Shown: positions 1 through 64,000 of the stretch, one piece after another
How the letters are laid out: every line of letters begins with the position of its first letter
Position numbering within the stretch: position 1 is the stretch's first letter
DNA from: Gymnopilus junonius
Taxonomy: Eukaryota > Basidiomycota > Agaricomycetes > Agaricales > Galerinaceae
Reading direction: 5' to 3'
Length of the DNA: 64,000 nucleotides
NCBI GenBank assembly: GCA_015501075.1
Contig: JADNYJ010000086.1
Span: 62,001-126,000 of the forward strand
Made by a program: the position numbers and the translations under genes
The notes under the pieces: model-generated
The model's input: only the letters and a program-made list of their open reading frames with translations
Told to the model about the DNA's origin: nothing
The model's database searches: none

Positions 1-139
1 ATCTCAATGAGATAATGGTCAGCGCTGACACATCTTATTATTATATGTCCATTGGAAGATGTTAAGTTTTGGGTATGTATACCCCCTATTCTGATGAAAG
101 ATATTAGGAAATTCAAGGTTTAAGTTGCTGCGTGGTCGG
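1..139. other. Intergenic edge, nothing recognised
   Basis: The stretch lies downstream of the first Rho-like gene. It is AT-rich, carries no coding signal that I can support, and probably holds the 3' UTR of the neighbouring minus-strand gene. Confidence 0.4.
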
Positions 140-1171
140 TTAGGCAATAATGCAAGATTCTTTTTTTGCCTTCGCCGGCGGAGGGGGAGAATCGACTTGA
201 CAGAAAAAAAATTAGCACGCAATCTAATAAATATCGCCATCAAGTTCAGTACTCACTGACAGCAAGCACAGCTTCCTGAAAAACATTATCCAGCCCTTGT
301 CGGGTGAAAGCAGAACATTCACAATATTTGGAAACACCGATGTCTTTCGACATCGCTATGCCTTGTGCGTAGCTAACTGGCGCCATTTGTCTGCGTTTCG
401 AAGATATCAAAAAAGGGCATTTGTGCTGCCTTCTTAAATTTCAGTCAACAGTATTCACCTGTCGGCCAATCTCTGGAGGGTCTCAGGGTTGTCACGTAGA
501 TCAAGCTTGGTGCCTACGAGCAGGATCTTTGCAGTCGACCGTCCGTGATGTATAACTTCGGGGTACCACTGTCAAATAGCATGAATTACCTGCGTGATAG
601 CATAATGGAAATTGACCTTTGTCCTAACGCTCTCGTAACTCTCCGGGTTCATAATAGAAAAACATAGGAGAAAAACATCTGTTTGCGGATAGCTTAAAGG
701 TCGAAGGCGATCGTATTCTGGCAGCCCAGGACAATGGAAAATTTCGAGGGTGACCGCAATATCGCTTATTGAACGCTCTACTGTATAGTGATCCCAAACT
801 GGGAAGCAAAATGTTCATTAGTTTTAAAAATAATTGAATAAGGTATGGATAGGATAGATGCTGACCATTGGGGAAATAGGCCGGTTGGAGAAAAGATTCG
901 ATTAGCTATTAAATCCCAAAGGTAGAACCAAACACTCGGCTTACTGGAAAATCGCCTCCATACCAATACGACAAGACGAGGCATTTCTGTAAAGGACGGA
1001 ATTAATGATGATCAGTGATTTGATAAATGCGTATGCTTGTTCACCTTGCCAACACAAGAGTCACCTACGATTGAAACTTTAACAAGAATCGTAAACGTGA
1101 AAGGTCAATAAGTTGCACGGATATGGGGAGGAGATGAGCAACTGACTTCGAATACTTCGTCGAGATCCCAT
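140..1171 (-). CDS. Rho-family small GTPase paralog 1, degenerate (pseudo-GTPase-like)
   Basis: Eight exons are read on the minus strand: 1156-1171, 1045-1076, 945-986, 866-905, 617-798, 459-568, 257-390 and 140-195 (612 nt, 203 aa). The frame is open throughout. Exon lengths 32, 42, 182, 110 and 134 equal those of the paralog at 15507. Rho landmarks are the P-loop [28 protein letters not shown], the G4 motif GTKLDL, the G5 region ECSAF and the C-terminal CAAX box CIIA, so a prenylated membrane-associated protein is expected. Key residues are lost: the Thr after the P-loop Lys is Lys, the Ras-G12 position is Ser, and DTAGQ has become HCPGL, removing the Mg-contacting Asp. The switch I exon is 40 nt rather than 19 nt, adding seven residues in frame. 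The 16-nt first exon is the least certain part. I infer a pseudo-GTPase that either does not hydrolyse or does not bind nucleotide normally. Confidence 0.75.
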
Positions 1172-1583
1172 GGATGTAGGCTGATGTACATACATGCGAG
1201 GTTTTTTAAAATCAAGAGGTTTTATTCTCCCAGTGGAACTCGACATGAGTAATTGTGAACAAATTACAGTCAAAAACTGACAGTATTCCACCTTGACAGC
1301 TTGCCCTTTTTTCCCGACAGGCTATGTCTTCGTTAAGCAGATGAAGAGTCTAAGAATAGTAAGAGGAAGTCGTGAATAAAAGCAAGATGACCGTGATGCA
1401 ACAGTTGTTTATCAGCGCCAGCGCCCGTCTCATTGAGTGGCATATGTCATTGTCATAGAAATTCAAAACTGCTGTTACATCGCATCCTGTTACTTCTCAT
1501 CCTATTACACGAATGAATACCTGGATTTGCTTTGGCTCTTGTTCTTTGTGAAGAGGTTATGTGACGACATTGCAATTGCACAT

Positions 1584-2630
1584 TCAAGCGACAATACATG
1601 ATGTCTGCGGTCCTTTGGAAGGCGGAGGCGGAGGAATAACTGATTTAAAAGCGTAAATGTAAGCATGCATTCCATCGCAACGGTCAAATCCAGAAAGAAA
1701 AGACTGACTGGCGACACGCATAGCTTCTTTAAATACATTGTTCACACCTTGGTGGGTGAAAGCTGAACATTCGCAATACTTGTGGGCACCAATGTCCCTG
1801 GCCATCGCATCGCCTTGAGAGAAACTTACGGGCGAAGTACGACTACGAAGAATAATTTCAGGCATCTATTATTTCCTGAGGAATAACACCCACCGATTGG
1901 CTAAGTCTTCGACGACTTTGGGATCTTCGCGCAAATCAAGCTTCGTTCCTACGAGTATAATTCCAGCAGATGATGGTGCGCAATACATCAGTTCCGGATG
2001 CCACTATCAGCTCGATTAAACCTGAGTGAGGATGCAGAAAATGAACCAGCACAGGCGACGAACATGAGTCCTAACATTCTCATAACTGTCTTGATCGATG
2101 AGGGAAAAGCATATACAAAAACATTTGTTTCCGGGTAGGCCAAGGGACGGAGGCGATGATATTCTGGTCGACCCGCCGTATCATAAAGGCTTAGGTTGAC
2201 AATGGCATTATCCACTGTACGGGGTGCCGTATAGTTGGTGAATACTAGAGTAGCCATGTCTCCAATCCAAAAGGCTGTAGGAAATGATCGCTCAGGCTTC
2301 TTACGTGGAAGCTTGTACGGAAGCTAAAACTTGTTTTAAATTTACGGAAACATCGAAGCGAAGGGCGCTCACGGGGAAAACTACATCTGACGTATACGAG
2401 GTGAGAAGGCAAGTCTAGAAAGAAAGAGTACCGCGAACGTCAGGACAGATCTATTAGCAGCGTGGTCAGGAAAGCGACGGTGAGGATATTTACCTTGCCC
2501 ACATCGGAGTCGCCCACAATCACCACTGAATATGGTCCCAGATTGTTGTTCAGTAAATCATATGTATAAATTAAATACACCGCTCACCTTTAACTGTCGG
2601 ATAGTTTCTGGTAGTACGAAATATGTGCAT
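1584..2630 (-). pseudogene. Rho-family small GTPase paralog 2, one-base frameshift
   Basis: Exons are 2588-2630, 2494-2525, 2373-2414, 2305-2323 (19-nt switch I micro-exon), 2064-2244, 1894-2003, 1709-1842 and 1584-1639. The protein has a P-loop GDSDVGKTC, G3 DTAGRPEY, G4 GTKLDLRE, ECSAFTHQG and a CAAX box CIVA. The 2064-2244 exon is 181 nt where paralogs 1 and 3 have 182. The frame breaks just after the block corresponding to TDVF, around 2105-2122, so the next conserved block ([14 protein letters not shown]) lies in another frame. All other exons and splice sites look sound. Gln63 (RhoA numbering) is Arg and the Gly12-equivalent is Ser, both predicted to impair GTP hydrolysis. A base-call or assembly error next to the run of five T is the alternative to true inactivation. 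Confidence 0.72.
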
Positions 2631-3654
2631 GTTGAAGTAAAGAGTACAGCCTGTGTGCCATCATCGTTATCACGAAATAAAGAAAGGGTAGATCTGACTC
2701 ACCCTGAGTATGTACTCGACGAAACGGCATGCTGTCGTTCAGTAACGATAAAAAAAGGCACCCAATGGTCATATCTCTAGGTCAGGAATGAGACGAACAG
2801 TCTGACAGGTGTCCTTTCCATCGTTAAAGTTATTACTCGAAGTATCAGAAAAACGACTCGGATAAGGAGATTGAGGCAAAAAAAAAAGAAATTAAAGCCT
2901 TGGACTGCCAATAGGATTCACAACTAGAAGGTAACAGAGCCCTCCAGTTTTAAACAGATACCATATAAAAATGCACTAGAGCCTGTGCAAATACCTAGAT
3001 TCCCTACGTATCATAGAACCCGAGCGTGCATATCCCTCAAATGTGTAAACAAACTCCAGCAGATGTTGGTATGGAAGTCGGTCAATGACGGCGAGGTAGG
3101 GACGATAGCATATCATAACTATATGACACATAACAAAAGGGGCCCCGAGGTGGAACCGGCGTATAACGATAGCGTTGCAGGTGGAGGAGGGAAATGAGGA
3201 GAGACACGACCATAAAAACTTGAAAGAAAACATTTGGAATCGGAAAGTATTTCAAGGGTTCTGTTCATATTTCTCGTCACATGATGTAGACGCGTCGCGT
3301 CGATTACCTTCAGCTTTCCACCCCACGCTCTCAACTCAAAGCCCAACCTTCAAGTTTGCTCCAAAGAGTGTTAAACCCGGCGACGCTTAAATCAGAGTCA
3401 TTGTTCTAATTTATTTAAATAATACAAAAAATATTCTACGTGAGATAAGATATATCGAGATGAAAATGCGACGTGTGTAGTAGTAAAATGTGAGCGGATT
3501 CCAGAATTGTAAAAGCATCAATGAGCATGCAAAACGAAAAAAAAAGCACCCTCCAAAACCAAAGACCAAAACAAAAACAAAACGAAAAAACTGAAGCAAT
3601 GTTTACCTCTCTCCTCCCTCCCCCTCCCTCCCAACATCAACACCCATCCTCAAC
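2631..3654. other. Intergenic, about 1 kb, with a promoter-like motif
   Basis: No gene is supported here. The stretch contains a composite ACGCGTC / TCATGTGA motif on the minus strand at about 3264-3303, oriented toward the Rho paralog 2 gene. Short A-rich runs adjoin the 3' end of the large minus-strand gene. Confidence 0.4.
3264..3303 (-). promoter_or_regulatory. Composite promoter-like motif (MCB-like box plus E-box)
   Basis: The minus strand reads ACGCGACGCGTC, then four bases, then TCATGTGACGAGAAATATG. The same pair of boxes occurs at about 13155, and the second half at 15276 and 38441. It lies about 640 bp upstream of the start of Rho paralog 2. The function is inferred only from recurrence and position. 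Confidence 0.45.
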
Positions 3655-6600
3655 TCACAAAAAGAAAAAAGAAAAGATCAGACCCAACTCAAAGTTTACT
3701 CGTCCCATATACCCCCCACCCCCACCCCCACCCCCAAACCCAAACCCAAACCCACCTCCGCCCACAAACGGCGCCAGCCGCGTAATCGGCTGCAACTTCC
3801 TCTTCAAATCCCTCAAAATTGACGTCTTGGGATGCCACTCCCTAAACGCATCTCTGAGCTCCGAGATCTCCCGGCCGAAGAAATGCGAGACGCGTTCGTC
3901 TGCGATGATGTCTCGGAGGGACCATGGGATCTGGGGTAAGATGCGGAGAGTCAGAAAAGGCTTGAAAAGAGAGAGGAGGCAGGGAGGCAGGGGAAGGGGG
4001 GAGACGGAATGTGATAAACGTACCTCGTAGTCATTCTGCTCCGAAGCAGCATTGAACGGCTCAAGTGTCAACTTGGCATTTTTCGTCATACCCTCATTCG
4101 TCAAGAAAAGGTACTTCACAGCCAACCTGTACGTCCAAAACAGCATTTCATCAGCCCACTGACATTACAAAAACAAAAAAAGTAAAAAAAGCAAAGAGAG
4201 GAAGGAAGAAAGAAAGAAAGTCAAGGTGAGAAAAAAAACTCACGAGTACGTCGCCACCTCCTCATACGCCGTCGAATGTCCAATCCCATTCAACGACCCC
4301 GCCGTCGCCTCTGACAAATGCGTGATCAGCCCCGAATCTGACATGCCCGAATTCAGTATCCTCAGGAGCAACACGAGGAGGTTGGAGAGGAAGTCCGAGG
4401 AGCTGCAGGTTAAGCAAGGAAGATTTATGCGTTATGATAAGTTGAGTGTCTTGAAGGCAAGAGGAAGAGGAAGAAGGAGATGAAAGACTTACTGATAAGC
4501 ATCGCCATCGATATACAGCGCTCTCAGAATGAGAGGATGCGAAACGGCGGTGAAGAGGCCTGAATAGATCGGCACGACTTGGTCGTTCAGGGAGGCGATG
4601 TACACGATCTTGATCTATACATGACAATGACAAAGTCAACACTAACATTCACACCCGCCACAACGACCAAAACAAAAGGCGCGACGTACCCCATGATCCA
4701 ACACGTTCCCTAGAGCCTTGACGTACGCCTTGGACACCGGGCTCTCCGTATTCTACAGATAAAAAAAGGATGTCAGGACCTGCGCAACAAACCCCAAGAC
4801 ACCAAAAACCGAACACCAAACACAAAAGGAAAAAAAGCAGAAAAAAAAACAAAAACAAAAACAAAAAACCCCACCTGGAACTCAAACAACTCCCTCGCAG
4901 CCGTATTCTCAAATACTGCAAATACGGTCCCACGAGCGTGCTCGACCTCAAATACCTCAACGGGCCGAGGTGGATCCCGCATTGCGCGAGACAGCACACG
5001 CGTTGGACTTTCCTCCTCCCCTGCCTCGTGGTGTTGTTGCAGATGTCTTGCGAGGGATCGGCGACATGTTCAGCCCCTGACACAGGACTAGCGAGACCGA
5101 TAGCGGACGGGAAGGCCTCTGCGCCCATCCCAAGAGGCAAAGGCAAAGGTTGCTCCGCAGCCTCACCCTCACTCTCACCTTCAGACGGCGATTCCGATGG
5201 AGTGGGAGACAAAGCGTCGCTAAGCTCTGTAACGATATGTCCGTCCGCAATGAGCCTATCCAAAAGATGGGTGGACACCACCGAGCCCTGGGAGTGCGTC
5301 GACACAAAGATGGCGTCGGCCAAGTGGAGGTCTGACATCCATTCGGGGTTGGCTTGCAGGTTGGCGTATAATCTATACGTGATGGAAGAGAAAAGAAAAG
5401 AAAAGAAAAGGTCGTCAGCATCTTGGATTGTGTTAGGACAGCGGATTGTGGTAGGACAGCTTGGATAAGGCAACTTGGATAGAGGAAAGAGGCATGCATA
5501 GAGATGAAGGAGGATGAAGGATGGAGGAAGAAGAAAGAAGAGATAAAACACACCTCTCAACGCGCTTCTCGATCGTCCCCTCACCCTCTAACGGGATCTT
5601 GGTGATCTTCTCAAACTTGACGCTGTACTCTCGCTCAAACTCCAATAGAGCTTGTTCGGTCATATTCGCGAATTTGGTGCTCGTTCCTGTGGGCTGTGAG
5701 GGACGGGAAGGGAAGTTAGTTAGTCAGGGGTATTGGAAGAGACAGAAAGAAAAGGAAGAGGAAGAGGAATAATGAAAAAAAAAACCAAAAACAACCCACC
5801 TCACCAACCATAGTCCTGATCATCGTCCCCGGGAACCATCCATGCACACCAATGACCACCACCCGCCGACATCCTCTCAGGATATCCTCCATCGCCCCTC
5901 CTTCATCCACACCTTCAGCACCACTTACTCCGCCAGCACTATTCTCACCAACCCCAACAGCACCCCCGACAGCAGCGTCACCCCTGTTAATGGCAGCCAC
6001 AGCGTCCTCAAGGACCTTCCAAGCCTTAGGCAGCTCCCTCCCAAACTCAATAAACCTTTCCCTCCGCTCTCTTTCGAGCATCGAGAGTCTACTAGATCCT
6101 TCCTCTGCTGCGCTGGCGGAAGTACTCAAGCTACTCGACCTAGCTCTCTGTTTGCCCTTCCCAGCAGCAGCGCCGGCACCGCCCAGCACAGACGCAGAGG
6201 ACGGCGACGGCGACGGCGAAGGAGCACCCGTACCCGCACCGCCCAACAGAACCCCACTCACAAACCTCATCGTCTTGCCAAACAACCCACCCTCCTCTTC
6301 TCGAGCTCGCTTGTGGCCTCTCTCTATTTCCTTCTCCTTCCCCACCCCAGCGCGCACCCGCTTCCTCTTCTCCTCCTCCTCCTCCTCCAAAACCGCCACA
6401 AGCGAAGGCGGAACGACACTCCTCGGCGGGGCATGGAACACGTGTTCCCATGTCGGGAGGACCCAATTGGGAGGAGGCGGCGCCGGGGCTGGGAGAGCTT
6501 TCTTCGATGAGGAAGATCCAACTCCGGATCCGGTGGTCGATGGGGCGGGCGAAGAGGTGCGAGAGGGATTGGGATTAATATTGGCGTCTTTGCTTGATGA

Positions 6601-9600
6601 CGACGTGGCACTGGCAATCGTAGTACTAGTAGTAGTCGCAGCACCACTTGTCATCTTGGTCGATACCGTGGTAGTCGTACTAGCCGCATTCACAGCTGTA
6701 GAAGAACCTACCGACGAACCAGGCGAGAACGTCGTCTCACCCGCACCCGGTGTATGTGTTGGCGTGTTCCCCATAGAAGGCACGGGAGTACCCGCCTCGA
6801 ACCCATCTTGGAAGTCGACCCAGACCCGAGGACCCTTGACAACCAGAGGCGCAGGCGACGCGCTCCTCCGCACGTCCGCTGAAATTCTCAGCTGAGGAGC
6901 CGGCTTCCCCATCGACAACGACGTCCTGTGCTTGACCGACTTGCTCGACTCGCCCGAGCTCGTCTCCTTGATCGACCCAGGCCTGGAGCCGGAGACTATG
7001 CTCCCTGCAGCTGCACGGGCACCCAACGCGATTTGTTTAGGCGAAGAAGGCATAGATGAAGGTGCAGATGCAGAAGAGGTAATGAGCGGTTTCGACGACG
7101 CAGGCATAACAGCCGCTAGGACCCTGCTAATCGTGCTCGCGTCGGATAATGAGCCTGTAGCTGGCTTGGCTAATGACTTTGCATTTGCATTTGCATTGGT
7201 ATTGGTATTGGCACTGGCGTGATCTTGATCTTGGGCTGTGATCCCACTGCGACTCCCGACGTCTTTTGTATCCTCCATTCTGCCCCTGGAACTCTCTTCC
7301 ACCGACACAGGCGCAGGCGCAAGCGCACTCATACCACCACTACCACCTCCCAACTCCTTCCTCAACTCAACCTCCGCCTCCCCATCCTCATCCAAATCCA
7401 AATCAAGCTCCATAACTTCCATCCCATTCTCATCTCGCTTGACATCCTCCTCCTCTCCTTCAGCCTCACTTCCTCTCCCACCGCCTTGCTCAACAACTCC
7501 TTTACTTTCCGCGCCCCCATACCCATACCCGAGAGATTTAACGATCAACCCTCGAGAAGTAGAACTGAAAAAGGACGCCCAGCCTGCTCGGTTGGTATTC
7601 CCGCTAAGCGTTGAAAGGATCGGGTTGGGAATTGAGGTGTCTTCAGAGTCGACTTTGACTGCATGTTCTTCTTCTTGTTCTTCTTGTCCTTGTTCTTGTC
7701 CCGTCGTCTCGCTTTGGGTTTGGGTTTGGGTTTGGACGACCTCCAGCGCAGGCGCTCCTTTTTGTCCTTCAGGACTCTCCTGGGCCGGAGCCTCACCCTC
7801 ACCCTCCGCCTCACCCTCGCCAACAGCTTCATGCCCACTCTGCGCCTCGACTTCAATCTGCGATTGTAATCGAGGCAGAATCTGACCATCCCCCTCTTGA
7901 TCCCATGCGCAGTCGACGCCGTCGTCGAAGTAGAGGTTGAAGTATACCACCAAGAAGATAACCAACTCGCATTAGTCGCTGCTTGTCCTGGTGCTGTAGC
8001 CGTAGCCGTAGCCGTAGCCGTAGCCGTCGTAGGCTCCATTGCGGAAGCTGAGCCAAGGGTAAAACCTGCAGTTGCGGTTGCGGTTGCGGTCGTGGTTGTG
8101 GGTGCGGTTACAGTTGCACCACCCTCCTCGCCCGCCATCTCCTTCTCCTTCACGTCCACCGCCTTCCGTTCCAAAGCCGACGTAGCCAACTGCGTCTGTG
8201 CTTGCGTCTGCGTCTGCGTCTGTGCCTGTGCCTGTGCCTGCGTCTGCGTCTGTGTCCTGTGCCTGTGTCTCTGTCTCTGTCTGGGGCTCTTGCGAACCGG
8301 CACCAGCACCAGCACCAGCATCATCGACTCTCGTCCCCTCTTCTGGGACCTCAACCCCCGATTGACTTGAAGCACCCTCACCCTTAACACGAGACGCTCC
8401 TCGACCCGCGACTTCCTCCCCCTCCCCCTCCTCCTCCTCCTCTTTGCCACTAGTAACAGTGATAAAAGCGGGCGTCGATGCTGGTGTCTTTGCAGCTGCC
8501 GACGCCGACGCCGACCAGCCCATGTATTCCCACCAAGTCAAAGTCGAAGTCAAAGTCGAAGTCGAAATCGAAGTTGTAGTCTTCTCATCCTGCAGCTCTT
8601 GCCTCTGCTGCTTCTCCTGCTGCTGGTGCTGCTTTCGCTCCGCCGAACCCCCGTCCTCGTCCTTGCCCTTGCCTCTATCCTTATCCTTAACCCCACCCTC
8701 CAACGCAGATCCACCCAAAAGACGATCAACACTCTGGACAGCAGCAGAAGCAGCCACAGCAGCCGTCCTCGTCCTCGTCGTTGCTAATGACGATGACGAT
8801 AATGAGACATCAGGTGCGCACTGCCGCGCTAACGCTGACGCTGACGCCGGTGCAGGCACACACGATGTGAAATTTGGAGTTGACGATGAGGATGTATGGT
8901 CTGGGGTATCCAACACTGCAGGTCCTGAGGTGGTGGTGGTGGTGGAGGAGGATGAGGGGGGTGCCGGTTCTTCAGCGGAGGTCGCGGTCGTAATAGTATT
9001 AGTATTAGTAGTGGTAGTGGTGGTAGTGGTAATTTGTGCACTAGAGGAGAAATCGGAGGAGGAGGAGGAGGTCGTGGGATATCCCGAGCCTTGGTCCTGA
9101 CTCTGTCTTTGAATTGGACTTTGAGGTTTCGGTTTCGGTTTCGGTTGAGAGGCACCTAACACCCAATGGGAAAAAGGTGGAAAAAGATGGAAAAAGATGG
9201 AAAAAGATGGAAAAAAGGGGGAAAAAGGAAAAAAAAAAAAGATCAGCAAAGAACCCAAATCAAACACCCAACCCTTAACAAATCTCTCACCTTTCCCGTT
9301 CTCTTTCTCCAACACCACACTCCCCAGCGACGAAGCCTTTGCCCTCCCCATCCCCAACAAAGGGATACTCAGCATGAACCGACTTGCTGTCGAGTTTAAC
9401 GCGCCTGTCGTAGGCGTCGCTTTCGTCGTAGGCGTTGAAGTAGAAGTGGATGTGGGCGCGGTCGTGGAACCACCGCCTGAAAATCCAGACCGAACCTTGT
9501 GCGCGTGCGGTGTAGGGGATGGAGGTGGTAGCGAGGGCACTTTATCGTCTATTGAGCTAGAGGATGGGAGGGAGGCGGTGTACTGGTGTTCTTGTTCGCG

Positions 9601-11506
9601 CTGGTGCTCGTGCTCATGTTGATTCTGCTCATGTTGATTCTGACGCCGCTCCTGCTGCACTGACCCCGAAGACGATTCCGAATACAAACCTAATCCTGGT
9701 TCCGCATCAGCTACAGACACGGATGAACGCTGCAGCTCCCGTCCTGAGTGCACCAACGGCACGTCCACGTCCGTCTCCGTCGACGTAGACCTCGAGAGGC
9801 CCACTACAGCAGGATATTCAGGCGGCGGGGTTCTGGGAATGTTGATCTCAGTCTCGATTTCTCTGCCCATCGCACCCACCGCGTGCACAGCACCCACAGC
9901 ACCCACCGCATGCACAGCGCTAACAGCACCCACGCCCCTCATAGACGGCGAAGCAAGAGGAGGAGGTGTAGGCGGAGCAGCGAACCACGATCGTTTAGTG
10001 CTCGGTCTACGCTGTTTCCCATTTACATTTGTATTTACATTTGGATTTGAGGAAGAGAAGGGTGAGGGCGTAGCTGGTGCCGAGCGCGATTGTGTCGCAG
10101 TTGCAGTTGCAGTTGCAGAGGAAGAAGAAGAAGCGAGAGGGGTACCACGCGATGGTGATGGTGATACTGATACTGAGGAAGAAGAGGTGGTGGTGGGTTT
10201 GATAGGACCCGGAGCGTATACCTTTGCCTTGGATAACACTTGAGGAGACCGCGAGGAGGAGGATGTGGATGTGGATGAGAATATGAATTGAGGTGGTGGT
10301 GAAGAAGGAATGATAACAGCGTTAGCAATATCACTACCACTAGTAGGAGGACCATTCATGGCAGTGGCACTAGCTGAGTTTGTAGTTGCAGAAGCAGAAG
10401 CAGAAGTAGAAGTAGAAGCAGTAGGACCAGGACCAGGACCAGGGGCGGGCCAACCACCTTGATCTTGACTTTGACTTTGAGTGTGACCTTGAGATCGAAT
10501 GCCCGCACTAGCAGGCGTCGGCGGCTCTATCTGCACCTCAGGCACAAGCATAGGCATGGGCATAGGCGTGGGTTGAGGTACGGGCATACGCGAAGCCGCA
10601 GGCGAGATGCGCAGCGGCGGGGCCCTATCTGAGTTCGACTCTGCTAAAGGTCCGAATGACAATAATGACGTCGGCCCATTCGAATGACCATTGTCAACTA
10701 GCCCTGGACTTGAATCCGACTCGTCCACTTCCGTTACTTCAAGTGGTACGCTGAGCTCGCGCATCTTGCGTTTGCCTTTGTCTTTGCCGTTCCCGTTCCC
10801 AACTGACATCGAGCTAGAGCGTGAGGGAGGGGTGTGCCGCTCTAGGTTTGCCACTATAATTACGATAATGACAATGAAAGAGTCAGAAACACATGCATCA
10901 CTGACAGGAAGGAAGGGAAGCACACATACCATAGCCACGTTCATTACTGGTATTGCTCTGATTGGCACCACTAGCAAGAGCACCAACTCGATCAGAAGCA
11001 GGCCTCTTCACAGGCGACGTAGATGTAGATGTAGAACCTTCCGCCTCCGCTCCTAATCCAGACGCAGAGCCCGACCCACTCCCACTAGCGCCACCCACCC
11101 ACCCACTCATACTCCTCAGCCCTCTCACACCCGCATCCGATAACAGCTCAGGCTCGGCATACACCACGCTCACACTCGCACTCGCCACGGCACCCGCGCC
11201 GCTCTTGCTTAAGAGCGTCTTCGACGGGGATCGCCATGGTCTTTGACCTCCTCCCGACCCTGATCCAGAGCCCGAGCCAGAGCGTGACCCAGGGACTTGT
11301 AAGCTGCGCACTGAGCGGTGGGTGGTACTATGTGTCGAGGAGCGTCTGCTTCTTGTTATTGGTACTGGTACTGGTACGTGGAAGGGCAATGTCCCTGGAA
11401 CCGGTACAGGACCTGGTATAGGTATGGGTGTTAACACACGAACTTGATCTCCATCTTCATCTTTATTCTGTGTGTGTTCATCGCTTGCAGTCGTAGCGCT
11501 GGGCAT
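3655..11506 (-). CDS. Very large alpha/beta-hydrolase-like protein with repetitive N-terminus (frame damaged)
   Basis: Ten exons are supported by splice sites: 10930-11506, 9291-10853, 5800-9155, 5554-5693, 4875-5372, 4690-4752, 4493-4614, 4244-4402, 4024-4126 and 3655-3930, about 2,285 codons. The first 1,700 or so residues are low-complexity Ser/Thr/Ala/Pro/Gln tracts broken by aromatic islands such as WWEYMGW, SSWWY and GWASFF. The C-terminal third looks enzymatic: HGWFPGT (possible oxyanion region), THSQGS (GxSxG-type nucleophile elbow), LNDQVVP and DGDAYHSSDF. The C-terminus is glycine-rich. I know of similar conserved fungal proteins but not their substrate. Two problems are seen. Exon 5 lacks one A near 4913, so LQY..ENTAAREL is out of frame, while the copy at 14090 has the expected length. 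At 7972 the main frame meets TAA, while a second frame looks coding from about 8200 to 7900. Either two compensating indels or unrecognised introns could explain this. Confidence 0.65.
7990..8030. repeat. CCGTAG hexamer microsatellite in coding region
   Basis: There are about six tandem copies of a GTAGCC-type hexamer. On the minus strand the frame that looks coding gives Thr-Ala repeats and the other gives Gly-Tyr repeats. The tract sits inside the interval where the large gene appears to change frame, so length variation here is a plausible cause. Confidence 0.7.
8190..8285. repeat. Hexamer minisatellite (TGCGTC / TGTGCC) in coding region
   Basis: The tandem degenerate hexamers encode Gln-Thr/Gln-Ala repeats in one minus-strand frame and Asp-Ala/Gly-Thr repeats in another. 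The apparent switch between reading frames of the large gene falls at or just after this tract. Confidence 0.7.
9165..9240. repeat. GGAAAAAGAT tandem repeat inside an intron
   Basis: Four to five copies of a 10-bp unit form a polypyrimidine tract on the transcribed strand, near the 3' end of the 135-nt intron between exons 2 and 3 of the large hydrolase-like gene. Confidence 0.7.
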
Positions 11507-13419
11507 ATGAATAGTAACGGGGACAGTAGGATAGCGCTCGGGAGATTATCGTAGAATAGAATGTGTCGCTGCAAACGCGAGATTGCCGCCTGCCTGGCAC
11601 CTGCAGCGAGACTGCAAGACCCCGGTAAGCCGGCATGACACTTTCCTTTGGGGCTTTCGGTTAAGGAGATTTTGTAGCACGTGATTTACGTCATATCAAT
11701 GCACGTTTGACAATGATCGTGTCGCGTTCTCCTTTCTTGAGTCTTTTTGGGTCTTTCTAAATTCACGGACACTAAAACGTTCTATGCTCCCTGTGCTTCA
11801 GATCTCAAATTCAAAATCTGTCGTTTGCGTTTTCCAGCATCCGCTGCATCATCATAAGCTCTCAAAAAAACCTTTACAACCTGCGGTCCCAACACCCGAA
11901 CTTCACCTCCTTCTGACTTCAAGTTCTTCAACTTACTTCCAACATCCTTCACCCCTTTCAGAGAGGGTGCCAACTTGAATTATGTCCTGATAGCTTACTT
12001 GCAACCTCATGATGGAAAGCACTTATCTGCGTGACCTAATAATTTCCAGTACCTTTATAGAATTTGGTACAGACATTCTTGTCAACATCATAAAATTCAT
12101 ATGGCCTTGTGATATCATCTCCCTCCACAAGGTGAAGTCAAGGTCCAATCCAAAGATACTGCATACATCATTAACCCAGTGACATTCCAGCCATGCTCTT
12201 TAGAGTTTTTTTTTACATTGTTTCGGTGCAAGAGTCACCTCCTTGAGCATCTCATTTTACATTTTATTTCATACTCCCTTATTATGACATCTCACTTTTC
12301 ACCCCTGCAATCTTGATGTCCTTGTCCACAAAGCCCCCTTGGTACACCCTTTTCCGATCACCTTTCTCACAAAATTAGGGATAACCAAACCAGCCTTCGC
12401 TTGATCGATGAATGCCACAATGCCACAATGCCAATTTCCTGACACTTGTCGTCCAGAATGGCCACTTCCTCTCGTTTGCATGGCAGATTTTTTCATTCTG
12501 GATCTGGGGTTTTTCTGGATAACGCAATAGGCAGTTTGGATATCACCAGAGTACCTCGATCACAGTGTGTGTTGCAGGTACAGTATGTTTGATTTTGACC
12601 ATACATCATTATACCACAATGGTGATAATGTTTATCGATGGGGGTTGCAAAGGCCACATTTTTCAGTCATCCACGGGTATGGAACTCTTCCGTTTTCATA
12701 GGTGGATGCTAGTTGTCTTTCTGACAAGGCAGGGAAAACTGATCTGGGAGTTGTCAAGATGAACCTCGCCCATTCTGTGAGTGTCGAATAGGCCACTCAC
12801 CAATTCTGTCTGTTTCTGGGCCAGCACTGTGTTCTTACAGCAGAATGTGATGGATATGTTTTGGACTATTTAGTGCCACCAGAGTAAGGCGTACAGATGG
12901 AAAGTATTTAATGAAGAGATGAATTTGGAATTGTATTAAATGGTAATGCCATCATTCCGTAGATAATGGACTGGACTTCAGAAAGTTTGAGAGATACACT
13001 CATGTCACGTGGTTTACATTTTCAATCTGTTGTGGGATGGATCGTAAATTCATGATGAAAAATATCGTCGCTCATGGGAACAAAAAATTGAACAGTCGAT
13101 AATTGAAAGGAGGAGTCCTGATTGCACTCTATAAATTAATTATGCACGAGACATCGACGCGTCGCGTCAAAATCATGTGATGAGAAAATATGATGTCCTC
13201 CTTCCGAATCCCAACTTCCTTCCTGCCTTAATATTATGTTCAGTGAAATTCACTGTTGCCCACACGCACCATGAATGTCTGATAATATCCTGTTCTCCCA
13301 GATGGTTTGTCCTCAACCTCGGATGGGCCTCTATCTAGTATCAACCTTGAGCGCTTGAGCTTGAGAATTGATGGGTGTTGACTTGCAAGGAGACGATTCA
13401 GATCATTGCCAGCGCCCTT
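11507..13419. other. Spacer between the two inverted copies, no gene
   Basis: No open frame with coding character or splice structure was found in nearly 2 kb. The sequence is visibly more AT-rich than the flanking hydrolase gene. The first 150 bp should contain that gene's promoter, including a CACGTGATTTACGTCA-type site near 11679. A composite motif follows at about 13155. It may be the remains of a mobile element, but no terminal repeats were seen. Confidence 0.4.
13153..13186 (+). promoter_or_regulatory. Composite promoter-like motif
   Basis: GACGCGTCGCGTC is followed five bases later by TCATGTGATGAGAAAATATG. It is nearly the same pair of boxes, in the same order, as on the minus strand at 3264-3303. 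It is the counterpart within the inverted duplication or an independent promoter element. Confidence 0.45.
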
Positions 13420-15013
13420 GAAGGTTTTCCCTCTTCGGACTCCTGCTGGTAGCGGCGGAGTGGGTGCTGCTGGAGATGAACTTGAAGGTGCTCAGGAAAG
13501 AGGGCCGATGGAGGATGTCTTGAGAGGGTGTCGATAGGTGGTGGCCATTGATGCATTGGTGTGCATGGGTGGTTTCCGGGACGATGATTAGGATTATGGT
13601 GGGTTGTTTTCGCTTTCTTTCTCTATTTTCTTTCTATTTCTCTGCTCTGCTTCTTCTTCCTCTTTTCCTCTCTTTCTCAACCTCTTCTTCCGATACACAC
13701 GCCCTCAACTAACTCCCATCCCATCCCCCCTCCACTTGGCAGACTCTATCTTTGCGTCGACGCACTCCCAGGGCTCGGTGGTGTCCACCTATCTTTTGGA
13801 TAGGCTCATCGCGAACGGGCATATTGTTATTGGGCGCACCCACACTGACGTCCATGAGGACATGGGCGTGGTTGTGCAGCTACCGCTGGGGATGGGCGCA
13901 GAGGCCTTGCCGTCCGCTATTGGTCTTGGAAATACCAGCCTAGGAGAAGGAGATGAACATGTCCCCGAGTCCACACAAGCCATCTCCAGCTCTGACCCCA
14001 GCAACCTCAAGACGAATAGGAAAAGGAGGAGGAAAATCCAACGCGTGTGCTGGCCCGCGCAATACGGGGTCCAGCTAGGTCTGTTGAGGTATTTGCGGTA
14101 TTTTCAGAATACGGCTGCGAGGGAGTCGTGCCGATCTATTAAGGCTTGTTCACCGCCGTCTCTCACCCTCTCGTCCTCCGAGCGCTGTATATCGATAGCG
14201 ATGCGTATCAGTACGTTGTTCTCTCTCCCTCTTACCTGCAAAAATTCTCAACTCATCATAATGAATGTCATTTACTTTGAAGCTCCTCCCACTTTCTCTC
14301 CAACCTCCTCCTGTTGCTCCTGAGGATATTGAATTCGGGCATGTCAGATTCGGGGCTGATCACGCATTTGTCAGAGGCGACGGCGGGGTCGTTGAATGGA
14401 ATTGGACATTCGACGGCGTATGAGAAGGTAGCGACGTATTCGCGAGTTTTTTTCTCTCTTTCTCTCTTTGTTTTTTTTACCGTTTTTTGTAATGCCAGTG
14501 GGCTGATGAAATGCTGTTTTGGACGTACAGGTTGGCTGTGAAGTACCTTTTCTTGACGAATGAGGGTATGACGAAAAATGCCAAGTTGGCACTGGAGCCG
14601 TTCAATGCTGCTTCGGAGCAGAACGACTACGAGGGTATGTTTCTTTTTCCTCCCTATTTCCCCCTCACTCCGTCCTTCCGTCTCTCTCTCTCTTTAAAAT
14701 TTGCACCCTTTCTAATCCCCACATCTCGCCCTAGATCCCATGGTCCCTCCGAGACATCATTGCAGACGAACGCATCTCGCATTTCTTCGGCCGGGACATT
14801 TCGGAGCTCAGAGATGCGTTTATGGAGTGGCATCCCAAGACGTCGATTTTGAGGGATTTGAAGAAGAAGTTGCAGCCAATTACGAGGCTGGCGCCGTTTG
14901 TGAGTGGAGGTGGGAGTGGGAGTGGGTTTAGTGGTGGAGGGGGGGTGGGGGGTATACGGGGACGAGTAAGCTTTGAGTTGGGTTTGCTTTTTTCTTTTTC
15001 TTTCGTGAATTGA
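13420..15013 (+). pseudogene. Truncated, rearranged copy of the hydrolase-like gene
   Basis: This plus-strand copy begins within the region equivalent to ...MEDILRGCRR and ends with the same glycine-rich tail as the gene at 3655, stopping at 15011-15013. The long N-terminus is absent. TAG stops occur at 13535 and 13589, and a 7-nt insertion precedes the HGWFPG-equivalent. The counterpart of exon 4 is missing. The nucleophile segment STHSQGS at about 13758-13778 is kept. Near 14126 the exon 5 sequence runs straight into exon 7, deleting exon 6 and two introns. Later exons retain recognisable splice sites and near-identical coding sequence (LNSGMSDSGLITHLSEATAG is identical), which points to a recent duplication. 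Expression as a working enzyme is unlikely. Confidence 0.8.
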
Positions 15014-15273
15014 GGATGGGGTGTTGGTGTTGAGAAGACGGAGAGGAAGGGCATCGCTTCAATCTTTCTTTTTTTCTTTTTTTAGTCTTTGGTTTTCGAG
15101 GTCAGTGGTAAACGAGTTGGCCAGCTGGGCAGAAATTCATAGGTGTTTTATCTAGGTTTACTTCCTCTTGAGTCCTTGAATTGCACTAAATTTGTATTGT
15201 CAAAATCAGGGCTTTCAGGTTAATCCTAAGCTGACAAATCAACCTTATTCTTGAGAGGTACGCGAAGTGTCTG

Positions 15274-15293
15274 AATCATGTGATGAGAAAGTT
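15274..15293 (+). promoter_or_regulatory. TCATGTGATGAGAAA element upstream of Rho paralog 3
   Basis: GAATCATGTGATGAGAAAGTTG lies about 230 bp upstream of the proposed start codon of the Rho gene at 15507. It repeats the second half of the composite motif seen at 3264 and 13153. Confidence 0.4.
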
Positions 15294-15506
15294 GAACAAG
15301 TTGAACGTTGAAACTTTCCTTTTCAAAGTTCGTATGTTTTCCAAATTTCCTCTTTCTAGCAACTTTGCAACTTTGTTCTTATCTATGGGTCACATGTTCA
15401 TGTCAATTGACCTGTTTTAGCTTTAATTGCTCCGGGTGAGTCATAATTACTCATTTCTCACATTTCGCGAGAATGGTAGCAGCTTGCTCTTACTTCGTCC
15501 TCTAAC

Positions 15507-16540
15507 ATGCACGTACTGCGCAGCAGTAAAATTGTTAAACGTTAGTGGTGCTTTTTTTCTGCCTGAGTCTACTGAACAACATTTTGGAGCGTTTTCAGTC
15601 GTAGTTGTAGGCGATACTGGTGTGGGCAAGGTAAATATTGTCGCCCTTTTTGTCACCACGGCTGTTGTAGGTGAGTTCTGACGTCTTCATTTTTCTTCAT
15701 TTCAGACGTGCCTTTTCACTTCGTATACGACCACGGCGGTTTTTCCGGTGAGCGTCATTTGAATGAAAGTTTTCTTGACCACTTATGTGAATAACTCTTA
15801 GCTGCACTACGTGCCTTCAAGTAAGAAGCTTGACCGACTTTTTCCTCCGACGTCATAAAGTGATTGCAGAGCTATACTCTAGTATTCGACGGCTATGCCG
15901 CGCACCACACAGTGGATGGAGAGACTGTCCTTCTAGGCTTATTTGATACAACCGGACAGTCAGACTATGATCGTCTTCGTCCCTTAAGTTACCCTCAAAC
16001 AGACATCTTTCTACTATGTTTCTCCCTCGTCGATCCCGATAGTTATGAAAATGTTAGGACAAAGGTGTGTCACATATGTCTATACTGTATTCTCATTCTC
16101 AAGCACAATTTACTTAATAGTGGCATCCGGAACTAATACACTATGGACCGACATCTGCTAGAATTGTGCTCGTAGGAATGAAGCTTGATCTATGGGCTGA
16201 TCCTCAGGTGGTCGATATGTTGGCTAATCGGTGAGCGCTATATTAGATACTCTTCATAAAATGTTGAATATCCGAGGCTGTTTTCTTAGTCATTCTTTGC
16301 CCATAACTTACTCTCAAGGTGCCGCGATGGCCAGAGGCATCGGTGCCGATAAGTATTGTGAATGTTCTTCATTCACCCGCCAGGGTGTGATCAATATTTT
16401 TGAAGAAGCCATGCGCGCTGCCAGTGAGCCTTTTTAGTTTCGGTCGTGGGCTTAGTTTACAGCGCTCACGGTATTGTCCATAATCAGTCTGCCCAAGTTC
16501 TCCATCAAAAGTACCGAAATCATCGTGTATTATTGTCTGA
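15507..16540 (+). CDS. Rho-family small GTPase paralog 3 (predicted low GTP hydrolysis)
   Basis: Exons are 15507-15540, 15599-15630, 15706-15747, 15802-15820, 15883-16064, 16121-16230, 16290-16423 and 16488-16540 (606 nt, 201 aa), all with GT..AG introns and no frame breaks. The start [12 protein letters not shown] leads directly into beta-1 and the P-loop GDTGVGKTC. The 19-nt exon 15802-15820 encodes LHYVPS of switch I. G3 is DTTGQSDY, G4 is MKLD, G5 lies in ECSSFT and the CAAX box is CIIV. The Ras-G12 position is Thr and Ala59 is Thr, while the catalytic Gln is kept. In Ras such changes slow hydrolysis, so I infer a mostly GTP-bound protein. The switch I Thr is Ser. It is the best preserved relative of the two minus-strand copies at the left end. 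Confidence 0.82.
15802..15820 (+). other. 19-nt micro-exon encoding switch I
   Basis: It is flanked by AG (15800-15801) and GTAAGA. It supplies LHYVPS plus the first base of the next codon, and its inclusion is needed to align FP..YVPSIFDGY with the Rho family. Equal 19-nt exons occur at 2305-2323 and 35307-35325. Confidence 0.75.
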
Positions 16541-17305
16541 TAATGGGAAGATTTATCACCCTCTTATTTTGTCAGAATTATGGAATGTACATACATGCAA
16601 GTTAAGAGGATGGTAACGACAGGGTAAATGGGTTTTACAGTCCAGATCTAGAATGCGAAGGTGAAATTGAGAACGTTTGTATTTATAAATTAAACACACA
16701 TCGTTTCGGTGCAAAAATTGCTATCTTCGTCAGTTTCCCTTTCTTACTCCTTACATTTGTGTGATGTTTCATAGGTTTTGCACAGGCTTACTGTCTTCGT
16801 CCACAAAGTTCATTTATTAGATCCCCGTGAAATTAGCTTGTGCGCTAAATTGGAGATAGCCACCACGACCTCAGTCAAGCGTTGTCTTGTATCTCTGATC
16901 CCGGGATCGTGCAGACTCGTTATTTCCTCTCAATATGATAGAAAATATTCCTTCTGGATCTGAGATTTATTGAAGAATACAGCGAATGCGATGCGTCCAA
17001 ATCATGTGACAAGAAAATCATCAGGAACAGATAGCCTTCCAATGGCCTTCTTGGGCAATTCTTGGGAGCGCTGGGCTTGGGGTAAAATATCTTGCAAGTC
17101 CATGTGCCATGAGCGTTATTGTGTTGCTCCTAATCCTTGTGCCCCTGCTGTTAAAAATCGTTGATTGACGTTATGTATCTAGTACTCCCGAAGTTGGATA
17201 AGTTATGTAATCCCGTTTCTTCCTTTCCGACTTGTCAACCAACCTTGCAACCTTGTCCCTCTCCCACTCTTCCATTCATTCCGAGATTCATACAGCTTTG
17301 GGAAG
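16541..17305. other. Intergenic with promoter of the coiled-coil gene
   Basis: No gene was seen. An AAATCATGTGACAAGAAAATCATC element preceded by GCGATGCGTCC lies at about 16985-17015, roughly 300 bp upstream of the next start codon, and resembles the composite motif of the Rho loci. Confidence 0.4.
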
Positions 17306-19151
17306 ATGGACGGCAACCCAGAGCTAGCGTCCGAAATGCTGGCCTTGATGAGTAAAGAATTGAAAGCTGCCCGGTTACGCATCAAAGAGCTAGAAGATGG
17401 TGTAAGTCAGAAAGCACTCATTTTTTAGAATCCTCTGAACATGACTGGGAACTTATAGGCTAATATTACGGAATATATACAACGTGCAGAAGTTGCAGAG
17501 CAATCTCTCGAGACATTGAAGGTCGACCTCGTGAGCGTTAATTTGGAGAATGAGTCGTTACGTGCAGGGCTCGAAGAATTGCGAGATGCAAAAAGCGGCA
17601 TAAAAAGGGTCAGTATTTATTACAGGTCTTTTGCTCTGGAAACCTTGACATTGTTGAACGTAGGAACATCCTGACCGAAATCAACATGCAGAAAGTGTCC
17701 AAGATACACGGCAACACTCGTTGCCTGGCATTGAACACTTGAACACAGTATGTTCATATGGTGTAAGACACTTATTCCTTTGGCTCATTATGGGTTCTTT
17801 CAGGATAGCCAGAGCTCCGAGGAAAAGGACGGCCATATCAAGGATCTGGAAAGCGCATTGGAAAAATATTACGGAAAATACAAAGCAGAGAAACATGAAA
17901 GGAAGGATCTAACGGCAGTAAGTGGGTTTCTCCCATAGATCTTATAAAACTTGATCTGATCTAGAGTAAATGGTGAATAGACTTGCAAAACTCTGGAAGA
18001 CCAAGTCGCTCATCTTGAGAAAGAAAACGAAGGTAACGCAGGGCTGGAGAAGGTATGTTGTTGCAAGACTGCTACCTATTCTTTTACCTCTCAAGTATGT
18101 AGGCTTGCCAAAGCCTCAAGAGTAAAGTATCAAAACTTGAAGCAGAGCTTGAAAGAAAATCAACTGAGGATATGAACCACGTGTCTTCGAAGTCAGTTCA
18201 TAGGTTGGGTGTGCACAACCAGGCGACTATTCCTACTTCACCACCGGCATGTAATGTTCTTTTGTTATTCTTCAGAATTTGACACAACATCACATAGGCA
18301 TCATTCAAGAGAGACTTGGATGATTACATGCTAGAACTTCCAGGAGTAGACCATCGCCCGCGGACCAATGCTCTTTCACCTATTCACCACACTGATGTGA
18401 ACCTTAAAAAGTATTTAGCAGCTGTAAGTTTTTGATCAATATTCCTGCATCCTTTCTGAAACAACTCGTTGTTAGGATAAGCGAACATCAAAGTGAGAAG
18501 CCTAGTCCACGTCACAGTTTTCCTGACCTTCTCCAATTTGATAGATGTTCCACCAACTTTTTATATCTGCCTGGACTGTTACGCTGGTGTCCTAAAAAGG
18601 TCCACGCCATCGCAATGGGCCCAATTCATGTATTTGACTCGGATAAGGGTCACTGGGTCAAGAAATCCATTTTCGAGACGCTTTATGGCAAAACATTCTC
18701 CCTGTTCTACAAGAATGGCTTTGAGACCTATTACGTGGGGACGTATCAGGCCGTAAAGCTGCTTGATATGTTTCCAGATGGATTTCATGACTCTAAGATT
18801 TTCAACGATGGTCTTGTGAGCACTGTTTATATTTACTCATAATGGATAAGATGTATTTACCATATCAATTAGTCTATGTCCGCTTTAGCAGATGCCACTT
18901 TTTCAAGTGAGCGCAAAATTAAGAACGGAGCGGGCCAACCACCTTCCAGTTCTAATATCCGACAGCTTTATCTTGACGGCATTCTCAAAATCGAACCGCT
19001 CGGTCTACAATGCGTTGGGTTTGATCAAAATTTGTATATGGCACTTAAAGTGCGGTATGAGACTTGCCGCCCTGCTGGGCTATCAGGTATGATGCACTAC
19101 CCCGAGAACACACAGCAAGGCCGTCCGAAGAAGAAGCAAAAGACCGAGTGA
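17306..19151 (+). CDS. Coiled-coil protein with DUF6697-like C-terminal domain, copy A
   Basis: The gene is intron-rich (about ten exons). It starts MDGNPELASEMLALM at 17306 and stops at 19149-19151. The N-terminal half is heptad-rich and strongly charged (for example LRIKELED, LESALEKYYGKYK, LEKENEG), predicting a long coiled coil. The C-terminal half holds a conserved globular domain: YLPGLLRWCPKKVHAIAMGP, KSIFETLYGKTFSLFY, YYVGTYQAVKLLD and YLDGILKIEPLGLQCVGFD. I associate this domain with the Agaricomycete family DUF6697, from memory. The protein ends in a basic GRPKKKQKTE tail that looks like a nuclear localisation signal. A tandem paralog with the same organisation follows at 21226. The function is unknown; the layout suggests a nuclear oligomeric protein. 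Confidence 0.75.
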
Positions 19152-21225
19152 AGTAGAGTTCGTTTACCTGGAATTTTAATAAGTACGATGTTACCAAGAT
19201 TTAATTCTCTCGTTCATTCTTTGAAGTGCCAAAATAATAAGGATAGTAAAGGGTACAAGTCCTCATGTCCGAATTCAGGCAAAATTCAGGAGGCCCTGTC
19301 CATTTTCATCAAATTTCAACAGGAATGCCGTCCTTAATCACACGATGATAAATTCGCTCCGAACAGTCCGATCGCGACTCGTCACTCGTAGGCCGGTTAT
19401 CGCCTGTATATGAAAGCGAGCGAGGCTTGTGTCTATCGACAGGCCTCCTTCATGAATCATAGACAGATCGGCTTCCGGTCTACATCACTCGGTCACTCGG
19501 AAGTCGGAGTCTAATATCTATCCTCACACCTCCCAGCGCCCAGCGGACAGGCTTGTTTTCTCATAACCACTCTGAGCTTTCGTGAGCTCCAGGCTCAAAA
19601 GAGGCACGTTTTGGGCAGCATATCTCACATGGAGTTACCTCAACAGGTTCTCCTTCGGATCGAATGCTGTAGTCTGACTAAGACAGGCTATTGGCCTTGG
19701 GACCGCAAGCCTTGCGGGGAATTGGCAACATCCTTACCCGTACGGAGATACCCTATCTCTTCTTCATCCCAAACGGAGCACTGAACAAGATAGCCGGAGC
19801 TCTGGCAGTTTTCTGGAGTTCAAGCCAATGACGGCCCTCTCCTTATCCTAGCTTTAGACTCCAAATTAGGCAAGACAACAAATGTGGTCAAATCTCACCG
19901 TTCTGAGAAACGGTCTTTCGTCCCAGGCACCGTTCGCCTCTGTCCAGCATTTTTATTTCTGCGACTCCGAGTAGCAGTTTAGCATTGGGCGAGGTCTTGC
20001 GACCCACTTCACCGGCCAATAATTTTTTCCTATCGATGGAATTTAGAGCGCGTTAAGCAAGATTCGTGTTTCGCTTACCTAGGCTGCCCACTGTAAACTG
20101 AAGATTTTTTTTGTGGTCGTTTCTAAGCCAGTTAGTTGATGACATGCTGAATTTGTTTCTCAGGTTTGCGTTTTTTATGACTTTAGGAATCAGCCCACGA
20201 AAGCGACGATTGGATTTTTTTGCCTCGAGAAAGCTCTAAATGAACGCACGCCCCAACATCGTCAACGTAAACCGAACTCTCGTCCACAGGCTAGCCTACT
20301 GGCTTCACTTTCCCGCCTTGTTCCAATTGCAGGGGGCGGGAAGCAGAAGGCCATATGCGAATATGTCTTAAGGCGGGCGCTGGGGCTGTCGAACCAGCTT
20401 ATGCCGTCATAACCAAGAGAACGTTTGACCCAGTGGATGCACTCAAGTGCGTATTGAAAATTCCCATACTCGATGGTCAATTCTGCGAGTTTCTCTTACT
20501 GTTGTTGCTTACTCTGTCTCTTTCTGGTCGTTGCCTGATCCTTCGAACTTGGGTTTTTCCTGTACCCACATTTGTTCAAGGCCTAATTCCTTCCGAACAT
20601 GGAAATGCAGGTAACACGAAACGCCTCTCGGGCGCCAATATTCTCTTATATGCCCTGATAATGACATTTCAGTTGACACAGCAACGTCTTGTTATCGACA
20701 TGAATTTGAGCTTGGAAAAATTCGGACTCATTCTGTACGCATCGAGTTGAAAACGACCCTGCTCCTGTAGCTGAGCTCTTCGAATTTGGACGCCTTCCAG
20801 CTTGGAATAATAGAGTAGAAAAAGGGTGAACGGTCCCCCTCGTACGGGCCTGTTGGGCTCTCACGTATGCGGCCATCGTCCCGGATCTTGATGTGACGAA
20901 TCATCCCACTATGTTGTGACTTGATTCAAAAATGGGTCGCAAACCATTCGTCTGGCCGTTCAAGATATCCACTAATTTTGTGCGCCCTACCATTAGTATA
21001 TTTATTCGTATGATTCCCTTTACTCCGGCCCAAAATTCTTGCGAGTCCAGATATCTGGACTCTCCGAAAAGAACCGAATTGTATCCAGAGCCGAGAAGTT
21101 TACATTACTGCGCTTCCAAAGGCAACTCGGTTATGTAATTTCGCTTTTTCAGCTTGTCTCCAAGTTCAACCAAAATTTGGCCCTCTTCTATTCCTCTCAG
21201 CTTCCCATTCCCGGACTATTCGATA
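19152..21225. other. Intergenic, 2.1 kb, no gene
   Basis: No supported coding region. The last 120 bp (TTATGTAATTTCGCTTTTTCAGC onwards) resemble the region upstream of copy A near 17205, so the promoter was duplicated with the gene. Confidence 0.4.
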
Positions 21226-23100
21226 ATGGAGACAGTAGCGAGCGACCCAGAGCTGGCATCAGAAATGTTGGCGCTGATGAACAAGGAATTGAAATCCGCC
21301 CGGTTACGCATCAAAGAGTTGGAATCGAGAGCGTGTTCAGAAGAAGTGAGTTAAGCAGATCTTTAATTTATGAACATTCTCTGAATAATTTGAAGGTAGA
21401 CATCATTACCTACATACATCGCACAGAGGCTGCCGAGAAATCTCTGGAGATAGCGAAAGCGGACCTCATGGAAATGAGTTCGGAGAACCAGCTACTGCGT
21501 GCGGCGCTGGAGGATCTTAGAGATTCGAAGAAAGTCGTGAAGATGGCCAGTTTGAATTCTCTCTGAAAGTCTCTCCCCGTTGATTTTGAACGTTGCATAG
21601 GAGACCATGGGCGATGACCTTCAGGCACAATGGTCAAAAGAGACCAGGGATCAGTCCGTTTCAGCAACTGATCAGTCCAGTTCAGTAAGGATTTTAGAGA
21701 AAGATTTGGCTTACGCTGGTTCTTAGCAGACGGTTTCAATGACAGGATACGGACGGCCATACCAAAGAGCTTGAAAGCGCATTGGAAAAGTATTATGGGA
21801 AATATAAGACCGAGAAACTCGAGCGGAAAGAACTGAAAAATGTCCGTATTATCATTTTCTGCGGCCTTATATTGACTTGCAACGAATAATGAACAGACTT
21901 GTAAAATGCTTGAAGAGCAACTATCACATCTTAAAGAAGAAAGTGTAGGTAACACAGTATTTCAATCTGTTTGGTTTCTGTCAACAGGTCCATCTCAACC
22001 CTGGATTTTCGTGTAGAATCGTCGTTGCCTTGAAGAAGAGGCATTTGTGATAAAACACAAAGAGCTCGAACACCAGGAGTTTAAAAACGAGGTTAGTATA
22101 AATTGTTTTTTGTCTTCTTGCTTAAGCTAAGGTATTTTTCGGGCAGGCTTCACTCAGAATTTCATCGGTTGTTGACAGTCAAGCAGTCGCTCCCTCCTTA
22201 AAAAAGGTCAGTAACCAGTATAATGATAGGATGCAGATCCATTGGATTTAAGGAATTATTTTTGTAGGTGCTTTCTAGGAAGGAAGTGGTTGAATACATG
22301 CTTAAATTCCCGAAGGTCGATCATCGGCCTCGATATAATACATTACGGCCAGTGTATCACTCTGGAATGGACCTCAAGAAATATCTAGCAGCTGTGTGTA
22401 TTCCTTCTTCCTCGTTCTTAACGTATTTTCTCAATCGCAAAGGCGACAGGACAAGCGAACCTCAGCGTAAGAAGTGACTACATACTCTATATTGTTACTA
22501 ACAATCACCATTTTACAGCTGTTCAGCGAACTTTTTATTTTTACCCGGTCTTTTTGCGTGGTGTCCAAAAGTACATCACGCTTTCGCCATAGGACCGGTT
22601 CATATATTTGAATCGAAGAAGGGTCGCTGGATCGAGAAATCTATTTTTGAGAGCCTTTATGATAAAACGTTCTCTCTGTTCTATAAGTATGAAACTGGCA
22701 CTTACTATGCAGGGACGTACAAGGCTATAAAACTGCTAGACTTTGCCCGGGCGGATTTCAAGACAGGGAAGTTTTTGTTAAGGGCGTGGTACGCTTGTTG
22801 ACTCTCACTCCTTGATAGTGGATGGTGCTGATACTTTACTAGACTCTACCTGCATTAGTAGATGCCACTCTTCCTGGCGAAAAAAACAATGGTCGCCAAC
22901 CTTCTCTCGTCCATGACACTGTTCGCCAGCTTTATCTCGATGGAGTTTTGAAAGTCGAGCCACTCGGTTTGCAGTGTGTCGCCTTTGATCACGGCTTGTA
23001 TGCTGGACTCAAGGATCGTTATGAGAAGTTGGCAGAAGTGGCATACTACCCTGAAGATGCAGAGCAAGATCGACCGCAGAAGAAGCAAAGGACGGAATGA
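21226..23100 (+). CDS. Coiled-coil protein with DUF6697-like C-terminal domain, copy B
   Basis: This is a tandem paralog of the gene at 17306. The start METVASDPELASEMLALM and the next block LKSARLRIKELE match copy A almost exactly. The C-terminal domain is conserved as FLFLPGLFAWCPKVHHAFAI, KSIFESLYDKTFSLFY, YYAGTYKAIKLLD and LYLDGVLKVEPLGLQCVAFD, and the tail RPQKKQRTE is again basic. Introns fall at equivalent places. The spacers between the N-terminal coiled coil and the domain differ in sequence and length. The ORF appears intact across the introns that I could place. Function is unknown; the conserved domain and tail against a diverged coiled-coil region hint at changing partners. Confidence 0.74.
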
Positions 23101-23532
23101 AGTGGTGAAAATTTTCTGGGCGTAGTACTCTCATGTATTCGTTGCGCTTCGCGACCACGCTACGTTTCTCTGAGTGAGAGTGAAATGTTGTGTATCCAAT
23201 CTCTTGGACCTGGCCCCTATTCCTCACTTCTTTTATGTACTTCACATACGACCGCGAGCTTTCAGGAGGCTACATCACAGTAGATCACCAGTCTATTCGG
23301 GTTTCACCAATGTTGATCGTTCAGGTTGTTCTATTTAAAGAAGCCGGCGGTGGCCGTCGGTCCATCAATCGTGACGAGGTTGCTTTTCCCACATTACAAG
23401 AACAACGACCATTTTCATGCTCAAAAATTATTTGTCTCCTGTCCTTCCTTTCTATCCCTTGAGCTCGTCATAGTGACATTCACACTCTTTTAGAAAGCCA
23501 CATTCGTTATAGTTTGAAATAATCCACCTACT
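23101..23532. other. Intergenic, nothing recognised
   Basis: The stretch should hold the 3' UTR of coiled-coil copy B and the promoter of the secreted-protein gene at 23533. No other signal was identified. Confidence 0.4.
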
Positions 23533-24464
23533 ATGTTCTTCCGCCTCTTGTTTTCCGTCTCTCTTTTGGCTTGGGCCTTCCTTGTTGGGGTCACCGCTGG
23601 CCACAAGGAACGCTCGGGAATCTTCCACCGCAGTCAGGAAATCGCTAGACGCAGGCAAGGCGATATCGAGCTCTTCAAACGCGTTCCTAATGCAAGGCTG
23701 TCGTATTACAATGGACAAACTGGGAATGCGTACGTTACTTATTCAGTCTTCGCCGACTACCAGTACTGACAAAGCATGGTTGAAGTGGATCCTGCGGCCA
23801 ATTTCTTTCTAATTCAGATTCGGTATGTCCTTTTTTATTCAAATGGGTGTTTTGGATAGTCTGTATTTACATTCCTTGCGCAGTTCGTGGCAGTGAACGC
23901 AGAAGTAAGACTTGAACCATCAAACCGTGGCATATCACCTGGCTGACTTTCCTCATTTAGCAAATGAACAGTGCTTGGTGCTTTAAAACTATCAGGATTA
24001 CCTACGGTGGAAAAACTGCCATTGCTACGATCAAGGACACGGTTCGTAATTGATGTTTACTTCCCCCGTTTTCCGTCTCAAGTTTATCTTAGTGCCCATC
24101 GTCGTCGTGTCCATGGGGTGGACTTGATCTGAGCCCCTCCCTATTTTCGTCTTTTGCCGATGAAGCTACTGGTATCATATACGGTGACTGGGAATTTACG
24201 GACGAGCCTACGGTCAAACCTACCCCCACGCCCACGCCTACGCCTACCCCAACTTCGACATGGCATGCCCCTCCGTCACCCACGACAACTTCTACCAGCA
24301 AGACCCACACGTCTTCTCACGTTGTGTCGACATCTTCATCGACTTCCTCATCGACGTCCTCCTCCATCAGCAGTTCTTCAACGTCTTTAAACCGCACATC
24401 CAGCACCATCTCCTCTTCTGCAGCCCTACCAGCTCTGCCGTCAACGTTCCCCTTGGAAACTTAG
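23533..24464 (+). CDS. Secreted double-psi beta-barrel (barwin/RlpA/expansin-like) protein with Thr/Ser-rich tail
   Basis: Five exons: 23533-23729, 23786-23822, 23884-23904, 23959-24039 and 24093-24464 (708 nt, 235 aa). Exon 3 is only 21 nt. The signal peptide is MFFRLLFSVSLLAWAFLVGVTAG. The domain reads ARLSYYNGQTGNAGSCG, SNSDSFVAVNAEQMN, WCFKTIRITYGGKTAIATI, CPWGGLDLSPSLFSSFAD and GIIYGDWEF, the order seen in small fungal DPBB proteins related to expansin domain 1 and plant barwin. Paired cysteines are kept. After the domain come TP repeats and a long Ser/Thr tract likely to be O-glycosylated. Such proteins act in or on cell walls without a proven enzymatic activity; a role in hyphal or plant wall remodelling is an inference. 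Confidence 0.85.
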
Positions 24465-25248
24465 AGACTCTCAATGAATTCTTATTCAATATGCGGGTAT
24501 TATTACGACTGGATCCAAGCTTTGATCTGACATTATAGTCGTTTGCTCTTATGCGGCCTTGGGAAGGCCGTATGCAACCTCACAGAATTTCGCTGTTTTT
24601 ATAATAAAGCTAATCTATTTTGCTGTGCCTACTTGAAGGAAATTAGAAGAGACCCACGCATTTTACATAAGGTAGTCTCAAGTTTCGGTCTGTACTCACC
24701 ATCGCGGAAGACCAAGCCATCCATTTCATCCAAAATGGCTAAGAAGAGTCGTACATTCTATCGATCGATGCACTTTTCCAAACCCCTTATGAACCCATAC
24801 CGTGCATGATAGGTTCACGAGGCAGTTATGTCAAACGCTTTTGGAATGGCTATGTTTTTCAGATTATTTATTTCCGAAAGGCGAAGAAAACTTCAAGATA
24901 TTTCGTAAGTTCACCGCTCGAGTGTCGCGGACGCCCACTGAAAATTTTGTAGGATTTACACAAGTCAACACCGTCTGATCGTAAGTGGCTGTATCCTGCG
25001 GACATCGGTGAGTAGGAATCCCTGACAGAGTAACGGGCTGAATATCATCCGCAGTAAACGCCTTACACCATGCAAAAATAAACGAAAGGTCAATTCTGCC
25101 CGCACCTGGACGACGTTCCCAAATTACCTCGGAAGAACCTTATTGGCTTGGCAGTTATTCCACTATAAAGACGGCGACATGTTTTCAGTTGGGAAGCATA
25201 CCCAACAGCCTTCTTTAGGACTCAAGCACCACTGAATTTTTTTCCGAT
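24465..25248. other. Intergenic with TATA box for the next gene
   Basis: No gene was seen. A TATAAAG at 25164-25170 lies 79 bp before the start codon of the mucin-like gene and fits a core promoter. Confidence 0.45.
25164..25170 (+). promoter_or_regulatory. Probable TATA box
   Basis: The TATAAAG sequence, within CCACTATAAAGACGG, lies 79 bp upstream of the ATG at 25249. Confidence 0.45.
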
Positions 25249-26306
25249 ATGAAGGCCTCAGCTCACTCTATTATCTTTGCTACCGTCCTCGTCATTGGCG
25301 TCAAAGGAGCGCTGATCCCCAGAGTGTACGTATATTTTTTAAGAGCAGATAACCATCTAGAAACTGATATACTTTCGTCATGACAGTCAGTCCAGTTCCG
25401 TTCAATCGTTCACTTCCATCCCTAGCGCCAGTGCCTCCTCTGCCTCGGCGTCCTTCAGCAACATAGCCAGTGCCTCTGTCGCCTCCGCATCCTTCAGCAG
25501 CGTGGCTAGTGCATCCGTCATTTCTGCATCTTTCAGCAGCGTAACCAGTCCCACCGCCGTTTCCGCCTCCTTCATCAGCGTATCCAGCGCAATTTCCAGT
25601 TCATTTTTCGCATCCTCAGCACCGTTTGCCACTGGTTCAGCCGCTGCTTCCTGCATCGTCAGCGCATCAGGGGTACCATACTCAGCTTCGGACTTTGGAT
25701 CTACTGGAAGTGGCACCATCCTTCCATCTAGTGCCGCAACTGCTAGTGTCGTAGGAACAGTTGCAACTTCATCTGCCCCCTTCGTCACTGGCTCAGCCAT
25801 AGCTTCCTCCGCCCCTTTTGCTACCGGATCCAATGAAACTTCATCTGCACCTTTCGCCACCGGAACGTTCGTTGGTCCCTCCCCCTCTTTTGCTACAGGC
25901 TCGTTTATTCCATCCAGCGTCCTTCCAAGTGGTTGTTTCGCGACAGGAACAGAGGTCGAACCTTCTTTCGCAACTGGCACCGTCGTCGCTTCAAGCTTTG
26001 TTCCCGGGAGTGTATCTCCGTCTGGCAGTATCGTCAGTTCCTTCCGGCGTCCCCAGTGTCTCAATCGACCATTCGAGTGCTGTTCCGAGTGGTAGCTTCG
26101 CGACAGGTACCATTGAAGCGTCGTGCTTTATTCCAGGTAGCGCTTCTGCAACCGGATCGGTCATCAGTTCATTCCCATCGTTCGTCAGCCAGCCAGCCAT
26201 ATCGTCCAGCTTCTTTTCTGGCAGTAATTTCGCTACTGGAACCATTATCGCCTCGTCTGCTGCTCTGGCTAGTGGCACTGCCGTCGCCTCCAGCTCCTCG
26301 ATTTAG
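25249..26306 (+). CDS. Secreted Ser/Ala-rich mucin-like repeat protein (apparent frameshift)
   Basis: Exon 1, 25249-25325, encodes a signal peptide (MKASAHSIIFATVLVIGVKG). A 61-nt intron leads to exon 2 at 25387. The mature protein is almost entirely Ser, Ala, Val, Thr and Phe, with repeated SxAPFATGS and PSxFATGT units and earlier SASFSSVASAS units. It is a probable O-glycosylated wall or surface protein, with no catalytic motif. The first frame ends at 26095 after an uncharacteristic FRRPQCLNRPFECC. The repeat continues in the +1 frame from about 26035 (VSSVPSGVPSV..., PSGSFATGT) to the stop at 26304-26306. A single missing base near 26030 would join them. A 32-nt intron would also do so but is too short to be likely. 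Confidence 0.65.
25770..25985 (+). repeat. Degenerate tandem coding repeat (APFATGS unit)
   Basis: About six units of 36-51 bp encode SSAPFATGS or PSFATGT, with third-position variation. This is the core repeat of the mucin-like protein. Confidence 0.65.
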
Positions 26307-27896
26307 GTTCACGGACATTCGTTATTAAACTGGTTAGAATCAACTCCACTAGTATACCGTTCCTTTTCCTTTTCCTTTTCTTTTGTGTATCGTTTTTCAA
26401 TTAGCTTGCGTACCGAATGTAGTTTAGTTATCCTGATGAACAATCTGGCAATGCAATCCCTCCTGACTTCATTAAGCAAATTTAAGTGTTTGTGGGTTTC
26501 AGGCTCTCAAGTTGTAACAAGATCTTGCAGGATAAGGTATGGTGGCATTTGACAAAGGATTTGCATGAGTCCGTGCCTGGACTGTAATTGGGGCGCACAT
26601 ACTGTCAGCAGTCAATTGCAGCTGTTATTCACGCCATTGTTTGAGATATGCGTCCACAGCCCAATCTAAGCGTTGTTCTAAATAAAGGAAATGAAAACGA
26701 TAATCAATTGAAGAAAATTTGGCGAGTTAGGAATGCCAATCTTGATTCAGTGGATAAATTGTATTACTTTCGTAATAACCTGTTCAACAAGAAATTACCG
26801 TCCATTCTTTTCAACACCTCTCGCTTTATTAGATAGAATTCGTGCATTCTTACCGTTAGTAGATTCTTGATATGATTATAAGGCTCATCGTCTGAGTCGC
26901 AGGAGAAACTAGGGGACCTACACATAGCACTCCGACGTTTGATCTTCCGAGCAAAGTCGCATCCCTCCCAATCCTTCCATCTGATGAATGCTCGGGAGAC
27001 TCGGTCTTCTTTGTTAACTGCCATTCTATCTAAAGAAATAATTATACGGCTCTTGAAGTATGAAAGTAAATGAAACTGAATATCATTTCTTGAATTTAAT
27101 ATCGGCAACTGTTCTTTCTTTGAGGTGATAGCTCGGTTTTCCTACGCACATCCTTCTTCCTTAAAAGTGGCCATGTACAGTATACTGGAAAATGCTGGAT
27201 AGCGTTAAAATCGGAATGGATTAAAGTATTTTTGCAAGCGCTTCCGTGATCAACTTCCCTTGTGATTGACATGGCAAATTGTTCGATGTCAAGGCGGAAA
27301 CTCTCATGCACGACAGAACTCATGCAGAATTGCTCGATAACAAGTGAGGACTGTCGTACCTGTCACAATGCACTACCAACCGGTTGTAGATATGGATCAT
27401 GAGTAGACGACCCTATACTTGTTTTAGGAAGTTATCCTCATCCGGAGCCAATGGATAGAGATGATTCCCGATCGACAATTCGAACTATTTTTAGAGTGAG
27501 GCGCTGGTCTGCAGATGAGATTGGAACTGCTTTTGTATTTGAAATAAGGAAAGTTTGGGCCTGATGGGAGACACAAAAAATATAGAGACATTGATATCAC
27601 AAGCTCTTTCTAGGGTTTCGATAGCCGCGCGAATTTGCGGCTCCATAGTAGAGCACGACTTAGAATTCAGGCCGCTGGATTTGTCTTCGGTTTCGGTACG
27701 TATATACCTTTGGGTTGGAGAAACTCTACCACATACGCACTATGCGTGTTTCACAGCAGATGCTGGCCCCTTCAACTTGCACAAGCCACGGGCGCATATC
27801 GCAAACAAGAGCCTATATTGCTCTACTCCTACAGAGTATATAATGTGGACAGTACTCCCAGAGCGTCACTGTCCAAAATCCTATTCAATTCCCAAG
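26307..27896. other. Intergenic, 1.6 kb, no supported gene
   Basis: Only short frames without splice structure or family resemblance were found on either strand. A CCTTTTCCTTTTCC pyrimidine tract lies near 26360-26385. Confidence 0.4.
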
Positions 27897-28606
27897 ATGA
27901 ACATGAATCCTTTCGGCATGGGCCAGTGGTCTAACTCGAGCAGCGGACTGCCCAACAGCGAAAGGCCACCCCATACAGACCCCCCAACCCGTGGTGCACT
28001 ACCTCCTACCTACCTTCAGAACAGTTCTATCCTGAAGTTCGAATTTTCGTTCCCATTTCTCAACACCGTTGTTACTGGCCCTGGGCAGAAGAAATACTTT
28101 GACGTTCAAACCGCTTCCAATAGGACGATCATTAGCAGGGGAAATGAAACCGTCGCAATTATACATTGGTCAGAACACCCCAAGGTTGAAGCCATGGGTG
28201 CTATTGCTCTACAACCTACCGGGCAGTTCATAGCACTTTCAAAGGATTCGAAGTTGGGTAGATTGTGGCAATAAGAATTTCAACACTAACATATGATGTT
28301 TGCATAGGTACCGAACGATGATCGTCCAGGGGAAGAGATACTACTGGGTTCCAGCCGGTAGGGAGGTACATATGTATGCTATCACTTACTTATTCCTACG
28401 CAACTTGACGATTGATATTATACCAGCTATTTGACGCACCTCCAGATCAAAACCCGAAGCAACAGTATGCGAAGACCAAGATAGTCGACTCCAATATGAC
28501 CGAAACTATCGTTCTGGAAATGTCAAGTGAAGTCTTTCAGGCTGGCCTTTTCGAACACTGCATTATATCTACGCTGCTTCTGTGGGCCGGCAGAAAGATT
28601 GACTGA
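27897..28606 (+). CDS. DUF6593-like protein
   Basis: Three exons: 27897-28252, 28308-28365 and 28427-28606 (594 nt, 197 aa). The start MNMNPFGMGQWSNSS is followed by a Pro-rich leader. The conserved core is KFEFSFPFLNTVVTGP, AIIHWSEHPKVE, YRTMIVQGKRYYWVPAG, QQYAKTKIV and LFEHCIISTLLLWAGRKID. This pattern (beta-rich domain, YRTM..G..YxW, then LE...G..E....LL..GR.ID) is what I know as DUF6593, a large basidiomycete family of unknown function. The final hydrophobic segment is not long enough to claim as a membrane anchor. The length fits the family. There is no operon-like relation to the neighbours. Confidence 0.8.
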
Positions 28607-29230
28607 AAGTTTATCCAGACTCGAGTTTGATTGTATCATAGTTATTTCTCCCTTTGGGCTGCTGGTTGCTCGCTCATCCCTGTATATTATGCATTTCTTC
28701 TTCTGGTGGGTACTTACCATTGGCTCTCTGGTCAGCGTGTCGTAATATATCTGTATAACTATTTATGTTTCCTTCTTATTTTGTACTTTCTCTTTGCATG
28801 TAACATGTAGCTGTATCGATAATATCAATAATAGTAGTTGATCTACTGATTAACTAGCAAGATGGAGATCTGGCCCGACTTCATTGACGGCACCTTGGCA
28901 TATTTACTGCAGTCATGCCTCCCGGAAAAATAGTTGAGAAACAATGGTAATAAGGTGGTAAAAGATGACTGCGTTTACCACCTTCACTGTCCCCGAAACC
29001 TCTTCAAAATTGAGATGGAGCTTTCCATGAACGACGTCGCCCACCGTCACGCAATGATATAATTCTGATCATGGTCCCTAATTGTCAGAAGAAGACTTCA
29101 TTCAAATGTTGTGATTAGGTGTTTTACACTTCCAAGTTTGAAGGCCAACGTCAACGATTTAGATCCCATCATGCACTTCTACAGATGAAATCCAATATCG
29201 ATTAAATACAGTAAGATTCATGACTACCAA
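28607..29230. other. Intergenic between convergent genes
   Basis: The stretch lies between the 3' ends of the DUF6593-like gene and the minus-strand kinase-like gene. No gene or RNA was recognised. Confidence 0.4.
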
Positions 29231-30360
29231 TCAAAGCCGCGATTTTGCCCATGACGCCATACGCTCGAAACCAGGGTCCTCATTTGTATCAGAGAACCAG
29301 GCCACTATAGCTCTCAGATCACGCCCTTCCGTGAGGCACTTGTAGAAATTAGGGTTGCGTTCTCGGACCATCTACGGGATGAGAAATTAGTAATCGTGCA
29401 TGCAGTCTGTCAGCAACACACCTCCTCAAACTGTGAACGAAGTCTTCGTCTCTCAGTTGGGCTTTCGTCCCACCAGTAGTTTCGAAAAGCGAAATCAGGA
29501 TCATTGGGGCCTTCATCTGATAGCCATGCTGGGTAGTCAGCACAGAGGATAGCCGGTTGGATGTAATTAATCTCCCAGTCTAAGACTGCTGTTATCGTCC
29601 CATGATCGTCCACAAGAATGTTGTAATTATGTAAATCGGCATGAGTTAACACACATTGCAGGAGAAGAGGGTCATTGATACCCCTTAAGAGAGACAAAGC
29701 TTTGGACTCAATCGCAGACAGAACCTGCTTAGCGCGCTCTTGATCGTCAGGTTTCATCTCCTCGACAGTTTGGCGTTTTACAACGACAAGGAAGTTAAAG
29801 AGTTCAAAAACATCGTCAAATGTATTAGGACTGGAACAGGATGCCCGGGGAGCGATGCGTGGGCCCACTGAAAGAATGCTAGAACCTTCAACCGCGTTAG
29901 TTGATACTGAGCCGATACGCTGGGGCGTAGAAAAGCGAAAAAGTTCCAAGACAATATCGACATAAGCGGACATGAAGTTTTCCTGGAATACTAAGAGGTC
30001 GGTAGAATATCACCCCGAATTATCAAATTCTGACCTTTGCATTTTTAGACCAAGAATGCCATAGCAGAGCAACAGTCGATCCTGGCATTTTTTCCTCGAT
30101 AAAGAAATCTGAGCCAACTTCCAATACCTTAGGAACCGGGATCGTACTGTTGACGTAAAGCCAGCGAAGTAGTTGGATCTCACTTTGAAATTTAGTGGTA
30201 CTCCATGTCTCGAAAATAGGGTCGAAGGCGTATCTGTGCCGTTGACGAACGATCACTGATCTACCATCATCCAAAGTAACGTCCAGGGTCTGTAAGGTGG
30301 GAAATACTGTAGGAAATAGGGACTAAAGATTGAAAAGGCGAGAAGACCTACAGTGTTCAT
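29231..30360 (-). CDS. APH-fold phosphotransferase (aminoglycoside phosphotransferase/choline kinase-like)
   Basis: Four exons: 30352-30360, 30035-30289, 29422-29982 and 29231-29371 (966 nt, 321 aa). It has the APH layout: beta-strand VTLDDGRSVIVRQ with the N-lobe, EIQLLRWLYVNSTIPVPKVL, the E-rich hinge FIEEKMPGS, the catalytic loop HADLHNYNILV (Asp and Asn of HxDxxxxN) and the metal-binding Asp in VLDWEINYIQP. It is likely an ATP-dependent small-molecule kinase. Fungal members are numerous and mostly unassigned, so the name says nothing about antibiotic resistance here. The 9-nt first coding exon is chosen because only this ATG gives a continuous frame into the N-lobe. A longer upstream start in the 30380-30508 region does not splice in frame. 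Confidence 0.8.
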
Positions 30361-31182
30361 GTCCATGGCTCGGCAGCTTGTATGAATAATTCCAGCTTTC
30401 AGAATATTTTGACATTATCGTGGAATCTTGACGATCAGATGAGTCTCTTCTCCTAGGGACCATTCCTGAAACATGAGGGATAAGATTCAAGTTGACTGAC
30501 ATCTCCAAGGCGATTCCAATATGGAAGGAGCATCACTAGAAAGGTGAGGAAAAGATGAGACAAGTGAGAAGCGAGTGAGCGGAAATCTTCCGTCTGCAAT
30601 CGTTGAAGGCTGAAATAGCAATTTGATCTCCGCCCCAAAGCACACGCCTGGGCAGCTGCGGTACGCAGCCTGAGAACGGTTTCACACCACAACTTATGAA
30701 ATATCTACAACGTCAGGCTATGTAACCTGAATCAATTTATATGGTGCTCAACATTAAGTTTGAGAGCAAGAAGTGGTGCAAATTTTTGACGCCTCCTGAT
30801 CCTGCAAGTTGGTAACTACGTCAGAATGCTTAATTATCGCCTTCGCAAATGCGGCTCGATTTAATTGGAGATTGCAGATGCATGCATACGAAAATACGAC
30901 AACGATCATATTATTTATAGAAAATACTACTGTACGGCTACCGTCAACGAAGAAAGTTTAGACAAAAGAAAAAAGTGGGAACGGAGGTGTCAGCCAGAAT
31001 TAACCTGGAGCAGTTATGTAGGTATCGTAATTTAATTCAAGTGGAAGCAGAGTCCATAAAACAAAACAAAAAATCAGTGAGTAGAAGAGCTACCGGGACA
31101 ACGAATGTGTTAAATGAGCGCATAATTAGTCAAAGTACAGTTAAGATGTAGCACGTCACCCTCAATTACCGCATTTCCTGAT
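30361..31182. other. Intergenic, no gene
   Basis: The stretch lies between the start of the kinase-like gene and the 3' end of the F-box gene. No coding signal or repeat was identified. Confidence 0.4.
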
Positions 31183-32811
31183 TCAGAATATGATATGCAC
31201 GACTTTGCTGAGTTTTTGCGTGACAATTTTTATATCCATTCCCGCCTTTCTGAGAGTCCGAAGGGCACGAACTACATTCTTGCTAAGTTGGTTTGTCCCT
31301 GGGTAAGGCGGCCTATCCTCCGACAAATGAATGTGGAGACTCCGCAGAGGTCGTCGACCAGGGTTGGACAGCTCCGGGATCAGTCCGAAAACCTGAGGAA
31401 CGAGGTCCCAAGGCATTGCATTATTACCGTCTGCTGTGTATCTCAAGGACCGGAGATTAGGAAGAAGTGGATGCGGATCAACGCTCAACCTCTTCACGCT
31501 GCCTTCCGCTTCCCGTATGGATGAAGGCAGAGCTAGGAGGCGAAACAACTCGTGCGGAGAAAAATTGGCGTTGCAAGGATTAATATCCAATTTGACGAGA
31601 GAAGGTATTTCTTGGACAAATGTGATCAAGTCAGGGATTGCAATGTCTGTATGTCGGATACAGAATTCTTTCAGATCACAGGAAGAGCGCCTGAGAAATG
31701 ACAGGAGCATATTGACTGGAAGACCCTCGCGGGTCTCGATGGCAAGTCTTTTCAGGCGAGGGAAAGCAAGACAATCAAAGAAGAAATCTAATTCTTCCTC
31801 TATTTGCTCGAACGTGAAGTCTTCAAGAAAGGGATGAACGATGGTACTAGTGCGTTCCAAAGCATATTCAGGGACAATAATATTGAAGAATTTGCAGTAC
31901 TTCAAGCGCGGCGCCAGCTTGAGGAGTCTATAGCAGGCTTCCATTTGAATAGTAGAAATATCGACCCAGGTGACGTTGCTCCAGTTGATGACTACGGATT
32001 TGAAAGTAATTGACTCGAGAGATACAGAGGACGGACTCAGATTTTTCATATGAAACTTTGCTGGACGGACAAAAAAATCGGATGCCCAGATCTTCAAAGA
32101 GCAGATGGTGGTGGAGGGCTGAGGGACATTACTAAATAGGGCCAAATATGGTGAAGGTATAGAGATGTCCAGGTCTTTCCAGCGGTGAGAATGTTGATTA
32201 AGAGCATTGGATACCTGAGTGATTGATGAACAATAATCTTCAAAATCCTGGGGTTGGCTACGCTCGGCACGTGCGAGAGCTCCGTCCAGACTATCATAGA
32301 GATATATGGACAACGGCAATGCTTTTGATCGGTCAAGCCACTCTTGAATGAGTTCGATTCTAGATGAACCTATCCAATCAGCCAGACAAATCGAAACAGT
32401 ACTCCAAAGTTGCGGTGTCGACCATGCAATACGCCTCCAGTCCTGACACACTGCACCGAGTGTTAATGGACCTCTAACTGCGTTACGCAGGGACTCGAAA
32501 GAGTCATTGCCGGTGAGGTCGTGGGGTATGCATAGCTGGAATATATAGGAAGCAATCTCTGGAGGAGCTCGAAGAATAATGGGATTATGAACACGGTTGG
32601 TGATCGTTCTCAACTCGCGATGCTGATCCAGCATTTCCTTGAACATCTTTTCCATCGCCACAAGCTGCTGTTTTGTATTGGTGATGCGGGATTCGAGTTC
32701 AATTCTCGGTACGCAGGCGTGGCAGGGGTTGCCACCGGATAGTTCGCATGGGTGGTCTGGCTGGCATTTATCAATGCTGTCGGCCGCAGCTACAGAGAAT
32801 GCTAAACCCAT
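31183..32811 (-). CDS. F-box-like protein with N-terminal coiled coil (paralog 1)
   Basis: A single-exon gene of 542 codons. The N-terminus has Cys-rich HPCELSGGNPCHAC, then a coiled coil (IELESRITNTKQQLVAMEKM...DQHRELRTI), then the F-box-like segment NPIILRAPPEIASYIFQLCI and WRRIAWSTPQLWSTV. The remainder resembles the irregular leucine-rich repeats of Agaricomycete F-box proteins (LKRLAI, LKEFCIRHTDI, LVKLDI). F-box proteins connect substrates to SCF ubiquitin ligases through Skp1; here this is family knowledge only. A close paralog of almost equal length lies on the opposite strand at 60642. This family is strongly expanded in mushrooms. Confidence 0.85.
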   Translation of the reverse strand: MGLAFSVAAADSIDKCQPDHPCELSGGNPCHACVPRIELESRITNTKQQLVAMEKMFKEMLDQHRELRTITNRVHNPIILRAPPEIASYIFQLCIPHDLTGNDSFESLRNAVRGPLTLGAVCQDWRRIAWSTPQLWSTVSICLADWIGSSRIELIQEWLDRSKALPLSIYLYDSLDGALARAERSQPQDFEDYCSSITQVSNALNQHSHRWKDLDISIPSPYLALFSNVPQPSTTICSLKIWASDFFVRPAKFHMKNLSPSSVSLESITFKSVVINWSNVTWVDISTIQMEACYRLLKLAPRLKYCKFFNIIVPEYALERTSTIVHPFLEDFTFEQIEEELDFFFDCLAFPRLKRLAIETREGLPVNMLLSFLRRSSCDLKEFCIRHTDIAIPDLITFVQEIPSLVKLDINPCNANFSPHELFRLLALPSSIREAEGSVKRLSVDPHPLLPNLRSLRYTADGNNAMPWDLVPQVFGLIPELSNPGRRPLRSLHIHLSEDRPPYPGTNQLSKNVVRALRTLRKAGMDIKIVTQKLSKVVHIIF

Positions 32812-34618
32812 GATTAGGCGTCTCTGAAAGGCTCTAGTTCAAGTTCGGCGTTATGACAGCAGTCCACGACTCACCTCAGTACCTAAAGAAAGTTTCCAGA
32901 TTTAAAAAAAAAGTAACAATAATAGCAAGAAGAGGGAACTGTAGAAAAGATCGTTGGGGTGTAGAGTTTAGGATACGGACATGGAATGAGTCTTGGTGAA
33001 GTCCTCGGTTGGAATTGGGTTTGGGTTCAACGTTCAACATTGGATGTCAAAAATAAATCGAATGTCAGCGGCGCGGGAAAATATTTCCATAAACAAGTTT
33101 ACCCTGCCAGCAACAAAGAGCAGCCGACTCGGCTCTGCGACTCTTCCGGAGACACTGATTCTCAACCGCACCAGTCGTCCAGTGGATGGACTTGGGACTC
33201 ATGTACTCATGCTGGAGATTTGACGACCTGAATTGAAAAAAACCAGGCCCTGCTTTCCGACTAGTTTCACAGTCGACGAGAAGGCCAACCGTCATTGACC
33301 GGGGTCACTGAACGCTTTTTGAAATCGCCCCCGTTCTTGTCCTTGGACCAATCTGTCGGTAGTGGCGTGAAATTGGATGGCCTACACCTGCCATCCGAAC
33401 AGCTGTTTCACTTTGCAGTTCAGGCTTCAAATCGCTGCAGCAGATCCGGACAACTTCAATTGTCAATTGGAATGTAGGATCTACTCAACTGAAGAAGCAG
33501 GATCGTGAGTTCGTGGTGCGTTATTGTCCTTGTCAATGGCATGCTAGCTCTTAGACTGACGAGCCCTTGTTTAGAGCTTAGAGCCTGTTGTTTTTTTTTG
33601 TCGTCAAATCCTCAATAGCCCCACAAGCGTGAACTCGACAGGGTGGTAGGAGCAGTACGTTTGGTATTTCCAAATCCTTCCCCAGCTGGTTTAGCAGTAT
33701 TTGCTACTCTTCCCCGACGCTGGGCTTCAGTCTGCCACCGTCACGCCATCGACCCAATTGTTTGTCTGTATATCTATTCGACCTTTCACATGGACGGAGC
33801 ATATCAACTCATTAGCCAATTTGCCTAGCGTGTCATTATCGCCTCGAATTGTTTTGCTAAACGGGTTGGAAGATCCTTGCCTTGGTGTGACGATGACTGC
33901 CATGGCTTACTGTGTTGCCATTGAAACCGCCAGATTCTGAGGCCCGAGCCTCGCCTTTCAGTCTCTCCTCAATTGCACGAGAATGGATAGCAGCGAAGAA
34001 AGGCGTCAATATCCTGGGTCAAGTCTTCTAGCGTCAAAGTACTGTAAGCACCTTCCTTTCTCTGATCGTCATCCAAGTTTTATTAACGACTTCTTAGGTC
34101 TTCCTCATGGAGTATAAGAGGCCCTCAACTTAGATCTGCTTCCCGAAACGTACGTTGTCGGATCGTATTGGGAATGAACTCTCGACCCTCGTTTGGCTCG
34201 GGTTGTCTACTGTGGGGAGAGCAGGTACCCACCGCGGCGGTCGCATCTGCGAGGTGTTCAGAATCTTCACTGCTAGGGTCTGAGGTCCGGAGTCCGATGG
34301 CGTGTGCCATTCCGAGAGTATATGGCTATGGCCCTCGTGAGTTCGTCCCAGGCGAAATTGGGAGACATTTCCTCACTCGTCTTGCTTTTAGGACCTGTCA
34401 ATCGTGATCACGTGACGTCTTGTCTTTGTGACGACTGTTGAGTGGCAGTTTTCATTTTCCAGACTGTAGATCCACCCTTTTTGATCTATTTTTTTGGTCT
34501 TTGAGACTGTAGGAATGCTCTTGGTGTCTTGGGCATTCTTGCCTTCTGTTTCTCTTGCCTTTTCTTGCAGAAAGCCGTAATTTACCGGATGGTGAACGGC
34601 GGAAGGTGCAGAGTCTAT
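32812..34618. other. Intergenic, 1.8 kb, no supported gene
   Basis: Small frames exist but show no splice logic or recognised motif. A GTGATCACGTGACGTC element at about 34403-34418 lies 630 bp upstream of Rho paralog 4 and resembles the E-box half of the composite motif. Confidence 0.4.
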
Positions 34619-34745
34619 AAAATAAAAGACCGTGTATTGTAGTTTAGTCATAAATTAGGCACCATTAAAATTATTATCTCGAGAACACATAAGTCGTAAT
34701 GAAAGGTTGGGCATCGTTTGAGAGGGGATTGACTTGAGATTAGAT
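34619..34745 (+). repeat. Left copy of direct repeat, with orphan Rho CAAX exon
   Basis: The block AAAAGACCGTGTATTGTAGTTTAG encodes the end of a Rho protein (KRPCIVV, stop at 34645-34647). It continues through ATTATCTCGAGAACACATA into a region also present after Rho paralog 4 at 36003-36115. No upstream Rho exons are present, so this is the 3' scar of a lost fifth copy. Confidence 0.7.
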
Positions 34746-35051
34746 ACCTTCCCATCAGCGGCTGTGCACGTTCTGTGTGCCAGCGCGTCCTGCATTCACA
34801 TCATCATGATCATTCCAAGCTTGGCTCCTGCCGCCGCGTGCTTGCTAGACTGAGCACCTGCTCGACGCGACCCTGAGCTCCAGCTTCCCAAGTTCGACGC
34901 AGATTGGCCTGCCCCACCGTGGAATGAGTCTTAATGAGTCACGCCACGATGATCCATGACAGCTTGTCATGACTTTTAAGAAGGTACCGTGGAACATGGC
35001 TTGCTTTCTACTATAACCTAATTAGAACTCCTCCTCCATTTTTCAAAAATT

Positions 35052-36030
35052 ATGCGTATGCCGGTACTCAAAAGTTTGTTTCTAGTGTCAATTACTCTAT
35101 CTCTTTTTATTGATGGTTTATAGTCGTAGCTGTCGGCGACAGTGGGGTCGGCAAGGCATGCCCTCATTCTATGATGGATACAAGTAATTAATCCCTTCCA
35201 ATATTCAGACCTGCCTGTATATATCCTATACGACGCGTTCATTCCCGGTACGTTGTGCTGCTTGCATCAATCCAGGCTTGACTGACTTAAACTGTTTGGA
35301 AAAAAGACTGCCTATATCCCAACAGGTATTGTTCTTAGGCCGACAATTCTCGATCCGATCATAACCCATTGGTGATAACAACCTTCCAGTATTCGATGGG
35401 TATGTAGCCGAACATGAAGTCAATGGAGTTACGATGCCCGTTGGATTATGGGACACAATAGGATCAGACGATTATGGCATAACTCGCATTCGTCCGTTGA
35501 ACTATATCCAAGCCGATGTGTTTCTCCTCTGCTTCTCTCTCGTCGACCCGAATAGCTTTGACAACGTTCTGAAGAAGGCACGTCGTACTCTCATATGCTA
35601 TATAGCTCTGAGATGACATATTTTCTTTCAGTGGGCTCCCGAGCTCCAGCACCACGCTCCACCAGACGCTCAAATTGTGCTTGTTGGCACCAAGGTTGAC
35701 TTGCGCAATGAAATACAAGCCTCAGAAAACTCCATAGGCCAGTAAGTCAAACCAACCGACTTATTCTCCATCTCATGACGAACCTACAAAGCTCTAGTCC
35801 CCGTACATGGATTGATTACCAGGAAGGTCTCTTCATGAGGCAGAATATCAACGCTGCCGCCTACTGCGAATGTTCAGCACTTACGCTGGAAGGTGTTGAT
35901 AACGTCTTTCAGCAGGCCATGAAGTGTGCAGGTAAGTGATGTAGACCATCATGACTGATGTATAATCGACCAACAACAAGTTCAACCTTCTCGCACGAAG
36001 AAAAAGAAAAGGTCGTGTATTGTAGTTTAG
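35052..36030 (+). CDS. Rho-family small GTPase paralog 4 (Rnd-like G3 motif)
   Basis: Exons are 35052-35073, 35124-35155, 35209-35247, 35307-35325, 35390-35577, 35632-35741, 35798-35931 and 35981-36030 (594 nt, 197 aa). It starts [20 protein letters not shown]. Switch I (TAYIPTVFDGY) is intact, including the effector Thr. G3 is DTIGSDDYG instead of DTAGQEDYD, followed by a two-residue insertion. G4 is GTKVDL and G5 lies in ECSALT. The polybasic tail TKKKKRS ends in the CAAX box CIVV. Ser at the Ras-G12 position and Ser at Gln61 are the substitutions found in vertebrate Rnd proteins, so constitutive GTP binding is inferred. Two introns, after 35155 and 35577, begin with GC rather than GT. It is the most Rho-like of the four apart from its G3. 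Confidence 0.82.
35307..35325 (+). other. 19-nt micro-exon encoding switch I
   Basis: ACTGCCTATATCCCAACAG sits between AAAAAG and GTATTG, and encodes TAYIPT plus the first base of Val. It has the same length and phase as the exons at 2305-2323 and 15802-15820. Confidence 0.75.
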
Positions 36031-36115
36031 GCACCATAAGAATCATTATCTCGAGAACACATGTAGAGTCGTGAACAAAACTTGGGTATCATTTGAAAGA
36101 CAATTGATATGGGAA
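36003..36115 (+). repeat. Right copy of direct repeat (Rho paralog 4 3' end)
   Basis: The stretch covers the CAAX codons and 3' flank of Rho paralog 4. It matches 34619-34745 over the CGTGTATTGTAGTTTAG block, the GGCACCAT block and the ATTATCTCGAGAACACAT block, with small indels between them. Confidence 0.7.
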
Positions 36116-36176
36116 TGGACGATCGAATGTAAAAGGGACAGGAAAGGAAGTGGATGGCGACAGTAGTGTAGAGTAC

Positions 36177-36768
36177 TTAACGAGAGGACACCCTTTTTTT
36201 AAGTGCCCGAAACTTTTTTGGAATGGGCCCACGATAGCCTCCCTTGTAAACTTCTTCCAGGTCGTCTGCGAAGCTCCTATAGAGTGCACATAGTCGACGT
36301 CAGTTCTTCCTACTGCAAAGCAATTTATAGATGAACGACAAATGCTCACTCTTCTTTCCCTCCCCTGATATGCTTGGCTTGCTTGTCGCACTTTTCGGCG
36401 TGTTTGTAGAAGAAACCATCATAGAACCTGCGGCGGTGGTCGGTGGATATGTACGTCCAGCATGTAGTGTGGACGACTCCATATGGGGTGAAGAAAGCAA
36501 CTCTTTTGTTTCGAGATAAGTCATTGATACGCTCATCCTCGCCCCGGTTTTTGCGACCCTTGGGCCGTGGTATCTTGTGTGCAATTGCAGAACTGTGGGG
36601 AAGCGATGAAGCTGAACGGACCCGGAGGTCAGGAGACTTGGTCGTTGAAGAGGAGTCGTCGTTTCGAGGTTTCTCGGTTTTGTCGATAGCGACAAGTAAA
36701 GCTTCAAAGGAGGAGCGTCTAGATGACGCGGTGGGACTTGGAGCGGACAATTTCTGGCCTTGAGACAT
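36177..36768 (-). CDS. Hypothetical basic protein
   Basis: Two exons, 36350-36768 and 36177-36276 (519 nt, 172 aa), joined by a GTGAGC..TATAG intron. I do not recognise the family. The N-terminal half is Ser/Pro-rich and probably disordered (MSQGQKLSAPSPTASSRRSS). The middle has a conserved-looking block RVAFFTPYGVVHTTCWTYIS followed by RRRFYDGFFYKHAEKCDKQ. The second exon adds DDLEEVYKGGYRGPIP and a basic end KKFRALKKRVSSR. There is no signal peptide or membrane segment. The high Lys/Arg content would suit nucleic-acid or membrane binding, but this is weak. The splice choice rests on the continuous frame it gives. Confidence 0.55.
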
Positions 36769-38989
36769 GTCAGATGCGTCAAGCAGAGGCTTCGGGGTGG
36801 ATATGTAAAGACGAATAATGATGGATGGCTCAACAGCATCGCGCGTATATGTAATTGCGTGTTTTGAGCTCAGCGAAATGACTTCACCGCCTCACAGCAG
36901 CGCGCGAGTGGGAAACCAAGGCGCCAACTCTTCTCAAATAGGCTGAGCAGCTTGTTTTGGAAGGCCTCGAGGACGCCAGCAGGCAACCACGCTCTGCGAC
37001 GATAAGTGTACTTGCTCGTCATGACCCGAGGTAAAATGACCAAAGAAAGACGACCCCATCCAAAAAGGCATCCGTCGGTCATGTCAGGAGAGCCGGATTC
37101 ATTCCTGGATTTCATATCTCTCACCTCGTTGCTTCAGATAAAAGAATGTTTTAAATATAGAGGGTCATAAGGCCCCAATTAAGCCAATTATGGCGGTCCA
37201 CGCTGTGTCCGCAGCATTACAGCCGGGCATAATTCCAAACAGATATAACTGTCGAAGCAAGGTCAGACTGTGATTCTGAAAGTGTGTACTGATAAATGAT
37301 TCCATCCAATAGGTGGAATGCTGTGGGCACCGCCAGCGTGTCGTTCTGGAAGCAATAGATACAGATTCCAGAGCATCAGGGCGTTGGAAATGTGAGTTCC
37401 TCAGTCAAGTGAATGGCATATTCCATGGCGCACACAAGACCAATGAGAGCGACACTGACCAGGCTATCCCATTATTGTCACGAGGCGATAGATGGTGGTA
37501 ATAATAGAATGATAATAGGGAAGATCGAGAGACAGATAAAAAAAGCTTCTGTGAAAGGCTACTGTGGGCAAGTGGGCGAAAGACGCGGTGCTGGACATTG
37601 AGTGTAATGTCTAGGAAATGGAGAACATAAGTCCCAGGCGGAACAAGAGAGGGATCAGCAGAGGGTGTAGATGTGAGAAAAGCAGATCGGCTCAAACGAA
37701 ATCACGATGCAAAGAGTTGGGGAATGCGACGCCGTCAAAGCTTTGAATATTTGAATTCCAAGACACGCAGGAGGCCAACAGGAAGACTTTGGAGTAGCAA
37801 GTAAGGCTCCAAGGTCGTTTAAGAAAGTGAAAACGTCCGGCACAGTTATGAAAGGACGTCGGCCACAGTCAGCGACCCCAGTTGGCGATACAAAGGAGAG
37901 AAGAGCACAACAGCCGGGCCCGACGCAAACCGGTTACCGACGCTCACACCGCTGGAGAATATTTCACACCACGTGACTAGGCGCGTCGAGAAAACGACAT
38001 ATAAATTACAAAGTAGAACTATTACATTAGAAGTTAAGATATTCAAAGCCTGCTTTTTCATCCAATTCGAAATTCGAATCTAAATGAATGTAAGGTGAAT
38101 ACATTTATTCCTAAAAGACGTTGAGACTGGTAGGGAAATAAACTCGAGGATTGACCCGCAGTGACCGCTTTGACGTGGAAATCATCTGGAAGCAATTGCT
38201 ATCTGACCCTTGGGGATGTCAATACTCTCATAGGCGCGTGCATAATTTAGTTAGCGATGTCCCTGCAATCAAAGCGGATCATTCATCAGACAAGGACTCT
38301 GCAGGAGTATACCATAAAGAATGCGACTTTTAGGATGAACATCTTATGTAAGTGAATTTCGGGCTTCAGTTCGATAATGAACATTGTGTACTGCCATCTT
38401 TCATTGTGACGCGCCCTAAGTTCTAACGCCCTCAACCTTTATCACGTGATGAGAAATATGTGAACATCCCTCGCTCGCCGTCCTCTCCGACGTCCATTCA
38501 GTCCTTTTCCTTCCCCATTGCTTAGCGTCTGTTCCTCTGAGGACGGCATTCTCTTTGTGGTTTTTCTTTCTCACTTCTCACTATCATCTACTTGAGATAT
38601 TGGGAGGCTCAGTTCAATCTTGTTAGTTCATTATCTCTTGTATTTTTTTTCTCTCTGGAGTAGTGACGTCTTACTTCTTTGCCTGCTACTCTATATAGGT
38701 CTACAAACCCATTCTCATTGTCACGCTCGCAGGACCGATACCCATGCTTCAGGAATCGGTTTTCAAGGACCAAAGCTAATAGCGTGTACCTTTCCAAGGT
38801 GCAGTTGCACGGATCTTTCATATTTGTCACCTTTTACAAAGTTCGAGTTCAGATGGTCCCCATCCTCGAGGAAGCAAGAGACGGCGTGCATGATATGATT
38901 ACCTATAAGTCTGTTGATACTCCTCACTTTTAAGTATACGAAGTTAACACGTTGATCAGACTGCTATTGTCCAACTACACCTATGTATT
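36769..38989. other. Intergenic, 2.2 kb, no confident gene
   Basis: No gene can be supported. E-box elements occur at about 37971 (CCACGTGACTAGGCGCGTCG) and at 38441 (ATCACGTGATGAGAAATATGTG). The second is the best match to the composite motif and should drive something to its right, yet only short unassigned frames (for example around 38679-38933) follow. Confidence 0.4.
38400..38462 (+). promoter_or_regulatory. Composite promoter-like motif
   Basis: TGACGCGCCC is followed about 30 bases later by TATCACGTGATGAGAAATATGTG. The E-box half shares GTGAYGAGAAATATG with the minus-strand element at 3264-3303. Confidence 0.4.
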
Positions 38990-40212
38990 CTAGGTCCACT
39001 TTTGGAACACAGCAATATCATCCAGATACGAGGCATGCGAGAAGGACACCCCATTCTTGAAAAACAGAGTATCATCTCCGGTAGCCGTCACCTCTACCTG
39101 GCCATTCAAGTACGCAGAGGATATCTCAGTGCCGACTTGCAAGACATCCAACACATCCTCGTTATTCCAAAACACCGAGAACAAAGGCCCGTCAGTTGTA
39201 GTGGGCGGTGGGGAAAGCGTGTTCAGGGTGTAGAAGAACGATATGATATACTTCTGCCCTGCGACGGTGTTCAGCGGCGGCGTGTACGTCAGCGTCGACC
39301 CGAACGCGGGAGAGGTGGGGTCCGGAGGGTTGAAGAATAGGAAGCACGACGAGGTGCCGCTGTGCGCTGGGAAGTTGTCGACGAGGACAAAGTCATAGCT
39401 TTCCACGAACACCCGCGTCCAGAAGTCGCTTGGTTCGGCTGGGCAACCATTTTGTTGTGTCACGACGCAGGTATAGTCCTGGAACGACCCGTCTTGGACG
39501 TTGGAGATACGGCTGAATCCACGGGAGAGGGATATTTGGAGCGTTCCTTGGCCGGTGTTCGTTGCTGTTGAAGCATCGGTGAATGTGTTGTACTGATTAT
39601 CTTTGTCAGTTAAACCGGGAAATTGCAGAGGCGCTCGTCAACGTACCAAACTGCAAGTGATGGCGGACGGGGTACCGTTGACCACTGCCTGCCAGATGTT
39701 GAAGAAAATACAAGGGCCGCTCGTCTCATCAAAAGCACGTGTATTGCACTGCTGAGCACAGGCATTAACGTCGTAAGTGGACAACAACTCGAAGCCCATA
39801 TACTAAAATCGACACGAACCTCGTTAGTCATGACTCTGTACAGGAAGAAAGAACACTCACTCCATCAGCGTTGTTCGCAGCACTAATAGGTCCAAACGTC
39901 TCCTCAAATAATGCAGGTGGCGTTACAGTGTCGCGCTTGCGAAAGGTGCGAGCCGATTGTTTGTGAGGTTTGAACGACTTGATGGATGAGAATATAGTGG
40001 CAAAATCGGTCTTGCTTCCTGTCTTGTGGATCGCAGGAACCAAGCTGCCGATGGGAACACCATCTGGAGAGATGCTGGAAGCTAGAATGCGCAACAAATT
40101 GTCAACTAACGAAAATAATGGAAAGAAGGACGTTGATGAAGATTTACGAACCGGCGTTTACCAAGTATGGCAGGAGAATGAGAGGCGCGAGACAGATGGC
40201 GGAGTAAAGCAT
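38990..40212 (-). CDS. Secreted pro-protein with PAN/apple-like Cys segment and jelly-roll-like C-terminus
   Basis: Four exons: 40152-40212, 39861-40081, 39647-39799 and 38990-39592 (1,038 nt, 345 aa). The signal peptide MLYSAICLAPLILLPYLVNA is followed by a propeptide ending in RTFRKR, a Kex2-type site, before DTVTPP. The central Cys-rich block YDVNACAQQCNTRAFDETSG and CIFFNIWQ looks like a PAN/apple or WSC-like module. The C-terminal 200 residues (FWTRVFVESYDFVLV, GTSSCFLFF, GQKYIISFFYTLN, YLDDIAVFQKWT) suggest a beta-sandwich of the galactose-binding type. No enzyme motif is seen. A cell-wall or extracellular carbohydrate-binding role is inferred. A scrap of a paralog's last residues lies 2.2 kb away at 41264. 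Confidence 0.75.
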
Positions 40213-41263
40213 GACTTGTGTAGTGAGCTGAACTTCGATTTGAATGTTGAACCTTGCGTCATATTTATAGTTTTCAGGACTCGCTGTATGCCAAGAGTGT
40301 TGGGACCTGGAAGTGGGGAGAAGCGCGTCCGCACTGCATAAGCCGCACCGGGACCGACTCATCAACACACTTCAGAAGACGCTATGTCCATGTCATTGTC
40401 AAACCACTCGACCCTGGTCGGAAAGAGGTCCAGGTTGGGCGGCGCCGCTGTGAGCTGTCATTGTACATATATATTGTTCCTGGCCTGACTATTGACGAGG
40501 CTCCAATTTCAACTCTAGCTCTCCGATCCGACGTGTGCTTTAGAGCTAAATTAAGAAAGAATCACCATTTTTGCCTTCAACTCGGACATGTATATAGTCC
40601 TTTATTCACTGGCAGGCGCAGCCGTCTTCAAACCTCAATACCAGTTTCCTCGCTTCATGCACTGTGAAAGGCCCAGGAACAGGATCATATTAATTTAAAA
40701 ACAAGGAGTCTTAGGGAGATTAAAAATGAAGTCTGTGAGAACAGGATGTAATGCGCATTCAATGCGCTCGGGAGAACATCTGATTGACCTGACTTGCAGT
40801 CGCTTATACTTGACATTCCAGTCGGCAACGCACGAGGGTGAATATGACTGGCTGTGCTTGAGGTACGCCGAGATGCAGCTGCGCTGGTGACCAATGGGAG
40901 GAGGCACTGTTTACGACAACATTTGGCACTTAGGCACTGATAATGGCGTGCACGTAATACGCTCAGCACGCGTACTTGAAATAGTTATCAGACAGACGCC
41001 CAAGCTGGTCCAGACTCCAGAAGCGATTTTTATCATTGGTAACTAGTATTATGATTCCAATTGCACATCCAGAACCTGTCAATCTGAATTTCCTCCGTCA
41101 AAGTAAGGAGAACAAGTTCGGATAATTGTCTTCATCAAAATCCCAAGCAGGGATAGGGAAACAAAGAAAATGACAGGGTATGTGCTTTTATTATTTGTGA
41201 CTCGACACGTCCTAGAGGTTCAATAAAATGAACTACATAGGAGGGGCTGGCATCATTGACTGG
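40213..41263. other. Intergenic with promoter of the secreted pro-protein gene
   Basis: No gene was seen apart from the TATA box at 40261-40269. Confidence 0.4.
40261..40269 (-). promoter_or_regulatory. Probable TATA box
   Basis: TATAAATAT on the minus strand, about 49 bp upstream of the start codon at 40212 of the secreted pro-protein gene. Confidence 0.45.
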
Positions 41264-41325
41264 TCAAAACCATTTCTGGAATATGGCAATATCATCAACA
41301 TATAAGACGTGTGGCAGTACTATGG
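41264..41325 (-). pseudogene. C-terminal scrap of a secreted pro-protein paralog
   Basis: The minus strand encodes PHVLYVDDIAIFQKWF and then a stop at 41264-41266. It aligns with SHASYLDDIAVFQKWT, the last residues of the gene at 38990. Homology is lost immediately upstream, where the sequence becomes AT-rich. The scrap is too short for function. Confidence 0.6.
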
Positions 41326-42395
41326 CCACTGGGGATGCAATACCATATTTTCTTATGAAATATGGTAAAATGTATGATAAAAATAGTGATAATACATCAA
41401 CTTCATCCAAATATTTGTATAAAACATAACTAAACCCTGGAAAGTAGATAAGTATCAATAAAACCTGGTCCTCACAAGGTCCTCATTTTGCCATGTGAAG
41501 CAATAGCCCTCAGCCCCCAAGTATAGTGATTAGAGATTCAGAGGGCATGATAATATTTCAGGCCCTAATCTCATCATCATCATTGTCTTCTTGAAGGCTA
41601 AGACTTCTTCTTTCTTGAATTCTTCTTTTTTGGAACTGCCAACTTGAACTTGAATCCCACACCATGGTTTATTATTGTTATTGCTATGACTGGTAGGTGT
41701 AGAACTTGTCAGTAGCATATAACAATATCAATCTTTATAAAGTCAAAGTGGACTCTTGAGTGGTATTGTCCACTGTGACATCATATTGCACAGGTGGAGG
41801 GGATAAGTGAATTTGACTTGAAGGTTGGATTTATGATTGCAGGTGCTTGAAGGAGACAGAGACAAAGACAAAGATAACATGGTTTGGAGGGTTATTTAGA
41901 GTGATATGAAGAGAATTTGAATCCAAATTGAAGTTGGAGGTAAAGATGAAGATAGAGGTGGATCAGGATAAGTACTTAATCATGGTGAGGTTTATTACAA
42001 TAGCCAATTGGCCCATGGGGCCATACCTGATTTCAGATTAAGATACTGAGGCACAGGGTGCCAACCCATTCATAATAGGCTGTTCAAGTTTGGCAATAAT
42101 CTATTTACAATAATCACAATCCAAAAGTACTTAGTTGGACAATAAATTAAAGATAGCTTGAAGAGTTACCAAGGAAAGGAATTACTTCATCTAGTAAATA
42201 GTGCTGCCTGGACTCTCTATTCATTGAAACAAGTGAAAATTGGTTGAAAGGGGTTTTACAAGCAGTGGATGCCATATAATTTTAAACGGCACTCGACGAA
42301 TCTGCGTATGGTTGGACAGAAGCTAAGGTGACAATGGCGCTCGACTGCTCGAAAAGAGACAGGAACCATCTAAGCTAGGAAATGTTGCATGCCAA
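41326..42395. other. AT-rich spacer, no gene
   Basis: No coding signal was found. The texture is rich in GGTTTGAA/TTGAAGT-like words and differs from the flanks. It may be the remains of the paralog that left the scrap at 41264, or a degraded insertion. Confidence 0.35.
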
Positions 42396-43707
42396 CTATG
42401 AGGAAATAACTTGCCTATTCCATGCATTAACTTTCTCCTGCACACGTTTCTGCTCCGTTGCCTCCGCCTTCTCTTTTGCTTCTCGCAACATGGTCTTCAG
42501 TTCATTCTGTGGCACCATGATGTAAGGCAGAGTCATCAGCGTATCAAAGGCGTCGGGGCCGTGATGAGCGTCATAGCGCATCATACGCTCCTGTGCTTGT
42601 TTCCCTTTCTTCCTGTTGTCTTCGGCTCGTGAATAGGTGATTTTCTTGTAATCTGCATGTGGCTGGTCCATAACGCCATCGGGGTAGAAGACATCGTTCC
42701 AATTTGCGGAGACTACATCTTTTAATTCTTGCGTACCGAAATGGTGGAGTACAGCACCAGCGTATACAGCATCGAAGAGAATGGTAGGGGGCCATTCAGG
42801 AGAGTTAGATATCCTCCGGAGTGGAGACCCAGATGGGGGTGGATTGAAGCCGCCAAGCAAAGAAGGTGCACTGGGCTTGAACAGATGTGCTGTATACCTT
42901 TTCTCTTCTGGATCAGCATTATAGTCGATGTCAGTCGTAACCATTGCAAAATTGGGCGTCTAATTATCCGTGCCATCAGAATTCGATTATGCACCATGCA
43001 ATCCGCACGCACCGGTAGAAAAGCAATGTTTTGACCCAACCCACCATGAGTGAGGTTGTTCAGAAAGAGGCCATTTCGGACGCTGTCGATCTCCTGTATG
43101 ATATCGTCCCCAGTAAGGCATCGGCTACGATACTGAGTGTAGGTAGAAATGTACTGCCATCAATATGATGATGAGCGAGGATAGATATAGAGTAAGAGTG
43201 GCATACCGTGTCGCCCTTGCTATGGGCTATGAGGTGCACGGCGTTGCAAGAGTCCGCATCCATCTCTGTAAAGACGCACCGGTTCCCATCTCGCTCTGCA
43301 ACTTCCGAGCAGAACTCAGCCCTCCGAGAAGTAGCGACGCTAGAAGTGACGCGTGTGCGCGTGATGTTTGGGTCGACTGGGAATATTTTTCGTTTCTCGT
43401 CGTCATTGATGTGATAGTACAGAACGGTGGGCTCATATGGGGGGCCTGAATTGTAGTCCGCAATATCGCGAAAGTCAGGACTGAACGAGAGATCACCCTC
43501 TGCCCCAACAATGATTCCAATACTGTATCGGATCCATTTGTATGGCTTGTGCGAGAATTGCAGTCGGTCGAGGGTAGGGAGTGGGAAGGAGAGAGAATGT
43601 ACCCAATGCCAATTGTCAGGGTCAACATTGAGGTCGGTTCCAAATGCTATGGCGTGAGGGAAGGATGCGTAGACTTGGATGTCAGGGGGAGTAGGAGTGG
43701 CGGACAT
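42396..43707 (-). CDS. HNH endonuclease-family protein (HNH_2 type)
   Basis: Three exons: 43207-43707, 43013-43132 and 42396-42959 (1,185 nt, 394 aa). The hallmark is RDGNRCVFTEMDADSCNAVH followed by LIAHSKGDT, the CxxT...CxAxHLIxHSKGD signature of the HNH domain that is very common in Agaricomycetes. It is followed by IDSVRNGLFLNNLTH, the expected helix after the ligands. The N-terminal 120 residues form an unassigned beta-rich domain. The C-terminus holds a Lys/Glu-rich helix (LREAKEKAEATEQKRVQEK). The Cys/His pattern fits a metal site, so nucleic-acid cleavage is possible, but members of this fungal family have no established role. An ACGCGT-free CACGTG element lies 45 bp upstream (about 43752). 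Confidence 0.88.
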
Positions 43708-46700
43708 GATTAGCTTGTGACATCAGATATTTGAATTAAGTATCGCGTAGACACGTGATGAAACATATCCTATTTCATCACATCCTATTGGCCTCGACTT
43801 ATTGCCCTTCAGATCTTCAGAGCTTTAAAGTCGCCGCGCTCTTTGTCCTTGTGCGCCAACATTAACAAGAGGATCGACATTCATAACCCTTTGCGTTATT
43901 TAGTTCCTACCAATACACTCAAAACGCACTCTCCTTGATCGCGAATTCCTCCGATTTCAATTTGAAATTCTGACTGTGGATTTTTGGATATTAGGCTTTG
44001 GGCCTCTCAAATTCTCGAGCTCTCAAGCTTGACTTTAACGTTCGATTGGCTTGGCCAGAGGTGATTCAATGCGGGGATGTGCGGGTGGGTGGTCGGGTGG
44101 TCGTGTGGCAGGGTAGTCGTGTGGGTGGAATGATATGCGTGGGCGCGTCTTCGAGTTCTCGAGTTACCCGACTGTGAGCTTCAACCTGGAGTACCCAAGC
44201 AACTTCAAGTTCGTCCTCAAGTTCTCTTTCCCAGGACCCCAGCCCTTAGGACTTCAAATTTTAACCTCACGACTGCGAGCTTCAAGCTCAGGACTTGCAG
44301 CTCAATATCAAATCAACATCAACCCTCAACCCTCAACCTCAGGACTTCAACCTCAACTTCAACCTCATTCATAGGACTCCAAGCTTCAACCTCCAAGGCG
44401 TCAGGCTTCAGGCTTCAAAACTCAAGATGCTACGGAAACCAAGATCTCAAGGTTGGCAGGCAGACAGAAGACAGAAAGGGAAGCGTAGCTTGACGGATTG
44501 TGATAAGGACGCAGGATCCGATGCGATTCATCTTCGTCTTCTTCTGCTTCTGCTTCTGCTTCCTCTCCATCCTCATCCTCATCTCTATCCTCATCTTCGC
44601 CTTCATTTTCATCTCTATCTCCATCCTCATCTTCATCTTTGCCTTCATTTTCGACTTCGATTTCGACTTCAACATCCAAATATTCAACGTCTACCGTATA
44701 ACTAACTAACATTCATTTGCTCAACAACGATTCCAACGACCCCAACGACAGTGGCGGCAAGGTGCGACTTGCCAGCTAGCACAATGGGTCAGTGATCAGC
44801 GTACGGCAGTGATTGGCTGAGTTGGGCCTCTGGCGCAAACATTGGCATTGGGCAAAACACAGTACACGCCCGCGACGTCGACGTGACGCGACACGGCATA
44901 CCCACGACCTGGACTTGGGGCCTCGGGAATCAATGCTAAATTCCTGGCCCTTTCTTCCAGGGTTTTCTTTTCTTTTTTCTTTGTACATGCGTCTTTCCTA
45001 TTTGTCTGTTCTGTGCTGTTACTGTTCCTGCTCTGCTGTGTTCTGCTGTGTTCTGCACTGCTCCTCCACTCAACAGCCAATTATCACCAGCAGCCCTCCC
45101 GCCTCTTCCACGCTAATTCAAAGGAGGGTGGAGACATATTCGGAGCGGCGGATGGAACAACCCAGTCGGACCTTGGTCTTGGAAGTGGGATACTGTAGGA
45201 TAACCGGAGGAAGAAGATTGTTTATTGGGCGCAAGGAGCAGAGGATGTTTGTTTGAGCTCGTAACGTCCTGAAGGCGTTCAAGTTCAAGTCCAAGTCCTT
45301 GAGTTCAAGTTCATTTCGAATTCCAATTCAAGTTCAAGTTCAAGTTTAAGTTCAAGTTCCATTCCAAGTTCGAGTTCAGAACGTTCAAGCTCGATTCTCG
45401 ATTCTCAACGCTCGCGTCTCTCAAGATCTCAGGCCTGATATCTGATATGTTATCCTACTATCCTACTACATTTTTGGATTTCAGGCCTCAGGCCTTAAGC
45501 ACCACACGCACGTCCCAGGTTCCAATATTCGACCTTCAGCGCCAGTAGCCTGAACCGGCTGGTAACGCAATACAATGCATGCATATGCTGCTTTCTTTCA
45601 CCATCCCCCAGTTTAATGGAACCATTCGTACTTATTGCACTCATTCAAAGCTAAGTAGGGTGTAATGTACACTATGTGCATCATCCCTCGTCCTCATCCA
45701 TTTCATTCCTCCAGCGAATATTGCACTGCAGAAACGGAGATGGAGATACGACCTCAACCTCCAATGCTGAACGCTCAGCGCCAATAATCAATTCCATTCC
45801 CCCGTCCGGACATTTGACGAGCTGGGCCCAGACGCGGCAGTTGAGGCTGCACCTCAGATTCGGATGATGGAGGGCGTGAGCCGAGAGAGAAAGAAGGGGG
45901 GCTGGCCCTTTGTCCTCTATTCGAGTCATGCTTCCTCGGTCTACTAGGCTGGCGCTGATGCTGATGCGGGGAATGCGGGTCCTCGTCCATGGAACTCGGA
46001 GGATGAGGAGAGAGGCGGGGAGGGAAATGGAGGCAGGCCCGCTTGAGTGTTCTCAGAGGAGAGAAAATGGAAGGGCGAATGCCGATGGGAGGGTCTTTCT
46101 TAGAGTTTCCTGAGTCTGAGCTCCCCTCGTACGTGACGTGCCTCAGGCGTGTTAACGTTGCTTTGCCTCCCACCATTTTGGTACCTCACGCTGAGGTTGA
46201 GGTGTGACTGGTAGCAAGTACCCGTTCCCCAGTTCATGGTCACCGTGTACTTGGGAGGCCTGTGACTCCAGTTGGCGGCGATGCGCTCTCGTACATGTTG
46301 GCTTATACGCATATGTTGCTTCTGCCCAAGTCCACCCTTTCAGAATTCCAACGCCCAGCATGGTCCTCGACAATCGATGCACTCGGCACAGCCAGCCGTC
46401 GTCCCCAGTGAAATTTTCACCTCGGGGTCGTATTATCAAGAAGGCGCCCTATCTACTTGACCGTCGGTTGGCGGCTGTGCGCACAGCAGCTCGAGGGGTA
46501 TTCAATGCGATACCACGATTGGGAAAAGGATGGCTGGCGTGAAATATGCAGTTCTCATCAAGGTGGCAAGCTCCAGGTCACACTTGAGTTGCGGTGGGTC
46601 TTAACGAGTTCAGCCCTAGCAAGGCTTCAAGCTCTTAAACACTCGATAGCCAAAGTCTGGCGTTGGATTGCGGACACTTCCTGTCTTGTCTTTTTCCGAA

Positions 46701-47746
46701 CTCCGTACTTCATCTATACCGTCATCTCCGTCTGCTATCTGCCCCTCTTTTCACTTCTAGTTGCGACTCGACACATGCCCGCCTCTTCCACTCTGCACCG
46801 GAGATTCAACGTGTTCGAGTTGCACCTGGTGGGCGGCGTATGCAATCGAGCGCTCTCATTCAGTTTATCAGCAACGCTCGCATAGAGGACAGACAGCAGG
46901 TTCTAGAGGCTGTGGAGCGGAGGAGGCTATGGAGGGCTGTGACGTGGCGGCGAGGGAGGTTGAGGAGAAAGAGAGAACCTCTCGTGTTGGGTAGGATTTG
47001 AAGAGACGGAGATGGACTGCGATAGACATGACGATTCTTAGGACCTGGAGCTCAAGGCTTCAGGTTTCAAGACCTGAGCTCTGTTGTCAACTGTTACTGC
47101 CAGCTACGTTCATTGCGGGCTAGTATGTCGTGCAGGCCCACAGTCACTCTTGTGTCCTCGACGACAGTGACTTCAGAGCAAGGCCTCAGGAATCATTCCT
47201 CCTCACTTCCTTATCCTTCAGAGACCTCTTTTTCTCCTTGGGAAGGTTCTATGGCGGTGTGACGTGGGATTCGGAGGGGTTATCATTGTGACGTTGGATA
47301 ATGTTGGTTGGGTAGGGGGGCGAGGCAGGGCTTATGGAGGGGTTTACGGTAGAGGCGCGCTGATCATTCCACCTTCAGGTTGTTTCTGTCGTCACCTGTA
47401 ATCCCTGCTTGTTCATGCTTCGTTTTGTCATCGAATAGAAGGGGATTCGGTGGTGGCTGATACTAATAGGGTGTAGCGTAGATTATACCTATGTTTAATC
47501 ATCCTCCTCCTATGACGCAGTGGTTTCCTGCTTCTGTCGGATATAGGATATGGGACGTCGATTCATACGCCAAAATAAAATATGACTACTTTGAAGTCAT
47601 GTACGAAGGTAATTGATACACATTGATATGGTATAAATCTAGGACGAGAACACAAGAATATAAAGTAAGAAATACACAAGGTTATGAGAGTTCTTTTGAT
47701 GACACAAACTTGCACCGATGCAGTGCAAGGGACAAGGATATTCAAC
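43708..47746. other. Gene-poor low-complexity stretch, 4 kb
   Basis: There is no supported gene. The DNA is dominated by drifting TTCAAG/CTCAAC-type words, a CAAGTT-rich tract at about 45278-45395, and TCCTCATC-type tracts at 44530-44680. Long frames here are by-products of these repeats. One segment (46770-46870) resembles 53730-53815. Confidence 0.45.
45278..45395 (+). repeat. CAAGTT-type hexamer repeat tract
   Basis: The stretch consists of imperfect copies of TTCAAG/CAAGTT in succession, the densest example of the word family that fills 44-54 kb. Confidence 0.65.
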
Positions 47747-48594
47747 TCAACTGCCAGACAGATGTGATAAACTGGCATTGTGATTGAACCTCCAGTACTC
47801 ACCTATTGATACACCTAATTTGGCAGCGATCTGCCGCCTGCGCTCGAGCACCGGTGTTCCGGGATCCATCGGTGGAAGGCCAAGAAGTGCCGCCGCATTT
47901 ACACATTTCTGGGCTAGAGAAAATAAGAGAGGATGGTGAGAAATAAGCAACGCAAGACAAAATGGTCACTTGGTACCTGTAAACGTCATTAACGCGTCTC
48001 TGTTCCTGGGAAAGGGATCCGGCAATTGAGCTCCCCATCCATGTAATGGACTGTATAGCGTGTCCCTGAGGGCCAGCAGTTGCATTCGAAAAAATAATAG
48101 GAAGCTCGTCGACTCTTTGCTCCAATACTTGAATTCGCTCAGTAAGACGGTCAACAGAGTTCACTAGGACGGGAATGTGCGCCACGCCGGCGACTAAAGC
48201 TGGGATTGGGGCGATGACAGGTGCTAGTTGTGCTACGTTTGCTGCGATTTGATCAACGGTGGCTATTAATTGGGCTGCCCAGAGTGGGGCGGCATTGGGA
48301 CCCGGGGTGTGCGAAAATAGGACGGCCGTCTTGAAAACCTCTGCAGCGCCGACGTCATCGTTCGTGGCGGCGTGTGAATGACCAGATGCTGCAGTTGATT
48401 ATGAGTTATAGGAGACAACAGGGACGCAGGATAAATGGAGACTTACAACGGGATGAGCGAAGACGCTCAATATAGTCGTGGGCGTTAGTGATGTCAGATA
48501 GAACAGCAGGATTTGCTGGTACTGGGGGAAGCGGAATTCCAGAACTGTTAGGAGGGGTACGAGGGCCATGGTTGATGGAAGGAAACCAGTTCAA
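47747..48594 (-). pseudogene. Hypothetical Agaricomycete protein, apparent frameshift
   Basis: Exons are about 48447-48594, 47977-48388 and a last exon from 47913 down to roughly 47747. The protein starts MNWFPSINHGPRTPP and has an Ala/Ile/Val-rich helical segment (VDQIAANVAQLAPVIAPIPA) and a coiled coil (VDRLTERIQVLEQRVDELP). The following conserved block SNATAGPQG is in one frame. Its continuation SPLHGWGAQLPDPFPRNRDA is in another, and only that second frame splices correctly into AAALLGLPPMDPGTPVLERR and QIAAKLGVS. A single indel near 48045-48060 is therefore inferred. I have seen similar mushroom proteins of unknown function. It is either a recent pseudogene or a sequence error, and the exact 3' end is unresolved. 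Confidence 0.55.
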
Positions 48595-51429
48595 AATCGC
48601 AAATAACTACAAATACCGGAGCGACCCCTGATCGTCCGAACCTTCGTCTGAGCCAAATCTCAAACGTCAGTCGTACCGATGAACTTGCATGCTCTTGGTA
48701 GGTCAACAACAAGATCTCCGCATGTCCATGCTCAGCACCAGCACCAGCCGACATAGCGCCCTCGTATGTCGCTCAAGCCCCAGCCTACTTACTCGTCCGC
48801 TCCCTCCCACTCCGATCTCACACACCATCCAGAGGGCAATCCATCTGAGACCAACCCACAATCCTCAGAAGCCGCAGCGATCACCCAGTCTCCCGAGCGC
48901 CTAGCACCCGGCACCAACAGGCAACACTGGCGCACAATCGTACTTACGCAATCGCATCCATCCCGACGCGTCTTTGCGTTCCAACTTCCAGGGTTGCTTG
49001 TCCCCTCCAGCTTCGTTCAACTTCAAAGTCATAGTAACTCGCTCCACCCTATTCTTCCTTTCATTAAATCCACTCTAGGTGTACCTGGGAGCCGGGTAGG
49101 GTCCAGCGGAGGGAGCACCTCGAGCGTCAAATCTAACATTTCAAACCTCAGCTTCAGGAGTCGAGCAGAGTCGACGTTGAGCGCTTGAACACTTGAGAGG
49201 CACGGCCGACTTGGCTGGGAAGTTGGAAGAGCAGGCGAGGGATTGCGATAAGGGTCTAGATTCATGCTCAAGCTTCAAGATTCAAATATTCAAGATTCAG
49301 GGCTTCAAGATTCAAGGTTCAAGGATTCAAACTCAGGATCATCGTTCGTTGTTCACAGCACCAACCGTCCTCCACCAACGTCTTTCGAGTCTTGAGTCCT
49401 TGCGCTCACACTCGCTCCACGCTCCTCTACTCCCACTCGTACACCCACTCCATACACCCAGGATGGAGGAAGGAGAAGCAGAAGCAGACGGTAGCGCTAT
49501 GTGTAGAAGGTGCAATGCGGTGCGAAGACGACCTACAGCCTACGATTGCAACATGTTCATCCTCGCTGCTCCTGCTCAGTGTTGGTACTAGCAGGAGGAT
49601 GTCCCTGTTTCCTTCTCTCTTCACTCCTCACTCCTGCGTCTTCACCTCTTCACTCCAGCATCTTTACTGGAGTGTTGGAGTCAGCCAGGAGCCAGAGGTC
49701 TTAACCGCCCTCGCCGAGGTTCGGGACCTTGCGCGTACGCATACGCTCCCAGCCCTCTCGGAAGCTCGACGTTCAAGGGCGGGGCGGGCGCCGTGTCGTG
49801 TCGTTGGCCGTTGGTCGTTGTGTCGTTGTGTCGTACCTTCGAGCCCTTTGGAGTAGTATGAAGGGTGAGGGATGAGGAATAGAAGATGGAGGATGGAGGA
49901 TGGAGGATGAAGGTGACGATGAAGACGACGATGACGCCAGCGTCGTTCATACGCAGGACCGGTGTCGGTGCTGAGCGGTGAGGGAAGGAGGACGTTGTGG
50001 AAGAGGACAGGAGGTTGTGGGTGGATCTGGTGAGGGGAAAGGATTCAATGTTCATCCTTGAGTTGCAAGATCTCAAAGGTTCAAACCAGGCCAGCCCTCC
50101 ACACGGTGATTTGATTTTGGATTATCATCATCGCCGCCGCCGCTGCCGCCAGCACTAGCAGTAGCTGCTTGAGCTCAGAACTCGGACTTGGACGCCGTAC
50201 CTCTGAAAATTTCGCGCTTCGCTTCGAGTTTCTTCAAGTCCTACAGTAAGACCCAAGTTTCGATTATGCACCAGCACCTGACAGTGACATTCACTCGTCA
50301 TGTCCACACCCAGCATTAATAGGATTCAGCATCATGCAAGCACGAACATCCTCCATTCATCAACGTCCAAGCCTATTGCTGCCGTTGCCCATCGCCCATC
50401 GCCCATCGCCCATCGCCACTCTTGAGCCCCTCCTCCCCCGTTTTGCTCGACTGCTCCTGCTCACGGGAATCTCCCTCTCCCCTCTTTCATTTTCATGTCT
50501 TCCACGTCGTCTAGTGTCAGTGGAGAAGAGAAGGGTAACGGTAACCTCGAGCTTCGAGCTTCAAGCTCCAAGGGTCCAAGATTATTCCCTCCATGCGCCT
50601 TTCAAGCTCCGGGTTCACATTTCACATTTCACATTTAAACTGCCAATTCTCAAAGTCGAATCTGAACCTGATTCTAATTCTGAATCATTTCACCCCCCTC
50701 CACCTGCCAAAAATGGACCCGAGATTCAGATTCAGACAGGAACGCGACACCATGCTTCAGTCCTCTCTGCCGTCGTCGCTTTTGCTTGGCGGTGCTATTC
50801 TTAGTGGTGCTGATGCTATTCGGGTACTGTACTTGGTGCCTCGGCGGTTGGAACTTGGATGATGGGATGCAATAGGGAGATTGAGACGATGGTTGGAGGC
50901 TAGGAGGAATGGGGTGGAGGAGAGGGGTTCGAGGGGTGTCGTGGCTCGATCGACTCCTTTGAGGCTTTGAGCTTTGAGCTTCACGCTTCACATGGGCAGA
51001 GTCTTGGGGTGGGGGGTGTGGGGGGTGTTTGCGTATGGGGCTTCGAGCTATGTATCTTCCAGCGACCTCATCTTCATCCTCGACCTCGAAGATGGCAGTA
51101 TTAGCAGCCGCAGTGCACGCTGCTCGTCATCGCGGTAATGGTGCTTTCAACTCCGACTCTGACTCAATGTCAACGTCAACGTCGACCTCACTCTCAACCT
51201 TGACCTCAACCTCAAAACTCAACATCATCCTTGACCTCAAGCTCAAAACTCAGCGTCCACCTCTAGTGGTGGCGTTTTTCATCGCTCTGGAAGGTCCTTC
51301 AGCGATAGCGTGGAAATTCCAGTTCTCATTCTCAAAATTTTAACATGCGGCATTGCGCGTAGCGAGCGATGTTAGGATGTGTTAGGGAGAGGGGGGATGG
51401 TTCTGAATCGTGGAAAATCATGACGAGGA

Positions 51430-51560
51430 TTACGATTGGGGTGGAGTGGAGTGAGGGTGGGGGGAGGAGGAGGAGGAGGAGGAGGAGGAGGATTTTTTGT
51501 CCAGGATGCTTGGGCGTGGGGAAGGAACTTCAAAAGGGGAAAAGTCATTGTTGTAGAAGG
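51430..51560 (+). repeat. Dispersed repeat, copy 1
   Basis: A GATTACGATYGGG start, a run of GGA triplets, then TTTTTTGTCCAGGATGCTTG and GAAGGAAC...CAAAAG match 52695-52815 in order and spacing. Confidence 0.6.
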
Positions 51561-52694
51561 AGGAGAGGAGATTGTGGAAGGACCTGAAGAGAGGAAAAAG
51601 TTTCGTCCTCTGGTTCACACCAGACCAGCCCCGCTGCGGCGGGGCGACTTTGGATTATCATCGTTATCACCGCCACTTACAACCATCGCCAGCGGCACCA
51701 GCACCAGCACCAGCACCGACGGAGGCGGCGCCGGCGGTGGTTTGGAACTTGAGCTTGGAAGCCGGAGCACGATAAAGCTTCGCCTCACTTTCATCCGATG
51801 ATAGCTCGTCATGCCCATGTCTGCGAGCTTGGACCTTTTGAAGGTGGAGGCCGACACGAGCGTGGATGGGTCTGCCGGTGCTTAGTGCTAGTACTGGGCA
51901 TGAACATGGGCACCTGTCTCCTCTTTTACTCGATCGCTCACTAGCACTTCTCATATCTTTCACCTTTCACCTTTCACCCGTCCTCATCGTCAATCGTCAA
52001 CGTCATCGTTCAGTGGAGAAGTCACCTAACGGTTCAAAGTTGAATCCGAATCCAAATCCAAATCCAAATCCAAATCCTTGCGCCTCATGGATGGATTAGA
52101 ACTGTGAATGTGACCTAACCACGACACTATAGACTAGACTCTAGTCCTCTGCGCCGGCGCGCTGGTGTCGAGATGCGACCTGCGTGAGGTTGAGGCTGAG
52201 GTTGATTGGCGTTGCTGGTGTGTTGTACTTGATGCTCGGTTCACTGTGCTCGGTGTTTGGTGTTTGGTGTTTGGAAGGTGGAGGGCGGTGGTGATACGGG
52301 CTGAGTTGATGTGGGATGAGGCATTACGGGCTGATGCACAACAGGCTGAGGCACAACAGGCTGAGTCCAATGTGAGCTGGGCGATGCTCAGAGGCAGGTG
52401 TCTAAGAGAAGGCTTGATGGTGTCGTGGTTCGACTTCTTTAAGCTTCGCACTTCAAAATATGATCTCAGCCTCGACCTCGTTCTCATCATCACCATCATC
52501 AGCGGGCGCTGGTTCGCCATTGCGTTAATGGCACCCTCACTCAGACCCGGACTCAACCTCCACCTCAAGCTTGACACGTTTATTGCGTTCTGCTGATATC
52601 TTGGCCTGGCTTCAGAGACGGCTCGAGCTCGAACTTGGGTTTGGGTATGCGGGCGATGCTGCGCTGGTGATTGGTGATTGAAGATTGAAGATTG

Positions 52695-52815
52695 AAGATA
52701 GTGGACGAGGATTACGATCGGGATCTGGTGGATGAGGGTGGGAAAGGAGGAGGAGGAGGACTTTTTGTCCAGGATGCTCGAGCGTGAGGAAGGAACATCA
52801 AAAGAGGAAAGGTCG
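52695..52815 (+). repeat. Dispersed repeat, copy 2
   Basis: It carries the same order of blocks as 51430-51560 (GATTACGATCGGG, GGA run, CTTTTTGTCCAGGATGCTCG, GGAAGGAACATCAAAAG), with substitutions and a shorter GGA run. Confidence 0.6.
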
Positions 52816-54948
52816 TTGGTTGGGTAGTTAATCCCTTCCTCAATGTCCTCCTCAACCTCAAGCGCGAGTACAAGCACAAGTTTGTGGTACTCCAGAGCCG
52901 CAGCAAAGCTACAAGTTGGGAGCATTCAAACTCGAGCTCAGTGCGCAGTGCGCAGTGCTCAATTTCCGGCTCTGTAGCCTCCCTCAATCCATCACCTATA
53001 GGTTTATTCCACCCACGCTATTCTATGATACGGCTTTCCAGACGCGAGAGATAGTCCAAACTCCAGCGACGTATGTTTTCGCCTTCCTAGTCCATCTGCA
53101 TACCTCAACTCTAGTCGGGCGACACCTCTCTCCTCTCTATTCTATTCTTGCGCTGCATTTCGCAACCAAAGCGTACAAGGCATTCCTCCTCCTCCTCCTC
53201 GGGCCAGTGGGAACGGAGGTGTAGCCTCAGTGCCCAGCTCCGACTCCGTCGTTCATAATGGATTTGCAGCCTGCTTTGCTGTAGCAGTTGCGGTCCCACC
53301 TTGCCTGGGTGGCGAATGTTTCGGGGGGGTCGCTCTTTCGTTCCCAGTTACAAGTTCCGAGTTCCAAAGCGCCAAATTTCCAAGCCCTTGTCCTCGACCC
53401 GGATTTCGAATCTTTGATCTACCCAATCTTTGGCTATGCGTTTGTGCACGTGTAGCTCAAATGGGATCATGAGTTGCCGGCCATTCTAGGAGGGCTAGGA
53501 GGGATGAGAGTATGATCAAAATGAAGATGATGGAAGCTTAGTAGAGCATGTTGATTGGGGAAAGAGGTAGCGATGAGATGCGGAGGGGAATTGTAGCTCA
53601 TCGTGGGTTCCGGTGCGGTCCCGCTTTCCCTCCTCCGATTTCCCCGTCACACACGCAAAATATGCTCCAACGAGTTCTTAACTTGCTCTTCTCCTTCCTC
53701 GACCTACCCTCAGGCTTCAGCTAGTGTGGAACCACCTTCAACGTGTTCGAGCTCGCACTTGGCTGGCTGCGTCTGTGATTGCAGGCTCTCACTCGTTAGA
53801 TTCAGTTTGGCGTGACACTGTGACGTGTGACGTGTTCATGACGGAGGATAAGCCCTAGGAAGACTTGAGGAAGGCGAACGACCTGGTTGGAGCTTGAAGG
53901 GAGCAGAAGGAGGAGCATTTGGTTTGTAATGGTCGCTCTTCTCCTCAGCTGTGCTCCTCGTCCTCCTCAGCTCAGGTTCCTCAACGAAACTCTCGACATG
54001 TATTCCACGTCGGCAGCTACCTGCATCTGTCATCTACTTGCTTGCAAGATCTCCATCGACACCCTGGAGCTATCCAAAGAGTCCAAAATTTATATATTTC
54101 AATTGGCTTGCTTGTCAAATCAACGTCGGACCTTATCCTTCCAGGAGAAGGCGTTGGGGCAAAGAGAGGGAAGTGGGTTACAACTGGAGCACCGAGGATG
54201 CGATGGGCTACTGTTTTGCGCTATGGGCCTTTTAGCAGCTAATGTTAACGTTGTAGGACCCCCAGTGCTAGTTGTACGAACGGTACACCCGTCAATCCCT
54301 CCTTTGCTGGTACTGGAGGGTACGGAAGAGATTTTGAGAATTGAGAGATTTACGAACAGTAGGGCTGGGAGATACGTCTTAGGATCTTGCTTTTTGGTAT
54401 GATGAGTTCGCCATTTGGTGGTTTTCTTTGCGCCGCTGACGCGACTATTGTTCAGACACAACATTACCGTCAAGCCCCAGGAGTCGCACATCATCACTCT
54501 CTTCTTCCGCTTTTGAGAATGGTAAGTCCTGGATCTTGTCTTTGACAACTTTCTCCACGCTGAGAAAAATCGCCGTCCAGTCTTTACACCACCGGGTTCA
54601 TCATCGTGACAGAGCTTCAGGGCCTTAAAGCCTTAAGTTTCTACTTGTCAATCCGGTTGCGTATGAGCGGTGGTGATCTACATGTACTCAACTGTGCTCA
54701 TTGGCGCCACCTCTCTGACATTATGCATGTACTTTCAATCATATTGTAGCAGCATCCGCTGGAGGTATTCAAAGCAGGTCAAAATTTAGAATTGGTGCAT
54801 CTGCGAATTTTGACGACTTGATGTACCTGACATTACTCCAGCGGGTAGGCTGCGTGCGGAAGGAACTTTTTGTCCTCTTATGTGCCCTCCACTTCCTCTC
54901 TGAAAAACAAATACCATATCGACAATTGGCCCGATGAAGGCCAATTCA

Positions 54949-54983
54949 CGTCACGTGATTAAGCGCAGTCCGCGCGACGCGTC
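54949..54983 (-). promoter_or_regulatory. Composite promoter-like motif
   Basis: On the minus strand ACGCGTCGCGCGG is followed by AATCACGTGACGTG, again a GACGCGTC-type box with an E-box. It lies about 255 bp upstream of the zinc-finger gene but in opposite orientation to it. Confidence 0.35.
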
Positions 54984-55114
54984 AGTTGGTTATTCTTTAG
55001 ATCCTTTCACCTTTTCAACTTGGCCAGTATTGTTTATCGCGTCAAAGGGGTGGCCCAATTTCCTTTCCAAGTAGTTTTTAAGAGAATACGCTGGGGTAAC
55101 CTACGGTTATTGTT

Positions 55115-55130
55115 CCTTTTATATATTTAA
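55115..55130 (+). promoter_or_regulatory. Probable TATA box
   Basis: TTTTATATATTTAAGC lies about 110 bp upstream of the start codon proposed for the zinc-finger gene. Confidence 0.4.
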
Positions 55131-55237
55131 GCGGACGCTGCCCCGCCACTCTAGCGCGCAAATTCCATTTTGGTTTCATTCAGCCGTCTGACATCATTTC
55201 CTCCCCAACCCCTTACTCGCCCATATTCCTCTGTACC

Positions 55238-55899
55238 ATGGATGCAATGCACATGTGGGTCTATATAGCTATTTAACTTCTACTGTGTTTTGCTTAGGAT
55301 CATTCTTCCAGTCCTTCTTCGCCTACTTACAGAATTATTGCCCAAAAGTACGATGAGTATCTCAGTGATAGGTATTATGACTCATGTTTTGCCAATAATA
55401 AAATCTCATGCTTTGGTGTAGAGATCAAGGTCATTCGCCGAGGTTGGGGTCTTCTTTGACACGACTTGCTGCTCCCTCCAGCCCTTCCTCATCCAGGTAC
55501 TTTCCTTTTATCAGCCTTTTTTTGATACTCCAGTTAACTCTTTCTAACGGAAGGTCATCACGACCAAAAATATATCTTCACTCTCTAAAGCGCGTGAAGA
55601 CGGATAAAAAGACCATTTGCCAATGGGAGGGCTGCGGTGCTGTTATCGATAGTTCGAGAACGGGCCTAAGCGTCCACTTGACGAAAGTCCATGGTCTTGA
55701 CTTATCCAGGAATGACTTGAAGTGCCTTTGGGGCTCATGCGACAGCACCGACTGTTTCTTCGGGGACAGTATGTCTAAGCATATCCGACGTGATCATTTG
55801 GAGTTGGAAACTGTAATATGCACACTCTGCGGCCAAGCGACATCAGCATTTCCTATTCACGTACGTGAATATCACCGGGAAGCGAGGGTTATTGGCTGA
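55238..55899 (+). CDS. C2H2-type zinc-finger protein
   Basis: Exons are 55298-55371, 55422-55496 and 55554-55899, preceded by a short first exon (55238-55258 is the only in-frame choice that I found, with a weak GTCTAT donor and a 39-nt intron). The total is about 171 aa. The N-terminal 60 residues are Ser/Pro-rich. Three Cys/His fingers follow: CQWEGCGAVI...VHLTKVH, CLWGSCDS...MSKHIRRDH and CTLCGQAT...IHVREYH. The first two have the C-x4-C spacing common in fungal regulators. A DNA-binding transcription factor is the natural reading, with unknown targets. The intron before 55554 has a clear CTAAC branch site. Confidence 0.7.
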
Positions 55900-56445
55900 A
55901 GTGCAATATATTTCCTGGTTGCTTTTTCTTTGTGTGGCCTCTGCGCATGCTCTTTGATTTAATAGCTTGTATTTTATAATATGGTATACCATAGTCGACT
56001 TTATATGCGATTAATTACTTGCGATTCAGACGTGATAGTGTATGGCGAAATTTATCTAAGCCACCGGGCACCAGGCTGTGACTTATAAATAGAAAATACC
56101 CTGGTTCTACGTCGTGAATAGTCCTCTTCAAGACTTGATATCTGCGCAGCACTCACTCTTTAATCCTTGAATTTTGGCTGTCGTTTTGATGTACAGAAAA
56201 GCTAAAACAGGAATATATCCGCATTGGCAACAATTGGTTCGCACGATGCAAAGACGACTCCGAGTTATGATCAACCATGAACAACCTCGACTCCTACTTA
56301 CCTCGAACGTGAACTGCAGTTTATATTTCGAGTGAGCAGACACGCCCGTCTTCCCTAAAAACACTAACGATGCTTATTGCCTGTGGTTTAGGACCGATAA
56401 AGTTTTCTCATTGGTTGACTCTTGCCTAGCTCTCACAGGGTTATC
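55900..56445. other. Intergenic, no gene
   Basis: The stretch lies between the zinc-finger and acyltransferase genes. Only promoter-scale sequence is present. Confidence 0.4.
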
Positions 56446-57747
56446 ATGACCAGTGCACCAACTGAAACCTCTCCGCTCCTGGGGGCGCCAGGACCATCGC
56501 ACAGCCCAACTGCTCCCAGCAATCCACCCGATACAGAACCTATTACAACAAACCCTGAACATCGTCGCGTGCATTGGGTCGACAACCTGCGCGCTGTCCT
56601 CACCATTCTTCTCATCTTGCATCACGCTGCCTTAGAAACCGGCCGCGCTATTAGCCCTAGGGACTATTCGAAAGTGGAGATTATTCCACTCTCCCTTTTC
56701 GTGGCAGTTAATAAGTCAACCCTCTTTAACTTGTTTTTCTTCGTGTCCGGACATTCAGCTTCCTTGGTCCTCAAGTCTAATCAATCAGACTATGCATTCT
56801 TCCAGTCGAGAACACTCAAAGTCGGATTACCGGCTTTAATATATGGTATGATCGGGCAAGTCATGCTATACTTCTCCCTGGTATTCAGTTGGGAGGACAT
56901 TTTTGGGAGTTATAAAGCCCTCTGGGGTTTCACGCGCCTCGCAGGCCCGGTTGCATACGTTACGATCCTGATTTCCTTCGATTATACTTATCTCCTCATA
57001 CGATTCATTCGACGCTGTCCCGGGTCAGGTTCTTCAGGCGGGTCTTACAGGCGCGGGATCTACAACAAAATCTCCAAGATCTTATCTTTCCCTATTGCAA
57101 TTGGCGCATTAGTCTTCGTGGTTTTTCTCATCCTAACATTCTTTGACTGCTTGGGTGTACCCCTCTCACTTTACCCTATGTCCATTGTAATTCCATACGA
57201 CATTCCTGGACCAGGCGCACCTCTTTCTTTTCTTTTTGCCTACCTCACAGGCGTGCACTTTCTTACAGTCAAAAGTTACATCAATGATGCCGGATTTACT
57301 GTTAATCGTGGATATATCGCATTCACCATCTCTCTTGCCGCCTCTTTCCTAGCTTTGGGTATTGCTCAAGACCTTTCGCCTCCTTTGTGGGAATTTATAA
57401 ATGTTGGCCGGTTGTTCAACCAAACCCCTTTCTTTGTCAAAGGCGGTTTCAACCCTCATACAATCTTCTTCGCCTTCTGGACCGCCTTCATGTTCTTCAT
57501 TGTAACGATATTACTCGTCTATATCTTTGCTGAAGCACCGTGGTTAGATCGTGATTTGGGGTTCTGGACGAGGCATACTTATCCCCAGACATATATTAAC
57601 ATGATTCCAATCCTTATAGCCATTTTTTACCTCAGAGGCTTACACAACCTTGTACTCAAATGGCTTTTAGTAGGAACAGCCGGAGTGATTAGTAGTTGGC
57701 TATTTGTATTGATAGTAGCAGTGCTGTGGAAGGCTGCAATAAATTAA
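56446..57747 (+). CDS. Acyltransferase family 3 membrane protein
   Basis: A single exon of 433 aa. The ATG at 56446 (MTSAPTETSPLLG) is the start; the TTG 24 bases earlier is only the frame edge. A Pro-rich cytosolic leader is followed by HWVDNLRAVLTILLILHHAA, the DxLR...LVVxHH opening of acyltransferase-3 (OafA/NRF-6 type) proteins, with the His pair taken as catalytic. About ten hydrophobic segments follow, including FFFVSGHSASLVL, ALIYGMIGQVMLYFSLV, AFTISLAASFLALGI and TAFMFFIVTILLVYIFAEAP. The length is normal for the family. These integral membrane enzymes move acyl groups to carbohydrates, lipids or other metabolites; the substrate here is unknown. There is no neighbouring biosynthetic cluster. 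Confidence 0.85.
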   Translation: MTSAPTETSPLLGAPGPSHSPTAPSNPPDTEPITTNPEHRRVHWVDNLRAVLTILLILHHAALETGRAISPRDYSKVEIIPLSLFVAVNKSTLFNLFFFVSGHSASLVLKSNQSDYAFFQSRTLKVGLPALIYGMIGQVMLYFSLVFSWEDIFGSYKALWGFTRLAGPVAYVTILISFDYTYLLIRFIRRCPGSGSSGGSYRRGIYNKISKILSFPIAIGALVFVVFLILTFFDCLGVPLSLYPMSIVIPYDIPGPGAPLSFLFAYLTGVHFLTVKSYINDAGFTVNRGYIAFTISLAASFLALGIAQDLSPPLWEFINVGRLFNQTPFFVKGGFNPHTIFFAFWTAFMFFIVTILLVYIFAEAPWLDRDLGFWTRHTYPQTYINMIPILIAIFYLRGLHNLVLKWLLVGTAGVISSWLFVLIVAVLWKAAIN

Positions 57748-58070
57748 TTGTAAAGATGTTTATATCTTGTCGGCATTGCTGATTCCCTGAAACACACGAT
57801 ACACCTGTATCTTTCTTTTTTTCGCACTGAAAGTTGGAAGTGTCGAGCCTGTGATAACTTGGCTCGAAAACTCCAACAAAGGCAATGCTCTCGAGATTTA
57901 TGAAGCTTTACCGACCCTAGGTAATTGATCACTCTAGACCAACACAACTCTGAGTCGAGTCAGTTGTCGATATTCCAATTTCCCACGTCTTCTTCCTTCC
58001 TAACAGGACAAGAATCGATAATCGACTGCCACCATACTCATCCTCTTTGAGCTGTACTTTTATCTGAAAG
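57748..58070. other. Short intergenic region
   Basis: 3' UTR of the acyltransferase and promoter of the next gene; no other signal was seen. Confidence 0.4.
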
Positions 58071-59343
58071 ATGTCTGCGGACGTTATTCCTTCAAGTGTC
58101 CTTTCACATCCTCACGGTTTCCCCTTGGAACTGTTAAATGAGGTCTTGGTTTTTTGCGGACCAGACGACCTTACCGCAGTCGCGCTTGCAAACCGCACAT
58201 ATCGATATGAAGCAGAGCGCATGCTCTATAGGTCCATAACACTTCAAATATCTGGCAGTACTACAGATATTGTTGACTCAGAAGTCAAGACGGTGTCTTG
58301 CCTTTGGACACTAGCCAACGTCCCATCAAAAGCTCGCATGGTAACATCGTTCGAATTCACTCACAAAGGGTACAGACCGTTGTCCCATTCTATTTTGTCA
58401 AGTCTGTGTGCTAGCCTACCAGAGATGATGTCATTAAAACACTTGAAGCTTTTTCATCCGGAAACGACATTGCTACAGTTCGAAGAGGATCCTGAGCATT
58501 CTTTGCTTCTGGCACTTGGGTAAGTCTAGATCTTGTTGTACGCTATTCTGGGGCCTACCTTCATTCCATTACCTCTTCTAGCCAGTGTACATTTTCTCTC
58601 AGCGCAGTATACATCCCTTCCTCATTGGTGGATGAATGGCTCTTGACTCAATGCCGGCTGGAAATACTAGAAATGCATGCCAACCCGAGCCAGATTAGTG
58701 GACCACCTGTATTGGACACACAACAGTTGTCGATTTGCAAACAGGTTCTTCTCTCTTCTGAATTCCCTTTAACAGTATTCTTCGTTTCCGTTGCCTCCCA
58801 CTCTTCCGTCGACAAGGTCGTAGCATTCCCTATAATATCAGACAATACGTCTCAGCCTTGGAGCGCAAAGAAAATAGCAGATTCACTCATTTGGGGAAAG
58901 CCATCCAAATTGCGCACATTTAGGCTTGTTGTTAAAAATCTCTCCGACGAAGACACCATTTACAATATTTTGACATCTCTCGCCGAGAGCTTCCCTAATA
59001 TCGAATCGCTCATGTTTGTCATTAACCAACCTCAAACACACCTCGTGCGTACTTTGAATGTTATACTGTAGTGGATGCTCTGGCTGATTATGATTCGCCC
59101 TAGCGAACCACATTTTTTTCCGGCCTTTTCCAACAATTTTTACGTCTCAAACATATCTGTTTTGAATGCTACCCTGCGTTGGACAGTTGGATCGCTCGAG
59201 TGCCAAGGGTAATATATAACGATAACTATTTTGATCAGGCAGTCTCATGGGCGCTTTCGTGCCCAAATTTGCTCACCATCGTTTTCCCAGATCAACAGAG
59301 AGCTATACGTAAAAAACACGGTCCCTGGAGGTTACTAGAGTGA
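58071..59343 (+). CDS. F-box-like protein with leucine-rich repeats (second type)
   Basis: Three exons: 58071-58519, 58582-59044 and 59104-59343 (1,152 nt, 383 aa). The second intron (GTGCGT..CCTAG, with a CTGAT branch site) removes an early TAG, and the frame continues as RTTFFSGLFQQFLRLKHICF to the end ...HGPWRLLE. The N-terminus FPLELLNEVLVFCGPDDLTA with LANRTYRYEAERMLYRSI is a typical F-box followed by the linker helix. Later segments (LKHLKLFHPE, LEILEMHANP, LRTFRLVVKNL, IESLMFV, LTIVFP) are irregular leucine-rich repeats. It is a probable SCF substrate adaptor. It is not closely related to the two F-box proteins with N-terminal coiled coils in this window. Confidence 0.8.
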
Positions 59344-60641
59344 AAAAACACGGGAAAATGGCTCAAGGAGGACTGAAATCGGACTGCTCATTACGCTCAA
59401 GTCCAATCTTGTTATATTCCTGTTTCTCAAGGCAACTTCCCCTTAGTTTCTCTCCATCCCCCCTCTGGAGTCTGGAGTCGAATACCTGTCTCCTCTATGT
59501 CTTTAACATTATCCTATGCATCTCCACTATCCTTTCCATCTCTGTTCCATCCGCTCAAGAAGCCATAGCCGACCAAGCAACTGAGCTCTCGACGGAACTG
59601 GACATGTATTAGGTTGATACTGATTAGTCCTTATTTACTCTAGCGAAACCATTTTTGTATCATTTTCAGAAATCCCCATATGTCGAGAGTCGAACGGATC
59701 TCTTTCGGATGTTATCTTGAATCAGATACGGGCAGTAGTGTCAGCGTTCCATACACGGGTAACGATAGCGGCTCATGGGAGTTAAAGGATGAGTAATGAA
59801 AGGATTGGCCAATTTTACTGGTAATTTTCCATATTATATCTATGCTACACTCTACCTGATTTAACTATATGTTCAGGTGTCATTTATTTTTGTCCGCATT
59901 TATGCACTCCATAAACTAGAGTGCAGAGGGTAGAATTGTTTTGGGGAATGAAGGACGGGAAAATGGACTCATTAAAGCCTCATCCCCTGCAAGAAGTCGG
60001 AAAGCACCGAAGAACGTGTAAATTGGAGGCGGATTTGACGCGGATGTGAATCGCTACAATGAGTAATAAATAGTATCCTTAGTGCATCCGAAAGACACCC
60101 AATCAAAGGGAATGCAAAAAAAAAGAGGATGTATTTACCAAATGGTAGACATTAAGGGGATGCTCCGTCATGCTCAAGAGTTGCTGGAGACGCAATGAAG
60201 AAGATCCCTGAAGAAGATCCTGTACAACTAAATCAAATAGAATGAAACAAGTAGGGAAGTGTAGGAAATATTGACGCTTAAGGAAGAGCATAACCCAGGC
60301 AGCTAGCTGAAGGGAAATTCTGGATGGTGTTCCGCAGTCGATAATGCTTGCTTTGAGATCAATTTGAAATTCTGAGAGGAGTCACTTTGTGTCACGCTCA
60401 CAGCAAATGTCGAGTCGAATGATGTGACGTCAAGGGCCAGTCTCATCGACATCTTTGTCTTCGACCGACTGTGTCGCCTATTGAAATACTCTTCCCTCAT
60501 TTATAACTTTGGTGGGTGCCCATTTCTGTTACTAGTATAAAGCAAGTTGAGCAGAATTTATCTTCCAATTCACATATATCAATGACTAATTCACGTCGTG
60601 CTCGTTAGTACTCCTTAGGTGCAGGTTATTCCTGATCAAAG
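59344..60641. other. Intergenic, 1.3 kb, no supported gene
   Basis: Short frames only, none with splice logic or a known motif. The last 100 bp should contain the promoter of the F-box gene at 60642. Confidence 0.4.
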
Positions 60642-62276
60642 ATGGGGTCCGGATTGCAAGCCACGATTGAAGATGACATCAACAAGCGTGAGCCCCATCG
60701 TCGCTGCAGATTACTCAAGGGAGAACCCTGCCACGTCTGTAGGCAGAAGCTCCTTCTTTCTTCCCAAATCTGGGATGCAAAACAGCAGCTTTTGAAGGCG
60801 GAACAAGCCTTACAGACCATGTTGGACCAGCACCGGGAGTTGACGACGGAGATGAACCGCATTCATAATCCCATAGTTCTTCGAGCTCCTCCAGAAATCG
60901 CTTCTCATATATTTCAACTCTGCATTTCACGGACAAACAACGAATCCCCTGAATCGCTTAACAAGCTAGTTCAGTCTGTCTTAGGTCTGAGCGCAGTCTG
61001 TCGAGATTGGAGGCACATTGCATGCTCGACCCCACAGCTTTGGACCACTGTCCCGATTTGTTTTGGGGCTATACGCTTGTTGGAGCACCACCGTACAATT
61101 CAGCAATGGTTCAACCGTTCAAAGGCTTTACCTATCTCAATTTATGCCTATGATTCGAAGATCAAATATCTAGAGGGCACGGTTGGGTCATTCGACGCAG
61201 TGGATACCTATCGAGATGTTGCTACTATTGTCAGAACCATGTCAGAGCACTCCTATCGATGGAAGCGCCTCGATATCTGCATTCCTTCCCGATATTCACC
61301 ATTATTTGACACCAACGTCCCTTATTCCTTATCTTCTTTTCGATCCTTGAAACTCGAGTCCTCCGACTCCACATACACGGCGAGATATCGCATGAAGCAT
61401 CTGAGTCCTACAGATGTCACCCTTCTCTGTGTACCTGCCGATTCACTCGCAATCAAATGGAACAATGTTACTCGTGTCGATGTGACTCTAATCAACTTGG
61501 ATGAATGTTTTACTCTCCTGCAAGAGGCTTCAAAACTAGTACACTGCCGATTTTCGGGGATCCTGCCATCTTCGGAACTGTCCTCGCTACTTGTCGACCC
61601 AATCATACATCCCACAGTCCAGTACTTCGAACTAGAGCGTCCATGTCTGACTGAAACTGAAGATACCGGTTCCATTTTCGAACGCACTGCTTTTCCAGCC
61701 CTACGGATATTAAAGCTTAGCATGAATGAGGAGTACCTTCCCGAGGAATCGCTTTCATCCTTCTTTAGTCGTTCTTCTTGCCAGCTGCAGGAACTTTACA
61801 TCCATAATACGGGCCTTGAAAGCAGCACATTCGTCACTTTCTTGGAAAAGGTGCCGTCTTCTCTTGCAAAACTGGATATTTCTCCAACAACAAACTGCGA
61901 TCACTCGCCTGAGGAATTTTTCAAGACACTCGCCCAGTCTCGTATTCGGAACGAAGATGCAGGAAATGGGCAATTCCTTCCTAATCTTGAAATTCTCAAA
62001 TATCAAGCAAACCCGATAAAACCATTCCCTTGGACGTTGATTCCTCCAGTTTTTGGTCCTGTGGGTCAATGGTGGAACCTTCGTCGACGACCATTAGACA
62101 GCTTTCATATCCATTTCGCCCAATATAACCCTCCAACTCGCGCAACCTACATTGACATGTCCGTAATCCCGTCTCTCCTTGCCCTTAAAGAGATTGGTGT
62201 GGATTTGAGAATTGTTAGCGAAACCTCCGATGGCGATATAGAAATTCTGGAGCCCTGTTCTGAAGATGATCTTTAG
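60642..62276 (+). CDS. F-box-like protein with N-terminal coiled coil (paralog 2)
   Basis: A single exon of 544 aa, with the same build as the minus-strand gene at 31183: Cys-containing CRLLKGEPCHVCRQ, a coiled coil (AKQQLLKAEQALQTMLDQHR), the F-box-like NPIVLRAPPEIASHIFQLCI and WRHIACSTPQLWTTV, then leucine-rich repeats ending ...VDLRIVSETSDGDIEILEP. The shared words DQHREL, RIHNPI or RVHNPI, and APPEIAS show recent common descent. It is a probable SCF adaptor, with targets unknown. Codon use and intactness give no sign of decay. Confidence 0.86.
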   Translation: MGSGLQATIEDDINKREPHRRCRLLKGEPCHVCRQKLLLSSQIWDAKQQLLKAEQALQTMLDQHRELTTEMNRIHNPIVLRAPPEIASHIFQLCISRTNNESPESLNKLVQSVLGLSAVCRDWRHIACSTPQLWTTVPICFGAIRLLEHHRTIQQWFNRSKALPISIYAYDSKIKYLEGTVGSFDAVDTYRDVATIVRTMSEHSYRWKRLDICIPSRYSPLFDTNVPYSLSSFRSLKLESSDSTYTARYRMKHLSPTDVTLLCVPADSLAIKWNNVTRVDVTLINLDECFTLLQEASKLVHCRFSGILPSSELSSLLVDPIIHPTVQYFELERPCLTETEDTGSIFERTAFPALRILKLSMNEEYLPEESLSSFFSRSSCQLQELYIHNTGLESSTFVTFLEKVPSSLAKLDISPTTNCDHSPEEFFKTLAQSRIRNEDAGNGQFLPNLEILKYQANPIKPFPWTLIPPVFGPVGQWWNLRRRPLDSFHIHFAQYNPPTRATYIDMSVIPSLLALKEIGVDLRIVSETSDGDIEILEPCSEDDL

Positions 62277-62698
62277 AGAACCCATTGATTGGTAGCTCGG
62301 TTTTGTTCCATGGTATTCACTGTTGCATTATGAGGTGCGTTTTCTTGATATGGTGCCGTTGGTTTTGTTAGTTTATCTATTCTCCAGTCCCTTTGGTCAA
62401 ATTATTCATAGCTTGGACAGCAATATGTAGCTAAACTTATTTCCGTTGACGATTTGATTTAATATCGATCATAAAAACTGGACTTAATAATCTTCCACAA
62501 TTTCAGGTACAAACATCTTTTAAGCTTCGACAATGTTCTGCACGAAGTGTTTCCGAGTCCGAAAAGAATGCACATTACGGCTATAGGTAAGAGTTGCTAC
62601 AAGGCCTAATCGTCCATAATGACATTACAGGATGATACTACCCGAAAGGATACCAAGGTAATTGTCCTGACCAACATCCAAAAGAATGATCTCGATGT
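62277..62698. other. Intergenic between convergent genes
   Basis: 3' regions of the F-box gene (plus) and the small secreted protein gene (minus). Nothing else was recognised. Confidence 0.4.
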
Positions 62699-63277
62699 CT
62701 ACGTAGAGCCATTGATGGTAATGGGCACTTCAACACTGCCTTCGAGCAAGAACTGGCTGGTACCATCAGTGCCTTCAACAGGGTAGGTGTCAGTGAGCAC
62801 AACGTTGTACGGTGCGCCGGCGAAGTAGAACGCGAATGGGATCTACAGGACGTCAATATCCAGTTGAAACCTTCAAAACAACAATGAACTCACCGTAGTG
62901 CTGAACTCATCGGTAGTCGCCCCAGCAGCGAGGGTACGGCGAGCAAGAACGATCGGGGCCTCATGACCGTTGTTCTGGTTTGCAGGAACTTCGATGGTGT
63001 AGTCGATAAACTGGGGTACGATGTCGTAGTTGGTGACAGCACAGTGGAAGTCGACATGGACGTTAATGGGCTAGAATGAAAACGGAGGATGAGGTTCCGA
63101 ATAAGAGCAACAACGTAGGGTACTCACGTCGCCGGGGCTGTACGAAGTAGCGTTGGTAGGGCTAGAAATAGCGAGGATTCCGAACCTCGATGCATCTGGG
63201 CAAGATTGACGAGGCAGGACAGTCGCAGAGACCAAGCCGGCCAAAGAAACAAGAGCAGTGGTGAATGCAAACTTCAT
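62699..63277 (-). CDS. Small secreted protein
   Basis: Three exons: 63128-63277, 62894-63070 and 62699-62842 (471 nt, 156 aa), all with good GT..AG sites and a continuous frame. The signal peptide MKFAFTTALVSLAGLVSA is followed by TVLPRQSCPDASRF, whose PRQ site suggests propeptide cleavage. The mature part is beta-rich (NVHVDFHCAVTNYDIVPQFI, DYTIEVPANQ, FAFYFAGAPYNVVLTDTYPV) and ends EVPITINGST. Only two cysteines are seen. I do not recognise the family, although similar small secreted proteins are common in wood- and litter-decaying mushrooms. A role as an extracellular or effector-like protein is inference from secretion and size only. Confidence 0.8.
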
Positions 63278-64000
63278 CGCAGAATTGCTTTGGAAAGAAG
63301 AGGTTGAGGAAGTGAGGAGTATTGAACAGAACGTTGAGGATTTCGTCAACGCACCAAAGCCCTTTTAACGTATTCTCCACTCAAGGGTTAGCCGTGAAAC
63401 ACGGTGTAAGACGACCGTAGGGATGTAGCATCATACTTCGGAGGACATGCACCGCCAGACGCGTAAGTGGTTCCATAGGACCATAGCCCTTTCGATCACG
63501 GTGACAGCAAACAGCACAGAACATTGGGGATCGGCAAGGGAACTAAAAATAGCGTACCGAGCTTCGGCCTGCTTCGGCATTCAGAAATAGAATCATGATC
63601 CGGACGATGACGGGGATCGCTGTCACCAGTGAGTCCTCTGATGCCAAGGACATCGTTCGTATTTATTCAAATTTCGAATTTCAAACCTGAGCATGTAGCA
63701 CAAGTTCTAACTCCAGGCCTACACTTCGTCTGGTCACGGAAGCTCGCGCGTCGTGGCAACTGTCAACCTTACAACTGTCAACTCATTGTGACTAGGATCA
63801 TTCATCCAGCCGACGCAAATTATGGGTTCTCTGGTAGCCATCTTGCGCTCGCATCGCATATTACACCCCTTGCGTGGCCAACGTAGGCTCTTGCAGGCCT
63901 TACTTCACCTGGGAAACGGAACAGTAGATCCCTATCAACTTCTCCGCATTTATCAATCAATTTTAGAAAGCGACATATAATGTGAATTTTGTAGCTGCAA
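63278..64000. other. Right edge, promoter and unassigned sequence
   Basis: Upstream region of the small secreted protein gene. Other short frames show no family resemblance. Confidence 0.4.

Follow-up and report, generated by a model that had tools for sequence, protein, structure and literature searches.

A cluster of Rac-type genes without Gly12

Spliced models place four Rho-type genes in the window (the whole 64,000-nucleotide stretch analysed here), at 143-1171 and 1587-2630 on the minus strand and at 15507-16537 and 35052-36027 on the plus strand, each followed directly by a stop codon. These ends agree with an earlier note on this DNA, and the models bear out its account of four paralogs, their CAAX boxes (CIIA, CIVA, CIIV and CIVV in genes 1 to 4), their loss of the Gly12 equivalent and their G3 motifs. 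All four proteins gave a Pfam Ras match (E-values 2e-29 to 4e-39; for gene 2 the in-frame protein from the other haplotype was used), and the best PDB match was Rac1 for both gene 3 (2.8e-68) and gene 4 (7.3e-60), matches so strong as to lie far beyond chance. The CAAX box with the TKxD and SA motifs marks the proteins as Rac-type, gene 3 departing with MKLD and ECSS.

A residue table gives Ser, Ser, Thr and Ser at position 12 of genes 1 to 4, with Gly in 0/4, and the P-loop GDGAVGKT occurs in none of them. Their G3 motifs in the window are HCPGL, DTAGR, DTTGQ and DTIGS; DTAGQ is absent from all four, and among genes 1 to 3 on the second haplotype that the assembly holds for them it is found in one of three, gene 3. 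The altered G3 noted earlier thus stands for the window genes, but in gene 3 the change is allelic. Residue 59 is Pro in gene 1, Ala in gene 2, Thr or Ala by haplotype in gene 3 and Ile in gene 4, while residue 61 is Leu, Arg, Gln and Ser, leaving three of the four without Gln61. Rnd proteins carry Ser at both 59 and 61; here, Ser61 is present in gene 4 only and Ser59 in none of the four.

Beyond these genes, two further copies, A and B, fragmentary or degraded, sit at C845:57.28-58.36 kb, immediately left of the window, and a further locus derived from Rac was found elsewhere (C679/C185). An inverted segmental duplication has one arm adjoining gene 2 (3550..4579, minus strand), 81% identical to the matching arm adjoining gene 3 (14124..15101, plus strand). 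The window has 35 ORFs of at least 150 aa; Pfam scans of 20 returned one F-box-like and one APH match above the cut-off and two weak matches below it, with no neighbour among those 20 that explains the cluster; viral contigs scanned with gene 3 yielded no relative.

The cluster descends from Rac1

The cluster is derived from Rac1. Shared intron positions had been reported for the four genes, and we found seven introns with phases 1,0,0,1,0,2,1, identical in all four and in the genome's own Rac1 (C112:123 kb). In the tree, genes 1 to 4, copy B and C679 form one clade (support 97/99), confirming a local paralog group without Gly12. Its sister is the genome's own Rac1 (98/96); outside lie human Rac1, Cdc42 and Rho1. 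Descent from Rac1 follows from both the shared intron phases (7/7) and this grouping. The own Rac1 also shares the CAAX box and 53-59% protein identity with genes 1 to 4; it differs in keeping GDGAVGKT and DTAGQ, where the copies have Ser or Thr at position 12 and an altered G3 (in gene 3 on one haplotype only).

Gly at position 12 is absent from every copy that has the P-loop region, being replaced by Gln in copy B and by Ser or Ala in the C679/C185 alleles, and position 13 is Gly in gene 3, gene 4, copy B, C679 and the in-frame gene 2. Ser12 is encoded by AGT in gene 4 and by TCT or TCC in genes 1 and 2 and C679, and Thr12 of gene 3 by ACT, where Rac1 has GGC; these differing codons indicate that position 12 changed more than once. 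GDSGVGKT is exact in gene 4 and in the in-frame gene 2, with variants in genes 1 and 3, and the same P-loop occurs, together with DTAGQ, in a Rab7-like gene of this genome (L006).

Nucleotide sites and haplotypes of the individual copies

Gene 4 (8 exons, 197 aa, two of its introns GC-AG) is in frame and was seen in the assembly as a single copy, with no second haplotype copy. It combines the P-loop GDSGVGKT with the switch I YIPTVFDGY, the G3 DTIGS, a two-residue insertion in switch II and a C-terminus with a polybasic KKKKRS ahead of CIVV, its changes including S12, A59I and Q61S. On an eleven-residue list of nucleotide and Mg contacts of our own choosing it retains 11/11 (background identity 0.50, P 4.6e-4), and it is the only gene to combine a non-Gly12 residue and a lost Gln61 with intact nucleotide and Mg contacts. 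These residues make gene 4 a good candidate for a Rac of the RhoH/Rnd type that is hydrolysis-dead.

Gene 3 (8 exons, 196 aa) has an intact reading frame on both haplotypes, with the P-loop GDTGVGKT, the switch I YVPSIFDGY, the CAAX box CIIV and Gln61 present; G3 is DTTGQ in the window and DTAGQ on the other haplotype. It retains 9/11 of the listed residues, not clearly above background (P 0.08), and is a good candidate for a Rac resistant to GAPs.

One haplotype of gene 1 is damaged, and so is one of gene 2. The window model of gene 2 (8 exons) is broken by a 1-base deletion near 2115, which could reflect a sequencing error, given two apparent indels in the sole Cdc42 seen in the assembly; the copy on contig C141, from the other haplotype, is in frame and encodes 205 aa. 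Its P-loop is GDSDVGKT in the window and GDSGVGKT on the other haplotype, followed by the switch I YKLPLF (T35P), DTAGR and CIVA, and apart from T35P it retains 10/11 of the listed residues (P 0.005). Gene 1 has eight exons (1171-1156, 1076-1045, 986-945, 905-866, 798-617, 568-459, 390-257 and 195-143), encodes 203 aa and has its stop at 142-140. With GDSCVGKK, the switch I YFPN, HCPGL and CIIA it has replaced T17, T35, D57 and Q61, retaining 8/11 listed residues, not clearly above background (P 0.12); on its other haplotype, exon 6 is interrupted by a repeated, LTR-like insertion of 749 bp at the place of window 563-566. C679 likewise retains 8/11, not clearly above background (P 0.06).

Codon evolution is faster than in Rac1 and not neutral

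Neutral dN/dS in all copies, which the earlier note had set against its own proposal, was not what we found: the paralog group is under purifying selection as a group. Clade omega is approximately 0.25 and omega=1 was rejected on three topologies (2dlnL 127-128); omega of the own Rac1 is 0.04, about sixfold lower (p ~1e-5), values made rough by the length of the Rac1 branch (3.6 changes per codon). The branches to gene 4 (omega 0.16-0.17, p 1.1e-6 to 1.3e-4) and gene 1 (omega 0.17-0.18, p 1.1e-5 to 5.6e-5) also departed from neutrality, while for gene 2 alone omega=1 was not rejected in the tree test (omega 0.42, p 0.09). Single-branch tests were weaker under a free-ratio model (2dlnL 2.8 to 10.2), in which one short inner branch had an omega of about 1.6 on either topology. 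Between haplotype alleles, genes 1 to 3 pooled gave 12 nonsynonymous and 14 synonymous differences (omega ~0.35, one-sided p 0.007 at kappa 4). Identity between genes 2 and 3 was 0.76, 0.81 and 0.58 at the three codon positions and 0.52-0.66 across the seven introns.

Proposed origin and function of the copies

We propose, with a probability of roughly one half, that these are Rac1-derived, fast-evolving but selectively maintained atypical Rac GTPases, comprising a GAP-blind class (genes 3 and 4) and a decoy or decaying class (genes 1 and 2); their biochemical state, the GAP resistance and any competition with Rac1 are what we infer. A whole Rac1 gene would have been duplicated with its seven introns, its P-loop would have changed from GDGAVGKT to the Rab-type GD(S/T)GVGKT (Gly12 to Ser or Thr, Ala13 to Gly), and the copies would then have split into two working classes. 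In the first, genes 4 and 3, which keep F37, D38, Y40 and the CAAX box, are expected to have retained binding to Mg-GTP and membrane and access to effectors, and the side chain at position 12 would make them poorly sensitive to RhoGAPs, a resistance left uncertain by how common Ser12 is in Rabs. Gene 4 also lacks A59 and Q61, so its GTP hydrolysis is expected to be nearly nil; expression and turnover would then determine how much it signals, as with RhoH and Rnd. In the second class, genes 1 and 2, copy B and the C679/C185 locus have Mg or switch residues replaced, and would be at most decoys for Rac1 partners or copies being lost. Rac1 has been copied several times side by side, two of the copies looking like working but hard-to-switch-off proteins and the others like broken or decoy ones.

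RhoH is a precedent for such a protein as gene 4: its Gly12 is replaced by Ser and its Gln61 by Asn, it binds GTP without hydrolysing it, and it reportedly inhibits other Rho GTPases (PMC2565660, in excerpt), and Rnd and RhoH both lack Gly at the G12 place, RhoH output being largely set by its level (PMC13236570, in excerpt). Gene 4 resembles mammalian RhoH in Ser12 and in the loss of Gln61, here to Ser; RhoH and Rnd were compared with the copies by description. RhoH also has an ITAM-like motif (PMC2565660, in excerpt).

More tentatively, a fungal Rac1 copy may have gained RhoH/Rnd chemistry independently, its clade having fixed at position 12 either Ser, through AGY as well as TCY codons, or Thr, with none of the copies seen reverting to Gly; the GAP-blind genes 4 and 3 and the nucleotide-site-broken decoys 1 and 2 would all have been selectively kept to tune Rac1 signalling in a mycelium with different working sets on its two haplotypes. 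Somewhat doubtful, though still to be reckoned with, is that the cluster is birth-and-death debris, tandem Rac1 copies decaying slowly under relaxed selection without distinct function, whose motif losses are erosion. The sixfold omega fits such decay, as do the interruption of gene 1 on one haplotype and the frameshift of gene 2 on the other, the state of copies A and B, the loss of T17, T35 and D57 from gene 1, and a Laccaria expansion with pseudogenes (reported in PMC8146680, in excerpt); but neutrality is rejected for the clade, for the gene 4 and gene 1 branches and for the pooled alleles, neither haplotype of gene 3 has lost the frame, and gene 4 keeps its frame, its polybasic tail with the CAAX box, and splice sites that can be used.

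We consider it unlikely that the copies are simply Rac1 paralogs with Rab-style switches, in which GDSGVGKT permits normal cycling and gene 3, with its Gln61, hydrolyses GTP, perhaps with other GAPs or exchange. Rabs such as yeast Sec4 have a Ser P-loop (GDSGVGKT/S); this Ser, at the position of G12, is well conserved among them and touches the nucleotide, and a Val substitution there lowers exchange without locking GTP (PMC4531439, in excerpt). Gene 4 and the in-frame gene 2 have the very P-loop of the Rab7-like L006, A13G accompanied G12S/T, and Gln61 is kept in gene 3. Against this, replacing G12 inactivates Rho GTPases enzymatically and RhoH and RhoE have Ser there (PMC2565660, in excerpt), while genes 1 to 4 are otherwise Rac, with a CAAX box and switch II surroundings that are Rho-like rather than Rab-like, and genes 4, 2 and 1 lack the Gln61 that the DTAGQ of the Rab7-like gene retains.

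Least probable is the earlier proposal that all four genes are GTPase-deficient, constitutively GTP-bound and Rnd-like: Gly12 is missing in 4/4 and Gln61 in 3/4 of a clade under purifying selection, but gene 1 has lost T17, T35 and D57 and gene 2 carries T35P, which makes both implausible as stable GTP-bound switches and unlikely as canonical GTP-locked ones, gene 3 keeps Gln61 and, on one haplotype, DTAGQ, and the clade descends from Rac1, its Ser12 being the usual Rab residue. The Ser of RhoE at the G12 place (PMC2565660, in excerpt) is shared by three of the four window genes, with Thr in gene 3. PMC7600811 (in excerpt) treats Rnd as a subfamily of animal proteins, whereas the window genes come from a fungal Rac1; in a tree without animal Rnd rows their clade is sister to the own Rac1, with human Rac1 outside, and they share all Rac1 introns. 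They also differ from Rnd in the Gln61 of gene 3 and in the Mg and switch residues lost from genes 1 and 2.

Atypical Rac copies in fungi

If genes 4 and 3 are GAP-insensitive, fungi would have gained an atypical Rho strategy separately from animals, one in which activity would be set through protein level and not through a GAP-driven cycle. The family pairs such copies with nucleotide-site-altered ones on two distinguishable haplotypes, a natural test set for the residues that a Rac needs if it is to remain useful. Since the change at position 12 recreates a Rab P-loop, equating G12S with a dead GTPase from sequence alone is unsafe.

At the level of titles and abstract openings, we came across no account of fungal Rac copies that lack Gly12, and excerpts of a Lentinula edodes survey give no tandem small-GTPase arrays (PMC13101504). 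The novelty that the earlier note saw in a basidiomycete Rho expansion is reduced by Laccaria bicolor, in which Ras and Rho GTPases have reportedly undergone a lineage-specific expansion with motif gain and loss and pseudogenes (Rajashekar et al. 2009, as cited in PMC8146680, in excerpt) and 21 Rho are tabulated (PMC5037802). According to PMC8146680, however, most of 111 fungal Rho proteins have perfectly conserved G1-G3, and of seven Laccaria Rho proteins analysed there five are Rho1, not Rac; the copies described here come from Rac1, and each one that has G1 carries it in altered form.

Four atypical Rac paralogues related to Rac1

Spliced alignment of the window confirmed the four Rho-type genes described in the earlier note: g1 (143-1171, minus strand), g2 (1587-2630, minus), g3 (15507-16537, plus) and g4 (35052-36027, plus), each composed of 8 exons followed by a stop. 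Seven introns with phases 1,0,0,1,0,2,1 are common to all four and to the Rac1 gene of the same genome (C112:123 kb); its models for Cdc42, Rho1 and three further Rho genes, most built without the first exon, have different intron sets. In a 15-row tree containing no Rnd rows, g1-g4 grouped with B, a Rac-derived copy just left of the window, and with C679, a Rac-derived locus elsewhere (support 97/99). The genome's own Rac1 was sister to this clade (98/96), and human Rac1, Cdc42 and Rho1 fell outside; within the clade only g2+g3 was resolved, with weak support (84/93). On this tree the cluster is a Rac1 expansion, and the group is a real and interesting set of atypical Rac paralogues. Ras/Rho lineage expansion with motif loss and pseudogenes appears in accounts of Laccaria bicolor (PMC8146680; table in PMC5037802), which makes expansion in itself no novelty; a fungal Rac clade lacking Gly12 did not turn up in the titles and abstract openings of literature searches that covered few subscription papers.

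Haplotypes, duplication and damage

The assembly comprises 58 Mb in 898 contigs, the window being C845:62001-126000. Contig C141 (57 kb) represents the second haplotype of its left part, with 89-99% identity in collinear blocks, and carries second copies of g1, g2, g3 and of two Rac-derived copies left of the window, A and B (C845:57281-58359). Its end corresponds to window 26093; the position of g4 lies beyond, and g4 was single-copy in the whole-genome searches made, whose match counts are lower bounds. These searches revealed at least one additional Rac-derived locus, in two copies 94.8% identical (C679:20.1-21.3 kb and C185:30.3-31.6 kb), which disagree at position 12 itself (Ser TCT vs Ala GCT; human Rac1 numbering throughout) and have DTSS in place of DTAG. 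B reads GDQGVGKT and FETPGH and was modelled without a C-terminal end, and A consists of the C-terminal part only.

An inverted segmental duplication contains g2 and g3, its neighbouring stretch (3550-4579 and 14124-15101) being 81% identical as compared to 69% for the genes themselves. Exon-like blocks of this stretch are near-identical and intron-like blocks diverged; a 92-residue peptide read from it had no Pfam match.

The window copy of g2 lacks one base. As the sole Cdc42 seen in the assembly (C32:66 kb) shows two apparent single-base indels, suggesting that indel errors are present, the g2 deletion may likewise be a sequence error. On the other haplotype, exon 6 of g1 contains a 749-bp LTR-like repeated element (C141:19128-19876), bordered by a 4-bp repeat. 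Among the matches listed (43, with 40 of 62 candidates scored), at least 25 were full-length, itself counted, and six pairs were spaced 7.8-9.2 kb apart, same strand and same contig; this pattern fits a solo LTR.

The family is relaxed but not neutral

Codon models were fitted to Rac1, g1, g4, g2 and two g3 alleles (194 codons, three topologies). Omega was 0.25 for the clade vs 0.04 for Rac1, with equal omega rejected (p about 1e-5) and a clade omega of 1 rejected under all three topologies (2dlnL 127-128). Branch estimates were 0.16-0.17 for g4 (p 1.1e-6 to 1.3e-4), 0.17-0.18 for g1 (p 1.1e-5 to 5.6e-5) and 0.42 for g2, where neutrality was not rejected (p 0.09). A freer codon model gave weaker single-branch tests (2dlnL 2.8 to 10.2) and an omega of about 1.6 on one short inner branch. 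Single-step counting of nonsynonymous:synonymous differences between alleles gave 2:3 for g1, 5:7 for g2 and 5:4 for g3; pooling the three gives 12:14, with a one-sided p between 0.0013 and 0.013 for kappa 1 to 8. Nei-Gojobori counts agreed (g3 4:5, p 0.04; g2 5:7, p 0.01), and introns differed at 38/1291 sites. Between g2 and g3, identity was 76, 81 and 58% at the three codon positions and 52-66% across the seven introns. Taken together, codon models, allele counts and these identities show that the family is relaxed relative to Rac1, yet not neutral; the neutral dN/dS that the earlier note had set against its own claim was rejected for the clade, g4, g1 and pooled alleles, but not for the g2 branch by itself.

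Active sites and predicted states

Position 12 is Ser, Ser, Thr and Ser in g1-g4, Gln in B and Ser or Ala in the two C679/C185 copies, the codons being AGT in g4, TCT/TCC in g1, g2 and C679, and ACT in g3, where Rac1 has GGC. Gly occupies position 13 in g3, g4, B, C679 and the in-frame g2 of the other haplotype; the window's g2 has Asp there, and g1 has Cys. As read from the sequence, the changes at 12 and 13 yield a Rab-type P-loop: GDSGVGKT in g4 and in-frame g2 is identical in a Rab7-like gene of this genome, whose DTAGQ is normal. For Rabs, Ser at this place is described as well conserved, with a role differing from Gly12 in Ras (PMC4531439). Across 11 nucleotide/Mg positions of our own choosing (P against background identity), g4 retains 11 (P 4.6e-4), g2 10 (T35P; P 0.005), g3 9 (T35S, A159S; P 0.08), B 9 (P 0.02), g1 8 (T17K, T35N, D57H; P 0.12) and C679 8 (P 0.06). 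Position 61 is L, R, Q and S in g1-g4; at position 59 the g3 alleles differ, with Thr in the window and Ala on C141.

We infer the biochemical states of g1-g4 from these residues. The earlier note had considered all four constitutively GTP-bound and Rnd-like; this uniform label is not supported, since g1 and g2 lose T17/T35/D57 or T35 and g3 retains Q61, and it stands as a good hypothesis for g4 only. There, S12, I59, S61 and a two-residue insertion in switch II should abolish hydrolysis, whilst the membrane anchor (10 residues), effector residues F37, D38 and Y40 and the 11 chosen Mg/nucleotide contacts remain. By analogy, g4 would work as RhoH does, controlled largely by its level (PMC13236570); RhoH is described as binding GTP without hydrolysing it, with Ser at Gly12 and Asn at Gln61 (PMC2565660), where g4 has Ser at both. 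With T12 and Q61, g3 would be a slow, RhoGAP-resistant Rac, or could equally cycle in the Rab manner. The losses in g1 and in-frame g2 argue against a normal GTP state; perhaps they engage partners of Rac1 without acting as switches, or else they are eroding.

Neighbouring elements

Between g2 and g3, minus-strand ORFs at 5716-7965 and 7972-10986 (749 and 1004 aa) had no Pfam match. Pfam matches were obtained for ORFs at 29410-29973 (minus; APH phosphotransferase) and 60642-62276 (plus; F-box-like). Upstream of g4, a repeated element of ~180 bp (34737-34927) has at least 42 further matches genome-wide at 68-93% identity.
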